In this document: positions 1 through 64,000 of the stretch, in pieces
Position numbering within the stretch: position 1 is the stretch's first letter
Layout of the letters: every line of letters begins with the position of its first letter
Assembly (NCBI GenBank): GCA_001804805.1
Contig: MHBH01000087.1
Span: forward strand, 1 to 64,000
From: Lentisphaerae bacterium GWF2_49_21
GTDB lineage: Bacteria > Verrucomicrobiota > Lentisphaeria > Victivallales > GWF2-50-93
Length of the DNA: 64,000 nt
Direction: 5' to 3'
The notes under the pieces: generated by a model
Database searches by the model: none
The model's input: only the letters and a program-made list of their open reading frames with translations
Told to the model about the DNA's origin: nothing
Position numbers and translations under genes: made by a program

Positions 1-41
1 CGAACCCACGGTACGGTTTTACCCGTACGACGGTTTAGCAA
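1..41. repeat. attL core: duplicated 3' part of tRNA-Ser
   Basis: Identical to 48899-48939 inside the intact tRNA-Ser gene (anticodon loop through T arm). Because the window begins here, the repeat may extend further left to the tRNA 3' end. It marks the left junction between host chromosome and prophage. Confidence 0.9.
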
Positions 42-114
42 TTGGCAATTAGACAGCTTTCCACAACCGGTTAGCCTCATTTCGGCTGATATGGCTGATA
101 TGGTTTCTATGGCT

Positions 115-137
115 GGGGGGACAATTGGGGGGACAAT
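115..137. repeat. Putative integrase arm-type sites, left end
   Basis: Two tandem copies of GGGGGGACAAT(T) with a 12-bp period lie just inside attL. The same tandem pair (GGGGGACAAT(T), 12-bp period, same orientation) occurs at the other prophage end at 48788-48808. Position and spacing suit binding sites for the N-terminal arm-binding domain of the tyrosine integrase; this role is inferred. Confidence 0.5.
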
Positions 138-172
138 GTAATCTATCGTTTCATAGCTTTATGAAACGATGT

Positions 173-3100
173 TTATTCCTTCCGGAAAAGCTCTATGTTG
201 TCCCGGATGAATTTCATTTTGCCGATATGATAGCCGGTGTCATAGATTTTCTTATAGATGTCGCCCAGGCGTTCGAGCGGGATACCGGATTCATCCATGC
301 CGATCCTGTTATCCAAGAGGCGCAGCCGTTCGGCGCCGATAAGAGTAATGTACTGCTCATACTGGCGATCGTCCAGGCGGACCAGGTTGTCCTTCCATGT
401 GATCTTGCGGTCCGGGACCGAGGGAATAGCGTCGGCGTCCATGGTCCTGGCAAAGGTCTCGTAGACTTTCCGCATGGCCGGATCCGTCGGGATCTGGCTG
501 CTCTTGGAAATGTCAAGCAGCTGGTATATCCAGGGATTCGCGCTGTCGGGAGTGGACTTTATCGGGCGCCCGAAGAGATCGCGGCGGACCGGGAGATCCT
601 CATACATGAAGAGTTTGGACTTTGCGATATTGATAAATGACTGCTGGACCGTCTCGGCCTTCGGGTCCACCATGTAGGGCATACGGGCCCGGTTGATCGC
701 GGCCAGGGTGTTCGGCAGCACTACCGAGGATACTGTCTTGAAATAGGTCCGGAGCCAGGCGTCGTACTTCTCTTCACTGATTGCCGACAAGAGATCATTC
801 GTACCTTTCAGCATGGCCATATTCAGCGTAGCGGAGGCGATTTCCGGGAAGAAGGTCGCGGATCCTCCCATGTACTCGTACAACTTGTAATTCTCCTTCA
901 TCTCTTTCTTTGCTCGTTTGTCGCGGTTGGCTACGATCGAGGCGATTATGCCGAAGAATCCAAGGCGGTTGTAGTTTATAATCTCGTCGGTCTCCCTCCA
1001 GGCGGGGTCCTCGCCGGCCAGAAGGCGGCGGAGCCCGGAAAGGTTCAGGGAATAAGGAGCGAAGGTCGAATATTCAAGGCTGCGTTTCTTGTCGTCGTCG
1101 TCGGGTCCTCCTGAAAGCAGGCCATTTTTAAGCAGCTGGTAGCAGGCAAGGAGTATCATCTGGCCGGTGATCGCCTTCCCCAGGGATATAAGGGCTTCGC
1201 GTTTCTTTCCCTTTGTGGCGAAGAAGATTGAACGGCCCAGGGAGAATTCCGGAGACGCAAACTGGAGGCCTTCCCATGCGAGATTCGCGGGAGTCTTGAT
1301 ATAGGGGAGGACGCCGCGGGCTGCGAAGTTCGCATATCCGCCGATCCATGGGATAGATTTTATCTGCGTGAAAATATTATAGAAGATCCCGGCTGCCCTG
1401 TTGTCTTCCTGGAAGACTGCAACCTCGGCCTCTTTCTCGGCCTGGCGGACTGCGTCGAGCGGCGGCAGCTCCATGAACCTGGTAAGCGCTTCCCCTTTGA
1501 GGCCGCGGATCCGGGCCTGTTCGAAGAGGGACCGTCGGAGATTGAATTCCTTGAACGGCAGATCGCCGAAGGCCAGGAGGCGCAACATCGGCTCTGCCGG
1601 AGCGCCCAGGACTGATTCAATAAGTTTCTTTGCGCGGTCCATGACTGGGATATTCCCGGCCTCGTTGACCGGCATGTTCTCGCCGGTGAACGCCTGGACC
1701 AAGGAACGAATCGGGGCAAAGCCGCGGATCTGTTCGCCGAGGACCAGGTTGTCCAGGTTGCCGGTGAACATCTGGCGGGTGGCCCTTGCGAATCCCGTAG
1801 CTGCTCCCCTGGCACCGGCAGCGGTACCATGGAACGGATTAAGGACTGTGCGCGATTTGCCTCTTATGAGCGAATCGAGCATATCGAGCGAAGCGCCCAG
1901 GGATTGTGAAGAGTATTGGAGCGGTACATACATCGTGTTGCCGACAATGTTCGCTATCTGCGAGGACGGCGCCAGGAGATTGCCCTGGATCGTGGTCGTG
2001 AGAATGTCCGGGACCGACTTGGGTGTTAGGTCGCGGACCATCTTCATAGTGTCGATATGTTTCAGCTCGGCCTCCTTGCGGAGGGCGTCCACCTGGCGGG
2101 CGTTGGTCTCGTTGAAACTGTTGATTAGGACCTGTTCGGCATTGCGGACAGCGTCGCGGGCTGCGAAGCTCGCAATGAGCTTGTCTGTGAGGATCTTCCT
2201 CTGAGGCTCGGTCAAGTAGCGGCCCTGCTTGTTCAGCTGCTTCTCCAGGATTCCCAGGATAAGGCGCGGATCGCGGCGCTTGAGTTCGCCGAACTGGCGG
2301 AGCAATTGTCCTACGGTGGTCCCGGTCTTCGCGAGTTTCTCAACTACATTGGCCGTGTCTTCTCCCCTGGATTCCTTGCGCTGCATGAGTTCAAGGCCCG
2401 CGAGAACGGAGAAATTATCCTGGCTGTCAACCGGGATACCGTCCTGGACGGAGTCGAGCTTCTCCAGGAGCTGAATGTCGGTGAGGCCTGCGAGCTGGGA
2501 GTTGATCTGATCGTATGACTGTGGCTGATAGTACAGCTCGGGGTTGTCCTTCATGCGCTGCTGCTTGACCGGATCCGGCTCCTGGGCTGCGAGCTTCGCG
2601 GCAAACTGGCGCATCTTGGCGTATTTATCTTCGTTTGCGGGGCGGGTGGCGTATTGAGTATCCGCGTCAACTTTTCCAGTTTCCGGGCTTGATTTTTCAA
2701 TCAGATCGTTTATGTTTATGTAGGCCGTTGGGATAGGGGATGATTTGACGGTTTCTCCGCCAGCATCCGTCGCCCCTGCGGTCTTTTCTATTTCCAGGGT
2801 ATCCAGATCGTAATGACCAATTCCTCTTTTACTGTCGAGATATTCCTTGGCCTTCATTGTCACCCGGTATATTTTCCCTTCAACTTCCGCAGCGCCGACA
2901 AGGACGTGCATTTTCCGTATTGAATGTTTATCCTCGGGTTTCCTGGGATCATAACTATCAACATGGATTGAATTTTCAAGAAGCTGGGGCAATACCTGGT
3001 GAACCGCTCCTTTTATTGAAGTGTATTCCCTGAATATGGAATGCCGGAGGGAATTACCTGACAGGTTTATCATAGCCTTCAGGCTTGGATTATATTTTTC

Positions 3101-6100
3101 AATCCCGGCATATTTCTTATATGCCTCCCATGCTTGTTTGGCGCTTTCGGGCAATGCGTCTGTGACTTTGTTTATCGGGATATTTTCAGAAGAATATTGT
3201 GGCGCGGTCTCTGGAGCTGCGAGATTCGCAAGGTTGGACTTGAAGGCCTGGCCGGACTGGACGTAGTTGAATATCTCTTCCTTGGTCCAGGAGAGGTTGG
3301 GCTTGAATATCCTGGCAAAGCGTTTCATTGCGAAAAGGATCCGGTTGAATATCGCCTTGAGTCCGGCATGTATTCCTTCAGCGCCGTTGAGCCAGTCGCG
3401 GTAGGCGTTGGCCTCGGCTTCTTCGGATCCGAGAGTCTTGTCGAGGAACTTCTGCTGGGCCGGGAGTATCTCGGCAAGGTCCTTTACTCCATGCCATACC
3501 TCATGGCCGATGTCGTCCTGGCTGTACTTGCCGGTGACGAGCTGCATTGTGTTGGCCTTGGTGAGCCAGGCGGCGGGGACCATGTCGCGAGCCGGATTGA
3601 ATTCGCGGCCATAGCCTTTCTTGAAGGCTGCGCGGTCCACCTGGATTTCCTCCGTAAGCTGGACATGGAAAGTATTGCCATTCGGGAAAGTGACCTTTGC
3701 GCCTCCTGGGAATAATTCGGCTGTGGATCCCTTCGGCAGCGCATTGCGGAGCTGGGAAAGTAGTTTCATCTGCTGGTGTTTACTCTCGGGAGTATGGTCC
3801 CGGACCGTGTACTTGTCTTCGCTGCTGTCCTTCTCGTCTTCCTCTTCCTTCTCCAGGGTGACGGCGTCGTCTCCGGATTTGTTCAATCCAAGGGCCTCAT
3901 TGATCTCGTCGTAGCGTTTCATGGCCTTGTCGAGGGCGTCCTGCTTTTCAAACTTGGGCTCGGGTTCGAGATTGACCTTGTCGAGTTCGCGGCGGTATGC
4001 CTCCCCTTCAGTTTTGGCGGATTCAATATCCTTGCTGATCCCTGCGAAATGAGAAGCGATTGCGCGGGACGGGGAAGTCAATACATCCTTGTCTTCTCCA
4101 TACCAATTATCCAGGAGATTACGTGTTGAGAACGTGCGGCCTTCTCCGAGGTTGATACTAAGATAGGATCTTATTTTGTCTTTCTTGTCGCCTCCAATAT
4201 CAATTCTATTGGAAACTTCAAATCCCGCATAGGTGCCGATCTTTCCATCCTTCGCGGCGTTGGCCAGGAGATACTTGTCGGCCTGGTCGGCCTCCAGAGC
4301 CTTGTTGTCATTGGTGACAAACAGGAATTTCTCCGGTTTGTTCTTCAAGTATCTGTCATTGATCCTGGTCCATACTTCCGAGCGTGTTTTTGCATAACCA
4401 ATACTCGTATGCAGGTGTTGTTTGCGATACTGCATGTCGCTGGCCTCGGACACCTTGGAGCGCTGTTCTGATTCCAGGCGATCGATATCCTTCTCCAGTT
4501 TTATCTTTTCAATGATCATGGGGTTGCCGGTGGCGATCGCCTTGATCTCTTCGGCTGTGAGAGAAGTGGAGGCGTCGCCTTCAAGTGTGCGCTGGTCGAG
4601 CTGGGCCGTCATTACCGATTCAATTGCCTCGGCCTTGCGCTGGACGGTCTGCCAGCGGTAGACGTCGAAGGATTCCTCGGTGACATAAACGAATACATCT
4701 ACGTTCTTATGGAGATTGCCGGGGCGGAGTATGCGCCCGTTGCGCTGCTCGAATTCGGCAGGCTTCCACATTACATCTATATGGTGCAGGCCAGCGAGGC
4801 GCGTCTGCACGTTGGTGCCTTCGCCCATGCGCGGGGTATTGCCGATCAGGATCCGGACCTGGCCATTGTTCACCTTGTCGAAGAGCGCTTGTTTCTGCTC
4901 GTCGTTGTTTGCGTCGTGGATGAAGGCTATTTCCTTGGCGGGTATTCCCCTGTCCATGAGATTGCGCTTGATTGCGGCGTATACGTCGAACATGGAGCTG
5001 TCCTGGATCTCTCCTTCAACTTCCGTAAACTTCCCTTTCGGGACGCCGAGATCGCAGAATACAAGCTGGGTGCCGTTCTCGTATTCCTTGCCGTCGCGGC
5101 CTATGAATTTCCTTGTGTTCTTCCATATATCATAGACCTTCTCGGTCACTACCGCTATTTTGCCGTTGGGGTTCTCGGCATTGCCGGGCTCGATAAGGCG
5201 CTCGTCGAGGGCGGCCTTGGCGCCGTCGCTTGTGATCTTGAGCATGTTGTCGGTACGGGGATCAATGGCGCCGGTCTTAATGTCCGCTGCTCTGCCGTCA
5301 AGTTCATTGATATAGTTCTTGAGCCAGGGAGTCGCCTTGATTGGTACAACCTGTATTTTCCCCTGGTTGAGTTCGGGCCTGGGGATCTTCAATTCGGCGC
5401 TGGTCTTCACGTCGGTAAACTTATGGAACATCTGGAGAAGTTCGCCCATATTGGTGTACCTGGAGAATCTTTCCTTGGCCTCGTATCCCTTGCCGCTGGG
5501 TTTCATTTCAATTTCTGAGACGACGTCGCCGAAGGTGTTGGCCCAGTCGTCGAAGGCGAAGACGCCGCGGCGCTTGAGGGCCTCGGGTTCCATGTAGCGC
5601 TGCATGATATACATTTCCGAGATTGAATTGGAGATAGGCGTCCCGGTGGCGAAGACTACGCCGCGCTTGCCTCCATGAAGGGAGTTGACATAGCGCGTCT
5701 TCATTTCCATGTTCATGGCCTTTTGGGAAGTGGCCTGTGTCATTCCCGGAACGCGGGCGCGGTTGGTGACGATTTGCAATCCCTTGAAATTATGTGCTTC
5801 GTCAAGCAGGAGATAGTCGATCCCGAGTTCCTCGAAGGTCAATACTTTTTCCTTCTTCCCGTCGGCTGCCAGGCGTGTAAGCCTGGTCTGGAGATTCTCC
5901 TTGCGTTTTTCCAGCTGCTTGATAATCCTGTTGTCCTTCCTGGCGCCGTCGCCCTGGTCGGCGCGGGCCCGCATGACTGCGGCCTCGATGTCGTTGATCT
6001 GCTCCTGGATATAGTTGCGGGTGTATTCCTCGCTCATTCCAAACATGCCGAATGAGGAATGGGTGACAATGACCATGTCGTAATTGCCCGCTGCGATCCT

Positions 6101-9100
6101 CGCATAAAACTCCCGGCGCTTGTCTCCGGCCATCTGGTCCTTGTATCCAATGAGGATATTGGCCTGGGGGAAGGCGTCCTGGACGTCGCGGGCCCAGTCT
6201 TCGAGCTTGTGGTTGGGGACGACGATAATAGGTTTCTTTGCGATTCCCAGGCGCTTGGCCTCCATTGCGATCGCGGCCATTTCAAGGGTCTTGCCGGATC
6301 CTACGGCGTGTGCCAGGAGAAGATTCCCTCCCTGGATGCCGCGGTATATGGCGTTCTTCTGATATTCGCGGCCTGGAGCGTCGAGGCGTTCCTGCCATAT
6401 CTTCGCCAGTCCCTTTATAAAGTATCTGGAGGCGTCCCATACACGCTTGGCCATGTCGTTGAACTGGTCGTTGTAGATCTGGACCAGGCGGTCCCGGCGC
6501 TCGGGGTTCTCATAGATCCAGTTGTTGAAGTCTTCTTTAAGCTCCTGGGCTTTTATCCTGGCGCGTTCGGTGGCCTTGCGGTCTATGACGTTCTTCTTTT
6601 CTATGCTGTCGTAGCCGGATACTGTTATCTGCCTGCCGTTCATGATCGCCTCAAGAAGATCATGCGCGGGATAGTCCGGGGTGCCGTACTTCTGCGTGGC
6701 GTGTACGCCGGTGGTAACATAACTGCCGCTGCCGTCGTTGGTCACGGACCAGCCGCCGGTAAGATCGTTATGGATCACTGTCCACATTTTTGGTTGGCTG
6801 TCCGTGATCCTGGCGAGATAATCCTTGTAGGTGTCGGTCGGGATCCAGGGGGATCCTGCGCGGGGGCTGATTTGATTGTGTTTAAGAGGGACCGGCTGGA
6901 CCTTCTTCAGTTCTTCGACGTTCTTCTGATATTTGGGATTGAGCGCCGCTGCTGCTTCGGCTGCTGCGAGCTTCGCCTTGACGTAGCCGGAAAGATATTC
7001 GGAGTTCGTCTCCAGCTGATCCGTCTCGGGGTTATGGAATACTTCCTTGTTGTCGAGAAGCGCCTGGCTTACTTCGTCCTGTGTCCTGCCTGTGAGCCTG
7101 GCCATGTACTCAAGATCTATGCGGCCTTTCTCACCGAGGGACAGATAGAGGGCGTCGGATGGCGAGTCGGCCTTGGTGACTTCTTCCGGCATGGACATAA
7201 CGCGCTGGGAGAAGATCGGCATTTTATCGGCCTTGCCTGTCTCCTTGTTGTATACTTCTATGGCTTTTACAAGTGTACGGTCCGTGTCCACATTCAGATA
7301 TCGGAGATTGTCTTTTTTGCTGATCGGTCCGTGTTTCTTTACGAAGCTGTCATACGCGGCGTTGAGTTTCTTCTGCGCGATCGCCAGGATCGTATCGTCG
7401 TTGCTGTGGCGCTGGACGTTGAGGACTTCGCGTACAGCGGTGCGGACCGCGATATAACTATGGATCATCGGGACGGCGGAGGCCGGGATCTCGGTAGGTT
7501 CGAGCATACCGTCCTTCTTCTGCATGACCTTGCCGTCGGACACTATGATATTGCCTTCCTTCATTTCGGAAGGGGCGAATATCTTTTCCGGCTGGGTCTC
7601 CTGTTTCTGTGTCTTCTCTCGGGCCTCGAAGATGTTGGCGGGGAGAAGTTTCACGGCTGCCGCGATCTTGTCTTCGAGCGGTCCGCCGGTGTCTTCGACA
7701 GTCATTTCATTTCCGCCGTACATGGTACTTTCCTTGGTGAGCCTGCCCAGGATCATTTCCGGATGGTCCTCGAAGTATTTATTGATCTTGACCATCTGCG
7801 CCTGGTATTCGCTGGGCTTCTTTCTCAAGGTATGCTCGACGATCTCGGACCAGGCGGAGTTGTCCGGGGTCTGGCCGGGCATGAGTTTCTTGATATAGAT
7901 TATATCGGCTACAACTTCGGTGCCCGCTGTCTTCTTGAAGGCGATATTAGGCAGCCGGATAGCGCCTATGAACTGGCCTCCATGCTGGGTAAGGAATACG
8001 CGGAGCTTGTCGTTTACCTTGTCCATAGTTCCTTTGCTCGTCACCATTGCCATCACTCCACCGGGGCGGAGCTTGTCCAGGGCCTTGGCGAAGAAGTAAT
8101 CATGGATATTGAACTTGTATTTGTCGTATTTCGGATCCGCGAGCTGGTAGTCGCCGAATGGCACATTGCTTGTGATGGTGTCGTAGTAGTTGTCCGGTAG
8201 CGCGGTCTTCTCGAATCCCTGGATGAATGACTGGGCCTGGGGATAGAGGGCCTTCAGGATCTTGCCGGTGGTCGAGTCAATTTCGATCGCGGTCCAGTCA
8301 ACCGGAGTTGATTCCGGCTGCAAGCCTATGAAGTTGCCAATGCCTGCGGAAGTCTCCAGGGCGCGGCCTCCGTCGAATCCAAAATGTTTGAGGGCGTTCC
8401 AGATACCATTCTGGATCACGGTCTTGGAAGTATAATGGGCGTTGAGGGTGCTGCGGCGGGCCTCGTCGAATTCGTCATCTGTCATATTCTCGCGGAGCTT
8501 GAGGAAGCTCGGCCAGGCCTTTTTCCTGGTTGCTTCCTTTAAATCGCTTTCGGCCCAGCTCGGAAGGGTGCCTTCCTTCTTCTGCTTGTACCGATCGTAG
8601 GCGGTGTCAAAGTCGCGGTCGAATGACTGGACCAGGGCGCCCCATCCTGTATACTGCGCCATGAGGGATTTTTCCTCGGGAGTGGCCGGGCGGTTCTCGG
8701 TTTCGAGTGTTTTCAGGAGTTCGAGGATCTTGATATTGGTGGCGACGCTGGGGTGTATATCGTCGAGTTCGGTGGTGATCCGGAAGTTTACGCCTCGGTC
8801 TGATCCGTCTGGCTGGGCTGTTCGCCGAGATTTGGCCGGTCCTCTTCGTCCGGCAGCCTGAACACTTCCCTGGCTGTCCTCCAGGCTATGTCCGACGGCT
8901 GCGTCTCTTCCGCTTCCAGGAATACTTCCATCGTCCTGTCCGCCAGCTCGTTGGCTGTCTTGTCCAAGGTCCCGGCCTTCACCAGCTGCTTGAACATTGT
9001 CGGCCTGTGTTCCTGGATGTGTTTCTTGATTACCGGTATCAGCTGGTACTTGGGAAGGAAGCGGGAGCCGTCCGTCACTTGCTGGCCGCGGAGCGCGTCT

Positions 9101-12100
9101 TCGATTTCCGGGTTTAGTGTTGTCTGTGGCATTGCTTTCTTCCTTTCCTTCTGGTTTACCATAGTTGACTGCGGTTGATTTGTCAAGGCCCGGAAGCGAT
9201 AATTCCAGCTCTTTCTGTTCGGGTGCCAGGATACCGTCTATGTCCTGGCCTTCCAGGGCGTCGAGGCTGTCCATGCCGGACTTGGTCTCCCTGGATACCT
9301 GGGGATCCATGCGGACCGCTGCATACCACTGGGCAAGGTAGGGTTTCATCCTGGTGAAGAGATCCGCCGGGACTTGGGCGGCCAGCTGCTTGACCATGTC
9401 GGCGAAGCTGCGGGCGCCTCCCTCTACATAGAAGCCTACAACCTTTATGCCGTTTATGGTGATATTGGGATCCGTGATGTCATGGAGGGACTTCATAAGG
9501 AAGTCGAGAGCGGCGTCCTTGTCGGCCTGGGTGAATAGCTTGTTGGCGGAGCCGAACTGGGCAGGCCCAGTTTTACTTGGGGGAGTCGCTTCCGCGGCGT
9601 CTGGTGACTTGCTCTGCTCGGGGGAGACGAGATCGGGGTAATCCTTGAGGACTTCGGCGGGGACGGGCTTCCCTTCGCGCATGGCCGTGGAAACTCTTGT
9701 ACGATGTAATTCATAATCAGCCAATGCCTTGTCTCTTCTACCTTCAAGGCTCTTGTCGGTTTCCGCCGCGTAGGCAAGTTGATTGGCATAGGTCTTTAAT
9801 TCCACCTTCGTCATTTGCCAGGGTTCTCTGGCGGGCGGAGCTTCCGCTTCCGCGGCGTCGGGTGACTTGCTCTGCTCGGGGGCGGGAGGGGGCTGCTGGA
9901 CCGGGGCGGGCGCTGCTTCTTCGGGCTTCGCTTGGGGTGCGGGTTCCTCTGTGCCTTCTGTCACCCAGCCGGGAAGTTCGTCGGAGGCTGCTGCTTGCAC
10001 GATCGAGCCTTTGTCCATATAGATCTTGCCTTGGCCGCGGGGGAGTGTGCGACGTTCGCCGTCTTCGTATTCCAGGATAGTGTCCTTGCGGGTGTTGGCA
10101 ATGATCGTGCCTTTGCGTCCATCCTCGGTAAAGGTGGTGCCTACGCGGAGCTTGGTCGGGTTTATGATCTCGTACTTCTTGGCATGGGCTTCTTCTTCCT
10201 GGCGGATATCTTCGGCTTCGGTGTCCTTCTCGGTCCGGATCTCTTCGTCCAGGATGAAGGCCAGGGATTTGTCATTTCCCTTGCGGTTAGTTTTTTTGTA
10301 GTGGGAAAGGACTTCCAGGAGGACGTCGGTATGGTTCATATCGAGATTATCAGCCATGACTGCAATATTTTCATTGTTTATCAATTCACCGGCGGCTTCG
10401 TCCAAAAAGCGTCCGCTTGTGAAATTGCCCTTCTTGTCGCGGGGGCCCCATAGCCATTTCGGGACAGATTCCTTGAATTCGGTTTCCTGGCCGGAGATGG
10501 GCCGGAGTGTGCCGATCTCGTTTACAACGTAACTAAGTTCGGGGTGTTTGTTGAGCTGGCTTTCCTGGGCGACATTGAGCTTGAAGGATTTGCGGATCGG
10601 CTCGGCTGGCCCGGCTTCCGGGACAAGGGACTCCATAGGCGCCGCGGTTGCTGCCGGAGCCTGGCTGGTCTCGCCGCGGAAAGCGGCGACGTCGGCGTCG
10701 ATCTGTTCGTCGGGGGTGTTGTTAATATAGTCGTTGAACATCATCTTTTTTGAATATGCGACATTCGCAGCGTCGATGATATTCTGCGCGTTCTCGGGAT
10801 CCTGCTGTGAAAGCATTTCGGGATTTACACCTACGGCCTGGAGGATCTCCATGGTGTTGGCGCCGAGGGCGGGAGCTTGCCCGGCGTCGCTGGGAAGCTC
10901 TGCCGCGGCTGGCGGGACGCCAGGAATAGGCTGGAGCTGGGGTGTTGGAGCGGGCCCGGCGTCGCTGGGAAGCTCTGCCGCGGCTGGCGGGACGCCAGGG
11001 ATTGGCTGGAGGTCCTTGGATTTGCGGGTCCGGTTGCCGACATAGCTGGCCGCGTGTCCTAATCCTCCAACTACTCCGAAGGCTGCGCCTTCCGTCAAGA
11101 GCTGTTCGCCGCTGGGGATCGAGGCTTTGAGCCTGGAGAATATATCCTTTGGATTTTCGGCGCCGAAGTCGTCTACATTGAATGTGGCCCGGAGGATATC
11201 TCCCAGGCGTTCCTCCCCCATTTCATTGAGGGCGCCGAAGAATTTCCCCTTGTCGGCAAGTACGGATGTAAAATCCTGCAAACCTTTCCCTGGATGGAGC
11301 TTCATCCAATATTCACCGAGTTTTTCAGTGATCGCATTTGTGACGCCTGACACTCCGGGGATCTTTCCCAAGGTGTTTTTTGTAAGCCAGGTGGCGCCAT
11401 GGCCGATCGCTCCGCCGGTCATTTCGGAAAATACTTCTATATAGGTATCTCCGATTCCTCTAAGCAAAGCGGTCTGTGAGTCGTCGCCCGGGTTCAAGAT
11501 CTGGAGATTGCCTTCCGCGTCGAAATTGATATTCTTCGGGAGTTCGCGGCGGGCTGCTGATTCCTCTATCATCCCGGCAAAGGCCGGTAGCCTGGTTGCG
11601 GCGTTGGCTGTGCCTGCTGCCAGGCGGGTCCCGCCTTTGATCACCATGTTCTTCAATCCTTCTTCGCCGTATTTCTCCAGGATCCTTACACCTATGTTCC
11701 TTGCGGCGCCGGATCCTATGGATCCCATTCCGCCGGTGGCCATGAATTCAAGAAGGTATTTAGGCATGATCGAGAGGATATCGGTTGTCTTGGAAAGGAA
11801 GCCTCCGCGCTTGTCGTATTCGTCGAGCGTATTGAAGTAATCCTCAATGATCCTGCGGTCGTAGTCCTTCGCCATATTTCCCTGGTCGTCTTCCTTGTAG
11901 GTATTGGACTGGAGGCGTTCGACGGTCTCCCGGAGTTTGTCAAGATTATTGGCGCCTTGGAATGAGAAAGGCAGCATTTCCAGTGGGTCCTTGCGTCCCA
12001 AAGTTTCAATTATCCCCATCTTGCCGGTGTCCTGCGTGGCTGTCGGGACGAATCCGGGAAGATCCTTTACGGCCTGGTACTGCTTATACATGCTTGATTC

Positions 12101-12490
12101 AAAAATATCCTTGATCGGGACTTCGTCGCGGGATATTCCCCTGTCCTTCGCTATGGCGTCTGCTATCTTCGCAATCGTGATATTCGCCGGGCCTGACGGC
12201 TTGAAGGTGTGCATGCCGTTGAAAGTCATGTCCTGGTCCTTCACGTCGGCAAAAGTCTTCTCCTTGGCCTTGGGAAGATCAAAGGAAAATTCCTTTGCAA
12301 AGAATCCATCCATGCTTTTCGTGAAGTCGTTATCGTCGAAGCTGTCGGCCTGGTTGACGCTCATTTCGTTCTTTACGTCGTTGCGCCAGTTCCAGAATAC
12401 TTTCTTCCTGTCTTCCAGGGACATTCCCTGGTAGTCTTGCCCGGCGGTGAGTTCGGACCAGGTAGGGACGGCGGCTTGTATGTCGGACAT
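173..12490 (-). CDS. Giant 4105-aa polyvalent protein: LPD-like regions, adenine methyltransferase, SF2 helicase, zincin
   Basis: Last and largest gene of the virion operon, about a quarter of the prophage. Residues 1-480 are a hydrophobic LPD-like region. A Pro/Ala linker with a 55-bp DNA repeat follows near 490-540, then a small domain near 1000-1090 (FYVEGGARSFADM). The methyltransferase has motif I SAGIGNFIG near 1380 and SNVPFG, a variant of NPPF, near 1440. The helicase has GSGKT near 2065, DEAH near 2226 and QRNGRILRPG near 2580. A zincin motif HEVWH lies at 2996-3000, followed by an LPD3-like (barnase/EndoU/RelE-type) region near 3110-3260 and an LPD38-like tail near 3480-4100. The core resembles phage P1 DarB, which is injected with DNA and protects it from type I restriction. 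Co-injection here is inferred from gene position and family. Residues 1120-1235 look like frame-shadow linker over a nested gene. Confidence 0.93.
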   Translation of the reverse strand: MSDIQAAVPTWSELTAGQDYQGMSLEDRKKVFWNWRNDVKNEMSVNQADSFDDNDFTKSMDGFFAKEFSFDLPKAKEKTFADVKDQDMTFNGMHTFKPSGPANITIAKIADAIAKDRGISRDEVPIKDIFESSMYKQYQAVKDLPGFVPTATQDTGKMGIIETLGRKDPLEMLPFSFQGANNLDKLRETVERLQSNTYKEDDQGNMAKDYDRRIIEDYFNTLDEYDKRGGFLSKTTDILSIMPKYLLEFMATGGMGSIGSGAARNIGVRILEKYGEEGLKNMVIKGGTRLAAGTANAATRLPAFAGMIEESAARRELPKNINFDAEGNLQILNPGDDSQTALLRGIGDTYIEVFSEMTGGAIGHGATWLTKNTLGKIPGVSGVTNAITEKLGEYWMKLHPGKGLQDFTSVLADKGKFFGALNEMGEERLGDILRATFNVDDFGAENPKDIFSRLKASIPSGEQLLTEGAAFGVVGGLGHAASYVGNRTRKSKDLQPIPGVPPAAAELPSDAGPAPTPQLQPIPGVPPAAAELPSDAGQAPALGANTMEILQAVGVNPEMLSQQDPENAQNIIDAANVAYSKKMMFNDYINNTPDEQIDADVAAFRGETSQAPAATAAPMESLVPEAGPAEPIRKSFKLNVAQESQLNKHPELSYVVNEIGTLRPISGQETEFKESVPKWLWGPRDKKGNFTSGRFLDEAAGELINNENIAVMADNLDMNHTDVLLEVLSHYKKTNRKGNDKSLAFILDEEIRTEKDTEAEDIRQEEEAHAKKYEIINPTKLRVGTTFTEDGRKGTIIANTRKDTILEYEDGERRTLPRGQGKIYMDKGSIVQAAASDELPGWVTEGTEEPAPQAKPEEAAPAPVQQPPPAPEQSKSPDAAEAEAPPAREPWQMTKVELKTYANQLAYAAETDKSLEGRRDKALADYELHRTRVSTAMREGKPVPAEVLKDYPDLVSPEQSKSPDAAEATPPSKTGPAQFGSANKLFTQADKDAALDFLMKSLHDITDPNITINGIKVVGFYVEGGARSFADMVKQLAAQVPADLFTRMKPYLAQWYAAVRMDPQVSRETKSGMDSLDALEGQDIDGILAPEQKELELSLPGLDKSTAVNYGKPEGKEESNATDNTKPGNRRRAPRPASDGRLPLPSQVPADTGNQETHPGTQADNVQAAGEGRDLGQDSQRAGGQDDGSIPGSGRDAAVGHSLEDSQGSVQAAGRRGPAKSRRTAQPDGSDRGVNFRITTELDDIHPSVATNIKILELLKTLETENRPATPEEKSLMAQYTGWGALVQSFDRDFDTAYDRYKQKKEGTLPSWAESDLKEATRKKAWPSFLKLRENMTDDEFDEARRSTLNAHYTSKTVIQNGIWNALKHFGFDGGRALETSAGIGNFIGLQPESTPVDWTAIEIDSTTGKILKALYPQAQSFIQGFEKTALPDNYYDTITSNVPFGDYQLADPKYDKYKFNIHDYFFAKALDKLRPGGVMAMVTSKGTMDKVNDKLRVFLTQHGGQFIGAIRLPNIAFKKTAGTEVVADIIYIKKLMPGQTPDNSAWSEIVEHTLRKKPSEYQAQMVKINKYFEDHPEMILGRLTKESTMYGGNEMTVEDTGGPLEDKIAAAVKLLPANIFEAREKTQKQETQPEKIFAPSEMKEGNIIVSDGKVMQKKDGMLEPTEIPASAVPMIHSYIAVRTAVREVLNVQRHSNDDTILAIAQKKLNAAYDSFVKKHGPISKKDNLRYLNVDTDRTLVKAIEVYNKETGKADKMPIFSQRVMSMPEEVTKADSPSDALYLSLGEKGRIDLEYMARLTGRTQDEVSQALLDNKEVFHNPETDQLETNSEYLSGYVKAKLAAAEAAAALNPKYQKNVEELKKVQPVPLKHNQISPRAGSPWIPTDTYKDYLARITDSQPKMWTVIHNDLTGGWSVTNDGSGSYVTTGVHATQKYGTPDYPAHDLLEAIMNGRQITVSGYDSIEKKNVIDRKATERARIKAQELKEDFNNWIYENPERRDRLVQIYNDQFNDMAKRVWDASRYFIKGLAKIWQERLDAPGREYQKNAIYRGIQGGNLLLAHAVGSGKTLEMAAIAMEAKRLGIAKKPIIVVPNHKLEDWARDVQDAFPQANILIGYKDQMAGDKRREFYARIAAGNYDMVIVTHSSFGMFGMSEEYTRNYIQEQINDIEAAVMRARADQGDGARKDNRIIKQLEKRKENLQTRLTRLAADGKKEKVLTFEELGIDYLLLDEAHNFKGLQIVTNRARVPGMTQATSQKAMNMEMKTRYVNSLHGGKRGVVFATGTPISNSISEMYIMQRYMEPEALKRRGVFAFDDWANTFGDVVSEIEMKPSGKGYEAKERFSRYTNMGELLQMFHKFTDVKTSAELKIPRPELNQGKIQVVPIKATPWLKNYINELDGRAADIKTGAIDPRTDNMLKITSDGAKAALDERLIEPGNAENPNGKIAVVTEKVYDIWKNTRKFIGRDGKEYENGTQLVFCDLGVPKGKFTEVEGEIQDSSMFDVYAAIKRNLMDRGIPAKEIAFIHDANNDEQKQALFDKVNNGQVRILIGNTPRMGEGTNVQTRLAGLHHIDVMWKPAEFEQRNGRILRPGNLHKNVDVFVYVTEESFDVYRWQTVQRKAEAIESVMTAQLDQRTLEGDASTSLTAEEIKAIATGNPMIIEKIKLEKDIDRLESEQRSKVSEASDMQYRKQHLHTSIGYAKTRSEVWTRINDRYLKNKPEKFLFVTNDNKALEADQADKYLLANAAKDGKIGTYAGFEVSNRIDIGGDKKDKIRSYLSINLGEGRTFSTRNLLDNWYGEDKDVLTSPSRAIASHFAGISKDIESAKTEGEAYRRELDKVNLEPEPKFEKQDALDKAMKRYDEINEALGLNKSGDDAVTLEKEEEDEKDSSEDKYTVRDHTPESKHQQMKLLSQLRNALPKGSTAELFPGGAKVTFPNGNTFHVQLTEEIQVDRAAFKKGYGREFNPARDMVPAAWLTKANTMQLVTGKYSQDDIGHEVWHGVKDLAEILPAQQKFLDKTLGSEEAEANAYRDWLNGAEGIHAGLKAIFNRILFAMKRFARIFKPNLSWTKEEIFNYVQSGQAFKSNLANLAAPETAPQYSSENIPINKVTDALPESAKQAWEAYKKYAGIEKYNPSLKAMINLSGNSLRHSIFREYTSIKGAVHQVLPQLLENSIHVDSYDPRKPEDKHSIRKMHVLVGAAEVEGKIYRVTMKAKEYLDSKRGIGHYDLDTLEIEKTAGATDAGGETVKSSPIPTAYININDLIEKSSPETGKVDADTQYATRPANEDKYAKMRQFAAKLAAQEPDPVKQQRMKDNPELYYQPQSYDQINSQLAGLTDIQLLEKLDSVQDGIPVDSQDNFSVLAGLELMQRKESRGEDTANVVEKLAKTGTTVGQLLRQFGELKRRDPRLILGILEKQLNKQGRYLTEPQRKILTDKLIASFAARDAVRNAEQVLINSFNETNARQVDALRKEAELKHIDTMKMVRDLTPKSVPDILTTTIQGNLLAPSSQIANIVGNTMYVPLQYSSQSLGASLDMLDSLIRGKSRTVLNPFHGTAAGARGAATGFARATRQMFTGNLDNLVLGEQIRGFAPIRSLVQAFTGENMPVNEAGNIPVMDRAKKLIESVLGAPAEPMLRLLAFGDLPFKEFNLRRSLFEQARIRGLKGEALTRFMELPPLDAVRQAEKEAEVAVFQEDNRAAGIFYNIFTQIKSIPWIGGYANFAARGVLPYIKTPANLAWEGLQFASPEFSLGRSIFFATKGKKREALISLGKAITGQMILLACYQLLKNGLLSGGPDDDDKKRSLEYSTFAPYSLNLSGLRRLLAGEDPAWRETDEIINYNRLGFFGIIASIVANRDKRAKKEMKENYKLYEYMGGSATFFPEIASATLNMAMLKGTNDLLSAISEEKYDAWLRTYFKTVSSVVLPNTLAAINRARMPYMVDPKAETVQQSFINIAKSKLFMYEDLPVRRDLFGRPIKSTPDSANPWIYQLLDISKSSQIPTDPAMRKVYETFARTMDADAIPSVPDRKITWKDNLVRLDDRQYEQYITLIGAERLRLLDNRIGMDESGIPLERLGDIYKKIYDTGYHIGKMKFIRDNIELFRKE
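8788..9132 (-). CDS. Nested out-of-frame gene, 114-aa helical protein of unknown function
   Basis: Lies wholly inside the giant gene in another frame on the same strand. It has a good ribosome binding site (AAGGAAGAAAGCA before ATG). A longer open frame reaches 9186, but only the start at 9132 has the ribosome binding site. Its codons end mostly in G or C like real genes here, and the product looks folded and helical (for example RFLPKYQLIPVIKKH, then TANELADRTMEVFLEAEE, then AWRTAREVFRLPDEEDRP). The giant protein in the same stretch (residues about 1120-1235) is Gly/Gln/Ala/Arg-rich with no recognisable fold. The nested stop falls where the conserved methyltransferase begins. I do not recognise the family. 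It may be an ancestral separate gene over which two flanking genes were fused by read-through in another frame. Confidence 0.65.
   Translation of the reverse strand: MPQTTLNPEIEDALRGQQVTDGSRFLPKYQLIPVIKKHIQEHRPTMFKQLVKAGTLDKTANELADRTMEVFLEAEETQPSDIAWRTAREVFRLPDEEDRPNLGEQPSQTDQTEA
10881..11010. repeat. 55-bp direct repeat in the linker of the giant gene
   Basis: Near-identical 55-bp copies at 10881-10935 and 10956-11010 (period 75 bp) encode two copies of the Pro/Ala-rich string LQPIPGVPPAAAELPSDAG. They form a flexible linker between the N-terminal LPD-like region and the next domain, and probably arose by recent local duplication. Confidence 0.85.
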
Positions 12491-12508
12491 TGGAGGATCT
12501 CCTATGTG

Positions 12509-13660
12509 TTATTTGAGATAGTCGTTTGCTGTCTTCTTTGGTCCTGACGGTGCTGGGGATCCGCCTGGGAGCGGGAGTCCGCCTTTTGTCTTCAAAGCCT
12601 CGGCCTTCGCGGCGACGTCGTTTATGATGTCCATGGCCTTGGAGATCTCTTCCTGCGTGGAGGATTTGTCCTTGAGGATCTTCGCGGCCTCGTTCATCTT
12701 CTCCTTGAGCGCGGGAGTGGAGTCGATTACCGCATGATTGTTTCCATAGACTTCCGAGTACACTGCGCCTTCTGCGGGCTTGTTGTAGAACTGGATCATC
12801 GCGTCCTTCTTCTTCTGCGCTGATTCAATGGCCTTCTGCGCCTCCCGGTATTCGGGGCTCTTTGCCGTGTATCCGTCGCTGGCAAGTTTGTCGAGGCGCT
12901 TCTGCTGCAATGTGAAATTCTCATTATTTATGTCCAGCATCTTCCTGAAGTCATAATGCGTCTGCGTGTCCTTCTCCGGGTATTTCGTCTTGATCTCGGC
13001 TTCTATCTTTTGTTTACCTTCGTATTCCTTGAGCTTCTGTGCGGTCTCCGAGGGCACCATTCCCCATTTGTCGCCGAAGCGTACCGAGACATGGTCCGGG
13101 GAGATATCCTTGAATTTCGCCTGGTATTTATCGTATAGTTCGCCGTCCTCCTGGCTGGGAGCTGCGCCTGCCTCCCTGATCCTCTTGTCCAGGGCTACAT
13201 ACTCGTTCCATTCCTGGGCGTCCCTGGCTTCAAAGACCTTTCCGCCGCTGGTGGCGACTTCGTTGGCCCACTGGTCCGCGAGCTGGTTGGTCTTCTGGAC
13301 CCTGGCGGCCTCGTCGTTCTTCTCCTTGGTCTCCTGGAAACCAAACTGTTTTTCATCAAGGGACTGGCGGCGATTGAAATTCTGCTGGTCCTGCATCTCT
13401 TTTCCAGCTCTGAACTGCATTTCAGCTGCGTCGCTTTTTTCCTTCTGCTCCAGTACCTTGTTGCGGTAGTTGGCTTCTACGTCGGCCTGGTTCATCTGGA
13501 TCACCTGGCGCGACTGTTCGAGGTCGAGCTGGCGGGCGGCGATATTGATCCTGGCGTTTTCCATGCGCCTGGCAAAACTCTTCTCCCTCATGGCCGAATC
13601 AAAGATCTGGCCTCCGACGTCCGCGGCGTATGGATTGCCGTATTGAATTACAAATGGCAT
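12509..13660 (-). CDS. Putative internal virion (ejection) protein, 383 aa
   Basis: No enzymatic motif. Residues about 20-150 are strongly helical and rich in Gln, Glu, Lys and Arg, with coiled-coil character (ARQLDLEQSRQVIQMNQADV). A second helical stretch lies at about 270-360. It sits between the tail stabilisation genes and the giant polyvalent gene, the slot where short-tailed phages keep ejected internal proteins, and ends 18 bp before the giant gene start. An ejection role is inferred from position and composition only. Confidence 0.7.
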   Translation of the reverse strand: MPFVIQYGNPYAADVGGQIFDSAMREKSFARRMENARINIAARQLDLEQSRQVIQMNQADVEANYRNKVLEQKEKSDAAEMQFRAGKEMQDQQNFNRRQSLDEKQFGFQETKEKNDEAARVQKTNQLADQWANEVATSGGKVFEARDAQEWNEYVALDKRIREAGAAPSQEDGELYDKYQAKFKDISPDHVSVRFGDKWGMVPSETAQKLKEYEGKQKIEAEIKTKYPEKDTQTHYDFRKMLDINNENFTLQQKRLDKLASDGYTAKSPEYREAQKAIESAQKKKDAMIQFYNKPAEGAVYSEVYGNNHAVIDSTPALKEKMNEAAKILKDKSSTQEEISKAMDIINDVAAKAEALKTKGGLPLPGGSPAPSGPKKTANDYLK

Positions 13661-13672
13661 GGTGTGATCTCC

Positions 13673-14671
13673 TTATATGGTTTCTTTAAAATCAGAAGGT
13701 ATCAATACCGTCTGTTTTTTAACCGGGTTTGTTCCTGGCCGATGTTGTCCGGCGTTTACAAGGCCTCCTGTTAAATCCCGCGGGCCGTCTGCAAAATTCC
13801 GGCTTGTCGTAGTTCCTTTTCCATCTCCCATTTTTGGGATGGTCCTGCCTTTGGCTCTTCCTCCACCAGTCTTCATTCCTCCACCGTTGAATGATACCGC
13901 GCCTTCTCCGGCGTCGCCTTCGCCCATCATCTTCATCATTGCCAGGGCCATCTGCGGATCTAGGGTCTGGCGGCGGGTATTGCCGAGGACTTCGTAGAGA
14001 CGGTCGATATATGCGCCGTGGACCTGGGCGCGGTCGAGTTCGAGTTGTGAACGGACCGTATTTACCTTGTCCTGGTTCTGGAGGGCCAGGCGTTTGGAAA
14101 GCTCGGCCATCATATAAGGAGAGGCGGAGCGGCCCATGCTTGCGAAATTGTTGCGGACCCGGTCCATGATCTCGGTTGTGTTGGCGCGGAGCTTCTCTTC
14201 GGTGTCGCTCAAGGTCTGCGCCATCTTCTCATTGCTTAAAACCGATTGCGCCTTGAAGTCTGCAAGCTCCTGGAGCATTGCGCCGCGGTCAACGAGGGTG
14301 TCTTCATTGGCCTTGCTCCATGCCTGGCGCTGTTCCTCCCAGAATCCCATTGCGGCCTTCTTGCCGGAGTTGGGATCGGTGCGCTGCTGGGACTGCTGCA
14401 ATACGGATCCGGTGGTCTGGCCCCTGGCTATTCCGGATTGGGTGTCATACTGGTCCGGGCGGCTGCCGTCACTCGTCATTGACAGGAAAGATTTCGAGCC
14501 GGGCGCGGTGGACCAGGGCTGCGAGTAGGCGGTATTCATAGGCGCGGACCGCTGGCTGGAAAGTCCGCCGCTATAATCCTTCATCCACTGCGGCTGCTGT
14601 GTCTGTGCGGACCTGGTCTCCTGAAGGCGTCGGGCGTTGGCCTCATATACTGCATCCAAGGCTGTACTCAT
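13673..14671 (-). CDS. Putative internal virion protein, 332 aa
   Basis: The N-terminal 120 residues are Ser/Gln/Thr-rich and probably disordered. Residues about 120-245 are helical with coiled-coil character (MLQELADFKAQSVLSNEKMA). The C-terminus is Gly/Lys-rich. The gene lies between the 1007-aa tail protein and the 383-aa coiled-coil protein, separated from each by a short gap with a Shine-Dalgarno sequence. No catalytic motif is visible. Like its neighbour it probably belongs to the set of proteins packaged inside the head or tail and ejected with the DNA. Family unknown. Confidence 0.68.
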   Translation of the reverse strand: MSTALDAVYEANARRLQETRSAQTQQPQWMKDYSGGLSSQRSAPMNTAYSQPWSTAPGSKSFLSMTSDGSRPDQYDTQSGIARGQTTGSVLQQSQQRTDPNSGKKAAMGFWEEQRQAWSKANEDTLVDRGAMLQELADFKAQSVLSNEKMAQTLSDTEEKLRANTTEIMDRVRNNFASMGRSASPYMMAELSKRLALQNQDKVNTVRSQLELDRAQVHGAYIDRLYEVLGNTRRQTLDPQMALAMMKMMGEGDAGEGAVSFNGGGMKTGGGRAKGRTIPKMGDGKGTTTSRNFADGPRDLTGGLVNAGQHRPGTNPVKKQTVLIPSDFKETI

Positions 14672-14722
14672 ATTGTGATCTCCTTATATTATTTTGTCGT
14701 TTCGTGTCGTCATTGACTCACT

Positions 14723-17700
14723 TCACTGCCTTTTTTGGGTTACTGGATTGTCCTGGACGGAAAGTGCGAGGATCGCAAGGGGTTCGGTGCCTTCCCCTTC
14801 CATGCGTACAACAAGGCCGCGTGACCTTATTCCCAGCTGGTCCTTGGCCAGTTCTATCTTATCGGAGCGTTTCAGGTCGAATTCCTGGGTGCCGATCCTT
14901 TCCGAGGCGTGGCGCGTGCCGCGTACGCTGACAGTCACCGGGACCGTGACATTCTCCCAGTACGTCGCCCAGGTTGCGCCGACGCCGGGCTGGTTGTTGG
15001 CGCTGCTGGTATGGCCGAGGATACAGCGGTATGTGCTGATAATCAGATTGTCGCCTGCAATATCAACCTTGTCGCCCGCTTCATAGACTGTGGTAAGGGC
15101 CCAGGCGTCGTACTGTTCGCAGTCGCCTATGGCCATGACCTTGTAGTTTTTCTTCTCGGCCTCGAATGAATTGGTAAATCCATTTTCGCCGGTCTCCAGA
15201 TACCAGCGGATAGCGCCGATATGGTAGGTCCAGCCTGCGGCGGGGGTGACGTCCCATGTCCCATAGATGACAATGGCGGTGGCGGTGTTGCTCTGTATGA
15301 TATAACGTGCGCGGTTTTCGCCGGTGGCATCCTTGACGCAGATCGGAAGGCCGCAAAGGCCTACGGTGTCGGATGCTGAAACAGGGAAGGCGGCGGAAAT
15401 GTCGGTGAATCCGGTGGTGGTGATGGTGTCGCCGGCGACAAGTACGCTCGTAATATCGGCGCCGTCGTAGCTTACATCTGCGAGTTTCGCAACTCCGCCT
15501 GCGATTCCTACGACTACCATGTCCCTGCCGTCGGAGTCCTTCCAGAGTCCGGAGACGGAAGCGGCGAGTTCGCCGGATACCCAGGTGCGGGTATTGAGAT
15601 CATAGGTGAGCATGAGCTGGGGCACCGCAAGGCCGGTGCTGTCGGCTTCGCCTGGGCGGAAGAGCCATAAATGATAGAGGTTCCTGCCGGGATTGTAGAC
15701 GCCATGGGTGAATCCGTCGTAAAGGTGATCGACGTCGTTCCGGACAAGGTCTTCAATATCCTTTGAAACAGGATCATAGGATCCGCCTGATACCATGATT
15801 ACGCCTGCTTCCCCTGCGTAATAGGTGAGCATGGGCGAATAACAGCGGTCGTCTGCGATAGTCGCATGTGAGGCGCAGCCTGGAGGGGCTCCCGCGATCG
15901 GGGCCAGGGACCAGCCGTTGTTGGCGTCGCCTTCGAGGGATTCTATCCCTCCTTCGCGGAGGACGTAGCATATTCCGGAGTGAACCGCGATCCCTTTGAT
16001 CTTCGCCTTCGCAAAATTAGGATATACCTCGGTACCGGTCTGCCAGGACTCAATGTCGTCGGGCAGGGGTTTGCAGATATAGGCGGTGTCCGGATCCCTG
16101 AACAGGCGGTAAGTGGTGGAGATATCCTCCCAGTACTGCTGCCAGTCTACGCCGACGCCGGGCTCGGTGGCGGCTGCGGAAGTATGAGCTACGGTGCAAT
16201 TGTAGATCATGCCGTCGGATGAAAGGCGGTCGTCGCCTACGCCGTATGCCGTATCAGTGACCCAGGCGGTTGCGACGTCGGGATAGGCGGTCTCCGAGGC
16301 TGGAGTGATCGTGAGTTCGTTGTTTACCGGGTCCCAGTCGGTGACTGTGTGGATTACCGGATCGTCTCCAAGCGTGAGATTGGCTCCGATATCGACGGCG
16401 CGTATATCCGGGCAGGCATGGAATTTCACTTTTGTCTTCGTGGCGGTCTCAACGGATATGCGGCCTTCCGAGTATGGATCGTTGCCTCCCATTATCAGAG
16501 CGCCCTTGAACGCGCGGCAATAGCGGCAAGGAGGCACAAAGTTGTATCTTTCGGATTCCTCCAGGGATACATAAGGATAAACCGGGAGATCGGTGTCGGA
16601 GAGCTTGTCCGTGTAGGTGTTGGATCCGTACTTGACCCAGTAGTCCTTCCAGTCTGCGCCGACGCCGGGCTCGGTGGCGGCTGCCGAAGTGTGGGCCAGC
16701 TTGCATGTATATAAGATAGAAGCAGATCGTCTGCAATCGTTTGCGACGTACGCAGTCGATGTAATCCAAGATGTCGGAGCTGCTACAAGGACGACGCGCC
16801 AGTAGTCCTCCCAGTCTGCGCCGGTGCCGGGCTCGGTGGTTGCGCCGCTGGTATGGTCGTCGAGGCATACATAGAGGACGGCTGACACCATGACATTGTC
16901 GCCGGCGACGTATGCGGTGCTGGTGGCCCAGGCGGCTGCGACATTCGCAAATTCGTCCTGGGAAAGTTCTTCAACCATATAGAGCATGGTGTTGTTTTCG
17001 GGCAGGTTGCGGAATATCTGGTAGTAGATCTTCGCCCTGGAGTCGGCCTCGGTGGAGATATACTCGTACTGGTTGAGGACGATCGCGGTCCGGAGATTCG
17101 AGGCGTCGGTGACGGATCCCTGTGCGGTTGCGCCCTTGAGGCCTGCTGTAGATGATATGTCGGTACCGGACCCGGAAGCGACGGATTCCAGGACGACGAT
17201 CGACTTGTCGGCGGAGATCGTGAAATGGTCGGTGACGTATGCCACGACGATCATATTGTCGGCGGTGGTTTCGCGGATGGACGACTGGACGACTGCTGCG
17301 ACTTCCGCAAGACTGCCGACGCCGGTGGTATCGACGCCGAGGATGTTGTAGGGGTTTCCGCCGAGGGTGATCTTGAATTCGCCGTCGGAGATCGCCTGGA
17401 ATGCTGCGAGGTTCGCATGACCGGTGGCGCAGGCGAGGACGTTGTATCCCAGCTGGACGGCGTCCGCGGTGGTGGTGGAGGAGAATATCTCCTGTCCGCC
17501 GATCTTGACGACGCGGCGGATACCGTATATGAGGCTGGCTCCCGGGGTGAGGCCTGCGCCTGCGGCGGCGGTCGGGACGGCAAGGGTCTGCTGCGGGAAA
17601 CATCCCATGATCCGGTCGTCCGGGGAATATCCGTTTACCGCGAGGTTGGGGTTGATACCGTCGAAAAGGAACATCCTTTCGCCGAGGGTCTCCCAGTCGC

Positions 17701-17746
17701 GCATGAGCCGAGTCGCGTGTATGTCCTGCAAGTATTGTGAAAACAT
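14723..17746 (-). CDS. Large tail stabilisation/nozzle-like protein with four inserted CBM5/12-like modules, 1007 aa
   Basis: The overall pattern fits a tail-tube or head-closure protein of short-tailed phages (P22 gp10-like): beta-rich with a repeated request for source values and units. Four inserted modules follow the chitin-binding type 3 pattern W..ST.Y..GD.V...LY.C...HTS...EPG.G.DW..YW. They are encoded at about 16790-16945, 16615-16790, 16110-16285 and 14945-15115. Each is highly similar to the others even in DNA, and to a fifth copy in the 294-aa adaptor gene. A further insert (DGEFKITLGGNPYNI) is of a type common in phage tail proteins. The modules probably bind host surface glycans; the substrate is unknown. 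Confidence 0.75.
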   Translation of the reverse strand: MFSQYLQDIHATRLMRDWETLGERMFLFDGINPNLAVNGYSPDDRIMGCFPQQTLAVPTAAAGAGLTPGASLIYGIRRVVKIGGQEIFSSTTTADAVQLGYNVLACATGHANLAAFQAISDGEFKITLGGNPYNILGVDTTGVGSLAEVAAVVQSSIRETTADNMIVVAYVTDHFTISADKSIVVLESVASGSGTDISSTAGLKGATAQGSVTDASNLRTAIVLNQYEYISTEADSRAKIYYQIFRNLPENNTMLYMVEELSQDEFANVAAAWATSTAYVAGDNVMVSAVLYVCLDDHTSGATTEPGTGADWEDYWRVVLVAAPTSWITSTAYVANDCRRSASILYTCKLAHTSAAATEPGVGADWKDYWVKYGSNTYTDKLSDTDLPVYPYVSLEESERYNFVPPCRYCRAFKGALIMGGNDPYSEGRISVETATKTKVKFHACPDIRAVDIGANLTLGDDPVIHTVTDWDPVNNELTITPASETAYPDVATAWVTDTAYGVGDDRLSSDGMIYNCTVAHTSAAATEPGVGVDWQQYWEDISTTYRLFRDPDTAYICKPLPDDIESWQTGTEVYPNFAKAKIKGIAVHSGICYVLREGGIESLEGDANNGWSLAPIAGAPPGCASHATIADDRCYSPMLTYYAGEAGVIMVSGGSYDPVSKDIEDLVRNDVDHLYDGFTHGVYNPGRNLYHLWLFRPGEADSTGLAVPQLMLTYDLNTRTWVSGELAASVSGLWKDSDGRDMVVVGIAGGVAKLADVSYDGADITSVLVAGDTITTTGFTDISAAFPVSASDTVGLCGLPICVKDATGENRARYIIQSNTATAIVIYGTWDVTPAAGWTYHIGAIRWYLETGENGFTNSFEAEKKNYKVMAIGDCEQYDAWALTTVYEAGDKVDIAGDNLIISTYRCILGHTSSANNQPGVGATWATYWENVTVPVTVSVRGTRHASERIGTQEFDLKRSDKIELAKDQLGIRSRGLVVRMEGEGTEPLAILALSVQDNPVTQKRQ

Positions 17747-17756
17747 AATTCTCCTT

Positions 17757-19130
17757 TTATCCTTGAATTCTTTTGTGTCTGCGTTTCCATCTTACTTCAT
17801 TATTCCGGAGCGAGAGCCCGAGAAAAATATCCGCCGGGAATATCCATTTGGTATGCGCCAGGCGGAAACTGTAATAGTCGCATGTGACGTAGTTGCTCTG
17901 CGTAAGCGGCGGCTGGGACCAGTCCAGATCCCATTCCTCTTCCTGTTTTACTTCCTTGCTTGAATCAAAGGACTTGGTCTTCGCCCAAATATTTTCCGAG
18001 AGCTGCTTTTGCTGGGTTACGTTGCCATACTCCCATCTGTAGGGAAACACACCCAAATAGTCTGATTGTGGGAATCCGGGGTCGACCGGGTTTTTCAGAC
18101 AGTGCCAGAAATCCATAATGTGATTGTATAGCGTTGGAATATTGTCAACCGTGAATTTAGCAGTATTATTGCCAGAACACTCGGCGGACTTGTAGATTGT
18201 CTGGTCTCCAAATGGTTCCCCCCATAGGGCTTTTCCCAGGAGCACGGAATGATAACCGCTCTGAAAGTTTCCCAGGGCGGCCCAGGCGGCGTCCGGCGAC
18301 GCGAAGGAAGATCCGTGTCCGGCGGAACTCCAGATCCCGTTGGTGTCCATGAAAAGCGACTGCCAGCGGAGCTTGCGGAGGACTTTTTCGAGTTCGGAAA
18401 ACTGCCAGTCCTTAAATCCTCCATAACATTGGTCTGTGGCTTCCAAGGTCGCGCTGTAACGGTCCTTGTATTCCGCGTCTACGTTGTCCCATGAGCGATC
18501 TTCTGCGGAACCTCCCGGTGGAATTCCACCGACACCCGCGTCGTTGAGAATCTCCCATAAACTGTTATATGGGAAGACACCGGTCATAGTATCAACGGTC
18601 TCCGATACAAACAGATCGAAGATGTCCTCGACTGCGGCCCGCGCGTCGTTGATATGGACATAAGTGACGGACATGTCGTCGGTCTCTGTGGACAGCGCGG
18701 AGGCCGCGAGGCCGCTGAGAAAGCGGCGCTGGTTGATCGAGAGGACGATATTCCGGTATCTCCACTGGAGATCTTCCTTGGCGGCGCGTTCGAGGTCGGA
18801 CCAGGGCTCTTCGGGCTCCTCCCAGTCGTTCCAGTCCCAGGGGTTGTCGCCCTCGTCGGTCCAGGGGATTGTCCCGCCGGAGAAGTTCCGGGTCCGTCCG
18901 GAGTACGGGCGGTAGTTGCCGAGGATGTCTGGCCAGATGGACACATTGTCCGGGAAATGGACCTTTACGTCGAGGCCGGGGCGGGTGCGGAGTCCGCCGG
19001 TGGTGGACCAGAGATTGCAGATTGCGCGAAGGCTGGCGCCGGGATCGGTGCGCCGGTTGTCCTCCTTCTTGAGAAGATGGGGTGCGGAGCTGGTGTCGAT
19101 GCCTCCAAAATATGTAATGCGGTCATTCAT
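17757..19130 (-). CDS. gp10-like tail protein, 457 aa
   Basis: I chose the start at 19130 (MNDRITYFGGIDTSSAPHLL) because the open frame upstream is only the shadow of the preceding gene, and this start overlaps that gene's stop by 8 bp. The N-terminal motif, a Gly-containing start, then PHLL, then a run of about 25 residues and GGLRTRPGL, matches the opening of packaged-DNA stabilisation (gp10-like) proteins and the neighbouring 148-aa gene. The rest is Trp- and Asp-rich and not recognised. Probably a tail or head-closure component. Confidence 0.72.
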   Translation of the reverse strand: MNDRITYFGGIDTSSAPHLLKKEDNRRTDPGASLRAICNLWSTTGGLRTRPGLDVKVHFPDNVSIWPDILGNYRPYSGRTRNFSGGTIPWTDEGDNPWDWNDWEEPEEPWSDLERAAKEDLQWRYRNIVLSINQRRFLSGLAASALSTETDDMSVTYVHINDARAAVEDIFDLFVSETVDTMTGVFPYNSLWEILNDAGVGGIPPGGSAEDRSWDNVDAEYKDRYSATLEATDQCYGGFKDWQFSELEKVLRKLRWQSLFMDTNGIWSSAGHGSSFASPDAAWAALGNFQSGYHSVLLGKALWGEPFGDQTIYKSAECSGNNTAKFTVDNIPTLYNHIMDFWHCLKNPVDPGFPQSDYLGVFPYRWEYGNVTQQKQLSENIWAKTKSFDSSKEVKQEEEWDLDWSQPPLTQSNYVTCDYYSFRLAHTKWIFPADIFLGLSLRNNEVRWKRRHKRIQG

Positions 19131-19569
19131 AGCTGAAATGCGTGGCCTCCCATGTGTATTTGTCGGTCCGGGACTGCAAGGCCCTGCGGTCGGAAAGAAC
19201 CTGGCAATCAGCGGATCCGCCGCGTCCGTTGAAAAAATCTGCGAGATTCGCACGTCTGGCGGGGTATAGGGGATATGACGCAAGGGACCGGAAGGATATA
19301 AAGGACGTGAAAGGATCCTGGCTGTACCGCGTTTCCGTCGCGGTATAATCAACATTCCTTACCGGGATCCATGGAAGGCTGGTAGGCCACAGGAGCTTGT
19401 AGTCGGTGTCCAGGTGCGCGAAATGGAGGATGGGGATAAGGCCGGTGCGTGTGCGGGCCTGTCCGGAGTTTACGCGGATATTCGAGGCCTGGCGGAGTTC
19501 GCCCGGCTGGAGCAGGTGCGGCTCCGGCTTCGTCTTCAATCCTGAGAAAACTGGGATGTGGTCGTTCAT
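19123..19569 (-). CDS. Short paralogue of the gp10-like tail proteins, 148 aa
   Basis: The first 45 residues (MNDHIPVFSGLKTKPEPHLL and on to RTRTGL) align with the start of the next gene (MNDRITYFGG...PHLL...RTRPGL), but the protein ends after 148 residues. It therefore looks like an N-terminal duplicate or a remnant of a split gene. It overlaps the preceding gene by one base (TGATG) and the next by 8 bp, so translation is coupled. Whether it is assembled into the virion is unknown. Confidence 0.7.
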   Translation of the reverse strand: MNDHIPVFSGLKTKPEPHLLQPGELRQASNIRVNSGQARTRTGLIPILHFAHLDTDYKLLWPTSLPWIPVRNVDYTATETRYSQDPFTSFISFRSLASYPLYPARRANLADFFNGRGGSADCQVLSDRRALQSRTDKYTWEATHFSYE

Positions 19570-20453
19570 CAGTTCACCATATTTACATAACGGCGCTGCG
19601 GGCGGACCTGTCCACCGGCTGCGCCTGCTACGAGTTCACGATACTTCTTGTTGAATTCCCCGTTGAAATACCCGATCGGCTTGCCGTCTTCGAGTTCTTC
19701 GCCTGCGAGACGTGAAACTGCAAGATATTCAATGGCGGTATCAAATCCGGCGGGAACGCCTTCAAGCCGGATATATACCCTGGACCATACAGTTTCCCAG
19801 CTTGCGCCAGTGCCGGGCTCGGTGGCTGCGCTGGCGGTATGGCTGGTGTCGCACAGATAATAGACGCCATCATTGGTGACATAGGTTCCGGCGGTATAGG
19901 CCGTAAAATTCGGATCCGTACCCAGGGCCCAGTCGGCGGCGGTCGGAGTGGCGATCGGGAATTCCGGGGAAAAATAATAGCGGAAGCGGAGATACTCTGA
20001 AGCGACGGCAGGCGTGGGGGAGACACGGATATATCCATTGTCGTCGGCGTCGTCAAACCAGCTGGACGGTACGCCTTTGGCCGAGTTGCTTCCGAAAAGA
20101 TGGGAAGTGCCGGAGACATTGCGGTCCGCAAGGTTTTCAGCTGCATATTCCAGATCGTACCATTCCTTGACTCCTGCGCCGTCGGTGACCGAATACTGGA
20201 GGCGGTCGATCCTGAGACAGTCGGCAGGGATCGCGTAGTCCTTCTGGTCTGCGACAATCGCAGTTTCGGCGGAGATTTTACGCAGGCAGCGTTTGCCGCG
20301 GTTGTCGTCCATAAGCAGGTTGCACAATGTTTCCAGGGCGGACTGGAGCTGGGTGTCGATCTTGGTATCCGGGAAAGTTTCAGATACGGTATCGTTGAGC
20401 CAGCTTGTCACCTGGGCCCGCATTTCAAGGAGCGTTCGAAGTTGTGTTCTCAT
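19569..20453 (-). CDS. Head-tail adaptor-like protein with an inserted CBM5/12-like module, 294 aa
   Basis: The N-terminal helical region (MRAQVTSWLNDTVSETFPDT) followed by a beta section (YAIPADCLRIDRLQYSV) and the closing EYLAVSRLAGEELEDG...FNKKYREL fit the phage adaptor or head-tail connector family seen next to gp10-like proteins. Between these parts, at about residues 178-227, sits one chitin-binding type 3-like module (YTAGTYVTNDGVYYLCDTSH, then EPGTGASW). Insertion of such a module in an adaptor is unusual. Overlaps the preceding small gene by 4 bp. Confidence 0.75.
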   Translation of the reverse strand: MRTQLRTLLEMRAQVTSWLNDTVSETFPDTKIDTQLQSALETLCNLLMDDNRGKRCLRKISAETAIVADQKDYAIPADCLRIDRLQYSVTDGAGVKEWYDLEYAAENLADRNVSGTSHLFGSNSAKGVPSSWFDDADDNGYIRVSPTPAVASEYLRFRYYFSPEFPIATPTAADWALGTDPNFTAYTAGTYVTNDGVYYLCDTSHTASAATEPGTGASWETVWSRVYIRLEGVPAGFDTAIEYLAVSRLAGEELEDGKPIGYFNGEFNKKYRELVAGAAGGQVRPQRRYVNMVN

Positions 20454-20695
20454 GGATGTACCTCGCTAATATTAATGGACTTTATGGACTCAATAGACGG
20501 AGTGGACCCGTCTACACTGGGATGTTTCGCCGCGGCAGGAGGAAAGGAAAAAGGTTTCCGGTCTGCGAATTCCGCACGTTTGCCCTTGTTCCAGTTGCGG
20601 GTAGGGCGGTGATATCCGCAGACGCGGCTATATATCTCGCATGTGCGTCCGCAGACATTGCGCTTCGTGACGGCTGGGATTGCTTCGCTAATCAT
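20450..20695 (-). CDS. Free-standing NrdD-type glycyl-radical domain protein, 81 aa
   Basis: Residues 14-47 read VCGRTC, then EIYSRVCGYHRPTRNWNKGK and RAEFADRK. This matches the C-terminal end of anaerobic (class III) ribonucleotide reductase NrdD, where the glycyl-radical loop is RVxGY and is followed by WNxGKxxEFxxR. The candidate radical glycine is G27, and C15/C19 could be part of the Cys cluster near it. There is no catalytic barrel: the whole protein is 81 residues, ending in a Ser/Pro-rich tail. Family knowledge: GrcA (YfiD) is a spare glycyl-radical part for pyruvate formate-lyase, and T4 encodes one. By analogy this could repair host NrdD. It lies between lysis-type and tail genes and overlaps the adaptor gene by 4 bp. 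Confidence 0.72.
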   Translation of the reverse strand: MISEAIPAVTKRNVCGRTCEIYSRVCGYHRPTRNWNKGKRAEFADRKPFSFPPAAAKHPSVDGSTPSIESIKSINISEVHP

Positions 20696-20703
20696 ATAAT
20701 CTC

Positions 20704-21195
20704 CTAATTATTTATATTCCTGGCCGGTGGCTCGACTTCAATCCACTGGCCGGACTTCCATTTATAAAGGTTGTTGTAATTCCTGGAGGCCGCTATCGTC
20801 CTGGGCGTGTGCCTGTCCCATGTCTCTCCTCCTCCTACGCGCACAGCGCGGTAATAGAGCCGTCTCCTGACAAACCAGACGATATTTTTCCATAGCAGCC
20901 AGAGGAAGGCGGTATCACATTCCTTCCTGGGGAGGAGTTCGGCTTCGTAGATCTGGTCGTGTGCCCAGCCGGCAGGCAGTTCCCTTGGGGCAAGCTTGTA
21001 CCCCAGCCAGAATCCAAGCAGCGGTATCATGCGGAGACAGAGCGGCTTTGAGAGCCCGTCGGTGGTGGCGCCCGGCGCGGAGATCAGCTTGTAGAGCCTG
21101 CGTCCGACATAGAACTCGATCTCGTACTTCTCCTTGAGAATCCAGAGATCGTCGTCTATCGCCTGCAATACCGGCTGTGGAAGGGGGAATTTCAT
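20704..21195 (-). CDS. DUF1353 family phage protein, 163 aa
   Basis: The central pattern (ISAPGATTDGLSKPLCLRMI, then GWAHDQIYEAELLPRKECDT, then FLWLL) matches DUF1353, whose members share a TDG.S/P motif and a H-D-x-[LI]-Y motif. Members occur widely near the lysis and tail genes of phages. A peptidase-like role has been suggested for the family, but is not established to my knowledge. Residues 110-130 are hydrophobic and basic and may touch membrane. It overlaps the upstream gene by 4 bp (stop and start shared). With no recognisable endolysin elsewhere, this is one of the candidates for a lysis role. Confidence 0.75.
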   Translation of the reverse strand: MKFPLPQPVLQAIDDDLWILKEKYEIEFYVGRRLYKLISAPGATTDGLSKPLCLRMIPLLGFWLGYKLAPRELPAGWAHDQIYEAELLPRKECDTAFLWLLWKNIVWFVRRRLYYRAVRVGGGETWDRHTPRTIAASRNYNNLYKWKSGQWIEVEPPARNINN

Positions 21196-21548
21196 GGCAT
21201 GGCCGCTCCTGCCTTTTCAAGCGCGTTAAGTCCGGTACCGATGAACTTGTTGGCGCTATCAATGATCTTGTCGGCGTTGGTGGATGTGGAGCATTTCACT
21301 TTTTTAATGGTGGCTGCACCCGTCTTCGGGTCGTTGACAACTTCCTCCGACTCGTAGGACAAGTCGCCCATGAGGGGGGTCTTGAAGGATGATACTTTTA
21401 CCAGTCGGCCCGTATCGTCATATACCGGCTCAATCTGGCAGCATCCCGAGCAAAGCCCGCACAATATAATAAGCAGGATAATGCTTATGCAGAAGATCGC
21501 CTCCTTGGTGGCGCGGTGTCTGATCTGTTCATCTTTCATGTAGCACAT
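21192..21548 (-). CDS. Small membrane-anchored, lipoprotein-like protein, 118 aa
   Basis: I chose the ATG at 21548 (MCYMKDEQ), which has AAAGGAGC seven bases upstream; the longer frame has no such site. A single hydrophobic segment at residues 15-33 (IFCISIILLIILCGLCSG) runs into Cys-Cys (GCC), a loose match to a lipobox. The rest is exported-looking and polar, ending in a Gly/Ala segment that may be helical. Its place between a XhlA-like gene and DUF1353 suggests a lysis-cassette protein such as an o-spanin, but the lipobox is poor, so this is only a guess. Confidence 0.6.
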   Translation of the reverse strand: MCYMKDEQIRHRATKEAIFCISIILLIILCGLCSGCCQIEPVYDDTGRLVKVSSFKTPLMGDLSYESEEVVNDPKTGAATIKKVKCSTSTNADKIIDSANKFIGTGLNALEKAGAAMP

Positions 21549-21558
21549 ATTTGCTCCT

Positions 21559-21792
21559 TTATTTCCAGGTTGCTTTTTCGGCGAGCCAGACAAACACTAT
21601 CCAGCTTGCAGTTATGACAATTCCGATTATCCAGCTTACAGTTTCCATTTTTAGTATGCGTTTCTCGTGATCTTTGAGCTGCGTGTCCATCTTGTCGTCA
21701 ACGGCAGATATTCTTTCATGGATGCTATCATATTTCTTTTCCATGTTTTCAAACAGCTTAAAGAACTGCGTCTCTGTCATTTTGTCCGACAT
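21559..21792 (-). CDS. XhlA/holin-like small membrane protein, 77 aa
   Basis: An N-terminal amphipathic coiled coil (about residues 5-48, ERISAVDDKMDTQLKDHEKR) is followed by one C-terminal membrane segment (WIIGIVITASWIVFVWLAEK). This is the layout of the hemolysin XhlA family found in phage lysis modules. A holin or holin-partner role is therefore likely but not proven. A Shine-Dalgarno sequence (AAGGAAAT) precedes the start. Confidence 0.65.
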   Translation of the reverse strand: MSDKMTETQFFKLFENMEKKYDSIHERISAVDDKMDTQLKDHEKRILKMETVSWIIGIVITASWIVFVWLAEKATWK

Positions 21793-21820
21793 TTTTTATT
21801 TCCTTATAATTTATGAATTC

Positions 21821-22966
21821 TTATGTTATGTCCGCTTCGATAGCGATCACGTTGCATGGCACGTTGGTTGCATTCAGGATGATTCCGCCGTCGAGAGTGA
21901 ACCCATAGTCGTCTGCGCTCTGTACGGCATCAGTTACATTCGCCGTTGCCGCACTTACGTATGACGTACTTCCAGCCGTCTGGCTATTGAACCACATCAT
22001 CGGAGTTGTCGAAGCTCCGGGAATGAATAGCATAAAGCTTGGTTTGAATGGAAGGTCGATATGGTTTCCATCTCCCGCCTGACCAATGAACTGTTTCAGG
22101 CAGATGTTGGCTGATCCTGAAGCGTCCGATTTCAGCATGATGTAGTTATATTTCACGGCGTTGGTATTGACTGTTGCGTTTGTCCCTACCGTGAATCCAT
22201 TGGCATCAAGACTCTCAATTCCCTGTGATGCAAGAGAGGCTGTCGCTATGACGAAATAGTCGCATTCCGTCCCAGCCGTATACACCTCGTTCGATGTCCT
22301 GAATACTGCCGACTGCGCGCCTTCCCCCTTGATAATTACTACGTCCGGCTCGCCGAAGTCAGCTACTGATATTGCATGCGGGTTCGTGGCGTCTCCTGTG
22401 TACTGCCCGACATACGCCTTCATTCCCGGCATGGAGCCGTCATGGGCGAACAGTGACATGAAGTTATATCCTGCGGTGGTGGTATTCAGGGCGGCTCCCG
22501 AACCGATCTTGATACCGTTGTATGAATCTGAATCAGCATCGACATATACTCCCTTGCAATAGTCAGCCGTGTTGGCTATTGCTCCACCTTTGTTGCCTCC
22601 GTAGTATGACCATAGCGCACCGGCAACAGCAGTAATGGACTTGCCTGCAAAGAAGAGCGGTACATGTCCGAGGATGAGATTCCTAAGTGTCGCATTTCCT
22701 CCATATGTCCCGACAGCAAGTCCCGCCTTGCCATGGATGCATCCGTTGTCCAGATATGCGTTCTGATAATGACGAAGCTGTTTTGCTACGGTATAGTTCT
22801 CGGAAAGGTATGTGCGGGTGTACTGCGAAGCTCCACCAGTGATTTCAGTATCGACGCTTCCAAGCAGGGACAAGTATCGCTTGGTTGTAACTCCTCCACC
22901 CAGCTTCCATCCAGTAGTAAGCCGTTCCCAGTACTGGTTCAACGTGTTCTGTAATATAGATGCCAT
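21821..22966 (-). CDS. Tail fibre or receptor-binding-like protein, 381 aa
   Basis: Beta-rich, with many Gly, Ser, Thr and Asn residues and repeated patterns of the type F.G..N.H.I......P..V.IKG (ATNPHAISVADFGEPDVVII and GDGNHIDLPFKPSFMLFIPG). These two similar halves suggest an internal duplication. Such patterns are common in phage tail-fibre modules that present host-binding loops. It follows a run of four other adhesin-like genes and precedes the lysis-type genes. The exact family is not recognised. Confidence 0.65.
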   Translation of the reverse strand: MASILQNTLNQYWERLTTGWKLGGGVTTKRYLSLLGSVDTEITGGASQYTRTYLSENYTVAKQLRHYQNAYLDNGCIHGKAGLAVGTYGGNATLRNLILGHVPLFFAGKSITAVAGALWSYYGGNKGGAIANTADYCKGVYVDADSDSYNGIKIGSGAALNTTTAGYNFMSLFAHDGSMPGMKAYVGQYTGDATNPHAISVADFGEPDVVIIKGEGAQSAVFRTSNEVYTAGTECDYFVIATASLASQGIESLDANGFTVGTNATVNTNAVKYNYIMLKSDASGSANICLKQFIGQAGDGNHIDLPFKPSFMLFIPGASTTPMMWFNSQTAGSTSYVSAATANVTDAVQSADDYGFTLDGGIILNATNVPCNVIAIEADIT

Positions 22967-22975
22967 GATTTCTCC

Positions 22976-23617
22976 TTAAAACTTTATTGACAGGCTTGCT
23001 GGGACTGCGGGAATAGCTTCAAAATCGATTAATAAATATGGAAGATATAATTCTCCAGCATAAATAGTTTTAAACATTATATAGTCGTCGGTATTTGCGC
23101 TTGGAGTAGTTCCGGTAATATCCTTTGAACTTCTAAGGCATAGTCTTGTTATACCCGTTTTATTTATCCATGAAATCCCGTTTGAATTAAGAGGTATACC
23201 ATTATATCCGGCTGTGTTAAATCCTGCCGTTGTAAGCAATCCACCATTAGAGGAGTACTGATAATTTGTATATAGAAAATCACCAAGCTCAGGTGTATCA
23301 TGCGGATATGTTGGCTGTCCATTCTGAACTGTAATGTTAAAGTCGCCCATTCCTAAAGACGTAGAATGACCATATATATTTAATGTAACTCCTGTTATTA
23401 TTGCGTTATTTGTTATTCCTGCTGTATTAAAATATAAAAAACTTCTATATACTTCAAATTGAACTACGCTTGCCAATTCCACTTGCCCCACAACAGTTGC
23501 CACGTCAGCATCAAGCGTTGACAGGTTTAATCCAGCGCCAGTTCTTGCATCTGCATAGGTTGATGCTCCTCTATAAATTTGTGCATTTATACTTGCGTCT
23601 ACTGATAGCTGGCTCAT
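22976..23617 (-). CDS. Tail adhesin paralogue B (DNRLRE/CBM96-like), 213 aa
   Basis: A beta-sandwich-like protein with the pattern SFLYFNTAGITNNAIITGVT, then DFNITVQNGQPTYPHDT, then GYNGIPLNSNGISWINKTGI. It is a close paralogue of the next gene upstream (214 aa) over its whole length. The pattern is like DNRLRE/CBM96-type carbohydrate-binding domains used in adhesins. It starts immediately after the stop of its paralogue. The stretch is noticeably AT-richer than the surrounding structural genes, which suggests a separate origin. Confidence 0.65.
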   Translation of the reverse strand: MSQLSVDASINAQIYRGASTYADARTGAGLNLSTLDADVATVVGQVELASVVQFEVYRSFLYFNTAGITNNAIITGVTLNIYGHSTSLGMGDFNITVQNGQPTYPHDTPELGDFLYTNYQYSSNGGLLTTAGFNTAGYNGIPLNSNGISWINKTGITRLCLRSSKDITGTTPSANTDDYIMFKTIYAGELYLPYLLIDFEAIPAVPASLSIKF

Positions 23618-23618
23618 A

Positions 23619-24263
23619 TCATCCCTTTATGGTTGATGCTGACGGCAATGCTGATATCGCCGTATAGTTGACTGTGAGGTATGGTCTGTAAATCGTACCC
23701 TTCTGCTGTGCCCAGAACGTCACATATTCATTTGTATTTGCAGTTGGGGTAGTTCCAGCTATGTCTCTGGAACTTCGCAAGCATAGTTTTGTCGTTCCTG
23801 TTTTATTTATCCAGAGCAGTCCATTGCTATTAAGAGGGATGTCGTTATATCCTGCCGTATTCCAGCCAGATGAAGTAAGCTGTCCACCATTGGAACTATA
23901 CTGACAATTGAGATAATTATAGTCTGCTAATGCAATAGTGTCTGCTGGATATGTCGGCTGTCCATTTTGAATTGCTATGTTAAAATCAGTATCTGATTGG
24001 TCGCGTTCACCGTACAAGCTTAATGTGGCACTGTTAATAATTGCATTATTTGTTATGGATGATGTATCAAAGAAAAGAAATGACCTATAGATAGAATACA
24101 ATGTAACAAGTTGCTCCTCAGCCTGTCCTACAATTAAAAAATTAGAAAACGATGCTATCTGCATAGTAGTTCCAGAAGTCGCAGTTCTACATGTAGCATA
24201 CGTCGCATTTGAATGAAATATCCCATCATTTGCCGATGTACCATATGCTGTTAATACGCTCAT
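23619..24263 (-). CDS. Tail adhesin paralogue A (DNRLRE/CBM96-like), 214 aa
   Basis: Tandem paralogue of the gene just downstream, with the same blocks in the same order (SFLFFDTSSITNNAIINSAT, then DFNIAIQNGQPTYPADT, then GYNDIPLNSNGLLWINKTGT, then LCLRSSRDIAGTTP). The start overlaps the stop of the 538-aa fibre gene by 4 bp, so it is probably translated with it. Two such genes behind a fibre suggest spare or alternative receptor-binding subunits. Base composition is AT-richer than in capsid genes. Confidence 0.68.
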   Translation of the reverse strand: MSVLTAYGTSANDGIFHSNATYATCRTATSGTTMQIASFSNFLIVGQAEEQLVTLYSIYRSFLFFDTSSITNNAIINSATLSLYGERDQSDTDFNIAIQNGQPTYPADTIALADYNYLNCQYSSNGGQLTSSGWNTAGYNDIPLNSNGLLWINKTGTTKLCLRSSRDIAGTTPTANTNEYVTFWAQQKGTIYRPYLTVNYTAISALPSASTIKG

Positions 24264-25876
24264 GATATCACCATGGTTAATGAACCTGTTGCACTTACGA
24301 CTTCAAATCCTACGTCTGCTACGACACAGACTATCTCAATCCTGTCATACCGATACGAACTGGCTATCGAACCGCCGACTCCGGCAACAGTTGTATAATC
24401 ACCAAATATCACGTACTGGCTTGCGTTCTGCGCCATCAGCCAGCCTCCTGCGCCATAACCTGTAATCGCCATGCGCTTGCCGACTGCACAAGAAGCCGGA
24501 AGGGTGAAGGTGATAAGTGTCCCACGGTTGGCGAAATACTCTTTGTCAATTGCCATTGCCTGAGTAGCGGCGGTGACTTCCGTCCATGCCAAGGCTCCTA
24601 CAAGTCCGCTATACTGGGAATTTGTCGCATTGTCGCCGGTGTTGGTGCCTGAAACAGTGGCGTCGTCGGAGACTGTCAAGGTCTTGCTGGTGGTGCCTCC
24701 GGCAATCGTAAAACCGGTGGCCGCTGCCGCAAGCGTGAGACCGTTGACACTTGTAGGCGCAATCACGCCCAGGGTGATCGTGATCGCCGGGGTGGTGGTG
24801 GCATTTGCGACGGTGCCGGAGATTCCATTTGCGGTGACTATGGAGACGGTTGTAACTGTGCCGGTGCCTGCCGGAGGGGCGCCGCTGATCCACACGCTTC
24901 CGTTGGATGTCATTATACTGCCAGCTGTACTTGGAGCTATGTCGCTCGGGACCGTAATGTTGCCGCTGCCGTCGAAAGCGATTCCATTGATAGTTTTTGT
25001 GGCTGCCAGTTTTGTGGCGGTCGCGGCATTTCCTGTGCATGAGGCGGAGGATCCGCTGGTGTCCTGGTTGAGCGTCGGGAAGTCCGAAGCAATCGCTATG
25101 CTTGGTACGCCGGTGCCTGTCGTGATCTTCAATATTCCGGTCGAGAGGCTGGACAGTAGGGTGCTGTTTATGCCAACTACAGTAATTGCGCCGGATCCTG
25201 TCGCGTCGCCGGTGTGTGTGGCGTTTGTCACAAGGCTGCTGTACTGGGTGTTTGTGGCGTTGTCTCCGGTGTTGGTCCCGGATACGGAAGCGTCGTCGGA
25301 GACGGTCAGCGTCTTGGACGTGGTGCCTCCGGCAATCGTAAAACCGGTGGCTGCCGCTGCAAGCGTAAGGCCATTGACGCTTGTAGGCGCAATTACGCCC
25401 AGGGTGAGCGTGATCGCCGGGGTGGTGGTGGCGGTGGCCACTGTGCCGGAAATGCCGTTGGCGGTAACAACGGATACTGTGGTAACTGTGCCGGAAAAGC
25501 CAGGGGCGGTGCTGATCCAGATCGTGCCGTTGGATGTCATTACATTTCCAGAAGTGCCAGGGGCAATATTGCTCGGGATAGTGATCGGGGCGGTGCCGTC
25601 GAAGTCTATGCCGTTGATCGCGCGGGCGGTGGCCAGCTTTGTGGCGGTGGCTGCGTTGCCGGTAATAGATCCGGTGATTGTGGCGGTGAAGGTCTTCGTA
25701 CCGGCAATAGTCTGATTTCCGGTAAGACGGACCGCGCTGGCATCTGAACTCGGGGTGGATTCAAGGATCTCAATCTTCTTCTCCATTTCCCTGATCTTGC
25801 GCCACATCGCCTGGACATGCTTGAGCTGGTCCTTCTCGGTAGGCGGCGTCGCGAGCAATGTTGTCTTGGAGGGCAT
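24260..25876 (-). CDS. Tail fibre with two internal repeats, 538 aa
   Basis: An N-terminal coiled-coil anchor (residues 15-40, HVQAMWRKIREMEKKIEILE) is followed by typical fibre repeats (TGSITGNAATATKLA, MTSNGTIWIS). A block of about 125 residues (VTTVSVVTANGISGTV through TVSDDASVSGTNTGDNAT) occurs twice and is also clearly repeated in DNA (about 24600-24990 and 25215-25610). The C-terminus has no repeats (AMAIDKEYFANRGTLITFTL) and may be a receptor-binding or chaperone tip. No pectate-lyase-type active site is seen. Likely the main host-recognition fibre. Confidence 0.82.
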   Translation of the reverse strand: MPSKTTLLATPPTEKDQLKHVQAMWRKIREMEKKIEILESTPSSDASAVRLTGNQTIAGTKTFTATITGSITGNAATATKLATARAINGIDFDGTAPITIPSNIAPGTSGNVMTSNGTIWISTAPGFSGTVTTVSVVTANGISGTVATATTTPAITLTLGVIAPTSVNGLTLAAAATGFTIAGGTTSKTLTVSDDASVSGTNTGDNATNTQYSSLVTNATHTGDATGSGAITVVGINSTLLSSLSTGILKITTGTGVPSIAIASDFPTLNQDTSGSSASCTGNAATATKLAATKTINGIAFDGSGNITVPSDIAPSTAGSIMTSNGSVWISGAPPAGTGTVTTVSIVTANGISGTVANATTTPAITITLGVIAPTSVNGLTLAAAATGFTIAGGTTSKTLTVSDDATVSGTNTGDNATNSQYSGLVGALAWTEVTAATQAMAIDKEYFANRGTLITFTLPASCAVGKRMAITGYGAGGWLMAQNASQYVIFGDYTTVAGVGGSIASSYRYDRIEIVCVVADVGFEVVSATGSLTMVIS

Positions 25877-25882
25877 GGATAA

Positions 25883-27124
25883 TTAATCCCCTATCGTCGG
25901 AGTTCCCTCGTGCGCCACTGTCCAAAGCTGAACACCGTCCCACCTATATTTCTTATAGTCACCAAGGTTATTCAACACCTGAGAGACACCAGCAACTTGT
26001 CCATCTATTTTGATTGAACCTTCCGGATCAACAACAATGGAAGAGTTCACCAGTTCTAAAGCAGGAGGTGTAAAATTTACAGTTGTCCTATTTATAGTTC
26101 CCACGTTATATTTGAAGTCGTCTATGTAGCCCTGCAAGGCAGCAGCACCTAAATCAGTGCAATATCCGATAGAACTGTTTGTAGATACGCTGATATTACT
26201 AGTGTCCGCAATAGGTGTTCCTGTAATTACACCGTCTCGTGCGTAGTACACAACTCCAGATTTTCGATATAATTCCAAATGATACCATTGTCCGGGAGTA
26301 AAAGCGGCAGTGTCGGTAAATAATAGTGGGCTTGAAGATTCTATATATGCCTGAATATTATTCTGTTTGTGGATATAAAACATCAATCCAGTGGAATATG
26401 TATCACCAAGTTCGAAGATACAGGTATACTCGTTCTGTACGTCGAAATTTACCCATGTGCTAATACTGAAATCGCCGGTTCCCGGATTCATGACATTATT
26501 ATGTGTGACTACAAGATTATCTGCCGTTCCGTCAAAATAGGCACTTGCAGACCCATACTTCTTTGTAGCTGTCTTTGTTACAGTCTGGTTTCCTGCGGCT
26601 ACAGTCAGGGCATATTTTGACGAGTCAGTAAACACTGTTCCATCGTCAGCGCCATTTGCATGCAACATTAGAACTGTGTACCAATCAAATCCATAATTCA
26701 CGTTTGTATTTAGGACTTCCACAATGCTTCCATCTGCCCATAGTGTAGGGTCAATGGTTACAGTATACGCCTGATTAGCCGCCGTGTTCTGGTTGAAGGA
26801 GTTCGCCAGTACGGCTTGAGATAGCTGGTTAATGATGGTTGTGGAGGTGGTGCCTCCGGAAACCGCGGCCCAGCTGGCGTCTGTACCGTTGGTTGTAAGA
26901 TATTTGCCGTTATTGCCGGTCTGTGTCGGAAGGGATTCTCCGGCATGTTCTATGGCGTAGTTCTTAATGGCCGTCTGCATTGCCTGGACGTCGGCCTGGC
27001 GGGTAATATCGCCTTTTATGTCCCCCCAAAAAGTGCCGCGGATCACGTTCTCGCCGAAGGCGAAGGAAAGCGCGACAGTGAGGCCGACGAAAAGCGAGGC
27101 TAAAATTATATTCTTGGTTTTCAT
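25883..27124 (-). CDS. LamG-domain protein with an N-terminal signal peptide, 413 aa
   Basis: Residues 1-24 form a classical signal peptide (basic start MKTKN, hydrophobic core LASLFVGLTVALSF, Ala-Phe-Gly end). Residues about 150-360 form a LamG/concanavalin A-like jelly roll (NPGTGDFSISTWVNFD, then QWYHLELYRKSGVVYYARDG, then LQGYIDDFKYNVG), a sugar- or protein-binding fold. A secretion signal on a gene inside a virion operon is odd: either the protein is exported to the infected cell surface, or the segment was captured with a host gene. It ends 7 bp before the fibre gene. Confidence 0.78.
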   Translation of the reverse strand: MKTKNIILASLFVGLTVALSFAFGENVIRGTFWGDIKGDITRQADVQAMQTAIKNYAIEHAGESLPTQTGNNGKYLTTNGTDASWAAVSGGTTSTTIINQLSQAVLANSFNQNTAANQAYTVTIDPTLWADGSIVEVLNTNVNYGFDWYTVLMLHANGADDGTVFTDSSKYALTVAAGNQTVTKTATKKYGSASAYFDGTADNLVVTHNNVMNPGTGDFSISTWVNFDVQNEYTCIFELGDTYSTGLMFYIHKQNNIQAYIESSSPLLFTDTAAFTPGQWYHLELYRKSGVVYYARDGVITGTPIADTSNISVSTNSSIGYCTDLGAAALQGYIDDFKYNVGTINRTTVNFTPPALELVNSSIVVDPEGSIKIDGQVAGVSQVLNNLGDYKKYRWDGVQLWTVAHEGTPTIGD

Positions 27125-27133
27125 GGATCCTCC

Positions 27134-27538
27134 TTAATCTATTTTGCTGCCAAGAAAGGCGTTTACGGTTGCGGTGTATCCGGCGTCGGTCTCCGCGTTT
27201 GTGACGCGGGCAAGCCGGATATAGTTTATTTCGCCCAGGTCGAGCGCGACATGCGTGTCGCTGTTGACAATTACATCGGTGCCCGAGAGAGTGACAGATA
27301 TAGCCGAGAGATCGTGCCAGTTGACGCCGTCCGGGGAGACCTGGAAATAAAAAGTCAAAGCCTTGCTGCATGAAGCGTGGGTTCCCTTGACATAGAGGAA
27401 AAGATGTTTAAACCTCGTCCTTTCCGAGAAGTATGAGATCTTCGCGTTTATGACGTTGACCATGGTCTGCGTAGTGTTGATCGCTACAACCTCGTCCGCG
27501 GACAGGAGCGAGATCACATTTGAATAATTGCTTGCCAT
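27134..27538 (-). CDS. Small virion-associated protein, 134 aa
   Basis: Not recognised as a named family. It is beta-rich (FKHLFLYVKGTHASCSKALT, then FYFQVSPDGVNWHDLS, then IRLARVTNAET) and resembles jelly-roll domains of head decoration or neck proteins by composition. It lies between the decoration-like 105-aa gene and the LamG gene, in the same operon, with a Shine-Dalgarno sequence (AAGGAGATACGAAA) before the start. Role inferred from position only. Confidence 0.6.
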   Translation of the reverse strand: MASNYSNVISLLSADEVVAINTTQTMVNVINAKISYFSERTRFKHLFLYVKGTHASCSKALTFYFQVSPDGVNWHDLSAISVTLSGTDVIVNSDTHVALDLGEINYIRLARVTNAETDAGYTATVNAFLGSKID

Positions 27539-27695
27539 TTTCGTATCTCCTTATTTAATTTCCAATTTTCAATTTCCGATTGCCGATTTTGAATTCCTCC
27601 AACTCCGATAATCGAACATCGAACCGGACAGGGATAATCCGGGAAGCGCGGCCAAACAATGAGGGGACAAAACCGCGCTCCCCGGAGTTACAGGT

Positions 27696-28013
27696 TTACG
27701 TTGCGGGCTCGCCGGAAGCTACTGCGGTCGATTTGTCAAGGCTACCCTTGATAAGAGCGACGGTGTAGATGTCACCGACTGCAAGGCCTGTTGCGCCTTC
27801 AGTGATCACGAGCTTGGAGGCCGCGATCGAAGGGATTTCGTCGAGGACCTTGCCTGCGAAGGTCGAGCCTTCCTTGGCTATGATCACCGGTTTGCAGTCG
27901 TCTATGAATTCCGACGGGATTCCAAGGTCGGTTTCCAGGTCGGCGGTAAGCGTGGTGTGCGTGCTTACGTCGGCTGGAACTACAACCTGGACGATTTTAA
28001 TGTCTTTGTTCAT
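27696..28013 (-). CDS. Small head or decoration-like protein, 105 aa
   Basis: A short acidic, beta-rich protein (IKIVQVVVPADVSTHTTLTA, then KPVIIAKEGSTFAGKVLDEI, then GLAVGDIYTVALIKG) placed two genes after the major capsid protein. Size, composition and place suit a head decoration or capsid-stabilising protein, but there is no diagnostic motif. The 157 bp downstream hold no gene; they include short AT-rich repeats of the type CAATTTTCAATTTCCGATT. Confidence 0.6.
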   Translation of the reverse strand: MNKDIKIVQVVVPADVSTHTTLTADLETDLGIPSEFIDDCKPVIIAKEGSTFAGKVLDEIPSIAASKLVITEGATGLAVGDIYTVALIKGSLDKSTAVASGEPAT

Positions 28014-28031
28014 CTGTCTTATTTCCTTTTT

Positions 28032-28424
28032 TTAGACAGTTATTGGTTTTGAAACGATAGGGGGAATGAAAGGTTTCGGCTGGCAGTCGCGGCGGTAGAA
28101 GTCTGCGATATTCGCGGATTCCTTCCCGGCGTCGGCTGTGGCGCCGTCCTTTTCACGGTTGACACTGCTGGCAATACGCTCCTTGATACGCTTCGTCTCC
28201 CCGAGCATCTTGTCGCGGTTGAGCCAGTCATACTTCTGAATCATGGCCATAAGCTCCGATTCGACGGGATCCGTTGCTGGAACGCCGTCGGGGTGCCTAT
28301 ACGCGAAAATAGCCCTGTCCCTGTAATGGATCATCCAGCGTTTGCAGCTGTCGTCCCATTTAAGGTCCAGGAGGGGATCGTGCCTATGCAAAGCAATTGT
28401 GATATGCAGCGGTGTTTCCCTCAT
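28032..28424 (-). CDS. Hypothetical structural-region protein, 130 aa
   Basis: Family not recognised. The N-terminus is compact and Trp/Asp/His-rich (DPLLDLKWDDSCKRWMIHYR), the middle is helical (MAMIQKYDWLNRDKMLGETK) and the C-terminus is Pro-rich. It follows the major capsid gene and precedes the decoration-like gene, so it is expressed with head genes. Small proteins at this place are often head accessory or connector factors, but nothing in the sequence proves that. Confidence 0.55.
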   Translation of the reverse strand: MRETPLHITIALHRHDPLLDLKWDDSCKRWMIHYRDRAIFAYRHPDGVPATDPVESELMAMIQKYDWLNRDKMLGETKRIKERIASSVNREKDGATADAGKESANIADFYRRDCQPKPFIPPIVSKPITV

Positions 28425-28489
28425 AAATCGAAATTTCCTCTGTTAAGGGTCCGGGGAGTCCGGACGGACTCCCCGTCACCAGGTTAAGA

Positions 28490-29728
28490 TCAGCTTGTCG
28501 CCGTGAGGCTGATACCGTCGAGACGGCCCATGTAGCGGCAGTCTTCCGCAACCAGGGAGGCCCAGTATGCGACGATATATTCCATGAACGGCCTTCCGTG
28601 GACCTGCTGCCAGCCTTTGTCGAAGAGGTTGGAGATTCCTCCAGGAGCTTCCTGGATGGACAGGTTTTTCAGGTTCGGAACGATGATCTTGTCGCAGTCG
28701 CAGTCGTCGTCTTCGATAAGCTGCGTGTTCTTGACAAGTATGCTGCGGTATCCGTCCTTCACGTTCACGTCATACGGAGTGTAGCGCACGTTTTCCTGGA
28801 TATTGAGAGCCCAGTAACGGTCTATCACCTTGTAGTTCGTGCAGGCGAATTCAGGATCGTAGCAGTCGTGGAAGAACTGCGAGAGGGTCGCGTACAGGAC
28901 GGCGCCGGCGGAACCGGTGACAACAGCGCGGAACTTGGAGTTCGCAGCGGTCGAACGGTCAACGCCCTGGAAGGTGTTGTCGTTGTCGATCGCGTCGAGG
29001 ATTCCGGGTCCGGAGTTGTTGTAGCCGTTTTCGAGTCCGGCAATGTCGGACAGTACGAAAACGCAGTTGTCGGCGCAGCCTGGATCGCTGGCGAGGGTGA
29101 TCGTGCCGAGGACCTTGTCAACGGCGGTAATTTCGACGGGGTCGCCTACTTTTACATAGCCGCTGGTGAGAACCTGGACGAACATGCCTGGCTCAAAGAG
29201 CTTGGCGCGGTCCGTTACTGCGGTGTTCCAGAGGCCTGCGTTGTCGAGGGTGACGGTCAACGTGGAGATTGCACCGGCCTGGACGCCGAGGATACCGGAG
29301 GCGGGAGTCCATGCAAGGGCGCGGACGTAGTAGGGGAAGGTTTCTGTGAGTCCCTTCATCTGCTCGTCGATTATGCCGTTGATGATGGAAGCGGATCCCT
29401 TTGTGGCGCGGATCGCCTTTTCAGTCACCTGGATAGCCGCGGCATGGCAGCCAAGGGAGGCTGTCTGCACTGCGCTCTTGAGCGGTGATCCTGTGGGGGT
29501 GTATCCGAGTTCACCCATCGGGCGCCAGCTGGAGCCGTAGCCAGTGAGGAAAGGGATCTTTACGCTGAGGTCGTTTCCGACGAGGCGGGAATTTCTTGAG
29601 ATCTTGTCAAGGAGCCATGCGCGGCGGCGCATGTATGCGATGCGGTACAGGGTAGGGCACCACACATCCTTGATAATCTTCCCGGACATGTCGGCGAATA
29701 GATCGAAAATCGCCTGTTCGTTTGTCAT
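28490..29728 (-). CDS. Major capsid protein, 412 aa
   Basis: Placed directly after the scaffold-like gene, with length and composition typical of coat proteins of short-tailed phages. Features include an N-terminal helix (ADMSGKIIKDVWCPTLYRIA), the segment RNSRLVGNDLSVKIPFLTGY, a long middle section rich in Val and Thr (VEITAVDKVLGTITLASDPG), and a closing segment GRPFMEYIVAYWASLVAEDC that looks like the P-domain or coat C-terminus in related families. No enzyme motif. It probably takes the HK97 fold like all tailed-phage coat proteins. AGGAGAAATTAAA precedes its start. Confidence 0.82.
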   Translation of the reverse strand: MTNEQAIFDLFADMSGKIIKDVWCPTLYRIAYMRRRAWLLDKISRNSRLVGNDLSVKIPFLTGYGSSWRPMGELGYTPTGSPLKSAVQTASLGCHAAAIQVTEKAIRATKGSASIINGIIDEQMKGLTETFPYYVRALAWTPASGILGVQAGAISTLTVTLDNAGLWNTAVTDRAKLFEPGMFVQVLTSGYVKVGDPVEITAVDKVLGTITLASDPGCADNCVFVLSDIAGLENGYNNSGPGILDAIDNDNTFQGVDRSTAANSKFRAVVTGSAGAVLYATLSQFFHDCYDPEFACTNYKVIDRYWALNIQENVRYTPYDVNVKDGYRSILVKNTQLIEDDDCDCDKIIVPNLKNLSIQEAPGGISNLFDKGWQQVHGRPFMEYIVAYWASLVAEDCRYMGRLDGISLTATS

Positions 29729-29766
29729 TTTAATTTCTCCTTCAATTCAAAAGGAGAAATGATAAA

Positions 29767-30504
29767 TCAAATCTGCTGTCCCGCGGCGTTTCTCCTGCCT
29801 TCTTCGGACTGGAGGATCTTCAGTGCGGCAGCCGAGGCGTCGTGAAAGTTCGTGATTGCCGGTTTCTGCTGCTCCATGTGCGCCACTTCCGCTCCTGTGT
29901 TCCCCGAAGGGAGAGGGGCTGGAGTATTGGCTGCCGGAGGATTCCCTGCGGCTGCCCTGGCGTTCGCATCTGCAACTTTGTATCGGCTGAACTGCTTGGC
30001 GACGTCTGCTGTGTGCTGTTCCAGATTCTTGCTTGGATCGGACTTGATACGCTCGGCAAGTTCGCGGGCTGCGGAGTTCGCAAGGGCCTTGTCCTCGTCT
30101 GCGAAGATAGGATACTTTGCGATCACCTTGTCAACCTGCGCCTTGTTCTCGTTCCTGGAAAGCTCCTTGCGGACCGTCTTCACTGCGGCTTCGTAGATCG
30201 CCTTGGTGTGGACGGTCAATTTCTCCGAGAGCTTCTTCGGATCGTATACGTCTGATTCCTCAATCTTAAAGTCTGGAACTGCGGGATCGTCTTGATTTTC
30301 ATTTCCCTGGTTTACTGCTGTCTTCCCTGCCGCTTTCATCTCCGCGAGATTCGCTCTTTCTTCCGCCTCCTGGCGTTTCCTGCGTTCCTCCTGGAGCGTA
30401 GCGACGGGGACCATTGTAGACGCGGGGGGCTGCTGGTCCGGCGGCGGAGTATTGCTATTCTGCTGCTGTCCCTGCACGATTTCTTTTCCCTCTGCATCCT
30501 TCAT
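29767..30504 (-). CDS. Scaffolding protein, 245 aa
   Basis: Low-complexity Gln/Pro N-terminus, a charged helical middle (TLQEERRKRQEAEERANLAE and KAIYEAAVKTVRKELSRNEN), no Trp, and a position directly before the major capsid gene. These are the usual marks of phage scaffolding proteins, which guide procapsid assembly and are then removed. The helical segment AALKILQSEEGRR at the C-terminus may be the coat-binding part. A catalytic serine protease motif is absent. Confidence 0.78.
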   Translation of the reverse strand: MKDAEGKEIVQGQQQNSNTPPPDQQPPASTMVPVATLQEERRKRQEAEERANLAEMKAAGKTAVNQGNENQDDPAVPDFKIEESDVYDPKKLSEKLTVHTKAIYEAAVKTVRKELSRNENKAQVDKVIAKYPIFADEDKALANSAARELAERIKSDPSKNLEQHTADVAKQFSRYKVADANARAAAGNPPAANTPAPLPSGNTGAEVAHMEQQKPAITNFHDASAAALKILQSEEGRRNAAGQQI

Positions 30505-30654
30505 AAATCACCTCTTCATTGTTGCAGTGCGGCTGCTTCCTCCCGAAACGTCCTTTTAGGTGACGAGCCTTGTATCAGATCGGCTGATACGCCGAGTCGC
30601 CCATTGGATAACGGCTGATCCGGCAGGCTGGCGGCGCCTCCGGGGCCGAGATTG

Positions 30655-30936
30655 CTATTTCCTTTTCTTGTCGAGTTCGGCCTTGAGATTCAAAACAGTC
30701 TCCCTGAGTTCGGAGTTCTCGACGCGGAGACGGAGGACTTCCTTCTCAAGTCCGCTGTTGGGACGGTCCAGGCTCAATTCCTCCTTGTACTTCGGGAGGA
30801 TGGCGTCGGCGGTCTTCTGCGTGACCATCACCTGACCAATATCATTCCCTGAAGTTCCCGGAATATGGATCATCTGTCCCCAGTGCAGGACATTGATCGC
30901 CTTTTCCGTCTTGTTGTAGAGCGTCACCTTCGACAT
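30655..30936 (-). CDS. Small protein with C-terminal coiled coil, 93 aa
   Basis: Residues 1-45 look like a small beta domain (VTLYNKTEKAINVLHWGQMI, HIPGTSGNDIGQVMVT). Residues 60-93 form a leucine-heptad coiled coil (LEKEVLRLRVENSELRETVL). It lies between portal and scaffold genes, so it is probably a head protein. The first part resembles short phage domains that follow the portal, but no name can be given. The 150 bp after it hold no gene and no clear signal. Confidence 0.62.
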   Translation of the reverse strand: MSKVTLYNKTEKAINVLHWGQMIHIPGTSGNDIGQVMVTQKTADAILPKYKEELSLDRPNSGLEKEVLRLRVENSELRETVLNLKAELDKKRK

Positions 30937-30954
30937 AGTTCCTCCTTGTTTGTT

Positions 30955-33021
30955 CTATTGTGCCAATTGGAGCTGTGGCGGGGCCGACACCATCTTGGCG
31001 GCATCCTCCACAAGTCCGGGCGGTTGATCGTTTATAAAGGCCTCGGGGGCCTGCTGCGCCAGGAGCATGTCGCTGTGCGCTTCCATGTGGGCCATGAAAA
31101 TAATCTGGATCTCAACCGGCGCATTGTAGAACTGCGGGCGGCACATGAAGTCCATGACTTCTTCCAGGTGTATGTTGTGATCCTCGAAATTAATCGGGAT
31201 TACCGGCTGGCCCATGAGCATTACATAGTTCTCATTGCGGGCCCGCATGTGATGTTTTTCCTCGTAGTCTACGCCCTTATTCAGGGTGCCGAGTTCGGTC
31301 ATGCGCCAGAAAAGATCCATATTGTTCTTGTCGCTCTTCTGGTCTATGAAGGCTCCGGCCTGGAGGAATTCAGCGAGCTTTGCTTCGCGCATTGCATGGT
31401 TCCTGGGGATCGCGGATCCTTCCTTGACGCGGATGTCCGTAAGGATGTTTCCGGACATGAAGGCCAGGGCGGATCCTGCTATGTCCTCGCCGCAAATCTC
31501 AATTACGCGGGATTTCGGCATACGGCGCTGGGCCAGGGACAATGCGAATTTCGCAGTGCGTTCGTGGACTATTTCGCGGCGGCGTATGTCGCCGTTCATG
31601 ATCGCGCTTGATTCCTCCTTCAATACGTCGAGATGGAAACCGGCGCGGACCTGTGTAGGATTCTCGCCGCGGGAGTAGGCGTAGCGCCCGGATATGTCGT
31701 CGAGGCCTTCCTTCTTCCTGGCGATCTCGCGGTCGATCCCGGTAAGCGGCTGGCCCTGGATCATCTTGGGCTGGACGCTGGTTCCTGGATTCACCAGGAT
31801 AAGCTCGCCATGGGAGTTGTCGTACTGGTCTTCGTCGATCATGCCTCTTTCGGCAATGAGCTTGTTGCGGCCTACTGTCTTGCGGTTCTGGAATTCATCG
31901 GTAAGCAGCTCGTTGTATTCGATCTGCGTCTCGCGCATGAGTTCGAGCGGGGCCGGAGGGACCAGGCGCCCGGCTATGTCCATCGAGGTCCAGGGTATCA
32001 TGCCGAGCGTGAGATTGAATTTGTCCTGGGGATCGATCGCGCGGGCCTCTTCGACGTATGGAAGCGCGGAGCTGCGGACAACCTTGTCGCCAACCATGGC
32101 TACGTAGCGGCCTCCCGGTTCCTTGCGCGTCGGGCGTTTGCGGTACTGGAGAAGAAGGTATTGGTCCTCAAGGGGATTTACGGTGTTCATCAGATTGAAT
32201 TCCGCGGACACATAGTTGTTTATGCGTTCCAGGGCGGACAGGTTCAGCTCTTCAAAGCTGATCGCGCGGAGTTCGTGTTTCGGCGGAAGCTCGCCGGGTT
32301 CGAGATTGTTTTCAAGCCAGTCGTAGTTTACGACGTCGGCGGTAATGACACTGAAAACATCGGTCCATTTCTTCGCGTTGAGCGGAAACATGAAGGTCTT
32401 GAGGACGTGGTAGACGTCGAAGGTGAGATCCGCAACCGGCATAGGCTGCTCGGTGCGTTTGACGAAATTGATTATGCCTTCAGGAGATTCCTCGGGTTTC
32501 TCGACAAATTTATATTTGACAATGTTTTCAACCTGGAAAGGATTGGAGCGCCATACAGGGACAATCCAGGCCATGCCGCATACGTCTACCCAGCATGAGG
32601 CTTCCTTCTCGGCGTCGAGCCAGTTGGAATTGGAGCGCCAGTAGTCGCAGAGCTTGGAGGCGGCCAGGGCGCGTTCAATGTCGATCACGTCGTTTCCACC
32701 TTCAAAGGCCGTGATTACCGGCAGCTGCTTGAAGAACTGTTCGCGGCGCCAGCGGTAGGCAGGGAGCATCTGGTTGTCGGTGACACGGCGCTCGTTGGCC
32801 TTGTTCTCGATCGGGGCGATCCCTTTCGACATGGAATATTTTACATACTGGTTCCCTGACAGGAAAGCCATCGTAAGTTCGGTGTTTGCGACAAGGGGGC
32901 GGTGGTGCGCGACGCCCTGGTCGAGCATATCCCGGAGCTTCTTGATAAGTTCCTCGTCCGGTCCCGGCTGGACTGCGGCTGGCTGCGGCGCCGGTGCTGC
33001 TGGTGTAGGTGCGTTTATCAT
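30955..33021 (-). CDS. Portal protein, 688 aa
   Basis: Follows the terminase, and has the length and layout of portal proteins of short-tailed phages: Pro/Ala-rich start, helical clip and stem regions (LPAYRWRREQFFKQLPVITA, then DIERALAASKLCDYWRSNSN), a conserved-looking core (LLQYRKRPTRKEPGGRYVAM, then DPQDKFNLTLGMIPWTS), and a C-terminal helical barrel rich in Gln (EIQIIFMAHMEAHSDMLLAQ). It forms the dodecameric channel for DNA packaging. Its start overlaps the preceding small membrane gene by 4 bp. Confidence 0.85.
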   Translation of the reverse strand: MINAPTPAAPAPQPAAVQPGPDEELIKKLRDMLDQGVAHHRPLVANTELTMAFLSGNQYVKYSMSKGIAPIENKANERRVTDNQMLPAYRWRREQFFKQLPVITAFEGGNDVIDIERALAASKLCDYWRSNSNWLDAEKEASCWVDVCGMAWIVPVWRSNPFQVENIVKYKFVEKPEESPEGIINFVKRTEQPMPVADLTFDVYHVLKTFMFPLNAKKWTDVFSVITADVVNYDWLENNLEPGELPPKHELRAISFEELNLSALERINNYVSAEFNLMNTVNPLEDQYLLLQYRKRPTRKEPGGRYVAMVGDKVVRSSALPYVEEARAIDPQDKFNLTLGMIPWTSMDIAGRLVPPAPLELMRETQIEYNELLTDEFQNRKTVGRNKLIAERGMIDEDQYDNSHGELILVNPGTSVQPKMIQGQPLTGIDREIARKKEGLDDISGRYAYSRGENPTQVRAGFHLDVLKEESSAIMNGDIRRREIVHERTAKFALSLAQRRMPKSRVIEICGEDIAGSALAFMSGNILTDIRVKEGSAIPRNHAMREAKLAEFLQAGAFIDQKSDKNNMDLFWRMTELGTLNKGVDYEEKHHMRARNENYVMLMGQPVIPINFEDHNIHLEEVMDFMCRPQFYNAPVEIQIIFMAHMEAHSDMLLAQQAPEAFINDQPPGLVEDAAKMVSAPPQLQLAQ

Positions 33022-33263
33022 TTCTTACGTCCTCCTGTGTCGTCTACGATCTTTCCGATCTCGCTTTTCTCCTGCTCTGAAACACGTTCAACCTTGCTGG
33101 TCTTGTCGAGCTTCTTCGTGGCCGCCTCGTAAATTGCGGAGTTCGCAAGGCCGCGGAAGAAAAGCCAGAAGAAACAACCGCACTGGGCCAGGAAGCCCAG
33201 GGCGCAGAGCATCACAATGCAGATCATCATGACCAGTATCATAAGCATAAATTGATTGTCCAT
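33018..33263 (-). CDS. Small membrane protein between terminase and portal, 81 aa
   Basis: Start chosen at 33263 (MDNQFMLMIL) because it has AGGAGAAATGCA directly upstream; a longer frame would run into the terminase stop. One long hydrophobic segment (residues 5-36, with FLAQCGCFFWLFF) is followed by a polar, charged tail. Its stop overlaps the portal start by 4 bp. A membrane protein between terminase and portal is unusual. Function unknown; superinfection exclusion or a holin-like role are possible. Confidence 0.65.
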   Translation of the reverse strand: MDNQFMLMILVMMICIVMLCALGFLAQCGCFFWLFFRGLANSAIYEAATKKLDKTSKVERVSEQEKSEIGKIVDDTGGRKK

Positions 33264-33273
33264 TGCATTTCTC

Positions 33274-35184
33274 CTATGCCGCAACCATGCCGGGCCGTTC
33301 AAGGACCGGGACCGGATGTTTCATTTTATTGTGATATTCCCTGGCCTGCTGCTGCCTCCAGCTGGATTCGGCCTGGCGGACCGTTTCAGAAGTAGGGACG
33401 TACTTGTCCGGCTGTTCTTCCTGTCTTGCGCCAAGGGTCGGACAGCGCGAGACTACCGGATCGCAGATCTCGGACAAGGCGTCCATGCCATCATCGTTTG
33501 ACATGTCATACGGGAATGACAGGATTTCTTTTTTAAGTTCCTTCATCGTCGGGATGTTGGGATCGAAATAAACCTGACCCTTCTGGAAGTAGGGCTGGAG
33601 GGCCTCCATACGCGCTTCCTTGGAGTTTTTGCCGAGGGACAGGTCGTAGAAGCGGATCGCGGTCTCGCCCTTCTCCAGGCGCTGCCTGTTCTTGTCCTGG
33701 ATGAAAGAGGACATTGCCGCTTCGAGCGGGGCCTTCTGCCTGACGATAAACTCCGGGTGCCACTTGTCCCAAAGGACGAAAAGAGTATTCATAAAATCAA
33801 AAGGTGACATTTTGCGGCGGATATACTCAACGGCGGTATAACGCTTCTTGCTGTCCTTCAGGACTACCAGGATTGCGATATTGTCGGAGCCGGATGTCGC
33901 AGTCCCGGCGGGATCCGTGAGAATGACGGTGGTATAGGAGATTTCACCTTTTGAAGCGGATATTTTAAGATCGGCAAGATACATCTCCTGAAACCAGGCC
34001 GCGTCAAATCCCTGGTCTTCCCGCGTAGGATTGAGCATTATCTGGCAGCTGAACACGTAAAGGTTCGTGTGCGCCTGGGCATAGAATTTCCGGAGCGTGA
34101 GCTGCTCGGGGAATATGCTGCGCCCGGATTTCAGGATTCCGGAGGCGATCACGCATACATACTCGGGATTCTCGATCAGCTGCGTGGATGGATCATCAAG
34201 CGCAAACCGGGTGCCGACAAAAACTATCTGCCCTTCCGCGGGGATCGCAAGGAGATACTCGATCTCGGCCATCTCGTCGCGGACATTCGACATGACTTCG
34301 GCGCTCTTTACGGATTTTGCGTCCCAAAAATCATCACCGATGATTATGTCGTAGTGCTGGGAAGTCTTGGAAGTGCCGACACCGGCGCTGTTGAACGTGC
34401 CTTCAGCCTGTACTCCAGTGCTGGCAGGAGTGGTCCAGATACTTCCAGATCCTTCCTCCGAGGCTTTCTGAGGGACATGCTCCGGGAAAAGGATCGCAAG
34501 GGTCTTGCCTTTGCGGAAATGCGCCTTTGCTTCGAGAAGTTTCTTGCTGGCGTTGCCTTCATTGTTGGATTTCAGGAGAATATGGATGTTTGGATTTTTC
34601 AAGACTTCCTGGACCATGAAGGAAATTACCATGAACGTCGATTTGAAGGAGTCCCGAGGGAATTCACGGAGGCCGCGGTAGCCTGGTTTCAAGTTTTCCA
34701 TCGTCTCACACATGAACTTGTGAAGATGGAATACGGCCTTGTCATATCCCAGGACGTATTTTCCCAGGTAGTAGAGGTCCGTCTTGCAGAGATAGCGTTC
34801 AAAGTCGATAAGGGCGGCGTCGGCGGAACGCTTTTCAGCGGCGGCTTTTTGCAGCCATTCCTGCCGGGCCGCGTCGATCGTGTCGAGATAGTCCCTTTCG
34901 CAGATATCGGAGAGGGTTTTCAGCATCTTCTCGTCGAAGACGCGGGAAAAATCAATCATAAATCCGCCGTCGGCGGTGTTCCATACAGGGGAGGTCGAGA
35001 GATTTCCGGCGACTACTTTTAAAAATTTCGGCGCGTTTTTAAAAATTTTCCAGACAGGTTTCCAGTTAAGCTGAACTGACTTTTTCGAGAGGCCGCCGCT
35101 CCAGTCGCGGACCTTTTCATCTGCGACGGAGGCCGCTATCGCCTCCTCGGTCATTTTTTCAATTGTGTTTTCCGAGTCGTTCAT
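33274..35184 (-). CDS. Terminase large subunit, 636 aa
   Basis: ATPase domain with a Walker A-like loop FPRDSFKST at about residues 175-183, following the adenine-binding type region, and Walker B DIIIGDDFWD at 279-288. The C-terminal RNase H-like nuclease has the first acidic residue in TDPAGTATSGSDN (D424) and a distal acid cluster NDDGMDAL at 563-570. This enzyme cuts concatemers and pumps DNA into the head through the portal. The length suits the family, with an N-terminal extension of about 130 residues. A candidate promoter lies just upstream at 35240-35268. Confidence 0.9.
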   Translation of the reverse strand: MNDSENTIEKMTEEAIAASVADEKVRDWSGGLSKKSVQLNWKPVWKIFKNAPKFLKVVAGNLSTSPVWNTADGGFMIDFSRVFDEKMLKTLSDICERDYLDTIDAARQEWLQKAAAEKRSADAALIDFERYLCKTDLYYLGKYVLGYDKAVFHLHKFMCETMENLKPGYRGLREFPRDSFKSTFMVISFMVQEVLKNPNIHILLKSNNEGNASKKLLEAKAHFRKGKTLAILFPEHVPQKASEEGSGSIWTTPASTGVQAEGTFNSAGVGTSKTSQHYDIIIGDDFWDAKSVKSAEVMSNVRDEMAEIEYLLAIPAEGQIVFVGTRFALDDPSTQLIENPEYVCVIASGILKSGRSIFPEQLTLRKFYAQAHTNLYVFSCQIMLNPTREDQGFDAAWFQEMYLADLKISASKGEISYTTVILTDPAGTATSGSDNIAILVVLKDSKKRYTAVEYIRRKMSPFDFMNTLFVLWDKWHPEFIVRQKAPLEAAMSSFIQDKNRQRLEKGETAIRFYDLSLGKNSKEARMEALQPYFQKGQVYFDPNIPTMKELKKEILSFPYDMSNDDGMDALSEICDPVVSRCPTLGARQEEQPDKYVPTSETVRQAESSWRQQQAREYHNKMKHPVPVLERPGMVAA

Positions 35185-35762
35185 CTCATTTCCATTCTCC
35201 CGGCTGACATTTCGCTATGCGATAACTTGATATAATTCAAATATGCGTGGAATTATCGGGAGAATCAATAGGAGGGGATTTTGAAGTTAGCCATATGCGC
35301 CATACGCGACGGTTAGCCTCATTTTTTCTTTCAAAAAATTTTATTTTTATAGTATAAAAATTTAATGCTGCATGGTAAGAAGGTGTCAAGCCCTCGCCAT
35401 ATCAGCCGTAGCGGTGTAAAAGATAAATTTTCCCTATGAAAAAATAAAAGTTGTAGACTGTCGAGAAGCTGGCTCAATCGACGGATGGGTTGAAAAAAGT
35501 CAAGAAGGCCCAGTACCCCCTCCCCAGCCTCATTTCATCCTCTCTGCGAACGTCGCCGCGAACGCCTGGAAGCTGCAATAATCCGCAATCGCGATCTAGT
35601 TCCAATTCACGCTCGCCAGGTTTGTTGTTCGTGAAAATTAAGAAAAAGGGGACTTATCACTCTACCTATTATGCGACGTTAAGTTATGTTGATAATCAAC
35701 AAGTTAAGTGCGGCCTTTGAAATTTTTGAGTTATGACGGATAAATGTCGTGCGTGGCTTTTT
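35185..35762. other. Gene-free region between small and large terminase genes
   Basis: 578 bp without a convincing gene. It is AT-rich in the left half, with a perfect 8-bp AT hairpin at 35343-35361 (loop AGT) and a small palindrome GTTGATAATCAAC near 35688. The string GGTTAGCCTCATTT, also found at 69-82 near attL, occurs near 35311. On the plus strand GGAGGGGATT precedes a TTG-started 11-codon frame only. A packaging (pac/cos) site or a small RNA would be plausible here, but neither can be shown. Confidence 0.45.
35240..35268 (-). promoter_or_regulatory. Candidate leftward promoter before the terminase
   Basis: On the minus strand TTGATT (35263-35268) and CATATT (35240-35245) are separated by 17 bp, which fits a sigma70-type promoter about 55 bp before the terminase start. 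It may start the late transcript. A TATAAT at 35231-35236 on the plus strand lacks a -35 at good spacing. Confidence 0.4.
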
Positions 35763-36452
35763 TTAATTTTGGATCGTGGTATCCATTGGAATTTCCGCTG
35801 GAGACTGCGGCTGCGGCATAGGAGATTCAGCCTCATTCTCATAGACAAAATCCGCCGATTCAGCCTCAATATCGACCGATCGGGTGTTTTTCTGCCTGTC
35901 GAGCAATTGAGCTATGGTCTTTTCCCCCTCAATTCTCGTCTGTGTGAGCGTGGTTCCATCCTTATTCACCTGGAGGGAAAGAGCCGAGAGTATCGCGGGA
36001 TTCATCCCGAGACGAGTCTTGGCGTCGGCGCAGATCTTATACATTGTCGGCGTAAATTCGCTCGGGTGCAGCTTCCCTGCGCGGACCAGGCGATAGATAT
36101 TCTCGGCTGTGATGTCGAGGGCCCTGGACGCTTTCACGTCGGCTATCACTCCCAGGCATTGCGCTGCTATGGTCATTGCGTTGGCGACATTCGGATCGTC
36201 GAGCATCTCATAGGCCTTCGACTTCGAGAGCTTCAGCTGCCGGGCAATATCCTTCACGCCTTTTCCCTGGCTGCGCTTGAGGTAGAGAATAACGAATTTC
36301 CGTACCATCTCGGGAAGTTTGCTGAACTCGGCGCTATGGCTGATAATCTTCTGTTCCAGCTCGTGAAATTGCTTGTCTTCCTCTGTTTCAAAGAGTAATC
36401 CCTGTGTGTCGGCTATGAATATGGCTGCCTTCATGTCTTTGCTGTCTATCAT
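35763..36452 (-). CDS. Terminase small subunit-like HTH protein A, 229 aa
   Basis: I chose the ATG at 36452 because it overlaps the stop of the preceding gene (ATGA). A helix-turn-helix lies at about residues 60-90 (GKGVKDIARQLKLSKSKAYE), with helical flanks and an acidic, Pro-rich tail. Small terminase subunits combine an N-terminal HTH with an oligomerisation segment and an acidic tail, and sit before the large subunit, as here. The neighbouring 175-aa gene has the same layout (KAKVSLGRCYEL), so the two may be paralogues. Alternatively they are late regulators. Confidence 0.62.
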   Translation of the reverse strand: MIDSKDMKAAIFIADTQGLLFETEEDKQFHELEQKIISHSAEFSKLPEMVRKFVILYLKRSQGKGVKDIARQLKLSKSKAYEMLDDPNVANAMTIAAQCLGVIADVKASRALDITAENIYRLVRAGKLHPSEFTPTMYKICADAKTRLGMNPAILSALSLQVNKDGTTLTQTRIEGEKTIAQLLDRQKNTRSVDIEAESADFVYENEAESPMPQPQSPAEIPMDTTIQN

Positions 36453-36976
36453 AGCGCCTCCATGCTTTCTTTGACCTTCTGTATGCAGTCTGTGTCCGCG
36501 GGAATGTATCCATCGGCCAGGAGATAGCTCTGCCAGTTCAAGTTGACCAGGACAAGATCCCTGGGCGACAATTGATATTGTGTCTCGGCGCTGTGGCATA
36601 CGCGCAGCATATCCTTGGAGAGCTGCTTGATTTTGCCTGCCTGGATGAATTTCGCTATCTTCTCCGATGCCGCGTTGATATTCGCCTGGAGCTGCGCCTG
36701 GTTGCGTTCATGGAGGACGCGGCCCAGGATTGTCTGAGCGTCGCGGCAGGATGGATCCTTCACCAGCTCGTAGCAGCGGCCCAGGGAAACCTTGGCCTTT
36801 GCGGCGATCGCTGGCATTTTCTCGGTCCGGATGCAGGACACCAGGAAATAGGCGACGCGGCGCCGCTCTTCGGTGACGGCGGCATAATCCGGGAAGCGGA
36901 TGGAGACATGGTCGTCGATCTCCGCAAACTCCCGGTCGAGTTCATCTGGAATGAACAATAGTTCCTGCTTTTCCAT
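36449..36976 (-). CDS. Terminase small subunit-like HTH protein B, 175 aa
   Basis: Two starts are possible: TTG at 37000 and ATG at 36976; the ATG is preferred though neither has a strong ribosome binding site. The HTH-like segment is MPAIAAKAKVSLGRCYELVK, followed by helices (RDAQTILGRVLHERNQAQLQ). It shares layout with the following gene (HTH, then an Ile/Ala helix, then TMYKICADAKTRLG versus MLRVCHSAETQYQLS), which points to an old duplication. Both lie upstream of the large terminase with a 4-bp overlap between them. Confidence 0.6.
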   Translation of the reverse strand: MEKQELLFIPDELDREFAEIDDHVSIRFPDYAAVTEERRRVAYFLVSCIRTEKMPAIAAKAKVSLGRCYELVKDPSCRDAQTILGRVLHERNQAQLQANINAASEKIAKFIQAGKIKQLSKDMLRVCHSAETQYQLSPRDLVLVNLNWQSYLLADGYIPADTDCIQKVKESMEAL

Positions 36977-37051
36977 GCCAACAGGATAATACCTGGTCAA
37001 GTGATCTTCAATCTTTCTTATCCATCCAGAAATTGAAAAGTTCAGGGAAAT

Positions 37052-37102
37052 AAAAGGATATATACAAAAGGGTATATCCTATACCCTTTTATATATCTTT
37101 TT
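37052..37102. promoter_or_regulatory. Nested, mutually exclusive hairpins upstream of the HTH genes
   Basis: Perfect 10-bp arms AAAAGGGTAT (37066-37075) and ATACCCTTTT (37081-37090) have a 5-nt loop. An alternative hairpin pairs AGGATATA (37055-37062) with TATATCCT (37073-37080). An outer imperfect arm pair extends to about 37102. The two forms share bases, so only one can form at a time, as in attenuators. The region could also be an operator. Confidence 0.55.
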
Positions 37103-37214
37103 CCCATGGGAGTGAATTTTGAGTAATTTCAAAACGTGCCCAAAATCGCGCAAATGAGGCTGAAATTAAGGGTAAAACCAATTTTATTAGGGATGGAATT
37201 ATAATAAAATAAAG

Positions 37215-37239
37215 GCTCATAAAAGCTCAAGACGGCTCA
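37215..37239. repeat. Three GCTCA repeats at 10-bp spacing
   Basis: GCTCA occurs at 37215-37219, 37225-37229 and 37235-37239, each once per DNA turn, in the 322-bp gap between the 91-aa membrane gene and the HTH genes. In-phase direct repeats are typical of binding sites for a cooperative regulator. The protein that would bind is unknown. Confidence 0.4.
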
Positions 37240-37298
37240 AAATTACTGTACGTCCTTATATAATGGCGAGATTATTTGAGGAAATTTCAAAAGGTTGA

Positions 37299-37574
37299 TT
37301 ATTTATGTGTTTCTATTTCAGTCATGCCTGGTCTGTCCTGAAAGGATATAATCCAGGTCTTGCCGGTCATTTTGTCAAGTTTAAGGAAAAATGGATGCGA
37401 GTTAAGATAGCACACTGAATATCGCTGAGAGTTGAAACAATAAATCAAAGTCCCGCAGATTGCCAGGGTGATGATTATTTTAAGCAGCCATTCTCCTATG
37501 ACAAGAAACATTGCTTTCTTTTTCTCGCGGATATCCGCTGCTTGTGCAAACTCTCGCATTTTGTCAACATTCAT
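37299..37574 (-). CDS. Small membrane protein, 91 aa
   Basis: Residues 21-46 form a single hydrophobic membrane segment (AMFLVIGEWLLKIIITLAIC and onward to TLIYCF), flanked by a charged N-terminus and a polar C-terminus. It follows the repressor-like gene on the same strand, so it may be expressed from the prophage in the lysogen. Small membrane proteins in this place often act in superinfection exclusion; that is only an inference here. Confidence 0.55.
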   Translation of the reverse strand: MNVDKMREFAQAADIREKKKAMFLVIGEWLLKIIITLAICGTLIYCFNSQRYSVCYLNSHPFFLKLDKMTGKTWIISFQDRPGMTEIETHK

Positions 37575-37631
37575 ATTCAGCTCTTTATGTCAAAGTCCAG
37601 GATGCGGGCTTCGCGATTGGAAATTGAATCA

Positions 37632-38024
37632 TCAACTGCCAGGCATATTGGAAACCTTATCATGCCGTACTGATTTTTTTTTCAAAAGGTCGAATAACCC
37701 TGTGATGGTCTGATATACTTGCTTCTGGTCTCCAGGCTCAAGCTCCTTATAGTCCTTCACCATCTGGATTTCCAGCTTGGACAGATCCTTGCACAGGTCA
37801 ATACACTTCTCCTTGTGTGGCGACGGAATGTATTGCGGATCGACAAAGGGGCGGAGCTTCTCCCAGGTTGATATGTGCATATTCCTTACCCGCTTGTTCA
37901 GATATTTATAGATCAACTGCTTAGATACTCCGGTCGCCCTGGCAAACGCAGCATAGTTGCCCTGGTATTTCATATCCACGGCGGTCCTGACCAGTTCGCA
38001 AATTGTTTCAATGCTGTATTTCAC
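37632..38024 (-). CDS. Repressor-like HTH protein, 130 aa
   Basis: The start is GTG at 38024 with AAAGGAAAT upstream. The N-terminal helix-turn-helix (NYAAFARATGVSKQLIYKYL, residues 23-42) has the XRE-like layout. The C-terminal half is helical (SKLEIQMVKDYKELEPGDQK) and may dimerise. It faces the early genes across a 123-bp region with promoters in both directions, the usual arrangement of a lysogeny switch. It lacks the LexA/CI-type autocleavage domain, so induction must work in another way. Confidence 0.68.
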   Translation of the reverse strand: MKYSIETICELVRTAVDMKYQGNYAAFARATGVSKQLIYKYLNKRVRNMHISTWEKLRPFVDPQYIPSPHKEKCIDLCKDLSKLEIQMVKDYKELEPGDQKQVYQTITGLFDLLKKKSVRHDKVSNMPGS

Positions 38025-38046
38025 ATTTATTTCCTTTCACATCAAC

Positions 38047-38075
38047 ATCTTATCACAGAATACCAAAAAAGTCAA
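38047..38075 (-). promoter_or_regulatory. Leftward promoter of the repressor-like gene
   Basis: On the minus strand TTGACT (38070-38075) and TAAGAT (38047-38052) are 17 bp apart, a good sigma70-type match about 25 bp before the GTG start of the repressor-like gene. Confidence 0.6.
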
Positions 38076-38095
38076 ATATTTTACTAAAAATAGCC

Positions 38096-38124
38096 TTGAC
38101 AAGTAAACTCCATGCACCTATCTT
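38096..38124 (+). promoter_or_regulatory. Rightward early promoter
   Basis: A perfect -35 TTGACA (38096-38101) and TATCTT (38119-38124) are separated by 17 bp. The first early gene starts at 38148. It faces the leftward promoter, so a repressor bound between 38052 and 38096 could block both. Confidence 0.65.
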
Positions 38125-38147
38125 GAATTATAAAACAGGAGATTGGC

Positions 38148-38330
38148 ATGGCGAATAAATTAAAACAAGACAAGCAGGACGAAGAAAAAACCAAGACCCT
38201 CCACATAGGAGAATCAGTGCATGGAAGATTTAAAAACATTCTCCGCAAAAGCCAGAATTTGAATGGCACCGCAGAGGAAGTAATACTCGCCTACGTCGAA
38301 AAGCAGGAAAAAAATTTGCCGAAAAGGTAA
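38148..38330 (+). CDS. First early gene, small HTH/RHH-like protein, 60 aa
   Basis: Short, charged protein (KTLHIGESVHGRFKNILRKS) with a helical C-terminus (GTAEEVILAYVEKQEKN). The pattern of a short strand followed by two helices is like ribbon-helix-helix DNA-binding proteins, but the match is weak. It is the first gene behind the early promoter, with an AGGAG site 7 bases before ATG. Candidate early regulator (Cro-like position). Confidence 0.5.
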   Translation: MANKLKQDKQDEEKTKTLHIGESVHGRFKNILRKSQNLNGTAEEVILAYVEKQEKNLPKR

Positions 38331-38333
38331 ACT

Positions 38334-38594
38334 ATGGGCACCTATTATCCAGTTCCGCATGAGTTACAGGCCGAAGGCGGCTTCTGGATATTCTGCGTGT
38401 CCGCTTCCAAGGGACCGCTCGCAATCTTCAAGGAGATCAATTCAGGGGTATGCCGACTTTATTTCAAGTCGGATTTAGAAAAATCAAACAAAGGGGTGCA
38501 AGATGAAAATCAGAATCGAGGAGTACAAGGGGTTCGAGATCACCATGCAGGAGTTGGATTATTCCGGAGCGGTGAAATTCGAAGGAACAAGTAA
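38334..38594 (+). CDS. Small early protein, 86 aa, overlapping the next gene
   Basis: Residues 1-55 look protein-like (YYPVPHELQAEGGFWIFCVS). From about residue 58 the frame lies over the start of the 155-aa gene and its composition becomes odd (NQNRGVQGVRDHHAGVG), so the original stop may have been lost. It starts 3 bp after the previous stop. Function unknown. Confidence 0.35.
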   Translation: MGTYYPVPHELQAEGGFWIFCVSASKGPLAIFKEINSGVCRLYFKSDLEKSNKGVQDENQNRGVQGVRDHHAGVGLFRSGEIRRNK

Positions 38595-38970
38595 GGAAGA
38601 TGGATTTTCAATTATCGGGAGCCGTCCTTGTGATATAAGGGATAAAATCGACAAAAGAGTCAAAAAAAACTTCAAACGGATTAAAGCTCTCGTAGTTGGA
38701 CAAGACGGACCCGCGGGTTGCTTCAAGTCGTATGAGATAGAAATAACCTCCATTGCCAGCAAGGATGAATATTGGATTACTTACCTGGATGATGGACGCC
38801 GCTCAAAAATTGGCAGCCATATCTCACTTGTTAAAGACACGCCCGAGAATCGGGAGAAAATCATTAGGATTCTTGAAACAACTGGCACCATTAATGACTT
38901 AGTTGTTCAGAACACCGCGGCACGAAAAGCCTTGGCGCCTGTAAGCAATGACGAGATTTTTAACCAGTAG
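38503..38970 (+). CDS. Early protein of unknown function, 155 aa
   Basis: Starts with a good site (AAAGGGGTGCAAG before ATG). Mixed alpha/beta, lysine-rich (KIDKRVKKNFKRIKALVVGQ) with a central beta segment (SYEIEITSIASKDEYWITYL). No known motif. It is part of the early transcript between the first regulator and the DUF2786-like gene. A DNA- or protein-binding role is possible given its basic middle. Confidence 0.6.
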   Translation: MKIRIEEYKGFEITMQELDYSGAVKFEGTSKEDGFSIIGSRPCDIRDKIDKRVKKNFKRIKALVVGQDGPAGCFKSYEIEITSIASKDEYWITYLDDGRRSKIGSHISLVKDTPENREKIIRILETTGTINDLVVQNTAARKALAPVSNDEIFNQ

Positions 38971-38985
38971 AAAGGCGGTGCAGTC

Positions 38986-39495
38986 ATGATTGAAACCCTC
39001 AAAAAACTCAAGGAGCTTGCCGTCCGCGGGGCGCCAGGCGAACGCGAAAATGCAGCTAGAAAACTTCAAATTCTCATAGAGAAATATCGTATCAATCCCG
39101 ACGATCTTACCTTGGAGACAAAGGAGAAAATATGGTTCAAGTACAGCAAGAAATGGGAAAAGGATCTTATCTTCCAGGTGTATCGCATGGTTGCCGACTT
39201 TACGGCAGATATTCCTTATTCCAGGATCAGAGGCAAAAAAGAAATAGGGATTATGCTTACCCGCTCCGAACACCAGGAGATTCTTTTCCTGTACTCCGAG
39301 TATTCCAAGGACTATCGCAAACAGCTGAAGAATTTCTATCACGCATATTGCATTAGCAATGGGATTTATTCTCAATCAAGCTCGTCCAGCACTAGGAAAT
39401 ATACTCCGAAAGAATTGGAAGAGCTGCGCGAAATTGCCCGCATGTCTTCAATGATTCCCAAGAAAGAAATAATCAAACTCCGCCTAACAGCATAA
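38986..39495 (+). CDS. DUF2786-like early protein, 169 aa
   Basis: The N-terminus (ETLKKLKELAVRGAPGEREN, then AARKLQILIEKYRINPDDL) matches the DUF2786 pattern, in which a helix rich in Leu and Lys, a Gly/Pro turn and AAxxxAxxLxxKYxI follow each other. The middle (VYRMVADFTADIPYSRIRGK) resembles the second part found in phage members of that family. Such proteins are common in phage early regions, with unknown role. AAAGGCGGTGCAGTC precedes the start. Confidence 0.65.
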   Translation: MIETLKKLKELAVRGAPGERENAARKLQILIEKYRINPDDLTLETKEKIWFKYSKKWEKDLIFQVYRMVADFTADIPYSRIRGKKEIGIMLTRSEHQEILFLYSEYSKDYRKQLKNFYHAYCISNGIYSQSSSSSTRKYTPKELEELREIARMSSMIPKKEIIKLRLTA

Positions 39496-39509
39496 AAGGA
39501 GATTTATCT

Positions 39510-39662
39510 ATGAAAAAAACAAAATCAATTCCTATCTACTTCACGTATCTCGAATTGTTGCTTTTAAAAAGGGAGGCTAAAAGAGAAGGTGTTTCACTGA
39601 ATAAGTTGCTTAGCCTGTCCCTCAATGCCTTGATTAAAAGCAAGAAGGCGGTGAAAAAATGA
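39510..39662 (+). CDS. 50-aa ribbon-helix-helix-like protein
   Basis: Short gene with a clear site (AAAAGGAGATTTATCT before ATG). The sequence (SIPIYFTYLELLLLKREAKR, then EGVSLNKLLSLSLNALI) has the strand-helix-helix pattern of ribbon-helix-helix regulators. Its stop overlaps the next gene start by 4 bp, and that gene also begins with a similar pattern, so the two may work together at the replication origin. Confidence 0.65.
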   Translation: MKKTKSIPIYFTYLELLLLKREAKREGVSLNKLLSLSLNALIKSKKAVKK

Positions 39663-40147
39663 TTGTTCTCCGCACTCGCGTTTCTGACGACCTGGGCGAA
39701 AAGGTAAGACTCAAGGCAGTTGCCCAGGGAATTTCAATCGCTGCCTTGCTTCGTAGTATGATTATCACAAATATAGGCAGGACCTTCTCGAAGAAGTACA
39801 CCGACTTCGAAAATATCCTATCCTATCTCAACCGCAAGGCCGCTCTCCCGCGTAAATTCTTCAACACCGCTAACAACACCGCACCGATCGAAATACTCCT
39901 GGAGAAGTACAAGGAAAGCGAAATCCGCAAGGTGATCGACGTGGCCGTCGCCAGGAAGTTCACTAGGGACCAGCTCAAGCCTGAGAATCTTTTCGCTCCC
40001 GAAGTGTTCGAGCCGCTTCTTGAAGCTCCCAGGCCCGAAAAAAAATCACAAAAGGCCGCGAAGGATGAATACTCGTCGCTGCCTCCCGATGTCGTCCGGG
40101 CCAGGGCCCAGGCTGAAAAGGATTCGTTTTTATTCAAGGACCTTTAA
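39659..40147 (+). CDS. Replication initiation/helicase-loader-like protein (Phg_2220_C type), 162 aa
   Basis: The N-terminal 40 residues (VLRTRVSDDLGEKVRLKAVA, then GISIAALLRSMII) resemble a ribbon-helix-helix domain. Residues 50-120 (NILSYLNRKAALPRKFFNTA, then IEILLEKYKESEIRKVIDVA, then LKPENLFAPEVFEPLLEA) match the conserved phage C-terminal domain Phg_2220_C found in phage replication O-like proteins. The next genes are DnaB and DnaG, which supports a role in loading the helicase at the phage origin. Confidence 0.72.
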   Translation: MIVLRTRVSDDLGEKVRLKAVAQGISIAALLRSMIITNIGRTFSKKYTDFENILSYLNRKAALPRKFFNTANNTAPIEILLEKYKESEIRKVIDVAVARKFTRDQLKPENLFAPEVFEPLLEAPRPEKKSQKAAKDEYSSLPPDVVRARAQAEKDSFLFKDL

Positions 40148-40172
40148 TCTTTTTACATAAGCAATTTCCATA

Positions 40173-41543
40173 ATGGACAACCTCCGCAACGTCGAGCTTG
40201 AAAATAAAGTATTAGGAACGATCATGGCGCACCCTGAAAAGGCGGTGATCGCCATTTATCTCATGGGCAGCTTCTGGACCGCGGCCTGGACCGAGCCGGG
40301 CCTGAAAGCGATCGCCGGGGCCGTCTACGACCTGGCGAAAAACAAACTTCTCCCGGACAGATACACCGTCGAGCAGAAACTTCAGTTCTCGGACCAGGCG
40401 CAATTCTCTCCGGAGATTGAAAAGGTGATGGCCTTCGCCGAGACTTCCGAGATCCTGGACAACCGCGTCAAGCTCCTGGTCCAGCTTACGAGCATGAGGC
40501 TTTCCCACTTGGATTTCAACCAGGCCAACGAGCTTATCAAGGCCGGGAAGTTCGACGATTTCTCAAAACACAAGGATAAGATTAGACAGAATCTGGCTGG
40601 CAGGAGTGTCGCGGCCTTCGGACTCGCGATAAGCGCAGAAGAGGCCTGCTCCGACTGCGTCAAGGCCCTGGAAACTCGTATGTCTCACCCCGGCATGACG
40701 GGTATTCCAACGGGTATCCACTCTATTGATACCGCGACACTCGGCCTCCAGTTCGGCATGATGAACATACTGGCTGCGAGGCCTTCCCATGGCAAGACGG
40801 CCTTGGCCGCGCAGATAGCCGTCCATGCCGCGGCGTTCGGTTTCCCGGTCCTGTATTTCTCCCATGAAATGCTTTACCGGCAGATATTCATGAGGATGAT
40901 CTGCAACCGGGCCGAACTGGACACCAGGCTGGCTCAAAACGGCAAATTCAATTCGGGCTCGTTCGATCGCTACAAGGAGTCCGCCTCTGCAATCTCAAAA
41001 CTTCCTATAACTATCATTGACGATCCTTCTATCTCCCCTCAAAACTGCTGCGACTTCCTCCGTTATCACGCTTCCAAGCACGATAAACAGGGCCTTGTCA
41101 TGGTGGATTACTTCCAGCTGGAGTCAATTCCCGGCTTCCGCGGACAGCGTCCCGAGGAAATAGCGGAGATCTCGAAGCTCTGGCGGTCTACTCTCAAGGA
41201 GATCGGCTGGTCCTCCCTCATGGTGGCCCAGCTGAACCGCAATTCATCAAACAAACCTCCCCAGCTCGCCGATCTCAAGGGCTCCGGCTCCCTTGAACAG
41301 GATGCCCATACCGTCATGCTGCTGTACCGTCCAGGACATGAACTGCCCGATAAGCCGGCCAATCGTGCCGAGCTGTCCATGCCTAAAAACCGTGACGGCA
41401 ATCTTACCAGGGACATTCTCCACTTCCGCGGATACTGCCAGAAATTCGAAGCATGGAGCGATTATAACCACGTCAACAGGACCTACGCGGAAATGCAGTC
41501 CGCCGAGGAACAAGAAAGATCCAACCAGGAGACAAAATCATGA
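40173..41543 (+). CDS. dnaB: Replicative DNA helicase DnaB, 456 aa
   Basis: An N-terminal helical domain (residues 1-110) is followed by a linker and a RecA-like motor. Walker A is ARPSHGKT at 202-209, Walker B is GLVMVDYFQL at 307-316 (D312), and the segment SSLMVAQLNRNS is the usual DnaB motif with the sensor Gln. It unwinds DNA at the phage fork as a hexamer. The stop overlaps the primase start by 4 bp, so helicase and primase are made together. Confidence 0.93.
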   Translation: MDNLRNVELENKVLGTIMAHPEKAVIAIYLMGSFWTAAWTEPGLKAIAGAVYDLAKNKLLPDRYTVEQKLQFSDQAQFSPEIEKVMAFAETSEILDNRVKLLVQLTSMRLSHLDFNQANELIKAGKFDDFSKHKDKIRQNLAGRSVAAFGLAISAEEACSDCVKALETRMSHPGMTGIPTGIHSIDTATLGLQFGMMNILAARPSHGKTALAAQIAVHAAAFGFPVLYFSHEMLYRQIFMRMICNRAELDTRLAQNGKFNSGSFDRYKESASAISKLPITIIDDPSISPQNCCDFLRYHASKHDKQGLVMVDYFQLESIPGFRGQRPEEIAEISKLWRSTLKEIGWSSLMVAQLNRNSSNKPPQLADLKGSGSLEQDAHTVMLLYRPGHELPDKPANRAELSMPKNRDGNLTRDILHFRGYCQKFEAWSDYNHVNRTYAEMQSAEEQERSNQETKS

Positions 41544-43228
41544 TCACCAACGAAAATCAAATCAAGGACAGCGCCGACATACTCTCGATCGTGTCCCGCC
41601 GGGTCCCTATAAAGCAGCGCGGCGCCCAGTACAAGGGCCTATGTCCTTTCCACCAGGAGAAGACACCGAGTTTTACGGTCACGCCTGCTAAAAAGATGTT
41701 CCATTGCTTCGGCTGCAACATCGGAGGCGACGCGATCAAATTCGTGATGAACTACGAGAACAAGACTTATCCCGAGGCCCTGGAGATCGTCGCAGCTGAA
41801 AGCAGCGTCATAGTCGAATACGACAAAAGCGCGGTGCCCGAGCCGGGAATACCCCGCCAGAATCTTTATGAGGCCTGCGCCATAGCCACAAGCATATATG
41901 CTCTCGAATTGCAGGATCCTAAAAATAAGAAGGCAATTGATTATCTTTATTCCCGCGGCTTCACGGATCCGCTGATCGAGAAGTTCCAGCTCGGTTATTC
42001 AAGAGGTTATTGTCTTGCGGAGCGTGTTGGCAACAAGGAGGCCATGCTGGAGGCCGGTATCCTGGGCAAGCCGGATCCGGATTCAAAGAACCAGGATCTC
42101 TACGATCCTCTTGCCGGGCGCGTGATTATCCCGCTGTTAGATTCCCTGGGGAGGATAGTCGGTTTCACCGGTCGCAAACTTCCAGGCGGCAGCGACGAGA
42201 CGGCAAAATACAAGAACACCAGGGAGACAAAGATTTTCCAGAAGGGACAAATCCTGTACGGCTATAAATTCGCCCAGGAAATGCTCCGCACTGCAAGAAA
42301 GGAGGTCAAACGGGATCTGTATATACTTGAAGGTCAATTGAAGGCTGCCGCGGCCCTGGTCGCCGGTTTCGCCGGGGTGGCTCCGGGCGGGACGGCGTTC
42401 ACGGCCCGGCAGGCCGCTCTCGTTGACTATCTCAATCCCGAGACCGTCTACATTGTCCCGGATCCGGACCCAGCCGGGATCCATTCCGCCATCAAGACAG
42501 CCTGCGAGCTTCGCAACCTGGAGCTGAACGTCAAGATAGCCTCCCTGGTCATTCCGGACCAGTGCGAATTGCAGGGGAAGATTGACACCGACGATCTCAT
42601 GGCCGCGGGCCTCCCGGTCCAGTTCGAGCATACGGACCTGGTCGAATGGCTCTTGGTCACCCTCTGCTCGAAGCCTTTCAATTCCCCTGACAGCGTCCAC
42701 AAGATTACCGAGTCAATCCTGCCGGTGATATTCGCCCATCCTAACCCGCTTATCCGTGACGCTGAAATAAATCTCCTGTCGAATCTCTCCGGGACGTCCT
42801 CTATTACCCTGGCGAAGTACAAGCCCGGACCGGCGCCGGCAGCTGCAACATCTTCCGCACAGACGGCGCAGATCATAACGTCCCTTACCCCTGGATGTTA
42901 TCTCTGCGCCGCTCTTCTCCAGCAGCCGATCGACAATCTCATATCGAAGAACACCGGGGACCTATGGTATCAGATGTGGATCGACTGGACGCAGATCCCG
43001 CTCCCGCTGCTCAAATGGCTGCGGAGGATCGCCATGGTACATAAACATGCGGCCTACTACAAGATCCCGGTCGTGTCCGCCATCGAGAAATGCTGTCCGG
43101 CTGATTCGCCCCAGCTCAACTACTGGCTGGCCCTGCCTGAAATCGAAGTCGCCTCCCTGGACCTTATCAACAAGCTCCAGCTGGAAGCTATCAAATATTC
43201 AAAGGAAAACAAGGAGAAACCATCATGA
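41540..43228 (+). CDS. dnaG: DNA primase DnaG-like, 562 aa
   Basis: The zinc-binding domain is complete: C35, H38, C56 and C59 in CPFHQEKTPSFTVTP and FHCFGC. The RNA polymerase/Toprim core has the acidic motif ILEGQLKAAAALVAG near residue 264 and VPDPDPAGIHSA near 308. The C-terminal 150 residues are helical and replace the helicase-binding domain of cellular DnaG. It makes primers for phage replication with the DnaB encoded just upstream (4-bp overlap). One of the dispersed TGCGA-N3-TCGCA sites lies in it at 42503. Confidence 0.92.
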   Translation: MITNENQIKDSADILSIVSRRVPIKQRGAQYKGLCPFHQEKTPSFTVTPAKKMFHCFGCNIGGDAIKFVMNYENKTYPEALEIVAAESSVIVEYDKSAVPEPGIPRQNLYEACAIATSIYALELQDPKNKKAIDYLYSRGFTDPLIEKFQLGYSRGYCLAERVGNKEAMLEAGILGKPDPDSKNQDLYDPLAGRVIIPLLDSLGRIVGFTGRKLPGGSDETAKYKNTRETKIFQKGQILYGYKFAQEMLRTARKEVKRDLYILEGQLKAAAALVAGFAGVAPGGTAFTARQAALVDYLNPETVYIVPDPDPAGIHSAIKTACELRNLELNVKIASLVIPDQCELQGKIDTDDLMAAGLPVQFEHTDLVEWLLVTLCSKPFNSPDSVHKITESILPVIFAHPNPLIRDAEINLLSNLSGTSSITLAKYKPGPAPAAATSSAQTAQIITSLTPGCYLCAALLQQPIDNLISKNTGDLWYQMWIDWTQIPLPLLKWLRRIAMVHKHAAYYKIPVVSAIEKCCPADSPQLNYWLALPEIEVASLDLINKLQLEAIKYSKENKEKPS

Positions 43229-43458
43229 AGATTCTTACGGTTGAAGTTGACGCCGTCGCGGTGAACTGCCGTGTTAGCAATGCCGAGATCATCGAGACGA
43301 CAAAATTCGACATGCCGGAGAAGGCGCTTATTTCACTCGTCGCCGAAACTGCGGTCCTGAACGTCCGCGAGTCGATCGCCGCCAGGACCAACGTGCCCTA
43401 CACGGCGATAGCGGTCAAGAAGCTGAGTATTAAAAACATTCATATAAGGGAGGAATGA
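43225..43458 (+). CDS. Small protein of the replication operon, 77 aa
   Basis: Starts 4 bp inside the primase stop and ends in a 4-bp overlap (ATGA) with a possible start of the next gene. Compact alpha/beta (ILTVEVDAVAVNCRVSNAEI, then ISLVAETAVLNVRESIAA). No known family. Its tight coupling to the primase suggests a replication or recombination accessory role. Confidence 0.6.
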   Translation: MKILTVEVDAVAVNCRVSNAEIIETTKFDMPEKALISLVAETAVLNVRESIAARTNVPYTAIAVKKLSIKNIHIREE

Positions 43459-43460
43459 CT

Positions 43461-43769
43461 ATGAGGCCAAGCACAAGAGACGCGCTGTTGGCGCTGCTTC
43501 GCATGGACAACGAAGTAAAACCCGAACAGATCGCCGCGGTCCAGGCGGTTGCTGAAAACATGCCTATTCTCATTTCCGAGGGTGACGCCGCGAAAATCAT
43601 TGGCAAGCCGCGGACAACTCTCAACTCCTGGCGTCTTAATAAAAAAGGCAGGATCCCTTTTCCCTTTACTGTTAGGCCCTGTCCTATCTCCAAAGGGGTC
43701 CTCTACAACGAAATTGAAGTACGCGCCTGGGTCCGTAATTTCTTCTTCGAAGGGAAGGTGAAGAAATGA
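43461..43769 (+). CDS. HTH protein, excisionase-like, 102 aa
   Basis: Two in-frame ATGs lie at 43455 and 43461. The second has GGAGG at 7 bp, the first has it too close, so 43461 is preferred. Residues about 40-60 (LISEGDAAKIIGKPRTTLNS) form a MerR/AlpA-type helix-turn-helix, and the C-terminal part (YNEIEVRAWVRNFF) fits the HTH_17-like end in which the wing specifies DNA. Such proteins serve as excisionases or early activators. Here it lies far from the integrase, so a regulator is also possible. Confidence 0.6.
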   Translation: MRPSTRDALLALLRMDNEVKPEQIAAVQAVAENMPILISEGDAAKIIGKPRTTLNSWRLNKKGRIPFPFTVRPCPISKGVLYNEIEVRAWVRNFFFEGKVKK

Positions 43770-44125
43770 AAAAACCCCTCTTCTCCAAGAAGGATATTGT
43801 CTACATTGCCGGACCGGTCCGCGGGATCCCGAAGAAGAACGCTCCGAAGTTTCTGGCCGTCGAAAAGTTTCTCGTCGAGACATACGGCTGCAAGGTCCTG
43901 AATCCGGTCCGGATTACCGATCCCCATGTCGCCCGCTGCCACAAGGGCAGGAAGGGAAAGGCTCTCCAGCGTGAATACGCCAGGCACGACATTGACCTGG
44001 TTTTCAAGTCCACGGCCATCTTCATGATGTCCGGATGGGATCCCTCGGTCGGCGCCACTGCCGAGTATTACCTATCCCGCTGGCTCATGCTCAAAATCGT
44101 ACACGAATATCAATTGGTTCCATAA
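43766..44125 (+). CDS. DUF4406 (nucleoside deoxyribosyltransferase-like) protein, 119 aa
   Basis: VYIAGPVRGIPKKNAPKFLA near the start, CKVLNPVRITDP, REYARHDIDLVFKSTAIFMM and SGWDPSVGATAEYYLS match the DUF4406 pattern (YIAGPxxGxP, NP, RxDI, GWxxSxGAxxE). The family belongs to the nucleoside 2-deoxyribosyltransferase-like fold, with a probable role in phage nucleotide salvage or modification. The catalytic Glu is present (ATAEYY). It overlaps the previous gene by 4 bp. Confidence 0.78.
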   Translation: MKKPLFSKKDIVYIAGPVRGIPKKNAPKFLAVEKFLVETYGCKVLNPVRITDPHVARCHKGRKGKALQREYARHDIDLVFKSTAIFMMSGWDPSVGATAEYYLSRWLMLKIVHEYQLVP

Positions 44126-44188
44126 AAAATAGCGTTTCCGGACTGCGTAGCAGGACGGGAACGCGCACAAAAAATATTTGGAGGATAT

Positions 44189-44845
44189 ATGAAAATCGAA
44201 ATCAAGAAATGGACAAATGACGAAGTTCTTTTTTCTCTCGACATTGAAAACAACTCAATCAAGCTGACCGTTGAGGCCGCAGTCAAAGCCGGGGTAAGTC
44301 TCTCGTATGCGAACCTCTACTCGGCGAACCTCGTGAGGGCGAACCTCGTGAGGGCGAACCTCGTGAGGGCGAACCTCTACTCGGCGAACCTCTACTCGGC
44401 GAACCTCTACTCGGCGAACCTCTACTCGGCGAACCTCGTGAGGGCGAACCTCTACTCGGCGAACCTCGACTCGGCGAACCTCGACTCGGCGAACCTCGTG
44501 AGGGCGAACCTCGTGAGGGCGAACCTCGACTCGGCGAACCTCTACTCGGCGAACCTCGACTCGGCGAACCTGAATGGAGCGAAGTACGGGGATTTTACTA
44601 TCAAAAAACTACCAATTCAAATCTCAAATATTGGCTATTATGTCCTTATTTTTGAGACTCATATGAAGATTGGTTGTGAACTTCATACGCATGATGAATG
44701 GAAAAATTTTACAAATCGCGAAATCGCCGAAATGGACGGCAAAAAAGCGCTGGCCTTCTGGAAGCAATACAAATCCCTTCTTGTGGGTTTCTGCAAGACG
44801 ATGGAGGAGAAGAAAATCAAAAAAAAGGAGTCAAATAATGAGTGA
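44189..44845 (+). CDS. Pentapeptide-repeat protein, 218 aa
   Basis: Residues about 38-130 contain 17 units of the form xxANL, where xx is only YS, VR or DS. Each A[N]L unit fits the pentapeptide-repeat rule A(D/N)LXX, which folds as a right-handed beta-helix. The N-terminus and the C-terminal 85 residues ([20 protein letters not shown]) are different and match the C-terminal part of phage/bacterial pentapeptide proteins. Some members (MfpA, Qnr) mimic DNA and protect gyrase; whether this one does is unknown. The unit tract is perfect at DNA level and probably variable in length. Confidence 0.85.
44318..44572 (+). repeat. 17-unit 15-bp minisatellite inside the pentapeptide gene
   Basis: Seventeen consecutive 15-bp units share GCGAACCT(C/G) and differ only in the first six bases: TACTCG (7 units), GTGAGG (6) and GACTCG (4). 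Order: Y V V V Y Y Y Y V Y D D V V D Y D. Perfect units mean recent expansion by slippage or recombination, and length changes keep the reading frame. Confidence 0.92.
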
Positions 44846-45107
44846 AAAACTATTCCATGTCTGCTACAAGCGGAAAGAAGTCCTGGAGATTTCCAATCCT
44901 CTCTACGTTATAGGCGTCTGCCATGATTGCGGCGCAAAGAGAAACAAGCGCCTGGAGCTGGAGAAGCTCGGTTTCAATATCCCGCATTTGCAGAAGGACT
45001 GGAAAAAACTATGGACCGTCAAACCGGCGCCCGAAAAGGTCCAGGTCCACAAGAAGAAGCCTTCCAAAAAAACTGTCCATAAAAAGAAAAGGAGGGCCTC
45101 CAAATGA
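44838..45107 (+). CDS. Small basic protein with Cys motif, 89 aa
   Basis: Start chosen at 44838, which overlaps the pentapeptide gene stop by 8 bp and has AAAAGGAG upstream; a longer frame only shadows the previous gene. The N-terminal half has HVCYK and CHDCGAK (one CxxC pair plus another Cys), the C-terminus is very Lys/Arg-rich (KKKPSKKTVHKKKRRASK). A nucleic-acid-binding protein is likely. It overlaps the methyltransferase start by 4 bp. Confidence 0.6.
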   Translation: MSEKLFHVCYKRKEVLEISNPLYVIGVCHDCGAKRNKRLELEKLGFNIPHLQKDWKKLWTVKPAPEKVQVHKKKPSKKTVHKKKRRASK

Positions 45108-45604
45108 AGCGAAGCAAGTCAAGGACGACGCGGCGCGACAAGTTCAAGGCCTGTTTCTCTTCCAGGTCGAATCTCTGGACGACGCCTCCGGATCTCTTCA
45201 AGAAGCTGGATGCGAAGTACCATTTCAATCTAGATCCCTGCTGCACCCATGAGACGGCGCTTTGCAAGGACCATTTCACGCCAGCCGAAGACGGCCTCCA
45301 GCAATCCTGGGCATTCAAGTGTGTCTTCTGTAATCCTCCGTATTCCTGGGAAGGTGGGCTATGGGTTGCCAAAGCATACTTTGAGGCCAAAGAGAATGGG
45401 GCTTTGGTTATCTGTCTTCTTCCTGTCCGCACAGATACACGCTGGTTCCATGAGTTTGTCTTAAAAGCGGAAGAGACGGAGTTCATAAAGGGCCGTCTCA
45501 AATTCGGAAATTCAAAAAATAGCGCTCCGTTCCCCAGCATAATCGTTCGTTTCGGCTGCGACTGTGGCTCCTGCTGCGAGCTTCGCGGGAAAGGGGAATT
45601 ATGA
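45104..45604 (+). CDS. DNA N6-adenine methyltransferase (phage Dam family), 166 aa
   Basis: Matches the phage N-6-adenine methyltransferase family: WTTPPDLFKKLDAKYHFNLD (start of the SAM-binding region), CCTHETALCKDHFTP, and the catalytic motif CNPPYSW (motif IV, NPPY) at about residues 74-80. The length, about 165 residues, is normal for the family. It lacks its own restriction partner. Together with the methyltransferase in the giant protein it gives the phage two routes of adenine methylation: one made early in the cell, one probably brought in the particle. Confidence 0.88.
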   Translation: MKRSKSRTTRRDKFKACFSSRSNLWTTPPDLFKKLDAKYHFNLDPCCTHETALCKDHFTPAEDGLQQSWAFKCVFCNPPYSWEGGLWVAKAYFEAKENGALVICLLPVRTDTRWFHEFVLKAEETEFIKGRLKFGNSKNSAPFPSIIVRFGCDCGSCCELRGKGEL

Positions 45605-45843
45605 GCGAACCTAAGATCATTACCAAGCCCAGCAATCCGGTCTATCGAAAGGAATGGTCCCGGATATTCAAAAAGAAGCGCAAGGATGGCCGCAGGGCCA
45701 ACGGTCCCGGCAAGCGCCCCACTGCCCAGGAAAACGCGAAGTTCGCGGCCTGGAATAAGGATCACCCTCCAAAACTAGACGCCGTCTCCCTCCATGCCGA
45801 GCGCACCGATCATTGCAAGGGCGCCAGGGGGAACATCGAATGA
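45601..45843 (+). CDS. Small basic protein, 80 aa
   Basis: Basic, Pro-containing protein (PVYRKEWSRIFKKKRKDGRR, then ANGPGKRPTAQENAKF). It overlaps the methyltransferase stop by 4 bp and the next start by 4 bp. No known family. Composition suggests DNA or RNA binding. Confidence 0.5.
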   Translation: MSEPKIITKPSNPVYRKEWSRIFKKKRKDGRRANGPGKRPTAQENAKFAAWNKDHPPKLDAVSLHAERTDHCKGARGNIE

Positions 45844-46433
45844 AAACCAAAGTCCTCTTCCTCGGCTTCGGGGATCCCTCGACCTGCTTCGACGAATACA
45901 AGGATCATGCCATCTGGACCATGAACGACTTCTATGTGTTCTTTCCCGAACTGGTCCAGCTCGGTCCGGATCGCGTCTTCCAGATACACAAGAAGACACG
46001 CGACGATTATACCGAAGCGGAGTTTGCAAAAGACTGTCATAATGGACGCTGGCTCATTATGCCTGGCATTGGAAACTGGCGGGCCGTCTACGAGAAGTCC
46101 GGAGCGCAGATCGTGACGCGGCGTCGTCTCGGCTTCACAAACGAGCTTATCCTTCCCATGGATGAATACATCAAGACATTCGGCGAACGTTTCTTCTGCG
46201 CTACATTCTCCTATATGTTCGCCTTATCCATCCAGGAGGCGCAGTTCAAGGAAATCACGCTCAAAGGCCTCCGTCTTGACTGGTCCCTGGAATACGCCCT
46301 GCAAATGCCGGGTATGCTCCGCAACATCGACGCAGCCCGCCAGGCCGGTATCACAGTCAACGCTCCAAACGAGCCGCTCTGGCGCGAACAAATTAAACCC
46401 ATGACCGAGGATTGGAAGGGGATATATGGCTAA
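45840..46433 (+). CDS. Phage protein of unknown function, 197 aa
   Basis: Start at 45840 overlaps the previous stop (ATGA); a longer frame runs into that gene. The N-terminus KTKVLFLGFGDPS has a Rossmann-like beta strand and Gly turn, followed by WTMNDFYVFFPELVQLGPDR and VFQIHKK, a pattern seen in several uncharacterised phage proteins (W-x-hydrophobic-N followed by P-D-R and a His). The middle has FFCATFSYMFALSIQ, a possible hydrophobic helix. Function not known. Confidence 0.6.
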   Translation: MKTKVLFLGFGDPSTCFDEYKDHAIWTMNDFYVFFPELVQLGPDRVFQIHKKTRDDYTEAEFAKDCHNGRWLIMPGIGNWRAVYEKSGAQIVTRRRLGFTNELILPMDEYIKTFGERFFCATFSYMFALSIQEAQFKEITLKGLRLDWSLEYALQMPGMLRNIDAARQAGITVNAPNEPLWREQIKPMTEDWKGIYG

Positions 46434-46624
46434 CGATTATAATTTCAGTTGTCCAAGTTGCGGCCAGTTCTGCAAATGCGGCAATTATAAAAAGCAAGGG
46501 GGGGAAACACTGCTGGAATTGCCAGTACGTTGATCTCCATGTGAAAAAAGAGCCATGCCTTTCGTGTCGCTTGGGCTTGGTTAGGACTAAAAAATTGATG
46601 TGGAAGAAAAAAAGAGGCCGCTAA
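46426..46624 (+). pseudogene. Zinc-ribbon gene broken by a one-base shift in a G7 run
   Basis: Starting at ATG 46426 (with GGAAGGGG upstream) the frame encodes NFSCPSCGQFCKCGNYKKQ and then, after the G7 run at 46498-46504, ends as ETLLELPVR. The other frame (after the run) continues with GGKHCWNCQYVDLHVKKEPC and ends at 46624 in TAA, joined to the next start by TAATG. With six G instead of seven the two parts join into one double zinc-ribbon protein of 65 residues. This may be a true mutation, phase variation, a programmed shift or a read error. Confidence 0.6.
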
Positions 46625-46812
46625 TGTCAAAATATGAATCTGAATACTCCGGCGGGACCATCCTTAATCAATGTCCGCATTGCGGACAGTTCTGCAAGCG
46701 TCCGAAATATTACAGGCCGAAGTTCCGCGGCTTAGTTTTCATAGGATCATACGCGAGATCCTATTGTAAGCGCTGCCGGACGTGGGTGTTATTAGGTGTC
46801 ATATATTGTTAA
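46624..46812 (+). CDS. Small zinc-ribbon protein, 62 aa
   Basis: Start at 46624, sharing one base with the preceding stop (TAATG). It holds two Cys pairs, CPHCGQFCKRPK and YCKRCRTWVLL, typical of a small zinc ribbon. It resembles the N-terminal part of the preceding broken gene (CPSCGQFCKCG), so the two are probably relatives. Confidence 0.6.
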   Translation: MSKYESEYSGGTILNQCPHCGQFCKRPKYYRPKFRGLVFIGSYARSYCKRCRTWVLLGVIYC

Positions 46813-46832
46813 AAAACAGGGAGGAAAATAGG

Positions 46833-47075
46833 ATGATAGTTCAAAAGACGGACATGACTGAAATTCCGCTTTGCTGTTGCGACTGCAAGGCTATGTGTAA
46901 AGTTCCAGTAGAGTGCCATTATTACAATCCGCAAGGAGATGGAGAAATCAAACATATACGTCCCAAAACCTGCCCCCTCCTGAATCTTCCATCACGGGCG
47001 GAGGCGAGGGAGATACTTGTAGGGCTAATGACTGACCTCAAAAACAACCATGCGTTTATGTCTCTGATGAAATAG
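46833..47075 (+). CDS. Small Cys-rich protein, 80 aa
   Basis: Start at 46833 after AGGGAGGAAAATAGG. The N-terminal half contains several Cys residues (IPLCCCDCKAMCKVPVECHY), the C-terminus is helical (AREILVGLMTDLKNNHAFMS). Probably zinc-binding. Unknown family. Confidence 0.58.
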   Translation: MIVQKTDMTEIPLCCCDCKAMCKVPVECHYYNPQGDGEIKHIRPKTCPLLNLPSRAEAREILVGLMTDLKNNHAFMSLMK

Positions 47076-47112
47076 ACGCAACACTAACCAAGCTCGGATT
47101 CAAGGAGGCAAG

Positions 47113-47259
47113 ATGAAATTCAAATGTCCGCATTGCGGTCAGGTGTTCAAGCGTGATTTGCGGAAGCGTGAATATCGCAGGAATTACAGCAAAGTTAAAA
47201 AGGCATATTTGTCAGCGTGTAAGGACAGCGATCATTATTGGTGCAAGGAGGCAAGATGA
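47113..47259 (+). CDS. 48-aa zinc-ribbon protein
   Basis: A short gene with AAGGAGGCAAG before ATG. It starts KFKCPHCGQVFKRDLRKRE and ends CKDSDHYWCKEAR: one CxxC pair near the start and two Cys near the end. The stop overlaps the next start by 4 bp. Third member of the local run of small zinc-ribbon proteins. Confidence 0.6.
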   Translation: MKFKCPHCGQVFKRDLRKREYRRNYSKVKKAYLSACKDSDHYWCKEAR

Positions 47260-47561
47260 AACTACGCCGATTAAAACGAATCCGCATTGGCGAAGTGATA
47301 TTCACTGTCAAATGGGATAGCAAGGACGATGGCGGATATTTCGATTACGGCGAGAAGACGATCTCCATCGGAATAAAGGGGAATACTATGCGCCAGTTTG
47401 CAGTAATAGTCCATGAGATAAAGGAAATTCTCAACATCAACCAGTACGTAAGATACACAAGGCCAGACACGTTAAAGGATTACGAGTTCCATTATGGACA
47501 CCGAGAACATTCGGCAATGTGTAACGATTTGGCAGGAATATTAAATGAGTTTATAAAGTGA
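47256..47561 (+). CDS. Small metallopeptidase-like phage protein, 101 aa
   Basis: Start at 47256, overlapping the preceding stop by 4 bp. Short beta strands (IGEVIFTVKWDSKDDGGYFD) are followed by a helix with VIVHEIKEILNI and a later HYGHREHSAMCNDLAGIL. The HExxE plus distal His is like the HExx[HE] pattern of many small phage proteins related to IrrE-type peptidases. A true protease is not proven, as HExxH is incomplete. It ends just before the convergent integrase gene. Confidence 0.55.
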   Translation: MKLRRLKRIRIGEVIFTVKWDSKDDGGYFDYGEKTISIGIKGNTMRQFAVIVHEIKEILNINQYVRYTRPDTLKDYEFHYGHREHSAMCNDLAGILNEFIK

Positions 47562-47573
47562 AGAAAATGAGAT

Positions 47574-48737
47574 CTACTTCTTGAGTCCCGGTAATTTCTC
47601 CGCGACCCTCTTCCCGGCGGCCAGAGAATGATTATAATGTTCCGTCATGACCGGTGATCCGTGTCCGACTGTCTTCTGCACGTCCGACAATGCCGCTCCG
47701 CCGTCCAGCGCCATCGTTACATGGCTGTGTCTGAGACTATGGAAGCCGATCAGCTTGACAACCTTCTCCCTTATTTCTCCCGGCTGCTTCTTCCTGGTAG
47801 TCTTTATTCCTGCGAGCTTGCAGATATCTTCAAATTCCTCGGTAATAAATCTCTGGCGACTGTTATATTCCCAGTCCACCTGGATCCATACAGGCCCGGC
47901 TTTCTGTCCGTCCCACAACTTTCGTAGTGGCGCGGACCAGGAAGAGTCAAACGGATAGGATATGTCGCGGCCTTTCTTCCTTCCCTTGTTCGGGACATAG
48001 CGGATCATGCTGTTGTCGAAGTCCAATTCGTCCCAGCTCAAGGTACATACGTCTCCAAGCCTCATGCCGGTATGATATGCCAGGCTGATAGCGATCTGCC
48101 AGAATCCAGGATAACGCGACTTGTATTTCTTCGAGTGCTTGAAGATCTCCCGGATCTGCTCAATGGAGAATTCTTGTTTCCGTATGCTGCGTATTTCCGC
48201 TCTCGGGACGGCCTCCCATACGTTCATCTTCAATCCCAGCGGGATCCGGACCGTCGCAAAGATACTATGCAGGCTTGACAGATAGTTGTTCCTGGTAACT
48301 CCGCTCTTCTTTCCAATGGATTCCATGAACGATGCCGCTGTCCGCTCGGTGATATCGTCGAGATATTTCATTTCGGGCTGGTTGGACCGCAGCCAGTCGA
48401 TGAATCTTGTAATATGCGTCTTCTTGCTGTTGAGGGTCCGGTCCGTGATCGATCGGATCGTCGGCTGCTGCGTGTAGTATTTCCATAAGTCGCCTATTGA
48501 ATATCGTGTACCGATCGTTTCGGTATTTGCTCCGGCCTTGTCGAAGATGGTTCTCAACTTGTCCTGGCGTTCGTGTCCCTGTTGCACCTCATGTACTTCG
48601 GAGGCGAGGCCCATGGCCGTATTCTTGTCGGTGGTCCCGGAATTCCTTTCAATGCGCTGCCGTCGTCCTTCCGCGTCCCGCACGTAGTAGACGATATACC
48701 AGTTCAAATGATTCTTCTTTTGTTTCAACCAGGCCAT
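47574..48737 (-). CDS. Tyrosine-type integrase of the prophage, 387 aa
   Basis: I chose the ATG at 48737 (MAWLKQKKN) because AAAGGAG lies 6 bp upstream. The N-terminal 100 residues include an arm-binding-like beta region (WYIVYYVRDAEGRRQRIERN). The catalytic set is complete: R226 (YHTGMRLGD), H333-x-x-R336 (FHSLRHSH), H359 (GHGSP) and nucleophile Y368 (TEHYNHS). It lies beside the intact tRNA-Ser copy and in the same direction, as expected for a tRNA-targeting phage integrase. Confidence 0.93.
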   Translation of the reverse strand: MAWLKQKKNHLNWYIVYYVRDAEGRRQRIERNSGTTDKNTAMGLASEVHEVQQGHERQDKLRTIFDKAGANTETIGTRYSIGDLWKYYTQQPTIRSITDRTLNSKKTHITRFIDWLRSNQPEMKYLDDITERTAASFMESIGKKSGVTRNNYLSSLHSIFATVRIPLGLKMNVWEAVPRAEIRSIRKQEFSIEQIREIFKHSKKYKSRYPGFWQIAISLAYHTGMRLGDVCTLSWDELDFDNSMIRYVPNKGRKKGRDISYPFDSSWSAPLRKLWDGQKAGPVWIQVDWEYNSRQRFITEEFEDICKLAGIKTTRKKQPGEIREKVVKLIGFHSLRHSHVTMALDGGAALSDVQKTVGHGSPVMTEHYNHSLAAGKRVAEKLPGLKK

Positions 48738-48787
48738 GATCTCCTTTACTTCGGCTAGTATAGCTCGTATGGCTGATAATATCAATA

Positions 48788-48808
48788 GGGGGACAATTAG
48801 GGGGACAA
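48788..48808. repeat. Putative integrase arm-type sites, right end
   Basis: GGGGGACAATTA followed by GGGGGACAA with a 12-bp period, in the same order as at 115-137. Both ends also share TATGGCTGATA next to the repeats (near 92-102 and 48769-48779). They lie between the integrase start and the tRNA. Confidence 0.5.
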
Positions 48809-48818
48809 AATTTCCCGC

Positions 48819-48848
48819 AAAAAAGCCGGTGATTTTTCAACCACCGGC
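48819..48848 (-). terminator. Rho-independent terminator after tRNA-Ser
   Basis: On the minus strand the stem GCCGGTG/CACCGGC is followed directly by a run of six T. It lies downstream of the tRNA and inside the prophage, so the phage brings its own terminator for the target tRNA gene and separates it from the integrase. Confidence 0.75.
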
Positions 48849-48879
48849 CCTATCTCATAGGCTTTTCAGCCTCAATACT

Positions 48880-48971
<92 letters not shown>

Positions 48972-49211
48972 GGAAACTTGACTGTAAACAACTTGCGAAG
49001 GGCGAGCTGTCTGCCAAGAAAAACTGTTTGGAAATGAACGCATAATAATAGAGTCGATTGAATAATTTGCAAGCATGCTACCAAAAAATGCTGCCTTGCC
49101 ATGCGCGGCATGGATACCCTTTTCATCAAACTCTGGAAATACGATTGAAAATCCGGCCTGTCTGCCTTATTTTTATCACGTCAATCATGAAATAAACCAC
49201 GGTACTAAGAC
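48972..49211. other. Gap between tRNA-Ser and the kinase gene
   Basis: 240 bp without a gene. It must contain the tRNA-Ser promoter (leftward). I see no clear -35/-10 pair and no other structure. Confidence 0.4.
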
Positions 49212-51305
49212 GTGAAATGCGACAAATGCCAATTTGAACTGACTGATACCTGGACCCACTGCCCGTCCTGCGGCAATGCCATATCTGAAAACATCAAGAC
49301 GAATGTCGCTCCCGTCTCCCAGACAACAGTCGTCAAACAGGCGATGTCCACCGGTACTATCGCCCTCGATCCCGCCTCCTTGGCGAAGATAAGGGATTAC
49401 GAGATATTCAGCAGGATCGTAGAGAACAGATACGAGATAACAGAACAGATCGGACAAGGTGGTTTTGCAGTCGTCCTCAAGGCCAAGGACAGAAAACTCG
49501 GAGACCGCACGGTCGCGATTAAACGTCTCCTGAAACAACATATGCAGAACAACAGCTCCGCCAGGATCGTCGAAAGGTTCAGACGTGAATCGGCTGTCAT
49601 CGCGACATTGAACCACAGGAACATCGTGACCATCTATGACTGCAACTCCGATGAAGACGGCGACTATATTGTGATGGAATACATCGAGGGCGGTTCTCTC
49701 CGCCAGCGCATCGATTCCGGCAGAAGGATACCTCTGGACGAGGCTGTGAAAATATTCCACGGCATCTGCAATGGAATTGCCTTCGCGCACAGGAAGAATC
49801 TCATCCACAGGGATCTGAAGCCCTCAAACATCATGCTGTTCCCTGATGGCAGCGATCTGGTTCCCAAGATAGTTGATTTCGGACTGGCCCGCCAGGGTGA
49901 GGCCAGCGACGTCTCCATCACAGGAATGGTAATGGGGACCCCCTACTACATGTCTCCCGAACAGCAACGGGACGTCAAGAATGTAAACAGTTCAACGGAC
50001 ATATATTCTCTCGGGAAAATACTCTACGAGCTTCTTACGGGGGATTTTCCGGACGTGGTGGATCCGGAGAAGCTCTCCTTCTGTCCCGGAATTTCGGACG
50101 TAATCTTCAAATGCCTGAAACTGAAATCCGAGGAGCGTTATTCGAGCGCAGACGAGATAATGAAGGATATTGATAAAGTCCTCGGAACTGCAGCTTCCGA
50201 ACAAAAGACACCGTCTGAAAAGTTTGAGAGGATCGAACCGAAATCCGAGTCAGAAGAAGATCCTAGGGAAGAGGAATGGTTTTTCCAGGAAATCTCAAAG
50301 AAAGCAAATGGTCTTAAATCTAAAAATGAAAGCACCAGTGCAATTGTCGAGGAATACCGGAAATACCTCGAGCGCTATCCCTCCGGTGCGCACCGCAATG
50401 AAGTTGATCATCTGATCACAGACCTGAGGAAGCAGAACTACAAGGGGCCGAACCATGGCAAATCATGGAAGATCCCTGACACCGAACTCCAGTTCAGTTC
50501 AATAAGTCCGGGCGATTTCCATATGGGCTCAAATCCAGGGATAATGGGAATCGGAGGGGAGAAGGGAAGAAAGGGAAATGAAGGACCGGTGCACAAGATC
50601 CATCTGTCATATAAGTTCTGGATGGGAAGGTATCCAGTTACAATTGCCGACTATCTGAAGTTCATGCGCTCGGACAACCGGGATCCTCAAATCGAATGGA
50701 CTTCAAAGAACTGTCCAATGGAAAAGGCCGGTAAAGGTTCAGATATCGATGGTGGATTCTGGCAGGAACCTTCGCAGCCTGTCGTTGAGGTCTCATGGCC
50801 GGCCGTCAGGGCGTATACCAGATGGCTCACCGAAATCGAATTGAACGCTGGCCGCATTCCGTCGGGAGGATATGTCTACAGGCTCCCCACCGAGGCTGAA
50901 TGGGAATACAGCTGCAGGGCCGGAGCCAGCACGCGCTTCTTCTTCGGAGACGATGAGAGGGAACTGCAAAATTTCGCATGGTATGACAGGAACAGCAACA
51001 ACAGGACTCATCCTGTCGGAACCAAAAGCCCTAATGAATGGGGGCTTTTCGACATGCTTGGAAATGTCTGGGAATGGTGCAACGACCATTATGAAGGATA
51101 CAAAAGCGAATCATGCGTGAATCCATGCGGCCCGAAGACAGGAACTGTCTTTGTAAGGCGCGGCGGAAGCTGGGTTAATGATGCAAACCACTGCAGATGT
51201 GCATACAGGAAATACTGGGAACCAGCCTCATGCTTCAAATATCTTGGATTCAGGCTCGTCCTCGCCCCCGAAATCGGCAGCATGGCGTCCGCCGGAAGAA
51301 TGTAA
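49212..51305 (+). CDS. Zinc ribbon - Ser/Thr kinase - FGE-sulfatase-like fusion protein, 697 aa
   Basis: The start must be GTG at 49212: an in-frame TAA lies two codons before. A zinc ribbon (C3, C6, C17, C20) is followed by a linker and a Hanks-type kinase: glycine loop GQGGFAVVLK at 81-90, ATP-binding K104, HRDLKPSN (D201, N206), DFG (D222) and the APE-like SPEQQ. After a helical linker the C-terminal domain (about 425-690) has FGE-sulfatase marks: HMGSNPG, RLPTEAEWEYSCRAGA, NVWEWCND, RRGGSW and GFRLV. It may sense a signal by the FGE-like domain and phosphorylate targets, but substrates are unknown. It belongs to the host chromosome. Confidence 0.88.
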   Translation: MKCDKCQFELTDTWTHCPSCGNAISENIKTNVAPVSQTTVVKQAMSTGTIALDPASLAKIRDYEIFSRIVENRYEITEQIGQGGFAVVLKAKDRKLGDRTVAIKRLLKQHMQNNSSARIVERFRRESAVIATLNHRNIVTIYDCNSDEDGDYIVMEYIEGGSLRQRIDSGRRIPLDEAVKIFHGICNGIAFAHRKNLIHRDLKPSNIMLFPDGSDLVPKIVDFGLARQGEASDVSITGMVMGTPYYMSPEQQRDVKNVNSSTDIYSLGKILYELLTGDFPDVVDPEKLSFCPGISDVIFKCLKLKSEERYSSADEIMKDIDKVLGTAASEQKTPSEKFERIEPKSESEEDPREEEWFFQEISKKANGLKSKNESTSAIVEEYRKYLERYPSGAHRNEVDHLITDLRKQNYKGPNHGKSWKIPDTELQFSSISPGDFHMGSNPGIMGIGGEKGRKGNEGPVHKIHLSYKFWMGRYPVTIADYLKFMRSDNRDPQIEWTSKNCPMEKAGKGSDIDGGFWQEPSQPVVEVSWPAVRAYTRWLTEIELNAGRIPSGGYVYRLPTEAEWEYSCRAGASTRFFFGDDERELQNFAWYDRNSNNRTHPVGTKSPNEWGLFDMLGNVWEWCNDHYEGYKSESCVNPCGPKTGTVFVRRGGSWVNDANHCRCAYRKYWEPASCFKYLGFRLVLAPEIGSMASAGRM

Positions 51306-51378
51306 TTTTCCCTGGAACGGTCTCTGCTAACTCGACCATCCACGCCTCTGGCGTATTCAATTTCTTCAAAAGATGGAG

Positions 51379-51403
51379 GGACGCGCTTGCCGCGTCCGTT
51401 TCC
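51379..51403 (+). terminator. Candidate terminator after the kinase gene
   Basis: A perfect 7-bp GC stem GGACGCG/CGCGTCC with a 5-nt loop lies 74 bp after the kinase stop, followed by GTTTCC. The T run is weak. It lies between convergent genes. Confidence 0.4.
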
Positions 51404-51432
51404 TATCCATTCAAATACAACAAGACTTTTTT

Positions 51433-52329
51433 CTACTTTGGTGACAGGACATAATTTAGCAGGAGCATGTCGGGCTCATAGGACTGTTTCGCCTTCCTGA
51501 GGCCGGGAAGTCCGATGTCCTGTTCGCGGTTGATGAACTTGCATCTTCCAAGAAGGGACTTCGCGGTCTCCCAGTTTATCGCCTGTGCCGCACCCTTGAA
51601 ATCCTTGTCGTACTTCTCGAAATGCACTACCGCCGCATCGCTGCTCTGGAAGCTGTAAACGGAGAAGGCTACTATTTTGCCGCTGACAAGGATGCAGACG
51701 CCTTCGATATCAAGACTCTTGAAATTAGCAAAAGCCTCCTGGATCGCCTCCTTTTCCTGCCCGAGCGTGAAAGGATCGCTGGCGGTGCTTTCGCGCCACC
51801 TTTCAGAAAGCGCAAAACATTCCTGGAGATGAGACTCCTCCATGGGAAAACAGGTATAGCCGGGATTGTTCCTGGCGAACTGAGAGACCAGATTCTTCTT
51901 TTTTGCGAGTTTCGCACCCCTCAGCAGATAAAGTTTCTCGGTGGAATATATGTAGTCGGCGAAATCCTCGTCGTGTTCGGTGTCGAAGATGTCGTTCACC
52001 TTGGGATTCTGTTTCACATACTCCTCCGGCACCTGGATGACAGATGCATCCTTGTCGTTGGGGAAAGTACATGAGAGGAGGTTCGCAAGTTCCTCTGGAG
52101 TATAAACATCTCCGAGCGGCATGAGGAGTGTCTTGTCCAGGCCTGAATGGATCAGTATTGAGTTCCTGAAATTCATCCACCTGATGTCATAGGTCTTCCT
52201 CCATATGAAAAGGTTTGTGAACACGTATTCGCATGGAAGAAGAGTGAACCTGAGGAAGACATCCTGGAGATATGCTTTATCAGAAATGTCCACCAGCTTG
52301 AAATCATTTATGGAAATGAGAGGATTCAT
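51433..52329 (-). CDS. DUF2156-like (phosphatidylglycerol lysyltransferase C-terminal-like) protein, 298 aa
   Basis: N-terminal and C-terminal GNAT-like halves, with TYDIRWMNFRNSILIHSG, then VNDIFDTEHDEDFADYIYST, then LYLLRGAKLAKKKNLVSQF, then ALSERWRES and the closing FINREQDIGLPGLRKAKQSY. These patterns are typical of DUF2156 (LPG_synthase_C-like) proteins, which are acyltransferase folds in lipid or peptide modification. Here there is no membrane domain, so it is the soluble type. A perfect TGCGA-N3-TCGCA site lies in it at 51904. Confidence 0.78.
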   Translation of the reverse strand: MNPLISINDFKLVDISDKAYLQDVFLRFTLLPCEYVFTNLFIWRKTYDIRWMNFRNSILIHSGLDKTLLMPLGDVYTPEELANLLSCTFPNDKDASVIQVPEEYVKQNPKVNDIFDTEHDEDFADYIYSTEKLYLLRGAKLAKKKNLVSQFARNNPGYTCFPMEESHLQECFALSERWRESTASDPFTLGQEKEAIQEAFANFKSLDIEGVCILVSGKIVAFSVYSFQSSDAAVVHFEKYDKDFKGAAQAINWETAKSLLGRCKFINREQDIGLPGLRKAKQSYEPDMLLLNYVLSPK

Positions 52330-52507
52330 ATCAAGGGAACCTCTAAATGGTTGGTTTTAAAAGGGAAAATTAAATGTATATTGGGATTCCGAAGAATAAA
52401 GCAATATTCCGAAATTATTCCGGAACCATTTATAATCAGGGGGGATGTGATTACTCCTTGCCGCTGCCGTCATAGGTCCGGATGGAAAAGTATTGAAGGA
52501 GCAGAAG

Positions 52508-52648
52508 AAGTAGGTACGCCCTTCCCGTGTCCGCCATAGCCATTCTGGCGACGGCGGAAGGGAGTACCATTTTCAAAGACACTTAGATGGTACAGGCTTC
52601 CGACTTCGCCCAAGGGCTACGCCGGACACAGAAAGCCCGTACCTACTT
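52508..52648. repeat. 141-bp palindromic repeat (MITE/REP-like element)
   Basis: Imperfect inverted arms of about 26 bp start with AAGTAGGTACG (52508-52518) and end with CGTACCTACTT (52638-52648). A second inverted pair lies inside, containing GCCATAGCC...GGCGACGGCGG and CTTCCGACTTCGCCC. No transposase is coded. This kind of short palindromic repeat is common in some PVC-like genomes. Its right arm supplies the TAG stop of the CBM9-like gene. Confidence 0.72.
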
Positions 52649-53314
52649 AGCGCGCAATTCATGCCAGTTGTCGGGATCATGGAAACGGAATTTGGGGAAT
52701 GGCGCGCTTGCTGATTCCTGGAGGATGATTCCTCCGTTCCTGTTGTAGTTATACCTGCAGACGGCAAATCTGCCAAGCCTGCCGGACTTTATCCGCAAAC
52801 CAATCTTTTCGACGGGGATTTTCATCAACCCCCACCATCCGGCCTTCCCTTTGGACTTGAATCGTCCTGTCTCGCATTTCATGCCTGATTTGAAGAAAAG
52901 GCTTTTGAAATCGTATTTCTCTCCCACAAGCTTCTTGGCGTCAGGGATGGAAAGCTCAAGCGTTGCTAGATTTGGAGCGACATGCACTTCGTAATAGTTT
53001 CTGCGGCCTTCAGGCTGGAAGAAGAATTCCATGACATCCCCCTTTTGCCAGGTCTGGTCGTTTCTGCCTCTGGCATGGGAAAAGACGTCGCTGTCCTCCA
53101 TCATTGCAAAGACGCTGAGGAAATCGCCGTCGAGCCAGAGAGTTGATATGGTCTTCTGGACAGGCACATAGTTTTTCGTCCATTGCCGCCTGAACCAGAG
53201 AAACTGCGGATTTCGCGGGATTCCAGATGAAATCTTGAAGGATGAGGGGGCTTTTGCGGGAACTTTGCCCGTGGCAAGTTCATTCATGCATTTGCTTAGG
53301 ATTATCTTATCCAT
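52643..53314 (-). CDS. CBM9/DOMON-like protein, 223 aa
   Basis: Beta-rich, with SGIPRNPQFLWFRRQWTKNY, then STLWLDGDFLSVFAMMEDSD, then WQKGDVMEFFFQPEGRRNYY, then EVHVAPNLATLELS. This matches the carbohydrate-binding family 9-like (DOMON-type) domain, in which residues such as W..D.lEvF..p....yyE are typical. No signal peptide is seen, so it acts in the cytoplasm or is cut short. Its stop codon TAG lies inside the palindromic repeat, so the true C-terminus may have been lost. Confidence 0.72.
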   Translation of the reverse strand: MDKIILSKCMNELATGKVPAKAPSSFKISSGIPRNPQFLWFRRQWTKNYVPVQKTISTLWLDGDFLSVFAMMEDSDVFSHARGRNDQTWQKGDVMEFFFQPEGRRNYYEVHVAPNLATLELSIPDAKKLVGEKYDFKSLFFKSGMKCETGRFKSKGKAGWWGLMKIPVEKIGLRIKSGRLGRFAVCRYNYNRNGGIILQESASAPFPKFRFHDPDNWHELRAK

Positions 53315-53488
53315 TTGTTTTGCCTTTTTTATAGTTGGTTTTATAATGTATCGAAAAGCTCAGGCATATCAAGAGGAGTAATTTAAAGACACGCTAAAGC
53401 TGTGAACTCCAACAAGAGGCGCACGCGCAAAGTTTTCTGTCTTATGCAATCATGTCAAGCACATTATAATTAAATTCCGGAGGGGAAT

Positions 53489-53695
53489 ATGGCAATAAAA
53501 TGCGAGAATATTTCAGCCAACAAGTCGAAATGCAACTGCACATATGAGCCATGCGACAAGAAGGGCAACTGCTGCGCCTGCATCCATTATCATCTGTCGA
53601 ACAACGAACTGCCCGCCTGCGCTTTTCCGGATGAAGTCGAAAAGAGCTGGGACAGGTCGTTCTCGAAGTTCGTGGATGCGCAGAAGAAAAAATAA
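53489..53695 (+). CDS. DUF6485-like small Cys-rich protein, 68 aa
   Basis: Contains nine Cys residues in a compact order ([20 protein letters not shown], then [20 protein letters not shown]), ending [17 protein letters not shown]. The pattern with [15 protein letters not shown] matches the DUF6485 family of small, probably metal-binding proteins. It has GGAGGGGAATAT before ATG and ends 76 bp before tRNA-Glu. Confidence 0.78.
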
Positions 53696-53771
53696 CCAGA
53701 TTTTGGGGCTTCAGCATTTTGACATAGGGGAATTCCGGTTATATTATGCCCCTCTTTATTATTTCTTTTAC

Positions 53772-53847
53772 GTCCTCATCGTCTAGAGGCCTAGGACGCC
53801 AGGTTCTCATCCTGGTAACACGGGTTCGAATCCCGTTGGGGATGCCA
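53772..53847 (+). tRNA. tRNA-Glu(CTC)
   Basis: Acceptor GTCCTCA pairs (with wobble) with TGGGGAT, the D arm contains CTAGAGGCCTAG, the anticodon stem-loop is CCAGG-TTCTCAT-CCTGG (anticodon CTC), the T arm is CGGGTTCGAATCCCG, and CCA is encoded. The second integrase follows 143 bp downstream, so its 3' end is the probable target of the second element. Confidence 0.95.
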
Positions 53848-53895
53848 GCTCATTAGCTGGTAATTTTGGCATTCCGCAATTCCTGTTTTACCCCC

Positions 53896-53919
53896 TTGCT
53901 ACAAGTATTTGCTACAAGT
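53896..53919. repeat. Putative integrase arm-type sites of the second element
   Basis: TTGCTACAAGT occurs twice in direct order (53896-53906 and 53909-53919, 13-bp period) between tRNA-Glu and the integrase, the same type of arrangement as the GGGGGACAAT pair of the prophage. Confidence 0.45.
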
Positions 53920-53990
53920 TTGCTTGATTTTTAGACATTATAATCTATGGTAAGTACGAGCCGGATAAGTGATGTTATAAGGTGCTAACA

Positions 53991-55475
53991 ATGCATATGG
54001 TCACAAGTCAAGAAACCACAAAGATGACTGAAAAGAGCAAAATTCCTTCCCGGAAGCTATTTCGACGCGGTCCTAAGAAAATCTACTATTTCAGATACTT
54101 CTTCGAAGGTAAAGACAGGTGGGTTTCTACTAAAACAACGGACAAGAATAAGGCAAAAATAATTGCGAGAGCCTATTCAGAAGCCCATCTGGCGGCACAA
54201 CTTGTCCCTTCCCAAGACCCAGTTAAGCTTGCCCAGGATCTTTCAATGAAAATGGTCCGAGATGTGACAGGCAAGAAAATTGAAAACGTCCTGATTGCCA
54301 ACCTTCATGAGAAGTGGGAATCTCTGACACCGAACTATTCCAAGCTCGCTGAGAAGACACGGGATGTCTGTGAAATAGCGCTTAAGAATTTTGCCGAATG
54401 GTGTAAGAAAAAGCAGATACAATACGTGACCGCTGTTACAGCTGAAAAAGCACAGGAATATTCAAAGTATCTTCTTGAAAGCGGAATAGCACCGAAGACA
54501 TACAATGACAAGATCGTCCACCTTTCCCGGGTCTTTGCAACGCTTAATGCTACGCTTGGAATACCATACAGGAACCCTTTTGACAGGAGATTGATTGGCC
54601 GCATAGGAAAGGCAGAAAGGGAAACTGTAAGCCACGAGGCGCTTGAGTCGGACATGGTTGAGGCCGTAATAAGTGAGGCCGCAAAGCATGGCTCGGACTA
54701 TAGGGATCTTTTCGTAATTGGATGGTTGACCGGGATGCGATTCAAGGACTGCGTCCTTCTTGAATGGAGCCATATAAAGGGAGGCTTCATAGAGGTTGTA
54801 CCATACAAGACAAGACGTAGTGGGAATACGGCCAAGGTGCCCGTCCATGAAAAGCTGAAGATGATATTTGCCGAACGAGAGAAACTTAACAGACATGAGA
54901 GATCCAAGTATGTCACCCCCAAGACTGCAGAGCAATACATTAGAAGTCCTCAGGCCGTCTGCGTTATGTCTCAGAGGATTTTCAATGAAGCTCTGAAAGA
55001 CTTTGACAAAATAAAAAAGCCTGTTGGAGAAAACAGGAAGAACAAGACAAATCCCTATTCGTTCCATTCATTCAGGACAACGTTCATGTCACTTCTTGCC
55101 AAACAGGACGTGTCAATCCGAGATGCCATGCGCATGATGGGCTGGGAGAGTGTCGAAATGATCCGCGTGTATGAAAGGGAGCTCGAGAAGGCCAAGGAAT
55201 TCGCCGACAAGCGCGCTCTAAAACTTATGGAGAATATTGATGAGTTCAAGATGGACATTCCAGAGAGTTGCATCAAGCTTGAGCCGACAGCAGAAGCATT
55301 GCAATCTCTTTCTGCAAAATATTCAAATATCACAATAGGGAAAATCTATGATGTGACTGAAGGAGGCGTCCGCAAATGGCTGGACAAGTTCGGTATAAAA
55401 CGTGAAAAGCGCATTGAGTCAGCGGACGTACCGGACAAGGAGATCGAAAGAATCAGGAAGGAGCTGCAGCTATGA
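53991..55475 (+). CDS. Tyrosine-type integrase of the second element, 494 aa
   Basis: Possible starts are GTG 53982, ATG 53991 and ATG 53997; ATG 53991 has AAGG at suitable distance. N-terminal beta region (KKIYYFRYFFEGKDRWVSTK), core-binding domain, then catalytic residues R (TGMRFKD), HxxR (HSFRTTFMS) and a Tyr nucleophile (RVYERE). The usual third His is Trp (MGWESVE), an accepted variant. About 70 extra C-terminal residues (SNITIGKIYDVTEGGVRKWL) form a second HTH-like domain, which is unusual and may guide tRNA-site choice or regulation. Confidence 0.9.
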   Translation: MHMVTSQETTKMTEKSKIPSRKLFRRGPKKIYYFRYFFEGKDRWVSTKTTDKNKAKIIARAYSEAHLAAQLVPSQDPVKLAQDLSMKMVRDVTGKKIENVLIANLHEKWESLTPNYSKLAEKTRDVCEIALKNFAEWCKKKQIQYVTAVTAEKAQEYSKYLLESGIAPKTYNDKIVHLSRVFATLNATLGIPYRNPFDRRLIGRIGKAERETVSHEALESDMVEAVISEAAKHGSDYRDLFVIGWLTGMRFKDCVLLEWSHIKGGFIEVVPYKTRRSGNTAKVPVHEKLKMIFAEREKLNRHERSKYVTPKTAEQYIRSPQAVCVMSQRIFNEALKDFDKIKKPVGENRKNKTNPYSFHSFRTTFMSLLAKQDVSIRDAMRMMGWESVEMIRVYERELEKAKEFADKRALKLMENIDEFKMDIPESCIKLEPTAEALQSLSAKYSNITIGKIYDVTEGGVRKWLDKFGIKREKRIESADVPDKEIERIRKELQL

Positions 55476-57226
55476 ACAGGATAGGCATAAGGAAATTCAG
55501 TGAAATCGCGGAGGTTTGCTCGCGGTGTCCTGATGTGCTCGTCTTTGAAGAAAATTTCAACATCCCGCAGGGCAAGGTCACGCAGGATGAATTTTCATAT
55601 AAGAAGGATACCTCTTTCCCGGCATATTCTTATCTTGAACATGTCCCTTATCCATATCGTAGAAGCCCTGCGCATGATGAACTGACTCCGCTGTTAAGGC
55701 TTGTCAGGGCCGGCAAGTCTGTAATACTCAAGCTCTCTCCATCAATGCGGAACAGCCTCAGCTTTGCTTTGGATTTCCTGGGCAGCCTGTATCATGACAT
55801 ATATGATGTGAAGCAGAGTCTTTGGCTGGCCTATTCCCGCCTAGAGTATACGCCCGAGGACAGTTATTCCGGCCTCCCTGTCCCTGTAGGCAAGGTGGCA
55901 CAGGGCCGCAATGAGGTTTTCCTATGGACGCGGAGATGGGATTTTTCGCTAAAGCAGATAGAAAGTCTTTTCCCGGATGGTACGAACAAGTCCACCAGGA
56001 GATGCCTGAAGGATTTAGACAAGCTGTTATCTAAAAGGAATCTGGGCGATGAAGTGCATCAGGGAAGGAGGTTGCTGGACGAAATCGAGAAAACTATTAA
56101 TAATATACCCGTGCTCGACCCTGTAAAATCAAAAGCAAAGCACAGTCTTATGGACATGCTTGTGAAATCAGAGGGCAATGCTGAATTCCTGACCTGGAGC
56201 GGAATGTTAAATCAGCTTGTGTCCAGACACCCCAATCTGCCTAACAGGGCGCGTTGTCCGTCGGATGTAATGCTGAAGCCGGAACGCGCGTGGCCGGAAA
56301 ATGAAGATTCAGCATCTGCGAAAATTATTGAGAAGGAAAGTTTCGGCTGGCCTGTGACTTTTATTGTTCCTTTCGATAAAGGGCGAGTCATCATATGTCC
56401 TGCCGCCTGGGATGAGGACAGGATGGAAGGAATCATTAATAATAGAGGCGACGAATCCTGTCCGAACCGGTCTGGTAAGAGGCCTAGAATACAGCAAAAA
56501 GCAGAGTCTGAAACAGAAAACTGTATTAAGCCGACAAAAATTAACGTAACCCTTGTTGAAATATCAGACAAAATTTTAGATACAAAGAGATTGAACATAC
56601 TGAGCCCGATGTTCAAGGTTAAAATAGAGTTCAGCGAGTGTTTCCCGGGGCTACCCGCTGTCGAACACGGCGTCTCGGGAGCGGCATTCCTGAAATTCAT
56701 ATTGATCTGGTGTGCCTCTGTGCATGAGGGAGGAATAGCGTTCCTGCCTGGCTCCATCAAAAGGTTCAAAAGCAAGGAAAGTTTGATGAGGGATGCCGGC
56801 TACGAGCTGGCGATGATGAGATCTTCCGATGGGAAAAAGGTTAAACCGTTGTCCTGCGGTTCCCTGTTCTATGAGGGAAATCCGTCTAACATTCAGGGCG
56901 ATGATGTCATGGAGACGATATTCAAAGTGCTTTTTAATTGTCGGAGTGTCGAGGAACTGATTGAAGATCAGCGGAGCGTCCTTGAAGCAGTCCTTGGAAG
57001 GAAAATAAAAAATAGAAAAGAATCTGGTGAAAAGGTTTCTGTCAGATTGAATGGCGGAGATAGGCTGGAATACTCCGTCGAGAAACTTAATAACTTACAG
57101 GTGGTTATCAGCCAAGGCCTGTTTGAAAAGCTCAAGAAGTTAACACTCGGGGAAAAAATCCGAGGATACAAGATGTTCAATAAGGAAAAGAACTCCTTCT
57201 ATAAAATCCTTGAGAAATATTTATAG
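55472..57226 (+). CDS. Integrase-coupled protein of unknown function, 584 aa
   Basis: Starts in a 4-bp overlap with the integrase stop (ATGA) and has a GGAG site, so both are made together. I do not recognise a family. It is largely alpha/beta with charged middle parts; SKAKHSLMDMLVKSEGNAEF may be helical and RPRIQQKAESETENCIKPTK a flexible linker. No membrane segment, no ATP-binding loop and no nuclease motif were seen. Close coupling to the integrase suggests an integration or excision helper; alternatively it is a cargo gene such as a defence factor. Confidence 0.6.
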   Translation: MNRIGIRKFSEIAEVCSRCPDVLVFEENFNIPQGKVTQDEFSYKKDTSFPAYSYLEHVPYPYRRSPAHDELTPLLRLVRAGKSVILKLSPSMRNSLSFALDFLGSLYHDIYDVKQSLWLAYSRLEYTPEDSYSGLPVPVGKVAQGRNEVFLWTRRWDFSLKQIESLFPDGTNKSTRRCLKDLDKLLSKRNLGDEVHQGRRLLDEIEKTINNIPVLDPVKSKAKHSLMDMLVKSEGNAEFLTWSGMLNQLVSRHPNLPNRARCPSDVMLKPERAWPENEDSASAKIIEKESFGWPVTFIVPFDKGRVIICPAAWDEDRMEGIINNRGDESCPNRSGKRPRIQQKAESETENCIKPTKINVTLVEISDKILDTKRLNILSPMFKVKIEFSECFPGLPAVEHGVSGAAFLKFILIWCASVHEGGIAFLPGSIKRFKSKESLMRDAGYELAMMRSSDGKKVKPLSCGSLFYEGNPSNIQGDDVMETIFKVLFNCRSVEELIEDQRSVLEAVLGRKIKNRKESGEKVSVRLNGGDRLEYSVEKLNNLQVVISQGLFEKLKKLTLGEKIRGYKMFNKEKNSFYKILEKYL

Positions 57227-57383
57227 CCAGAACCATTGCGGTCCGACTAGTTCTTCCTGACACGGCTATTTTTAGATATGCCCCATAATGGTACTTTATA
57301 AAATCTACCTGCAATAATTTTTACTATTTTACTTTTTGCGCCGAATATCTTGCGTTTTAATGCGTTTTTGCCTGCCTCGACAT

Positions 57384-57431
57384 TCCTACATTCATCCTAC
57401 AGCCCTCCTACTACGCACACTGCTTGTAGGA
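57384..57431. repeat. TCCTAC repeats before the AlpA-like gene
   Basis: Three direct copies (TCCTACA at 57384-57390, TCCTACA at 57395-57401, TCCTACT at 57406-57412) and one inverted copy TGTAGGA (57425-57431) lie in the 309-bp gene-free region. The 11-bp step puts them on one face of the helix. Such sets serve as operators or iterons. The rest of the gap holds AT-rich sequence without a clear gene. Confidence 0.5.
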
Positions 57432-57535
57432 TCCTTGGCAAGTCGTAAATAATTGATGGACAGCATGATACAAAGATGTATCTTAATGGAAGACAGACAA
57501 CAGGAAATGATGAAGATGAACAAGGAGGATCAGGC

Positions 57536-57823
57536 ATGAACGAAGCAAGATCAAAACTGGTGGAATTGGCAGTTAACGCTGCAATTTCAGATGAAAAGAT
57601 CAAAGAAGCTCTGGAGACCATCAAAGGAGAAGAGACTAAGCCGGCAGACGATGGATTCATGAGCGTCAAGGAGGCTATGAAATTCCTCGGTGGTATCAGT
57701 CGCCCTCACCTATGGAAATGCCGGAGGGAGCGGGCGCTGCCATCGCACATGGTTGGCGAACGGGTCGTATTTTCGCGAAAAGAGCTGTCGGGGTGGGTGC
57801 TTAAGAATGGAAAGAAAAACTGA
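57536..57823 (+). CDS. AlpA-like HTH regulator, 95 aa
   Basis: Start chosen at 57536 (AAGGAGGATCAGGC before ATG). Residues about 42-92 (GFMSVKEAMKFLGGISRPHL, then WKCRRERALPSHMVGERVVF and FSRKELSGWV) fit the AlpA/HTH_17 pattern. AlpA-type proteins activate integrase or excision genes of satellites and islands. The N-terminal helix may dimerise. The repeats just upstream are its likely operator. Confidence 0.75.
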   Translation: MNEARSKLVELAVNAAISDEKIKEALETIKGEETKPADDGFMSVKEAMKFLGGISRPHLWKCRRERALPSHMVGERVVFSRKELSGWVLKNGKKN

Positions 57824-57824
57824 C

Positions 57825-58937
57825 ATGATTACCATGAAAAATGCAGTGAAAAAACTCTCTGCTCCTCCGATGTTGGGAATGATGAAGGCTCATTCAGATG
57901 CGGCCGTCCAGTACAGGAAGGCTTTGGCTTCAATGCCCAAGACCGGTGATGGGTTCAATCCTAATCTCATTCGAGTTGCTGCGTATGCTAAAAGGGCTGG
58001 AATAACAGAAAGACAATTTATTTCCGATATCATGAAGCACGCCAGAGCAGGAACCAGAACCCCCAGTTTCTTTGAGATACAGCGCGCCTACCGTCGTGCG
58101 CTGACTGATGCAAAGAAGGCTGTTGCCGTGGCGAAAGCGAGCAAACCGGCTGCTAATGCTGCGGCCAAAAAGTTTTTAGTCAACACCAAAAACCTGAGTA
58201 AGCTCTTTGACCCGCAGGGCAGGGACTGCATCGATGAACTCAAGGATAGTTCGCCGGTCAAGTTCAATGAGCAGGACGCGCCTGGTGTACTGCTGGAAGC
58301 CCTCTACGAGCCTGATGAGAAGGCTTTCATCGGCGAGAAGTTTCCAGACCGTTGCAGTGATGAAGATGAAAAACTCGCCTGGCAGTATCAGCGCATCAAG
58401 ACTCCGCACGACTGGATAGAGCACTTCAGGAATGCGGACATCACCAAGTATCATTATTTTTGCGTCAATCCTCTGACGGGTGAAATAGGACGCACGCAGG
58501 AGGGCAAGCCTTCCTACAGGGCCGATTCCTGTATAGCCGCATACAGATACTGTCTTTTGGAATATGATTCAGTTCCTGGGATGAAGATTGCTCCCGGTCC
58601 GAACGGGATCATTGACAGGAAGCAGCTGTTCGACTTCCAGAATGCTCAGGCGGCCTTTTGGTTGAACGTGATAAAAAGCGGGGCGCCAGTTGTAGCAGTG
58701 ATAGCGACGGGCGGCAAATCGCTCCATGCGATCTACCATGTAGGCTGTTTGGATCGAGCGGAATGGGACGCCAAGGTGTGCGGAGGCATTTACTCCAGGC
58801 TTTCCGCGGCGGGGTTCGACAAGGCCTGCAAGAATCCCTCCAGGCTCAGCCGTTTCCCTGGCGCATGCCGGCCCGAGCAGAGGTATGCCCTGGCGGGACA
58901 GAAGCTCCTTTACCTTAAGGAAAGGAGTAGGCTATGA
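57825..58937 (+). CDS. Primase-like replication protein, 370 aa
   Basis: Start at 57825 follows the previous stop by one base. Residues about 235-335 contain CLLEYDSVPGM (possible metal-binding acidic pair), VIATGGKSLHAIYHVG and RLSRFPGACRP. The pattern of an acidic strand, then a (S/T)GGKSLHx motif, and R-x-P resembles the archaeo-eukaryotic primase-polymerase fold used by plasmids and satellites. The N-terminal 190 residues are helical (IMKHARAGTRTPSFFEIQRA) and not recognised. The next gene, a RepA-like ATPase, overlaps by 4 bp. Confidence 0.65.
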   Translation: MITMKNAVKKLSAPPMLGMMKAHSDAAVQYRKALASMPKTGDGFNPNLIRVAAYAKRAGITERQFISDIMKHARAGTRTPSFFEIQRAYRRALTDAKKAVAVAKASKPAANAAAKKFLVNTKNLSKLFDPQGRDCIDELKDSSPVKFNEQDAPGVLLEALYEPDEKAFIGEKFPDRCSDEDEKLAWQYQRIKTPHDWIEHFRNADITKYHYFCVNPLTGEIGRTQEGKPSYRADSCIAAYRYCLLEYDSVPGMKIAPGPNGIIDRKQLFDFQNAQAAFWLNVIKSGAPVVAVIATGGKSLHAIYHVGCLDRAEWDAKVCGGIYSRLSAAGFDKACKNPSRLSRFPGACRPEQRYALAGQKLLYLKERSRL

Positions 58938-60094
58938 CTGACTCCATAGGTGCAATGCTTGAGCAGCAGGGTGTGCTGTCGGCGGAACAGGCTGTACCAC
59001 TGCCGCAGGCTGTTTCAGTTGATGATTTTCTTAAGGAGAAGATCGATAGGCCGAAACCCATCTTGGAAGGATCCTTGGACGCAGGATGCAAGGCGATGAT
59101 CATTGGGCCGTCGAAGGTCAGGAAATCATTTTTCCTGCTGTACCTGCTTATTTCAATGGCATCGGGCATGGGGTCGTTCCTGAAATGGAAAATTCCCGAG
59201 AAAAGGCGTGTACTTGCAGTGCAGTTTGAGATACCTCCATATTTCTACCAGCAGCGTTGCGCCGGTTTCATAAGATCGGCCAGCATAAGGGCCGTTGACG
59301 CAAACCTGCATGTCCTCAACTTGCGCGGGGTTCAGCTGGAAGACCTGAACGGACACATAATGAGGGAGGCGTTAAGGCTTTCCGCGGACGTCATCGCCAT
59401 AGATCCGCTATACAAGATACTATCGGATGAAAACTCGCAGCAGCTGATGAAGGATGTCCTGGGCGGATTCGACATTATTTGCAAGGAGACCGGCGCCGCC
59501 GTGATCTGTACGCACCACTGCACCAAGGGCTATGCCGGCGACAAGCAGACAATCGACCGCGGCGCCGGTTCAGGCGTCCTGCAGAGGGACTTCGACACGG
59601 GGATATTCCTGACGCCGCACGCCGAGAGCAGGGACACCCTCGTCGTCGAGCAGATAGCCAGATGCCATCCGCCAATGGACAGCTTCACTGCCGTCTACAA
59701 CTGCCAGACCGGGCTATTCGAGGTCGGAGCTGCGATGCCGAGTGTAATGAGCAGCGTGACGGCAAGGAGGAATGCCGGAACCGCTGAGATCACCGGCGAT
59801 GTGTTGGCCGGGATTTTCGCCAACGGAACGCTTGCTACAGAGGTTTTCAAGGAGACTATCAGGAGGAACTGCGGACTTTCGATCAGGAATGCGGGATTGA
59901 CCATAAACAGGCTTATGAAGGAGAACAAGATTGCGGCATGCAGGGAGCCGCGCGAGCATGGGCGGACCCTCATAGGAACACTGGAGCAGGTTGAGAAGCT
60001 TAAAGCAGAGTTTGCAGAGCAGAAAAATCATGGTGCCAGTTCTGTCAAGTCTGGCATAGGACAGACAGCCGGGCAGCCCACCTATATATCTTAA
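58934..60094 (+). CDS. RepA-like ATPase (AAA_25 type), 386 aa
   Basis: Walker A-like loop IIGPSKVRKSFFLLYL at about residues 56-71, in which the usual Gly before Lys is Arg; a Walker B AIDPLYKIL near 155-163; and the downstream motif THHCTKGYAGDKQTIDRGAG, typical of RepA-like (AAA_25) helicase-type ATPases found after plasmid and satellite primases. It should unwind the element's origin together with the primase. Its stop codon lies within a perfect 24-bp palindrome. Confidence 0.78.
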   Translation: MTDSIGAMLEQQGVLSAEQAVPLPQAVSVDDFLKEKIDRPKPILEGSLDAGCKAMIIGPSKVRKSFFLLYLLISMASGMGSFLKWKIPEKRRVLAVQFEIPPYFYQQRCAGFIRSASIRAVDANLHVLNLRGVQLEDLNGHIMREALRLSADVIAIDPLYKILSDENSQQLMKDVLGGFDIICKETGAAVICTHHCTKGYAGDKQTIDRGAGSGVLQRDFDTGIFLTPHAESRDTLVVEQIARCHPPMDSFTAVYNCQTGLFEVGAAMPSVMSSVTARRNAGTAEITGDVLAGIFANGTLATEVFKETIRRNCGLSIRNAGLTINRLMKENKIAACREPREHGRTLIGTLEQVEKLKAEFAEQKNHGASSVKSGIGQTAGQPTYIS

Positions 60095-60104
60095 GATATA
60101 TAGG
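60081..60104. promoter_or_regulatory. Perfect 24-bp palindrome at the RepA stop
   Basis: The sequence from 60081 to 60104 equals its own reverse complement (arms CCTATATATCTT and AAGATATATAGG, no loop), then GGTCTGT follows twice close by. Without a T run it does not look like a terminator. It may be an operator or the replication origin of the element. Confidence 0.5.
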
Positions 60105-60202
60105 GGGTCTGTACGGTCTGTCGGGTGCAGAGGCAGCAGCAGAGATTGCAGGAGTATAAGAAATAGTATGAGGACGGAATAGTAGCAAGGAGGGTAACTA
60201 GG

Positions 60203-60424
60203 ATGATGGAACAGATGAGACTGCCGGGGTTCGAGTGGACGGAGGACGACCCTGGTACGTCTAGGGAGTCCAGGAGACGGAGAGTTTCTAGGACCGGACC
60301 GGCATACTGCGGCGGGTGCATTAATAAGCCCGAAGTATGCGGCGAAACAGAATGCCCGGTATGGCCCTTGAGGCCTTTGGGCAGGAGACGAAACAGCAGA
60401 GGTGAAAGCATGCGGGGGCGTTGA
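60203..60424 (+). CDS. Small Cys/Arg-rich protein, 73 aa
   Basis: Arg-rich, with four Cys in YCGGCINKPEVCGETECPVW. Zinc-binding is likely. GGAGGGTAACTAGG precedes ATG. Function unknown. Confidence 0.5.
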   Translation: MMEQMRLPGFEWTEDDPGTSRESRRRRVSRTGPAYCGGCINKPEVCGETECPVWPLRPLGRRRNSRGESMRGR

Positions 60425-60498
60425 TAAGGCCGCCCGGAATTTGGTGACTGACGAGATCGATGTAACAGGAAAGTAAAATTATAGAAAGGAATGTGATT

Positions 60499-61152
60499 AT
60501 GAAATTGGAAACAGCTAGGAATTCGTTGGTAAGGGACATCCATCGCAGATCGCAAGTTATTTGCAGGGAGATGCTGAAGAAGAAGTATTTCAGGGATCTT
60601 TTCACAGACTATGTCAAGGAGACTCTGGATCCGGAACAGGTTATGAAGACGTGGGATATCGGGGAGGACCAGTTCAACAGCACGCTTGAAGCGTTCATCG
60701 ACTACAACATCGAAATGATCAGGAAGCATTTCGACAAGGAGCTTCTTGACTGGCTCGAGGAGATCTTCTCCGAGAATGTCGACTGCCCGCATTGCAGGGA
60801 TGGCGCGTGTTCGCACTGGAAAATGAAGGACATGACCGCGTTCAAGCATCAGCTGATAGCATGGCTTGTCCAGTACGCCCTTGGATTCTATTTGAACTTG
60901 AAGGATCACATAACTGAAATCCTTGAAGTCAGGATAGCTGCAAAAACCCTATCCGGGATGGAGAGGAACAGTCGGTTCTGCGATGGATGCGAACGTTCAA
61001 GGAACGGCATCTGCGACATGTTCATGGAAGCGGACGTATGCCATAACGAGATCGAGCTGTTCTACGCCGCAGGCGTCCTGTCCGGCAGGAAGCAGGTCCC
61101 GAAGGACTGCCTGAGAATAGACAGCTTCCAGAAGGCAGTTAAGTCGGCCTGA
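60499..61152 (+). CDS. Cys-rich protein of unknown function, 217 aa
   Basis: ATG at 60499 chosen (AAAGGAATGTGATT upstream). Helical N-terminus (REMLKKKYFRDLFTDYVKET), a first Cys cluster CPHCRDGACSHWK near residue 90, and a second CDGCERSRNGICDMF near 150. Two zinc-type clusters in a helical protein. No known family. Probably a regulator or nucleic-acid-binding protein of the element. Confidence 0.55.
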   Translation: MKLETARNSLVRDIHRRSQVICREMLKKKYFRDLFTDYVKETLDPEQVMKTWDIGEDQFNSTLEAFIDYNIEMIRKHFDKELLDWLEEIFSENVDCPHCRDGACSHWKMKDMTAFKHQLIAWLVQYALGFYLNLKDHITEILEVRIAAKTLSGMERNSRFCDGCERSRNGICDMFMEADVCHNEIELFYAAGVLSGRKQVPKDCLRIDSFQKAVKSA

Positions 61153-61297
61153 TGAAAAAGATCGGAATGGACAGGTGAGTAACAGGTTTGGAGCGGAGCA
61201 GCATCAACAAGGTATCCAGCAGTGGCCTGGCTGGAAAAGGAGGAATGCTCGACGGGCTTAAGCAGTAAACAGTAAAAATAACAGGAGGAAAGAACAA

Positions 61298-61627
61298 ATG
61301 AAGAAGATGAAGAGAGAAAAAGAAGTGGATTCCTTTGCAGAGTTCATCGAGGGGCTCCTTAGGGATCTGAGGGAATGGCGAGGCAGCTACTGGGGTTGCA
61401 GCAGATGCAAGTCCATGATCATGCCAAGCCTGAAGGATGCGAAGATATCCAGGCGCAACCCGGAGATCCTTGTCATCGGCAACGGGAAGGACATCCGGAC
61501 CTGCGAATCCTGTTCGGCGCTGGATTACAAGTTTAGGCCGGTCGTAATGCAGATGGACGAAAAGAAGAAGAAGGAGATCAAACAGTCAATCGAGCATTTC
61601 GAGAAAATGCTAAAGGATCTCAGGTAG
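61298..61627 (+). CDS. Small zinc-ribbon-like protein, 109 aa
   Basis: CSRCKSMIMPSL near residue 34 and CESCSALDYKFR near 70 form two CxxC pairs, followed by a Lys/Glu helix (MDEKKKKEIKQSIEHFEKML). AGGAGGAAAGAACAA precedes ATG. Function unknown. Confidence 0.55.
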   Translation: MKKMKREKEVDSFAEFIEGLLRDLREWRGSYWGCSRCKSMIMPSLKDAKISRRNPEILVIGNGKDIRTCESCSALDYKFRPVVMQMDEKKKKEIKQSIEHFEKMLKDLR

Positions 61628-61734
61628 GTAGCGTATGAGGGCGCCGGTTCCGGATGCGCACCGGACACCGCGCCCCTCAAGCTCAAAACAGGCGCAGCAG
61701 CTGAACTGCTGCAGAACAGTAAAGGAGATACCAG

Positions 61735-62058
61735 ATGAAGAAAGTCGGAAAGATCGAAAAGGGCAGGGCCACGAGGGAAATCGCAACCGAGCATGTGGTG
61801 CCTGCGAAGGAGACGAGCAGGATAGAACCGGGCGCCACAGAGGGTGTTGGCACGCCCTGCGGCCGCAGGGAAGTTGTCGCGGAGATCCTTGAGGACCTGA
61901 GGATCAGGAAGGAGATTGAACAGGCTTTATGGGAATACGAGAACTTGTGGCAAAAAGAAGGAAAGGTGAGCCGCATGGGGACAGGAGGAAAGATGAGGAA
62001 AAGAAGAGAGGCCAGGACCGCCGGGACTGGGACCGCCAAGCCACGGGGTGAGCTATGA
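61735..62058 (+). CDS. Small basic protein, 107 aa
   Basis: Lys/Arg-rich ends and a central helix (REVVAEILEDLRIRKEIEQA, then LWEYENLW). No known motif. It shares a 4-bp stop/start overlap with the next gene, so both are co-translated. Confidence 0.5.
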   Translation: MKKVGKIEKGRATREIATEHVVPAKETSRIEPGATEGVGTPCGRREVVAEILEDLRIRKEIEQALWEYENLWQKEGKVSRMGTGGKMRKRREARTAGTGTAKPRGEL

Positions 62059-62543
62059 AAAAGCTCTTGACGGACTCCCAGATAGACGACGTCCATGGAC
62101 AGATCCAGGATCTGCCCGAATATGCCGGAGCCAGGAGCATACTCGTTAATTCGGATCCTAATTTGGCAAAAATTGCAGACCGGATGCGGAAGGACGGCAA
62201 GCAGATCTACGAGCTGTCGGACAGGACGGTCTACAGGCCCGATGGAAAACCTGACAGTTTCAGGAGCATCTCCAGCCGCTCATATTTCGACATCGTCATG
62301 ACAGGGTGCGTAAGCCATGGCAGGACGCGTGCCGAAATCGGGAGAGCGTGTATAAACAGGAGGATTGAAGGAGCGAGCCATCCCAGGTTCAGGGGCCAGC
62401 TGAGATCCTGCATTGTGGCCATTGGCACGGAAAACCGTGCCAGGCACCTGCCCTTTGGCAGGTCCATACTGGTGGACCATGTGATTGTGCCAGGCGGAGG
62501 AACCAGGTGCGCCCAAGGAGGAGGAAACAACACACAGAACTGA
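62055..62543 (+). CDS. Protein of unknown function, 162 aa
   Basis: N-terminal alpha/beta part (SQIDDVHGQIQDLPEYAGAR, then SILVNSDPNLAKIADRMRKD), then a Gly/Arg-rich C-terminal part with TGCVSHGRTRAEIGRACINR. No recognisable family. Coupled to the previous gene by a 4-bp overlap. Confidence 0.5.
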   Translation: MKKLLTDSQIDDVHGQIQDLPEYAGARSILVNSDPNLAKIADRMRKDGKQIYELSDRTVYRPDGKPDSFRSISSRSYFDIVMTGCVSHGRTRAEIGRACINRRIEGASHPRFRGQLRSCIVAIGTENRARHLPFGRSILVDHVIVPGGGTRCAQGGGNNTQN

Positions 62544-62557
62544 CAACATAAAAAATA

Positions 62558-62701
62558 ATGCATACAGGCCGATGGCTATATCAAGCCATTCGACTGGTAA
62601 ATAATTATAATGTGGCCGGCGGCGAAAAAGCCGCCCAGGCCAGCGAACTGGAGGTGTACGGAAATACCGCACCATGGATCCAGGACATGGGCGGAAAATA
62701 A
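62558..62701 (+). CDS. Possible 47-aa protein
   Basis: Short frame with reasonable composition (AIRLVNNYNVAGGEKAAQAS) between two genes, but without a clear ribosome binding site. It may be a small real gene or only an open frame. Confidence 0.3.
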   Translation: MHTGRWLYQAIRLVNNYNVAGGEKAAQASELEVYGNTAPWIQDMGGK

Positions 62702-62726
62702 AAGATCCTGGAAAGGAACTTATCTA

Positions 62727-64000
62727 ATGAGTGTAAGTATGAGGAAGAGAAAAGAGGCCGAAGCCGCCGCAAGTGCGGCAGACGGGGAACAGGATGAAGG
62801 CAGGATCAGCGGCAGGGCCGAGGACGCCAGGATCATGGAGCTCGCGCAAAATATCCTCAGCAACAGGAAATGCGAGGAAACGGACTGGTTTGGTATCCAG
62901 AATGACTGCAGGAGGATCCTGAGCGGTACAGATGAGGCCGTCGACGGCCTGCAGGCAAGGCTCATGGATCTTGACGATCCGGATGCGCGGGATTACTGCC
63001 GCCAGCTGGATGCGCGGATCAAGGAACTCGGCGGTGAAGTGAAGGTCTCCGCCAGCACGGTTCCAGCACAGGGATTGCCGCCTGCGGATTCCGACAAGGA
63101 GGCAGTGGAGGCGCCCAATGGCGATGTAAAAGCTGCGCCAGATAATGCACCGCAGGTGAATGCTGGAGCAGGGATCATCATGGTCCCGGTTGGCAGTCTA
63201 TATGCGCACCCGGCAATAGGAAAGCTGTATCCACCGGACAAGGCCGTGCTCGAGATCCTCACGGGGGAGATGGCCAGGGGCGGATGCGACATGCGGTTCC
63301 CGCTGCTAGTGCTGCCTCAGGACAAGGACGGCAGGTACGCAGTCTATGATGGTCTCACCAGGCTTGCCGCGAAGATAAAAAGCAAGTCAGAAGGACCGCT
63401 GCCGGTGATAGTGAAGCACTTCGCCAACGATGCCGATATGGTGGCGGAGGCGATCAGGATCCAGCATCTCAAGAGGCCGTGCAGCGACGAGGTTGTGCTG
63501 CGTTCGGTGAAGGCGTTGGCCGATATAGCTGCAAGGCAGGCCAAGAGCCATCAGGGCAAAAGGACGGATATTCCCGGGACTTGTGGGCAACCTTGCCCAG
63601 AAGTAGAGAACGCCAACGCCTATATCGCGGGTCTTGTCTGCAAGTCCGAGACCACTGTCAAACACGCGAAGAAGGTCCTTGAGGACAGGAAGCTGGCGGG
63701 GAAGGTCCTGTCAGGCGAAATGACCATCAACGCCGCATACGAAGGCATCAAGGAGAAGAAGCCTGATGCAGGCAAACCCGGTAGTGCGGGCGGGACCGAG
63801 GCTGCTCTAGCAGGGCCTAGGCCGAACAAGTCGGATAAGAAGCCTGTCGACAATGACGCAGAGGAGAAGACAGATCCGCAAGTGGCAACCGGCCATGGTG
63901 ATGCGGGGAGTCAGGATTTCCCTGTACCGCATGATCTCCTGGAAGCCCTGGTTGTTTGCTACCAGGCGGCGAATCCCGGCAAGCTGGATGGAATGCTTGG
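62727..64000 (+). CDS. ParB-like nuclease-domain protein (runs off the window), more than 424 aa
   Basis: Open to the window end. Start ATG at 62727 with AAAGGAAC upstream. After a charged N-terminus (about 1-145), residues near 150-250 fit the ParB/sulfiredoxin-like N-terminal domain: IIMVPVGSLYAHPAIG, then FPLLVLPQDKDGRYAVYDGL (with TRLAAK), then DMVAEAIRIQHLKRP. A helical DNA-binding-like part follows (KSETTVKHAKKVLEDRKLAG), then a Lys/Pro-rich tail. Role could be partition or plasmid-like maintenance of the element, or DNA-modifying ParB-type nuclease. Confidence 0.72.
   Translation, partial: MSVSMRKRKEAEAAASAADGEQDEGRISGRAEDARIMELAQNILSNRKCEETDWFGIQNDCRRILSGTDEAVDGLQARLMDLDDPDARDYCRQLDARIKELGGEVKVSASTVPAQGLPPADSDKEAVEAPNGDVKAAPDNAPQVNAGAGIIMVPVGSLYAHPAIGKLYPPDKAVLEILTGEMARGGCDMRFPLLVLPQDKDGRYAVYDGLTRLAAKIKSKSEGPLPVIVKHFANDADMVAEAIRIQHLKRPCSDEVVLRSVKALADIAARQAKSHQGKRTDIPGTCGQPCPEVENANAYIAGLVCKSETTVKHAKKVLEDRKLAGKVLSGEMTINAAYEGIKEKKPDAGKPGSAGGTEAALAGPRPNKSDKKPVDNDAEEKTDPQVATGHGDAGSQDFPVPHDLLEALVVCYQAANPGKLDGML

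What the first reader, a model, noticed from the sequence alone, without database searches (positions are those of the whole stretch)
1322..51916. Dispersed 13-bp interrupted palindrome TGCGA-N3-TCGCA
Perfect copies start at 1322, 2162, 3218, 6092, 10757, 15479, 15854, 16937, 17405, 19240, 20250, 31543 and 42503 in the prophage, and at 51904 in a host gene. At least eight more have one mismatch (about 2588, 6965, 17296, 20562, 28104, 30067, 33134, 45575). Ten fixed bases predict about one site per megabase, so 14 in 64 kb is far above chance. All are inside genes; in the leftward genes I checked, the site falls in one codon phase (T|GCG|ANN|NTC|GCA, giving Ala-x-hydrophobic-Ala), so DNA-level selection or codon habit must be separated. 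It recalls stoperators of mycobacteriophage L5 or HIP1-type palindromes, but the host copy suggests a genome-wide host motif shared by the phage. None was seen in the second element.
Basis: seen in the sequence. Interest (0 to 1): 0.85.

Follow-up and report, generated by a model that had tools for sequence, protein, structure and literature searches.

The report
Iterated 13-bp palindrome in Lentisphaerae
A 13-letter mirror-image DNA word is repeated about a thousand times in the genome of an uncultured Lentisphaerae-type bacterium, is largely kept at the same places in related species, and has also been taken up by the virus living in this genome, which suggests a genome-wide docking site for a host protein not yet identified.

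Summary
The window holds 15 perfect TGCGANNNTCGCA (0.1 expected), the genome 1041 against 10 for the reversed control. It is a host-lineage motif. A softer form, YGCGRNNNYCGCR, has at least 500 copies at 6x control or more in 16 of 197 genomes of the class and in none of 256 sampled from the rest of the phylum. Lineages have dialects. Perfect sites on one contig are kept in 21 of 27 site-by-genome comparisons, with a 13-bp footprint and a free central base. Four sister-prophage stretches in motif-poor hosts have none. Strong positives G025, G082 and G083 lack three DNA-methyltransferase families. Best reading: a highly iterated palindrome outside Cyanobacteria, the genome-wide site of an unidentified dimeric host protein. 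The protein and its job are unknown; uptake-sequence-like or methylation-linked origins remain open.

The parts
1322..1334 (.). perfect site TGCGAAGTTCGCA
   Evidence: inside ORF 173-12490(-), phase 2
2162..2174 (.). perfect site TGCGAAGCTCGCA
   Evidence: ORF 173-12490(-)
3218..3230 (.). perfect site TGCGAGATTCGCA
   Evidence: ORF 173-12490(-)
6092..6104 (.). perfect site TGCGATCCTCGCA
   Evidence: ORF 173-12490(-)
10757..10769 (.). perfect site TGCGACATTCGCA
   Evidence: ORF 173-12490(-)
   Evidence: ORF 14723-17746(-)
15479..15491 (.). perfect site TGCGAGTTTCGCA
   Evidence: ORF 14723-17746(-)
15854..15866 (.). perfect site TGCGATAGTCGCA
   Evidence: ORF 14723-17746(-)
16937..16949 (.). perfect site TGCGACATTCGCA
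   Evidence: ORF 14723-17746(-)
17405..17417 (.). perfect site TGCGAGGTTCGCA
   Evidence: ORF 14723-17746(-)
19240..19252 (.). perfect site TGCGAGATTCGCA (codon phase 1)
   Evidence: ORF 17757-19355(-)
20250..20262 (.). perfect site TGCGACAATCGCA
   Evidence: ORF 19569-20453(-)
31543..31555 (.). perfect site TGCGAATTTCGCA
   Evidence: ORF 30955-33021(-)
42503..42515 (.). perfect site TGCGAGCTTCGCA (codon phase 0)
   Evidence: primase gene 41540-43228(+)
51904..51916 (.). perfect site TGCGAGTTTCGCA in host DNA
   Evidence: LPG_synthase_C gene 51433-52329(-)
1277..1289 (.). soft (YGCGRNNNYCGCR) site, one of 13 that are not perfect; the others start at 2588, 17297, 18696, 20564, 28104, 30070, 33135, 34237, 37603, 45575, 45735, 53205
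1..48785 (.). prophage carrying the sites; its left end is not seen (the window starts at base 1 of the contig); integrase 47574-48785(-) next to tRNA-Ser 48880-48971(-)
   Evidence: extent inferred
33274..35184 (-). terminase large subunit used to find sister prophages

Best explanation
It is a highly iterated gapped palindrome, consensus (Y)TGCGAA-N-TTCGCA(R), of the host lineage (the Lentisphaerae-type family that includes GWF2_50_93, and scattered relatives). It works as the genome-wide recognition site of a host-encoded protein that binds DNA as a symmetric dimer. Sites are kept in place, probably by purifying selection, and accumulate slowly in DNA that stays in the lineage, including this prophage. 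Shown: enrichment, exact spacing, an origin beyond codon usage, dialects, retention with a 13-bp footprint (one contig), absence from sister prophages in motif-poor hosts. Inferred: that a dimeric protein reads it, and that the benefit is chromosomal (nucleoid organisation, repair, or marking of own DNA) rather than gene regulation.
For: 1041 vs 10 control in the genome; 65 at gap 3 vs 0-2 at each other gap 0-8 in 378 kb; synonymous shuffles mean 1.5, largest 5 of 200, against 59. All ten fixed bases kept in 7 of 11, 6 of 8 and 8 of 8 comparisons with G001, G002, G003; flanking windows 12, 7 and 9% (binomial 7e-5, 2e-6, 6e-9). Solitary half-sites are kept much like their flanks, 35/94, 11/34 and 7/31, halves in palindromes 46/54. 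Positions 0-12 kept 25-27 of 27 except the central base, 22 of 27, as in the flanks: a 6-1-6 dimer-like site. Dialects not set by GC: G000 (GC 0.50) has 1041 perfect and 1943 soft sites, G019 (sample GC 0.49) 14 and 1982, with C in 96% at position 0 in its sample of 19. ORFs shared with G001 have 467 soft sites/Mb, other ORFs 80/Mb at equal GC, p 0.001. Prophage 14 perfect sites in 47.6 kb; sister-prophage contig stretches 0 in 60, 37.5, 20 and 5 kb.
Against: No binding protein was identified. Position-specific retention could also come from biased repair. The distribution is patchy within families (f13: g56 14-40x, g55 about 1x), odd for an essential nucleoid protein. The 27 comparisons come from at most 13 perfect sites on one 91-kb contig and are not independent; soft-only sites are kept exactly in just 3 of 9, 0 of 3 and 1 of 2 (as soft sites 7 of 9, 0 of 3, 1 of 2), and the one in G004 not at all. 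Isolated flank columns also reach 27 of 27. Inner one-off variants are asymmetric on the coding strand, 29 vs 6, which an RNA-level cause would also predict.
Confidence: 0.55

Rival explanations
1. Uptake-signal-like sequence: a competence receptor prefers this word, and transformation enriches it by molecular drive; prophages acquire it from related lysogens.
For: Lineage dialects, higher density in shared genes than in other ORFs, presence in the prophage. Almost all Pasteurellaceae prophages in one survey carry the host's uptake word, with Hin-USS saturating near 750 per Mb (PMC6776037, passages read).
Against: Both half-sites are conserved together and single half-sites are not; the uptake words DUS, Hin-USS and Apl-USS are not palindromes (recalled).
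Confidence: 0.2
2. HIP1-type ratchet: a DNA methyltransferase reads a core of the word, and methylation-directed repair creates and keeps the full palindrome (Elhai's model for cyanobacteria).
For: Closest known precedent; alternate HIPs there go with a matching methyltransferase (PMC4390886: abstract, section 3.4 part 1 of 2 and passages read). HsdM-type PF02384 proteins occur in 17 of 18 positive genomes tested. One-off C2>T is also above control, 4 vs 0.2, as deamination of a methylated C would give.
Against: PF01555, PF00145 and PF02086 all have no match in strongly positive G025, G082 and G083. PF02384 is also in 5 of 6 negatives and not found in positive G078; 20 of the listed PF02384 matches, from 11 genomes, showed no single orthologous group, but the rest were not compared. 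One-off forms pile up mainly at A4>G (35) and T0>C (8) in the host.
Confidence: 0.15
3. RNA-level cause: the word forms a short hairpin in transcripts that is selected for.
For: TGCGG-N3-TCGCA (G-U pair in the sense strand) outnumbers TGCGA-N3-CCGCA (A-C) 29 to 6 in host ORFs.
Against: These are amino-acid-changing positions in the main codon phase; at the outer positions the counts are 6 vs 5 overall and 3 vs 3 in the main phase (small). 6 of 65 host sites are not in a called ORF. Dialects and retention would need hairpins at over a thousand places.
Confidence: 0.04
4. Phage stoperators or operators: the sites bind a repressor encoded by the prophage.
For: Dispersed copies in a prophage, 12 of 14 of them in its first 20.3 kb; similar palindromes occur as close pairs in many viral contigs.
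Against: 1041 copies host-wide, all 8 family genomes enriched, and sister prophages without perfect sites.
Confidence: 0.02
5. Codon or amino-acid habit (Ala-x-hydrophobic-Ala) with no cause at the nucleotide level.
For: Codon phase 2 dominates: 47 of 59 host and 13 of 15 window sites.
Against: Synonymous shuffles give 1.5 against 59 and 0.27 against 15; all three phases and non-ORF sites occur; no other gap is enriched.
Confidence: 0.01

Closest known systems
HIP1 and alternate HIPs of Cyanobacteria (GCGATCGC and others)
   Same: A palindrome iterated very many times per genome, with lineage variants and low-frequency exceptions; function still debated (PMC4390886).
   Different: Here a 13-bp palindrome with a free centre and softer specificity, in another phylum; three methyltransferase families absent from strong positives; prophage content and positional retention measured here.
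DNA uptake sequences (DUS, USS) of Neisseriaceae and Pasteurellaceae
   Same: Genome-wide word with lineage dialects, richer in core genes, accumulated by resident phages (PMC6776037, passages).
   Different: Those words are asymmetric (recalled); competence not tested here.
matS sites of MatP (13-bp GTGACRNYGTCAC; recalled)
   Same: Odd 5-3-5 palindrome of 13 bp read by a dimer (recalled).
   Different: matS is confined to the terminus domain with few copies (recalled); here sites are spread over both large contigs of G083, and an apparent ori-ter gradient did not replicate on contig C1.
Stoperators of mycobacteriophage L5 (recalled)
   Same: Many dispersed copies of a 13-bp word in a temperate phage.
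   Different: Here the word belongs to the host; related phages lack it.

Membership tests
Highly iterated palindromes (HIP) | a palindromic oligomer far over-represented genome-wide | tested here: met
Highly iterated palindromes (HIP) | HIP1 sequence GCGATCGC, ungapped | tested here: not met
   motif is TGCGA-N3-TCGCA; with gap 0 it occurs 0 times in 378 kb. So it is not HIP1.
Highly iterated palindromes (HIP) | a methyltransferase matching the motif (Elhai) | tested here: inconclusive
   no match to PF01555, PF00145, PF02086 in G025, G082, G083; PF02384 present in positives and negatives; other families not searched, genomes incomplete, specificity not measurable
DNA uptake sequences | lineage dialects and enrichment in shared genes | tested here: met
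   (one 91-kb contig)
DNA uptake sequences | non-palindromic, oriented word (recalled) | tested here: not met
   both halves conserved together, single halves not
DNA uptake sequences | biased uptake by a competence machinery | not tested
   needs experiment; competence genes not searched
L5-type stoperators | phage-specific sites bound by the phage repressor | tested here: not met
   host-wide, missing in sister prophages
matS | confined to the terminus region (recalled) | tested here: not met
   in G083
matS | MatP homologue | not tested
   no search run

The most novel reading that the evidence does not exclude
A previously undescribed self-DNA marking or chromosome-organising system in the Lentisphaerae class: a dimeric protein reads a 13-bp palindrome in lineage dialects, and prophages must adopt the host's dialect to persist.
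Probability: 0.3. Interest if true: 0.9.

Novelty: new variant of a known kind. Interest (0 to 1): 0.74.

Why it matters
Why some bacteria carry very many copies of one palindrome is an open question for HIP1. This looks like a separate case in another phylum, with positive and negative genera within one family, dialects, and related prophages in positive and negative hosts. That makes the cause findable by gene-presence comparison, and the effect on phages testable.

Tried and rejected
RNA hairpin: not supported but not cleanly excluded (29 vs 6 at inner, amino-acid-changing positions; 6 vs 5 at outer positions, 3 vs 3 in the main phase). Ori-ter bias: rho -0.38, p 0.017 in 40 windows of G083, with origins placed by eye from GC skew; 20 independent windows of contig C1 gave +0.17, p 0.47, so I rejected it; on C1 the two arms differ, 3.67 vs 2.38 per 20 kb, p 0.02, a comparison chosen after seeing the data. 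A second conservation set (G082 to G083) had one perfect aligned site, kept, and one further soft site, lost; too few to use; a third (other f1 loci to G000) had no site. The terminase search in viral contigs found no relative. Megablast of 12.2 kb of the prophage against phage records found nothing. Of the named hits outside this lineage, the 22 genomes counted have 2-39 perfect sites, so none is enriched genome-wide like the host; several of those shown are local pairs or arrays.

Left out by rule: sites not aligned over all 13 bases (of 13 perfect sites, 11, 8 and 8 were alignable in G001, G002 and G003) and alignments under 250 bp (150 bp). Loci (G025, G004 and others) were fetched because they hold close site pairs, so their densities are biased upward; I use only their base preferences. 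In the G025 loci the commonest one-off forms are G3>T and A4>T (19 each), unlike the host. ORFs are my own greedy calls of at least 100 aa, not curated genes.

Full report
Observation. The window contains 15 perfect TGCGANNNTCGCA, one more than reported (14765), against 0.10 expected, and 28 with up to one mismatch against 2.76. The window is contig C87:1-64000 of a 5.9-Mb, 91-contig genome that carries 1041 perfect copies, against 10 for the pattern read backwards.

Codons or DNA? In 378 kb of host DNA (20 stretches) the palindrome occurs 65 times at gap 3 and 0-2 times at each other gap from 0 to 8. Shuffling synonymous codons within each ORF, which keeps the protein and codon usage, leaves a mean of 1.5 (largest 5 of 200) where 59 are seen in host ORFs, and 0.27 (largest 3) where 15 are seen in the window; 6 of 65 host sites are not wholly inside a called ORF. 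Phase 2 is favoured (47 of 59) probably because it costs the protein least (Ala-x-hydrophobic-Ala); that is inference.

What the word is. Flank and centre counts give (Y)TGCGAA-N-TTCGCA(R) in the host. The commonest one-off forms there are A4>G (35) and T0>C (8), so the word behaves more like a protein-binding matrix than a strict enzyme site; in the G025 loci G3>T and A4>T lead instead (19 each). On the coding strand the inner one-off forms are asymmetric (29 vs 6), at amino-acid-changing positions; the outer ones are not (6 vs 5). I read this as protein constraint, but an RNA-level contribution is not excluded.

Where it occurs. In the class of the host (197 genomes held) the perfect form and the softer YGCGRNNNYCGCR were counted with reversed controls. 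Sixteen of 197 have at least 500 soft sites at 6x control or more: all 8 held of family f1, all 4 of f6, G078, and G082-G084; G011 has 112 at 12x. By my reading of the table others are weaker (2-6x), and many lie between 0.3x and 2x. In a phylum-wide draw of 387 genomes, 131 of them from this class, none of the 256 outside the class reaches 4x (highest 59 vs 16, read by eye). Equal sizes and counts match relatives to named MAGs: G001 to Lentisphaerae bacterium GWF2_50_93 (G001 is of the host's genus), G025 to Kiritimatiellota CSMAG_162, G004 to an uncultured Lentisphaerae MAG; the names are inferred from that match. NCBI places GWF2_50_93 in Lentisphaerota.

Dialects. G000 (GC 0.50) has 1041 perfect among 1943 soft sites; G019 (GC 0.49 in 22 kb) has 14 among 1982. 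In samples, position 0 is T in 86% of G000 sites but C in 96% in G019 (19 sites) and 82% in G012 (44 sites); G082 prefers T before the core. GC content does not explain the contrast between G000 and G019. In family f21, genus g74, the reversed palindrome is the one in excess (1054-1510 vs 205-395); my sample there was too small to study it (18.6 kb of short contigs).

Maintenance. One 91-kb contig of G000 was compared with homologous DNA of G001, G002 and G003 (found, fetched; 75-80% identity where aligned). All ten fixed bases are kept in 7 of 11, 6 of 8 and 8 of 8 alignable perfect sites; windows at codon-matched offsets are fully kept in 12, 7 and 9%. Solitary half-sites are kept much like their flanks (35/94, 11/34, 7/31), halves within palindromes in 46 of 54. 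Across the 27 comparisons the 13 positions are kept in 25-27, except the central base, 22 of 27, no better than flanks; single flank columns (one 3 bases before the site, one far off) also reach 27. Sites ascertained in G001 give 8 of 11. For soft-only sites exact retention is lower: 3 of 9, 0 of 3 and 1 of 2 in G001, G002 and G003, and 0 of 1 in G004; kept as soft sites 7 of 9, 0 of 3, 1 of 2 and 0 of 1. On the same contig, ORFs shared with the G001 stretch have 20 soft sites in 42.9 kb and other ORFs 3 in 37.3 kb at equal GC (p 0.001). Of the ten site-bearing shared genes scanned, eight match ordinary metabolic, RNA-modifying or repeat families and two match none.

The prophage. It has 14 perfect and 26 soft sites in 47.56 kb (547 soft/Mb), as dense as the shared host genes. 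Twelve of the 14 perfect sites lie in its first 20.3 kb; I have no explanation. The terminase finds matches in 7 of the other 196 class genomes, three of them weak. The four strong ones were fetched: G013 matches 16 of 28 window proteins tried, G116 7, G085 4, G122 1; their stretches of 60, 37.5, 20 and 5 kb, flanks included, have no perfect site and 0, 1, 2 and 0 soft sites. Their hosts are motif-poor (0.4-1.9x). So the word follows the host, not the phage family. Whether the phage gained it by long residence or needs it cannot be told.

Cause. Elhai linked HIPs to methyltransferases (PMC4390886: outline with abstract, section 3.4 part 1 of 2, and passages). Here G025, G082 and G083 have no match to PF01555, PF00145 or PF02086. 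PF02384 proteins are present in 22 of 24 genomes, 17 of 18 positives and 5 of 6 negatives; among the 20 stretches that I compared, from 11 genomes, no group spans the positives. Other methyltransferase families were not searched, and these genomes are incomplete. The uptake-sequence model is a serious rival, because Pasteurellaceae prophages are reported to accumulate the host's uptake word (PMC6776037, passages); it is weakened by the palindromic symmetry here. An ori-ter gradient in G083 seen in one sample did not replicate.

Literature. No paper in the held library contains any of the five motif strings searched. Searches for HIP1, for Lentisphaerae with palindrome and motif, for over-represented or iterated palindromes, for HIP1 with cyanophage, and for uptake-sequence dialects showed, in their listings, no report of such a motif outside Cyanobacteria; two searches listed only 20 of 1,489 and 12 of 7,456 papers. 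Delaye and Moya 2011, on HIP1 among prokaryotes, was seen only as a reference. Most subscription papers and bioRxiv preprints are not covered.

Verdict. A genuine, host-wide iterated palindrome with dialects, positionally conserved where tested, most likely the site of an unknown dimeric host protein; new variant of a known kind.

Noticed in passing
173-12490: A 4105-aa prophage protein is DarB-like (helicase plus methyltransferase-type antirestriction; phrog_10089, E=0) and holds 5 perfect sites.
   Followed up: partly
45104-45604: Phage Dam-type adenine methyltransferase (PF05869).
   Followed up: no
53982-64000: Second element beside tRNA-Glu with its own integrase, an AAA protein and a primase-like protein; no palindrome of either form at gap 3.
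   Followed up: partly
1-20262: Twelve of the 14 prophage sites cluster in its first 20.3 kb.
   Followed up: no
G108, G109, G110 (family f21, genus g74): The reversed palindrome RCGCYNNNRGCGY is in 3.6-5.2-fold excess over YGCGRNNNYCGCR: perhaps a second, different iterated palindrome in the same class.
   Followed up: partly
L165; L201: Viral contig L165 has nine TGCGACNGTCGCA in 9.6 kb; L201 (GC 0.33) has ten soft sites in 10 kb with none at six control gaps, a possible second phage of a motif-rich host.
   Followed up: no
L143, L170, L176, L204, L212; G043 and G050: Close pairs or short arrays of TGCGANNNTCGCA in viral contigs of GC 0.55-0.69, and arrays about 41 bp apart in two Tannerellaceae MAGs, look like repressor operators.
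   Followed up: no
G083 contigs C1 and C2: Contigs of 2.73 and 2.40 Mb each show their own pair of GC-skew switches in 20-kb samples, with single exceptions, as two chromosomes would.
   Followed up: no
G000:C60:3201-4007 and relatives: A D12-class adenine methyltransferase with strong matches in G000, G001, G002, G004 and G005 of the host family, weaker in G003.
   Followed up: no
L007 1374-1446, 3044-3157, 7937-7996, 9679-9738: Short dispersed repeats that match many places in genomes of the family.
   Followed up: no

Follow-up and report, generated by a model that had tools for sequence, protein, structure and literature searches.

Does a short reading frame that lies out of phase within a giant phage-like gene encode a protein of its own, or does it merely accompany the larger frame? 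The question is raised by the first 64,000 nt of contig MHBH01000087.1 of Lentisphaerae bacterium GWF2_49_21 (hereafter the window), where a frame of 114 codons is enclosed in a minus-strand gene for a polyvalent protein of 4105 amino acids (173..12490). The host gene falls in the DarB-like polyvalent/antirestriction group (PHROG 10089), to which phage P1 DarB and Bcep22-like gp75 belong, and shares with other DarB-like giants a methyltransferase, an SNF2 helicase and an LPD3 domain. The match to PHROG 10089 (‘DarB-like antirestriction’; residues 1126-2903, 1486 bits, E 0) spans the methyltransferase and the helicase, and Pfam detected SNF2/ResIII/helicase_C and LPD3. In order of translation on the minus strand, the N-terminal part (9133..12490) is followed by a linker of approximately residues 1120-1234 (8788..9132), an N6-adenine-type methyltransferase domain (7870..8785; Eco57I sub-threshold) and an SNF2-type helicase domain (approximately residues 2041-2600; 4690..6370; PF00176, PF04851 and PF00271). 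In a relative, production of the giant protein is documented: mass spectrometry of virions identified JC1 gp69 from 51 peptides (PMC9144972). Beyond the giant gene, genes at window positions 24260-27124 match tail fibre and baseplate-like families, which indicates that the window carries a phage-like element.

A sequence-only reading of the window had described the short frame as an out-of-frame gene with its own ribosome binding site, and we found an ORF on the minus strand that starts with an ATG at 9132, ends with a TAA at 8790-8788 and is offset to the +1 frame of the giant ORF (12490..173), with a Shine–Dalgarno (SD)-like AGGA (9141..9144, minus strand) 8 nt before the ATG. A longer version starting from a TTG at 9186 (132 codons) lacks an SD and was set aside. 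Over the overlap, the nested frame had a codon log-odds score of 0.061 per codon, compared with -0.152 in the giant and -0.425 in the third frame; the 5-95% range for the window’s real genes is -0.08 to 0.34, which includes the nested value and agrees with the normal codon use that had been noted. The product had also been called foldable and helical, and an AlphaFold2 model built on an alignment of family members has a confident helical core, with helices at residues 28-42, 44-53, 56-75 and 80-91 and a block-mean pLDDT of at least 91 across residues 31-90. Over the same stretch the giant protein is, as described, a featureless linker, of low complexity, free of stops and rich in G/A/R/D/P/S/Q, and the nested stop does fall at the start of the conserved methyltransferase, approximately three residues ahead of the segment NFRITTEL. 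Downstream of the nested stop, the giant frame has no start codon before position 8662, which is already within the methyltransferase, so the conserved N terminus of this domain can be made only by reading across the overlap. The length of the nested ORF alone is unconvincing, because the giant gene holds four further alternative-frame ORFs of 97-156 codons, and we dropped length as evidence. The codon scores of all four are negative, and neither an SD nor a phage match was found for the longest.

The search that the sequence-only reading had proposed, of the 114-amino-acid protein against phage genomes (tblastn), found homologues in Erwinia phages PEp14, Stean and Pavtok (E 2e-4 to 5e-3), in all three cases within DarB-like genes and again +1 with respect to the annotated giant frame. 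With the PEp14 copy as the query, matches extended to phages of Klebsiella, Pseudomonas, Agrobacterium, Ochrobactrum, Vibrio, Sinorhizobium and Microcystis. The nested gene was not annotated separately in any of the DarB-like phage records examined. Close relatives of the window’s own copy were sought in 100 related genomes and in IMG/VR, and none was found; the best relatives are approximately 30% identical. We classed 96 homologous loci from phage records, IMG/VR and genome contigs, some phages being present in two collections, and found the gene +1-nested within a giant ORF in 88, in frame with the N-terminal part in two (both from PBC5) and in another arrangement in six. These loci contain 74 distinct overprinted sequences, and an SD of at least 4 nt lies ahead of the ATG in 71 of the 74, compared with 9-11% of background ATGs.

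Some of these records need comment. In Pseudomonas phage Itty13 (L007), the giant region is annotated as three opposite-strand ORFs, and the plus-strand giant frame is open for approximately 4100 codons. In Sinorhizobium phage PBC5 (L011:10700-11000), the giant gene is broken by a deletion of 1 nt that its relatives lack. The deletion lies a short way upstream of the nested ATG and brings the N-terminal part of the giant gene into the nested frame; it could be either a mutation or a sequencing error. The identification of the nested family as an ‘endolysin’ (PHROG 938) is accounted for by PBC5 orf33, in which this deletion joins the N-terminal part to the nested gene, and was rejected; a BFVD match, Q8W6J4_2, was read in the same way, its identity with this case being presumed. 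JC1 has a weak match to PHROG 6126 (E 7e-4), which could hint at a structural role in the virion.

We also took a census in which 80 IMG/VR viral loci were picked by the methyltransferase domain alone and an SD-preceded ORF of at least 60 codons was sought within 900 nt upstream. A +1 ORF was present in 67 of the 80 loci and a +2 ORF in none, whereas control windows downstream, in the methyltransferase-helicase, gave 1-6 of approximately 79 loci per frame. Two or three of the 67 ORFs seem spurious (for example, L135), and many, those of JC1, BcepIL02 and USP_25 among them, are too divergent for tblastn yet similar to the family profile. At 900-1800 nt upstream of the methyltransferase match, SD-preceded +1 ORFs of at least 60 codons occurred in 20 of 71 loci (among L116-L195); these are partly the nested gene, which lies farther from the methyltransferase domain in some lineages. 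No nested ORF was found in the methyltransferase-helicases of alphaproteobacterial and actinobacterial plasmids, which indicates that a methyltransferase-helicase can work without the nested protein. The nested arrangement is, as judged from these comparisons, an old one rather than a local or recent fusion, common to most phage DarB-like genes sampled and to Firmicutes-type elements, which alters the picture given by the sequence-only reading.

The two reading frames differ in how strongly they are constrained. In the overlap, the third position of a nested codon is the first of a giant codon, and the giant frame has its wobble position at nested position 2. Across 26 independent close pairs, differences at nested positions 1, 2 and 3 numbered 243, 241 and 494, and position 3 exceeded position 2 in 25 of the 26 pairs (sign test, p 8e-7); given the relation of the frames, this means that the small frame dominates selection. 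Segments flanking the overlap had a normal giant-frame difference pattern. When synonymous codons of the nested gene were resampled in the 74 sequences, which share history and hence are non-independent but are uniform in direction, 261 giant-frame stops were expected and none was observed, and 5 of 74 sequences were predicted to be open in the giant frame compared with the 74 of 74 that are. A giant frame free of stops despite this expectation, together with differences biased to nested position 3, argues that both frames are maintained by selection. Identity was higher in the nested frame than in the giant frame in every divergence class, and nested and methyltransferase distances were correlated (Mantel r 0.82, 0/999 permutations). 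The nested ORF is far beyond chance by the homology, codon-position and census tests. With homologues in dozens of phages and selection that is strongest in the small frame rather than restricted to the large one, we infer with a probability of approximately 0.8 that the nested ORF is a translated, conserved overlapping gene.

The family shows a faint resemblance to TnpV (PF14198). The window protein scored 14.6 bits and the Erwinia phage copies 20.7-21.9 bits, below the 27-bit gathering cut-off, and the Pavtok copy had a sub-threshold Pfam E value of 1.8e-4. Profile–profile comparison of the phage-type family with TnpV (hhalign, with shared sequences removed) gave an E value of 7e-5 and a probability of 61-63%. 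The TnpV proteins of Tn4451-like and other Firmicutes elements are close in length to the nested protein, and both models have a predicted core of helix, helix and long helix, compared here by helix order. The two families differ at their C-terminal ends, with a YLFPPEE region in the phage type and EE..I...EL.Y in TnpV. Like the phage family, true TnpV is found +1-nested in open giant methyltransferase-helicase frames (L105, L108, L198, L202, L204 and L206), and the offset was +1 in nine of ten faecal records with both TnpV and a methyltransferase. A search for TnpV in the class of G193 added nothing. These comparisons suggest that the nested family may be a distant relative of TnpV. Structure searches returned no convincing solved structure for the family. 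A match to the structure of PG0816 (2apl; probability 0.98, E 0.74), which we take to be a DUF1896 member, was kept as a lead only and then dropped; the TnpV model did not match 2apl, and a search for the DUF1896 family in the organism’s own genome and in control genomes found nothing. In a Streptococcus suis element (L106:12061-12436), a TnpV gene that is split into two ORFs overlaps the end of an SNF2 gene. TnpV-carrying integrative elements have been reported to insert into snf2 (PMC9815147).

The sequence-only reading had explained the overlap as overprinting by fusion of a three-gene array. Its overprinting part is upheld by the conserved +1 homologues and the dual constraint; the fusion route remains plausible. 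An origin of this kind predicts both free-standing and 5'-overlapped copies of the small gene, and both were found. TnpV is free-standing at L203 and L205, and phage-type members are free-standing at L078, L080, L082 and L095; those at L078 and L080 are near integrase or mobilisation (Mob) genes, not methyltransferase-helicases. At L111 and L112 the small gene is overlapped solely by the 5' end of the methyltransferase gene, and at L099 by the 5' end of another large ORF. This series fits an order of events, itself deduced, in which the small gene would have been overlapped by a 5' extension and later enclosed by fusion. In Pseudidiomarina (L092:9971-10762), a standalone family copy runs on in frame into a hydrophobic region that resembles a membrane segment. 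Like known nested genes of viruses and bacteria, this locus has one stretch read in two frames that are both constrained (PMC8227390). In overprinting as usually described, a new frame emerges within a pre-existing gene (reviewed in PMC8227390), whereas at this locus standalone relatives and gene-like codon use belong to the inner frame and the outer is a low-complexity linker, which suggests that the outer reading came later. The best reading is that the frame of the small gene probably predates the giant linker that reads across it, or is at any rate under more constraint than this linker.

We weighed several other explanations for these patterns. One is that GC-rich linkers are open in the +1 frame as a matter of course, so that the ORF would be a chance or GC artefact and the family no more than low-complexity similarity. 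The same giant gene does contain alternative-frame ORFs of approximately 97-156 codons, but these fail the codon test, the pattern persists in loci of 39-50% GC, and the SD, the codon-position differences, the asymmetry between +1 and +2 in the census and the standalone copies all contradict this explanation, leaving its probability close to negligible. It is almost as hard to credit that the nested protein is a non-functional relic, kept since its destruction would break the giant linker. The protein has no known function, which would suit a relic, but it is the linker that is the weakly constrained frame, with the lower identity in every divergence class. A programmed ribosomal frameshift could also bring the nested frame to translation, giving the N-terminal part joined to the helical domain and ending before the methyltransferase, and in PBC5 the N-terminal frame does continue into the nested frame. 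However, the PBC5 case is a 1-nt deletion relative to its relatives in an old record, the SD and ATG are conserved, and in other copies a stop in the +1 frame is often found just 0-6 nt ahead of the nested ATG, which leaves almost no room for a frameshift; we consider this very unlikely.

A further alternative accepts the gene and concerns its role: the small protein would bind DNA or act in recombination in the manner of an excisionase (Xis/TnpV type), and its link to the giant gene would be no more than a common transcript. TnpV of Tn4451 has been postulated to act in excision, from its likeness to lambda Xis (PMC3158075), and both the distant TnpV similarity and the standalone copies near integrase and Mob genes (L078 and L080) would agree with such a role. 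But the function of TnpV is itself postulated, and the nested proteins, with a median pI of 5.2, are acidic and co-diverge with the methyltransferase. We regard an excisionase-like role as unlikely, though it deserves to be kept in mind.

For a translated overlapping gene, we propose that ribosomes would start at the internal SD and ATG inside the giant message and make an acidic helical protein of approximately 100 residues, while other ribosomes would read through in the host frame to make the full DarB-like protein. An old mobile-element gene would have been overprinted by the linker of the giant protein. The small protein may serve as an accessory or assembly partner of the methyltransferase-helicase that protects or processes the element’s DNA. 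The small gene lies directly upstream of the methyltransferase-helicase module in phages and farther upstream in Firmicutes-type genes, and a function with the methyltransferase-helicase is the one we favour because the two diverged together. The standalone copies near integrase and mobilisation genes rather than methyltransferase-helicases weaken this idea, and we put the partnership forward tentatively. It is possible, at a little less than an even chance, that a TnpV-like gene in the +1 frame of a giant methyltransferase-helicase gene forms a widespread, almost unannotated pair in tailed phages and conjugative-type elements of several phyla, with the disordered linker a by-product of reading an older gene and the small protein an obligate antirestriction partner.

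The paper on polyvalent proteins (Iyer et al. 2017) contains no description of the nested gene under overlap, frameshift, TnpV or linker. We found no account of this overlap in the open full-text literature, which excludes subscription titles such as the Bcep22 genome paper, and the novelty of the finding is limited accordingly. DarB-like giants are currently studied as single anti-restriction machines. If each giant gene makes a second, separately started protein, their mutants, virion proteomics and domain models would need to be re-read. If true, the finding would uncover a family that is absent from nearly all phage annotations, and an unusual, deeply conserved form of overprinting: the gene on the inside would be the old one, and the linker of the fused giant would be the new sequence.
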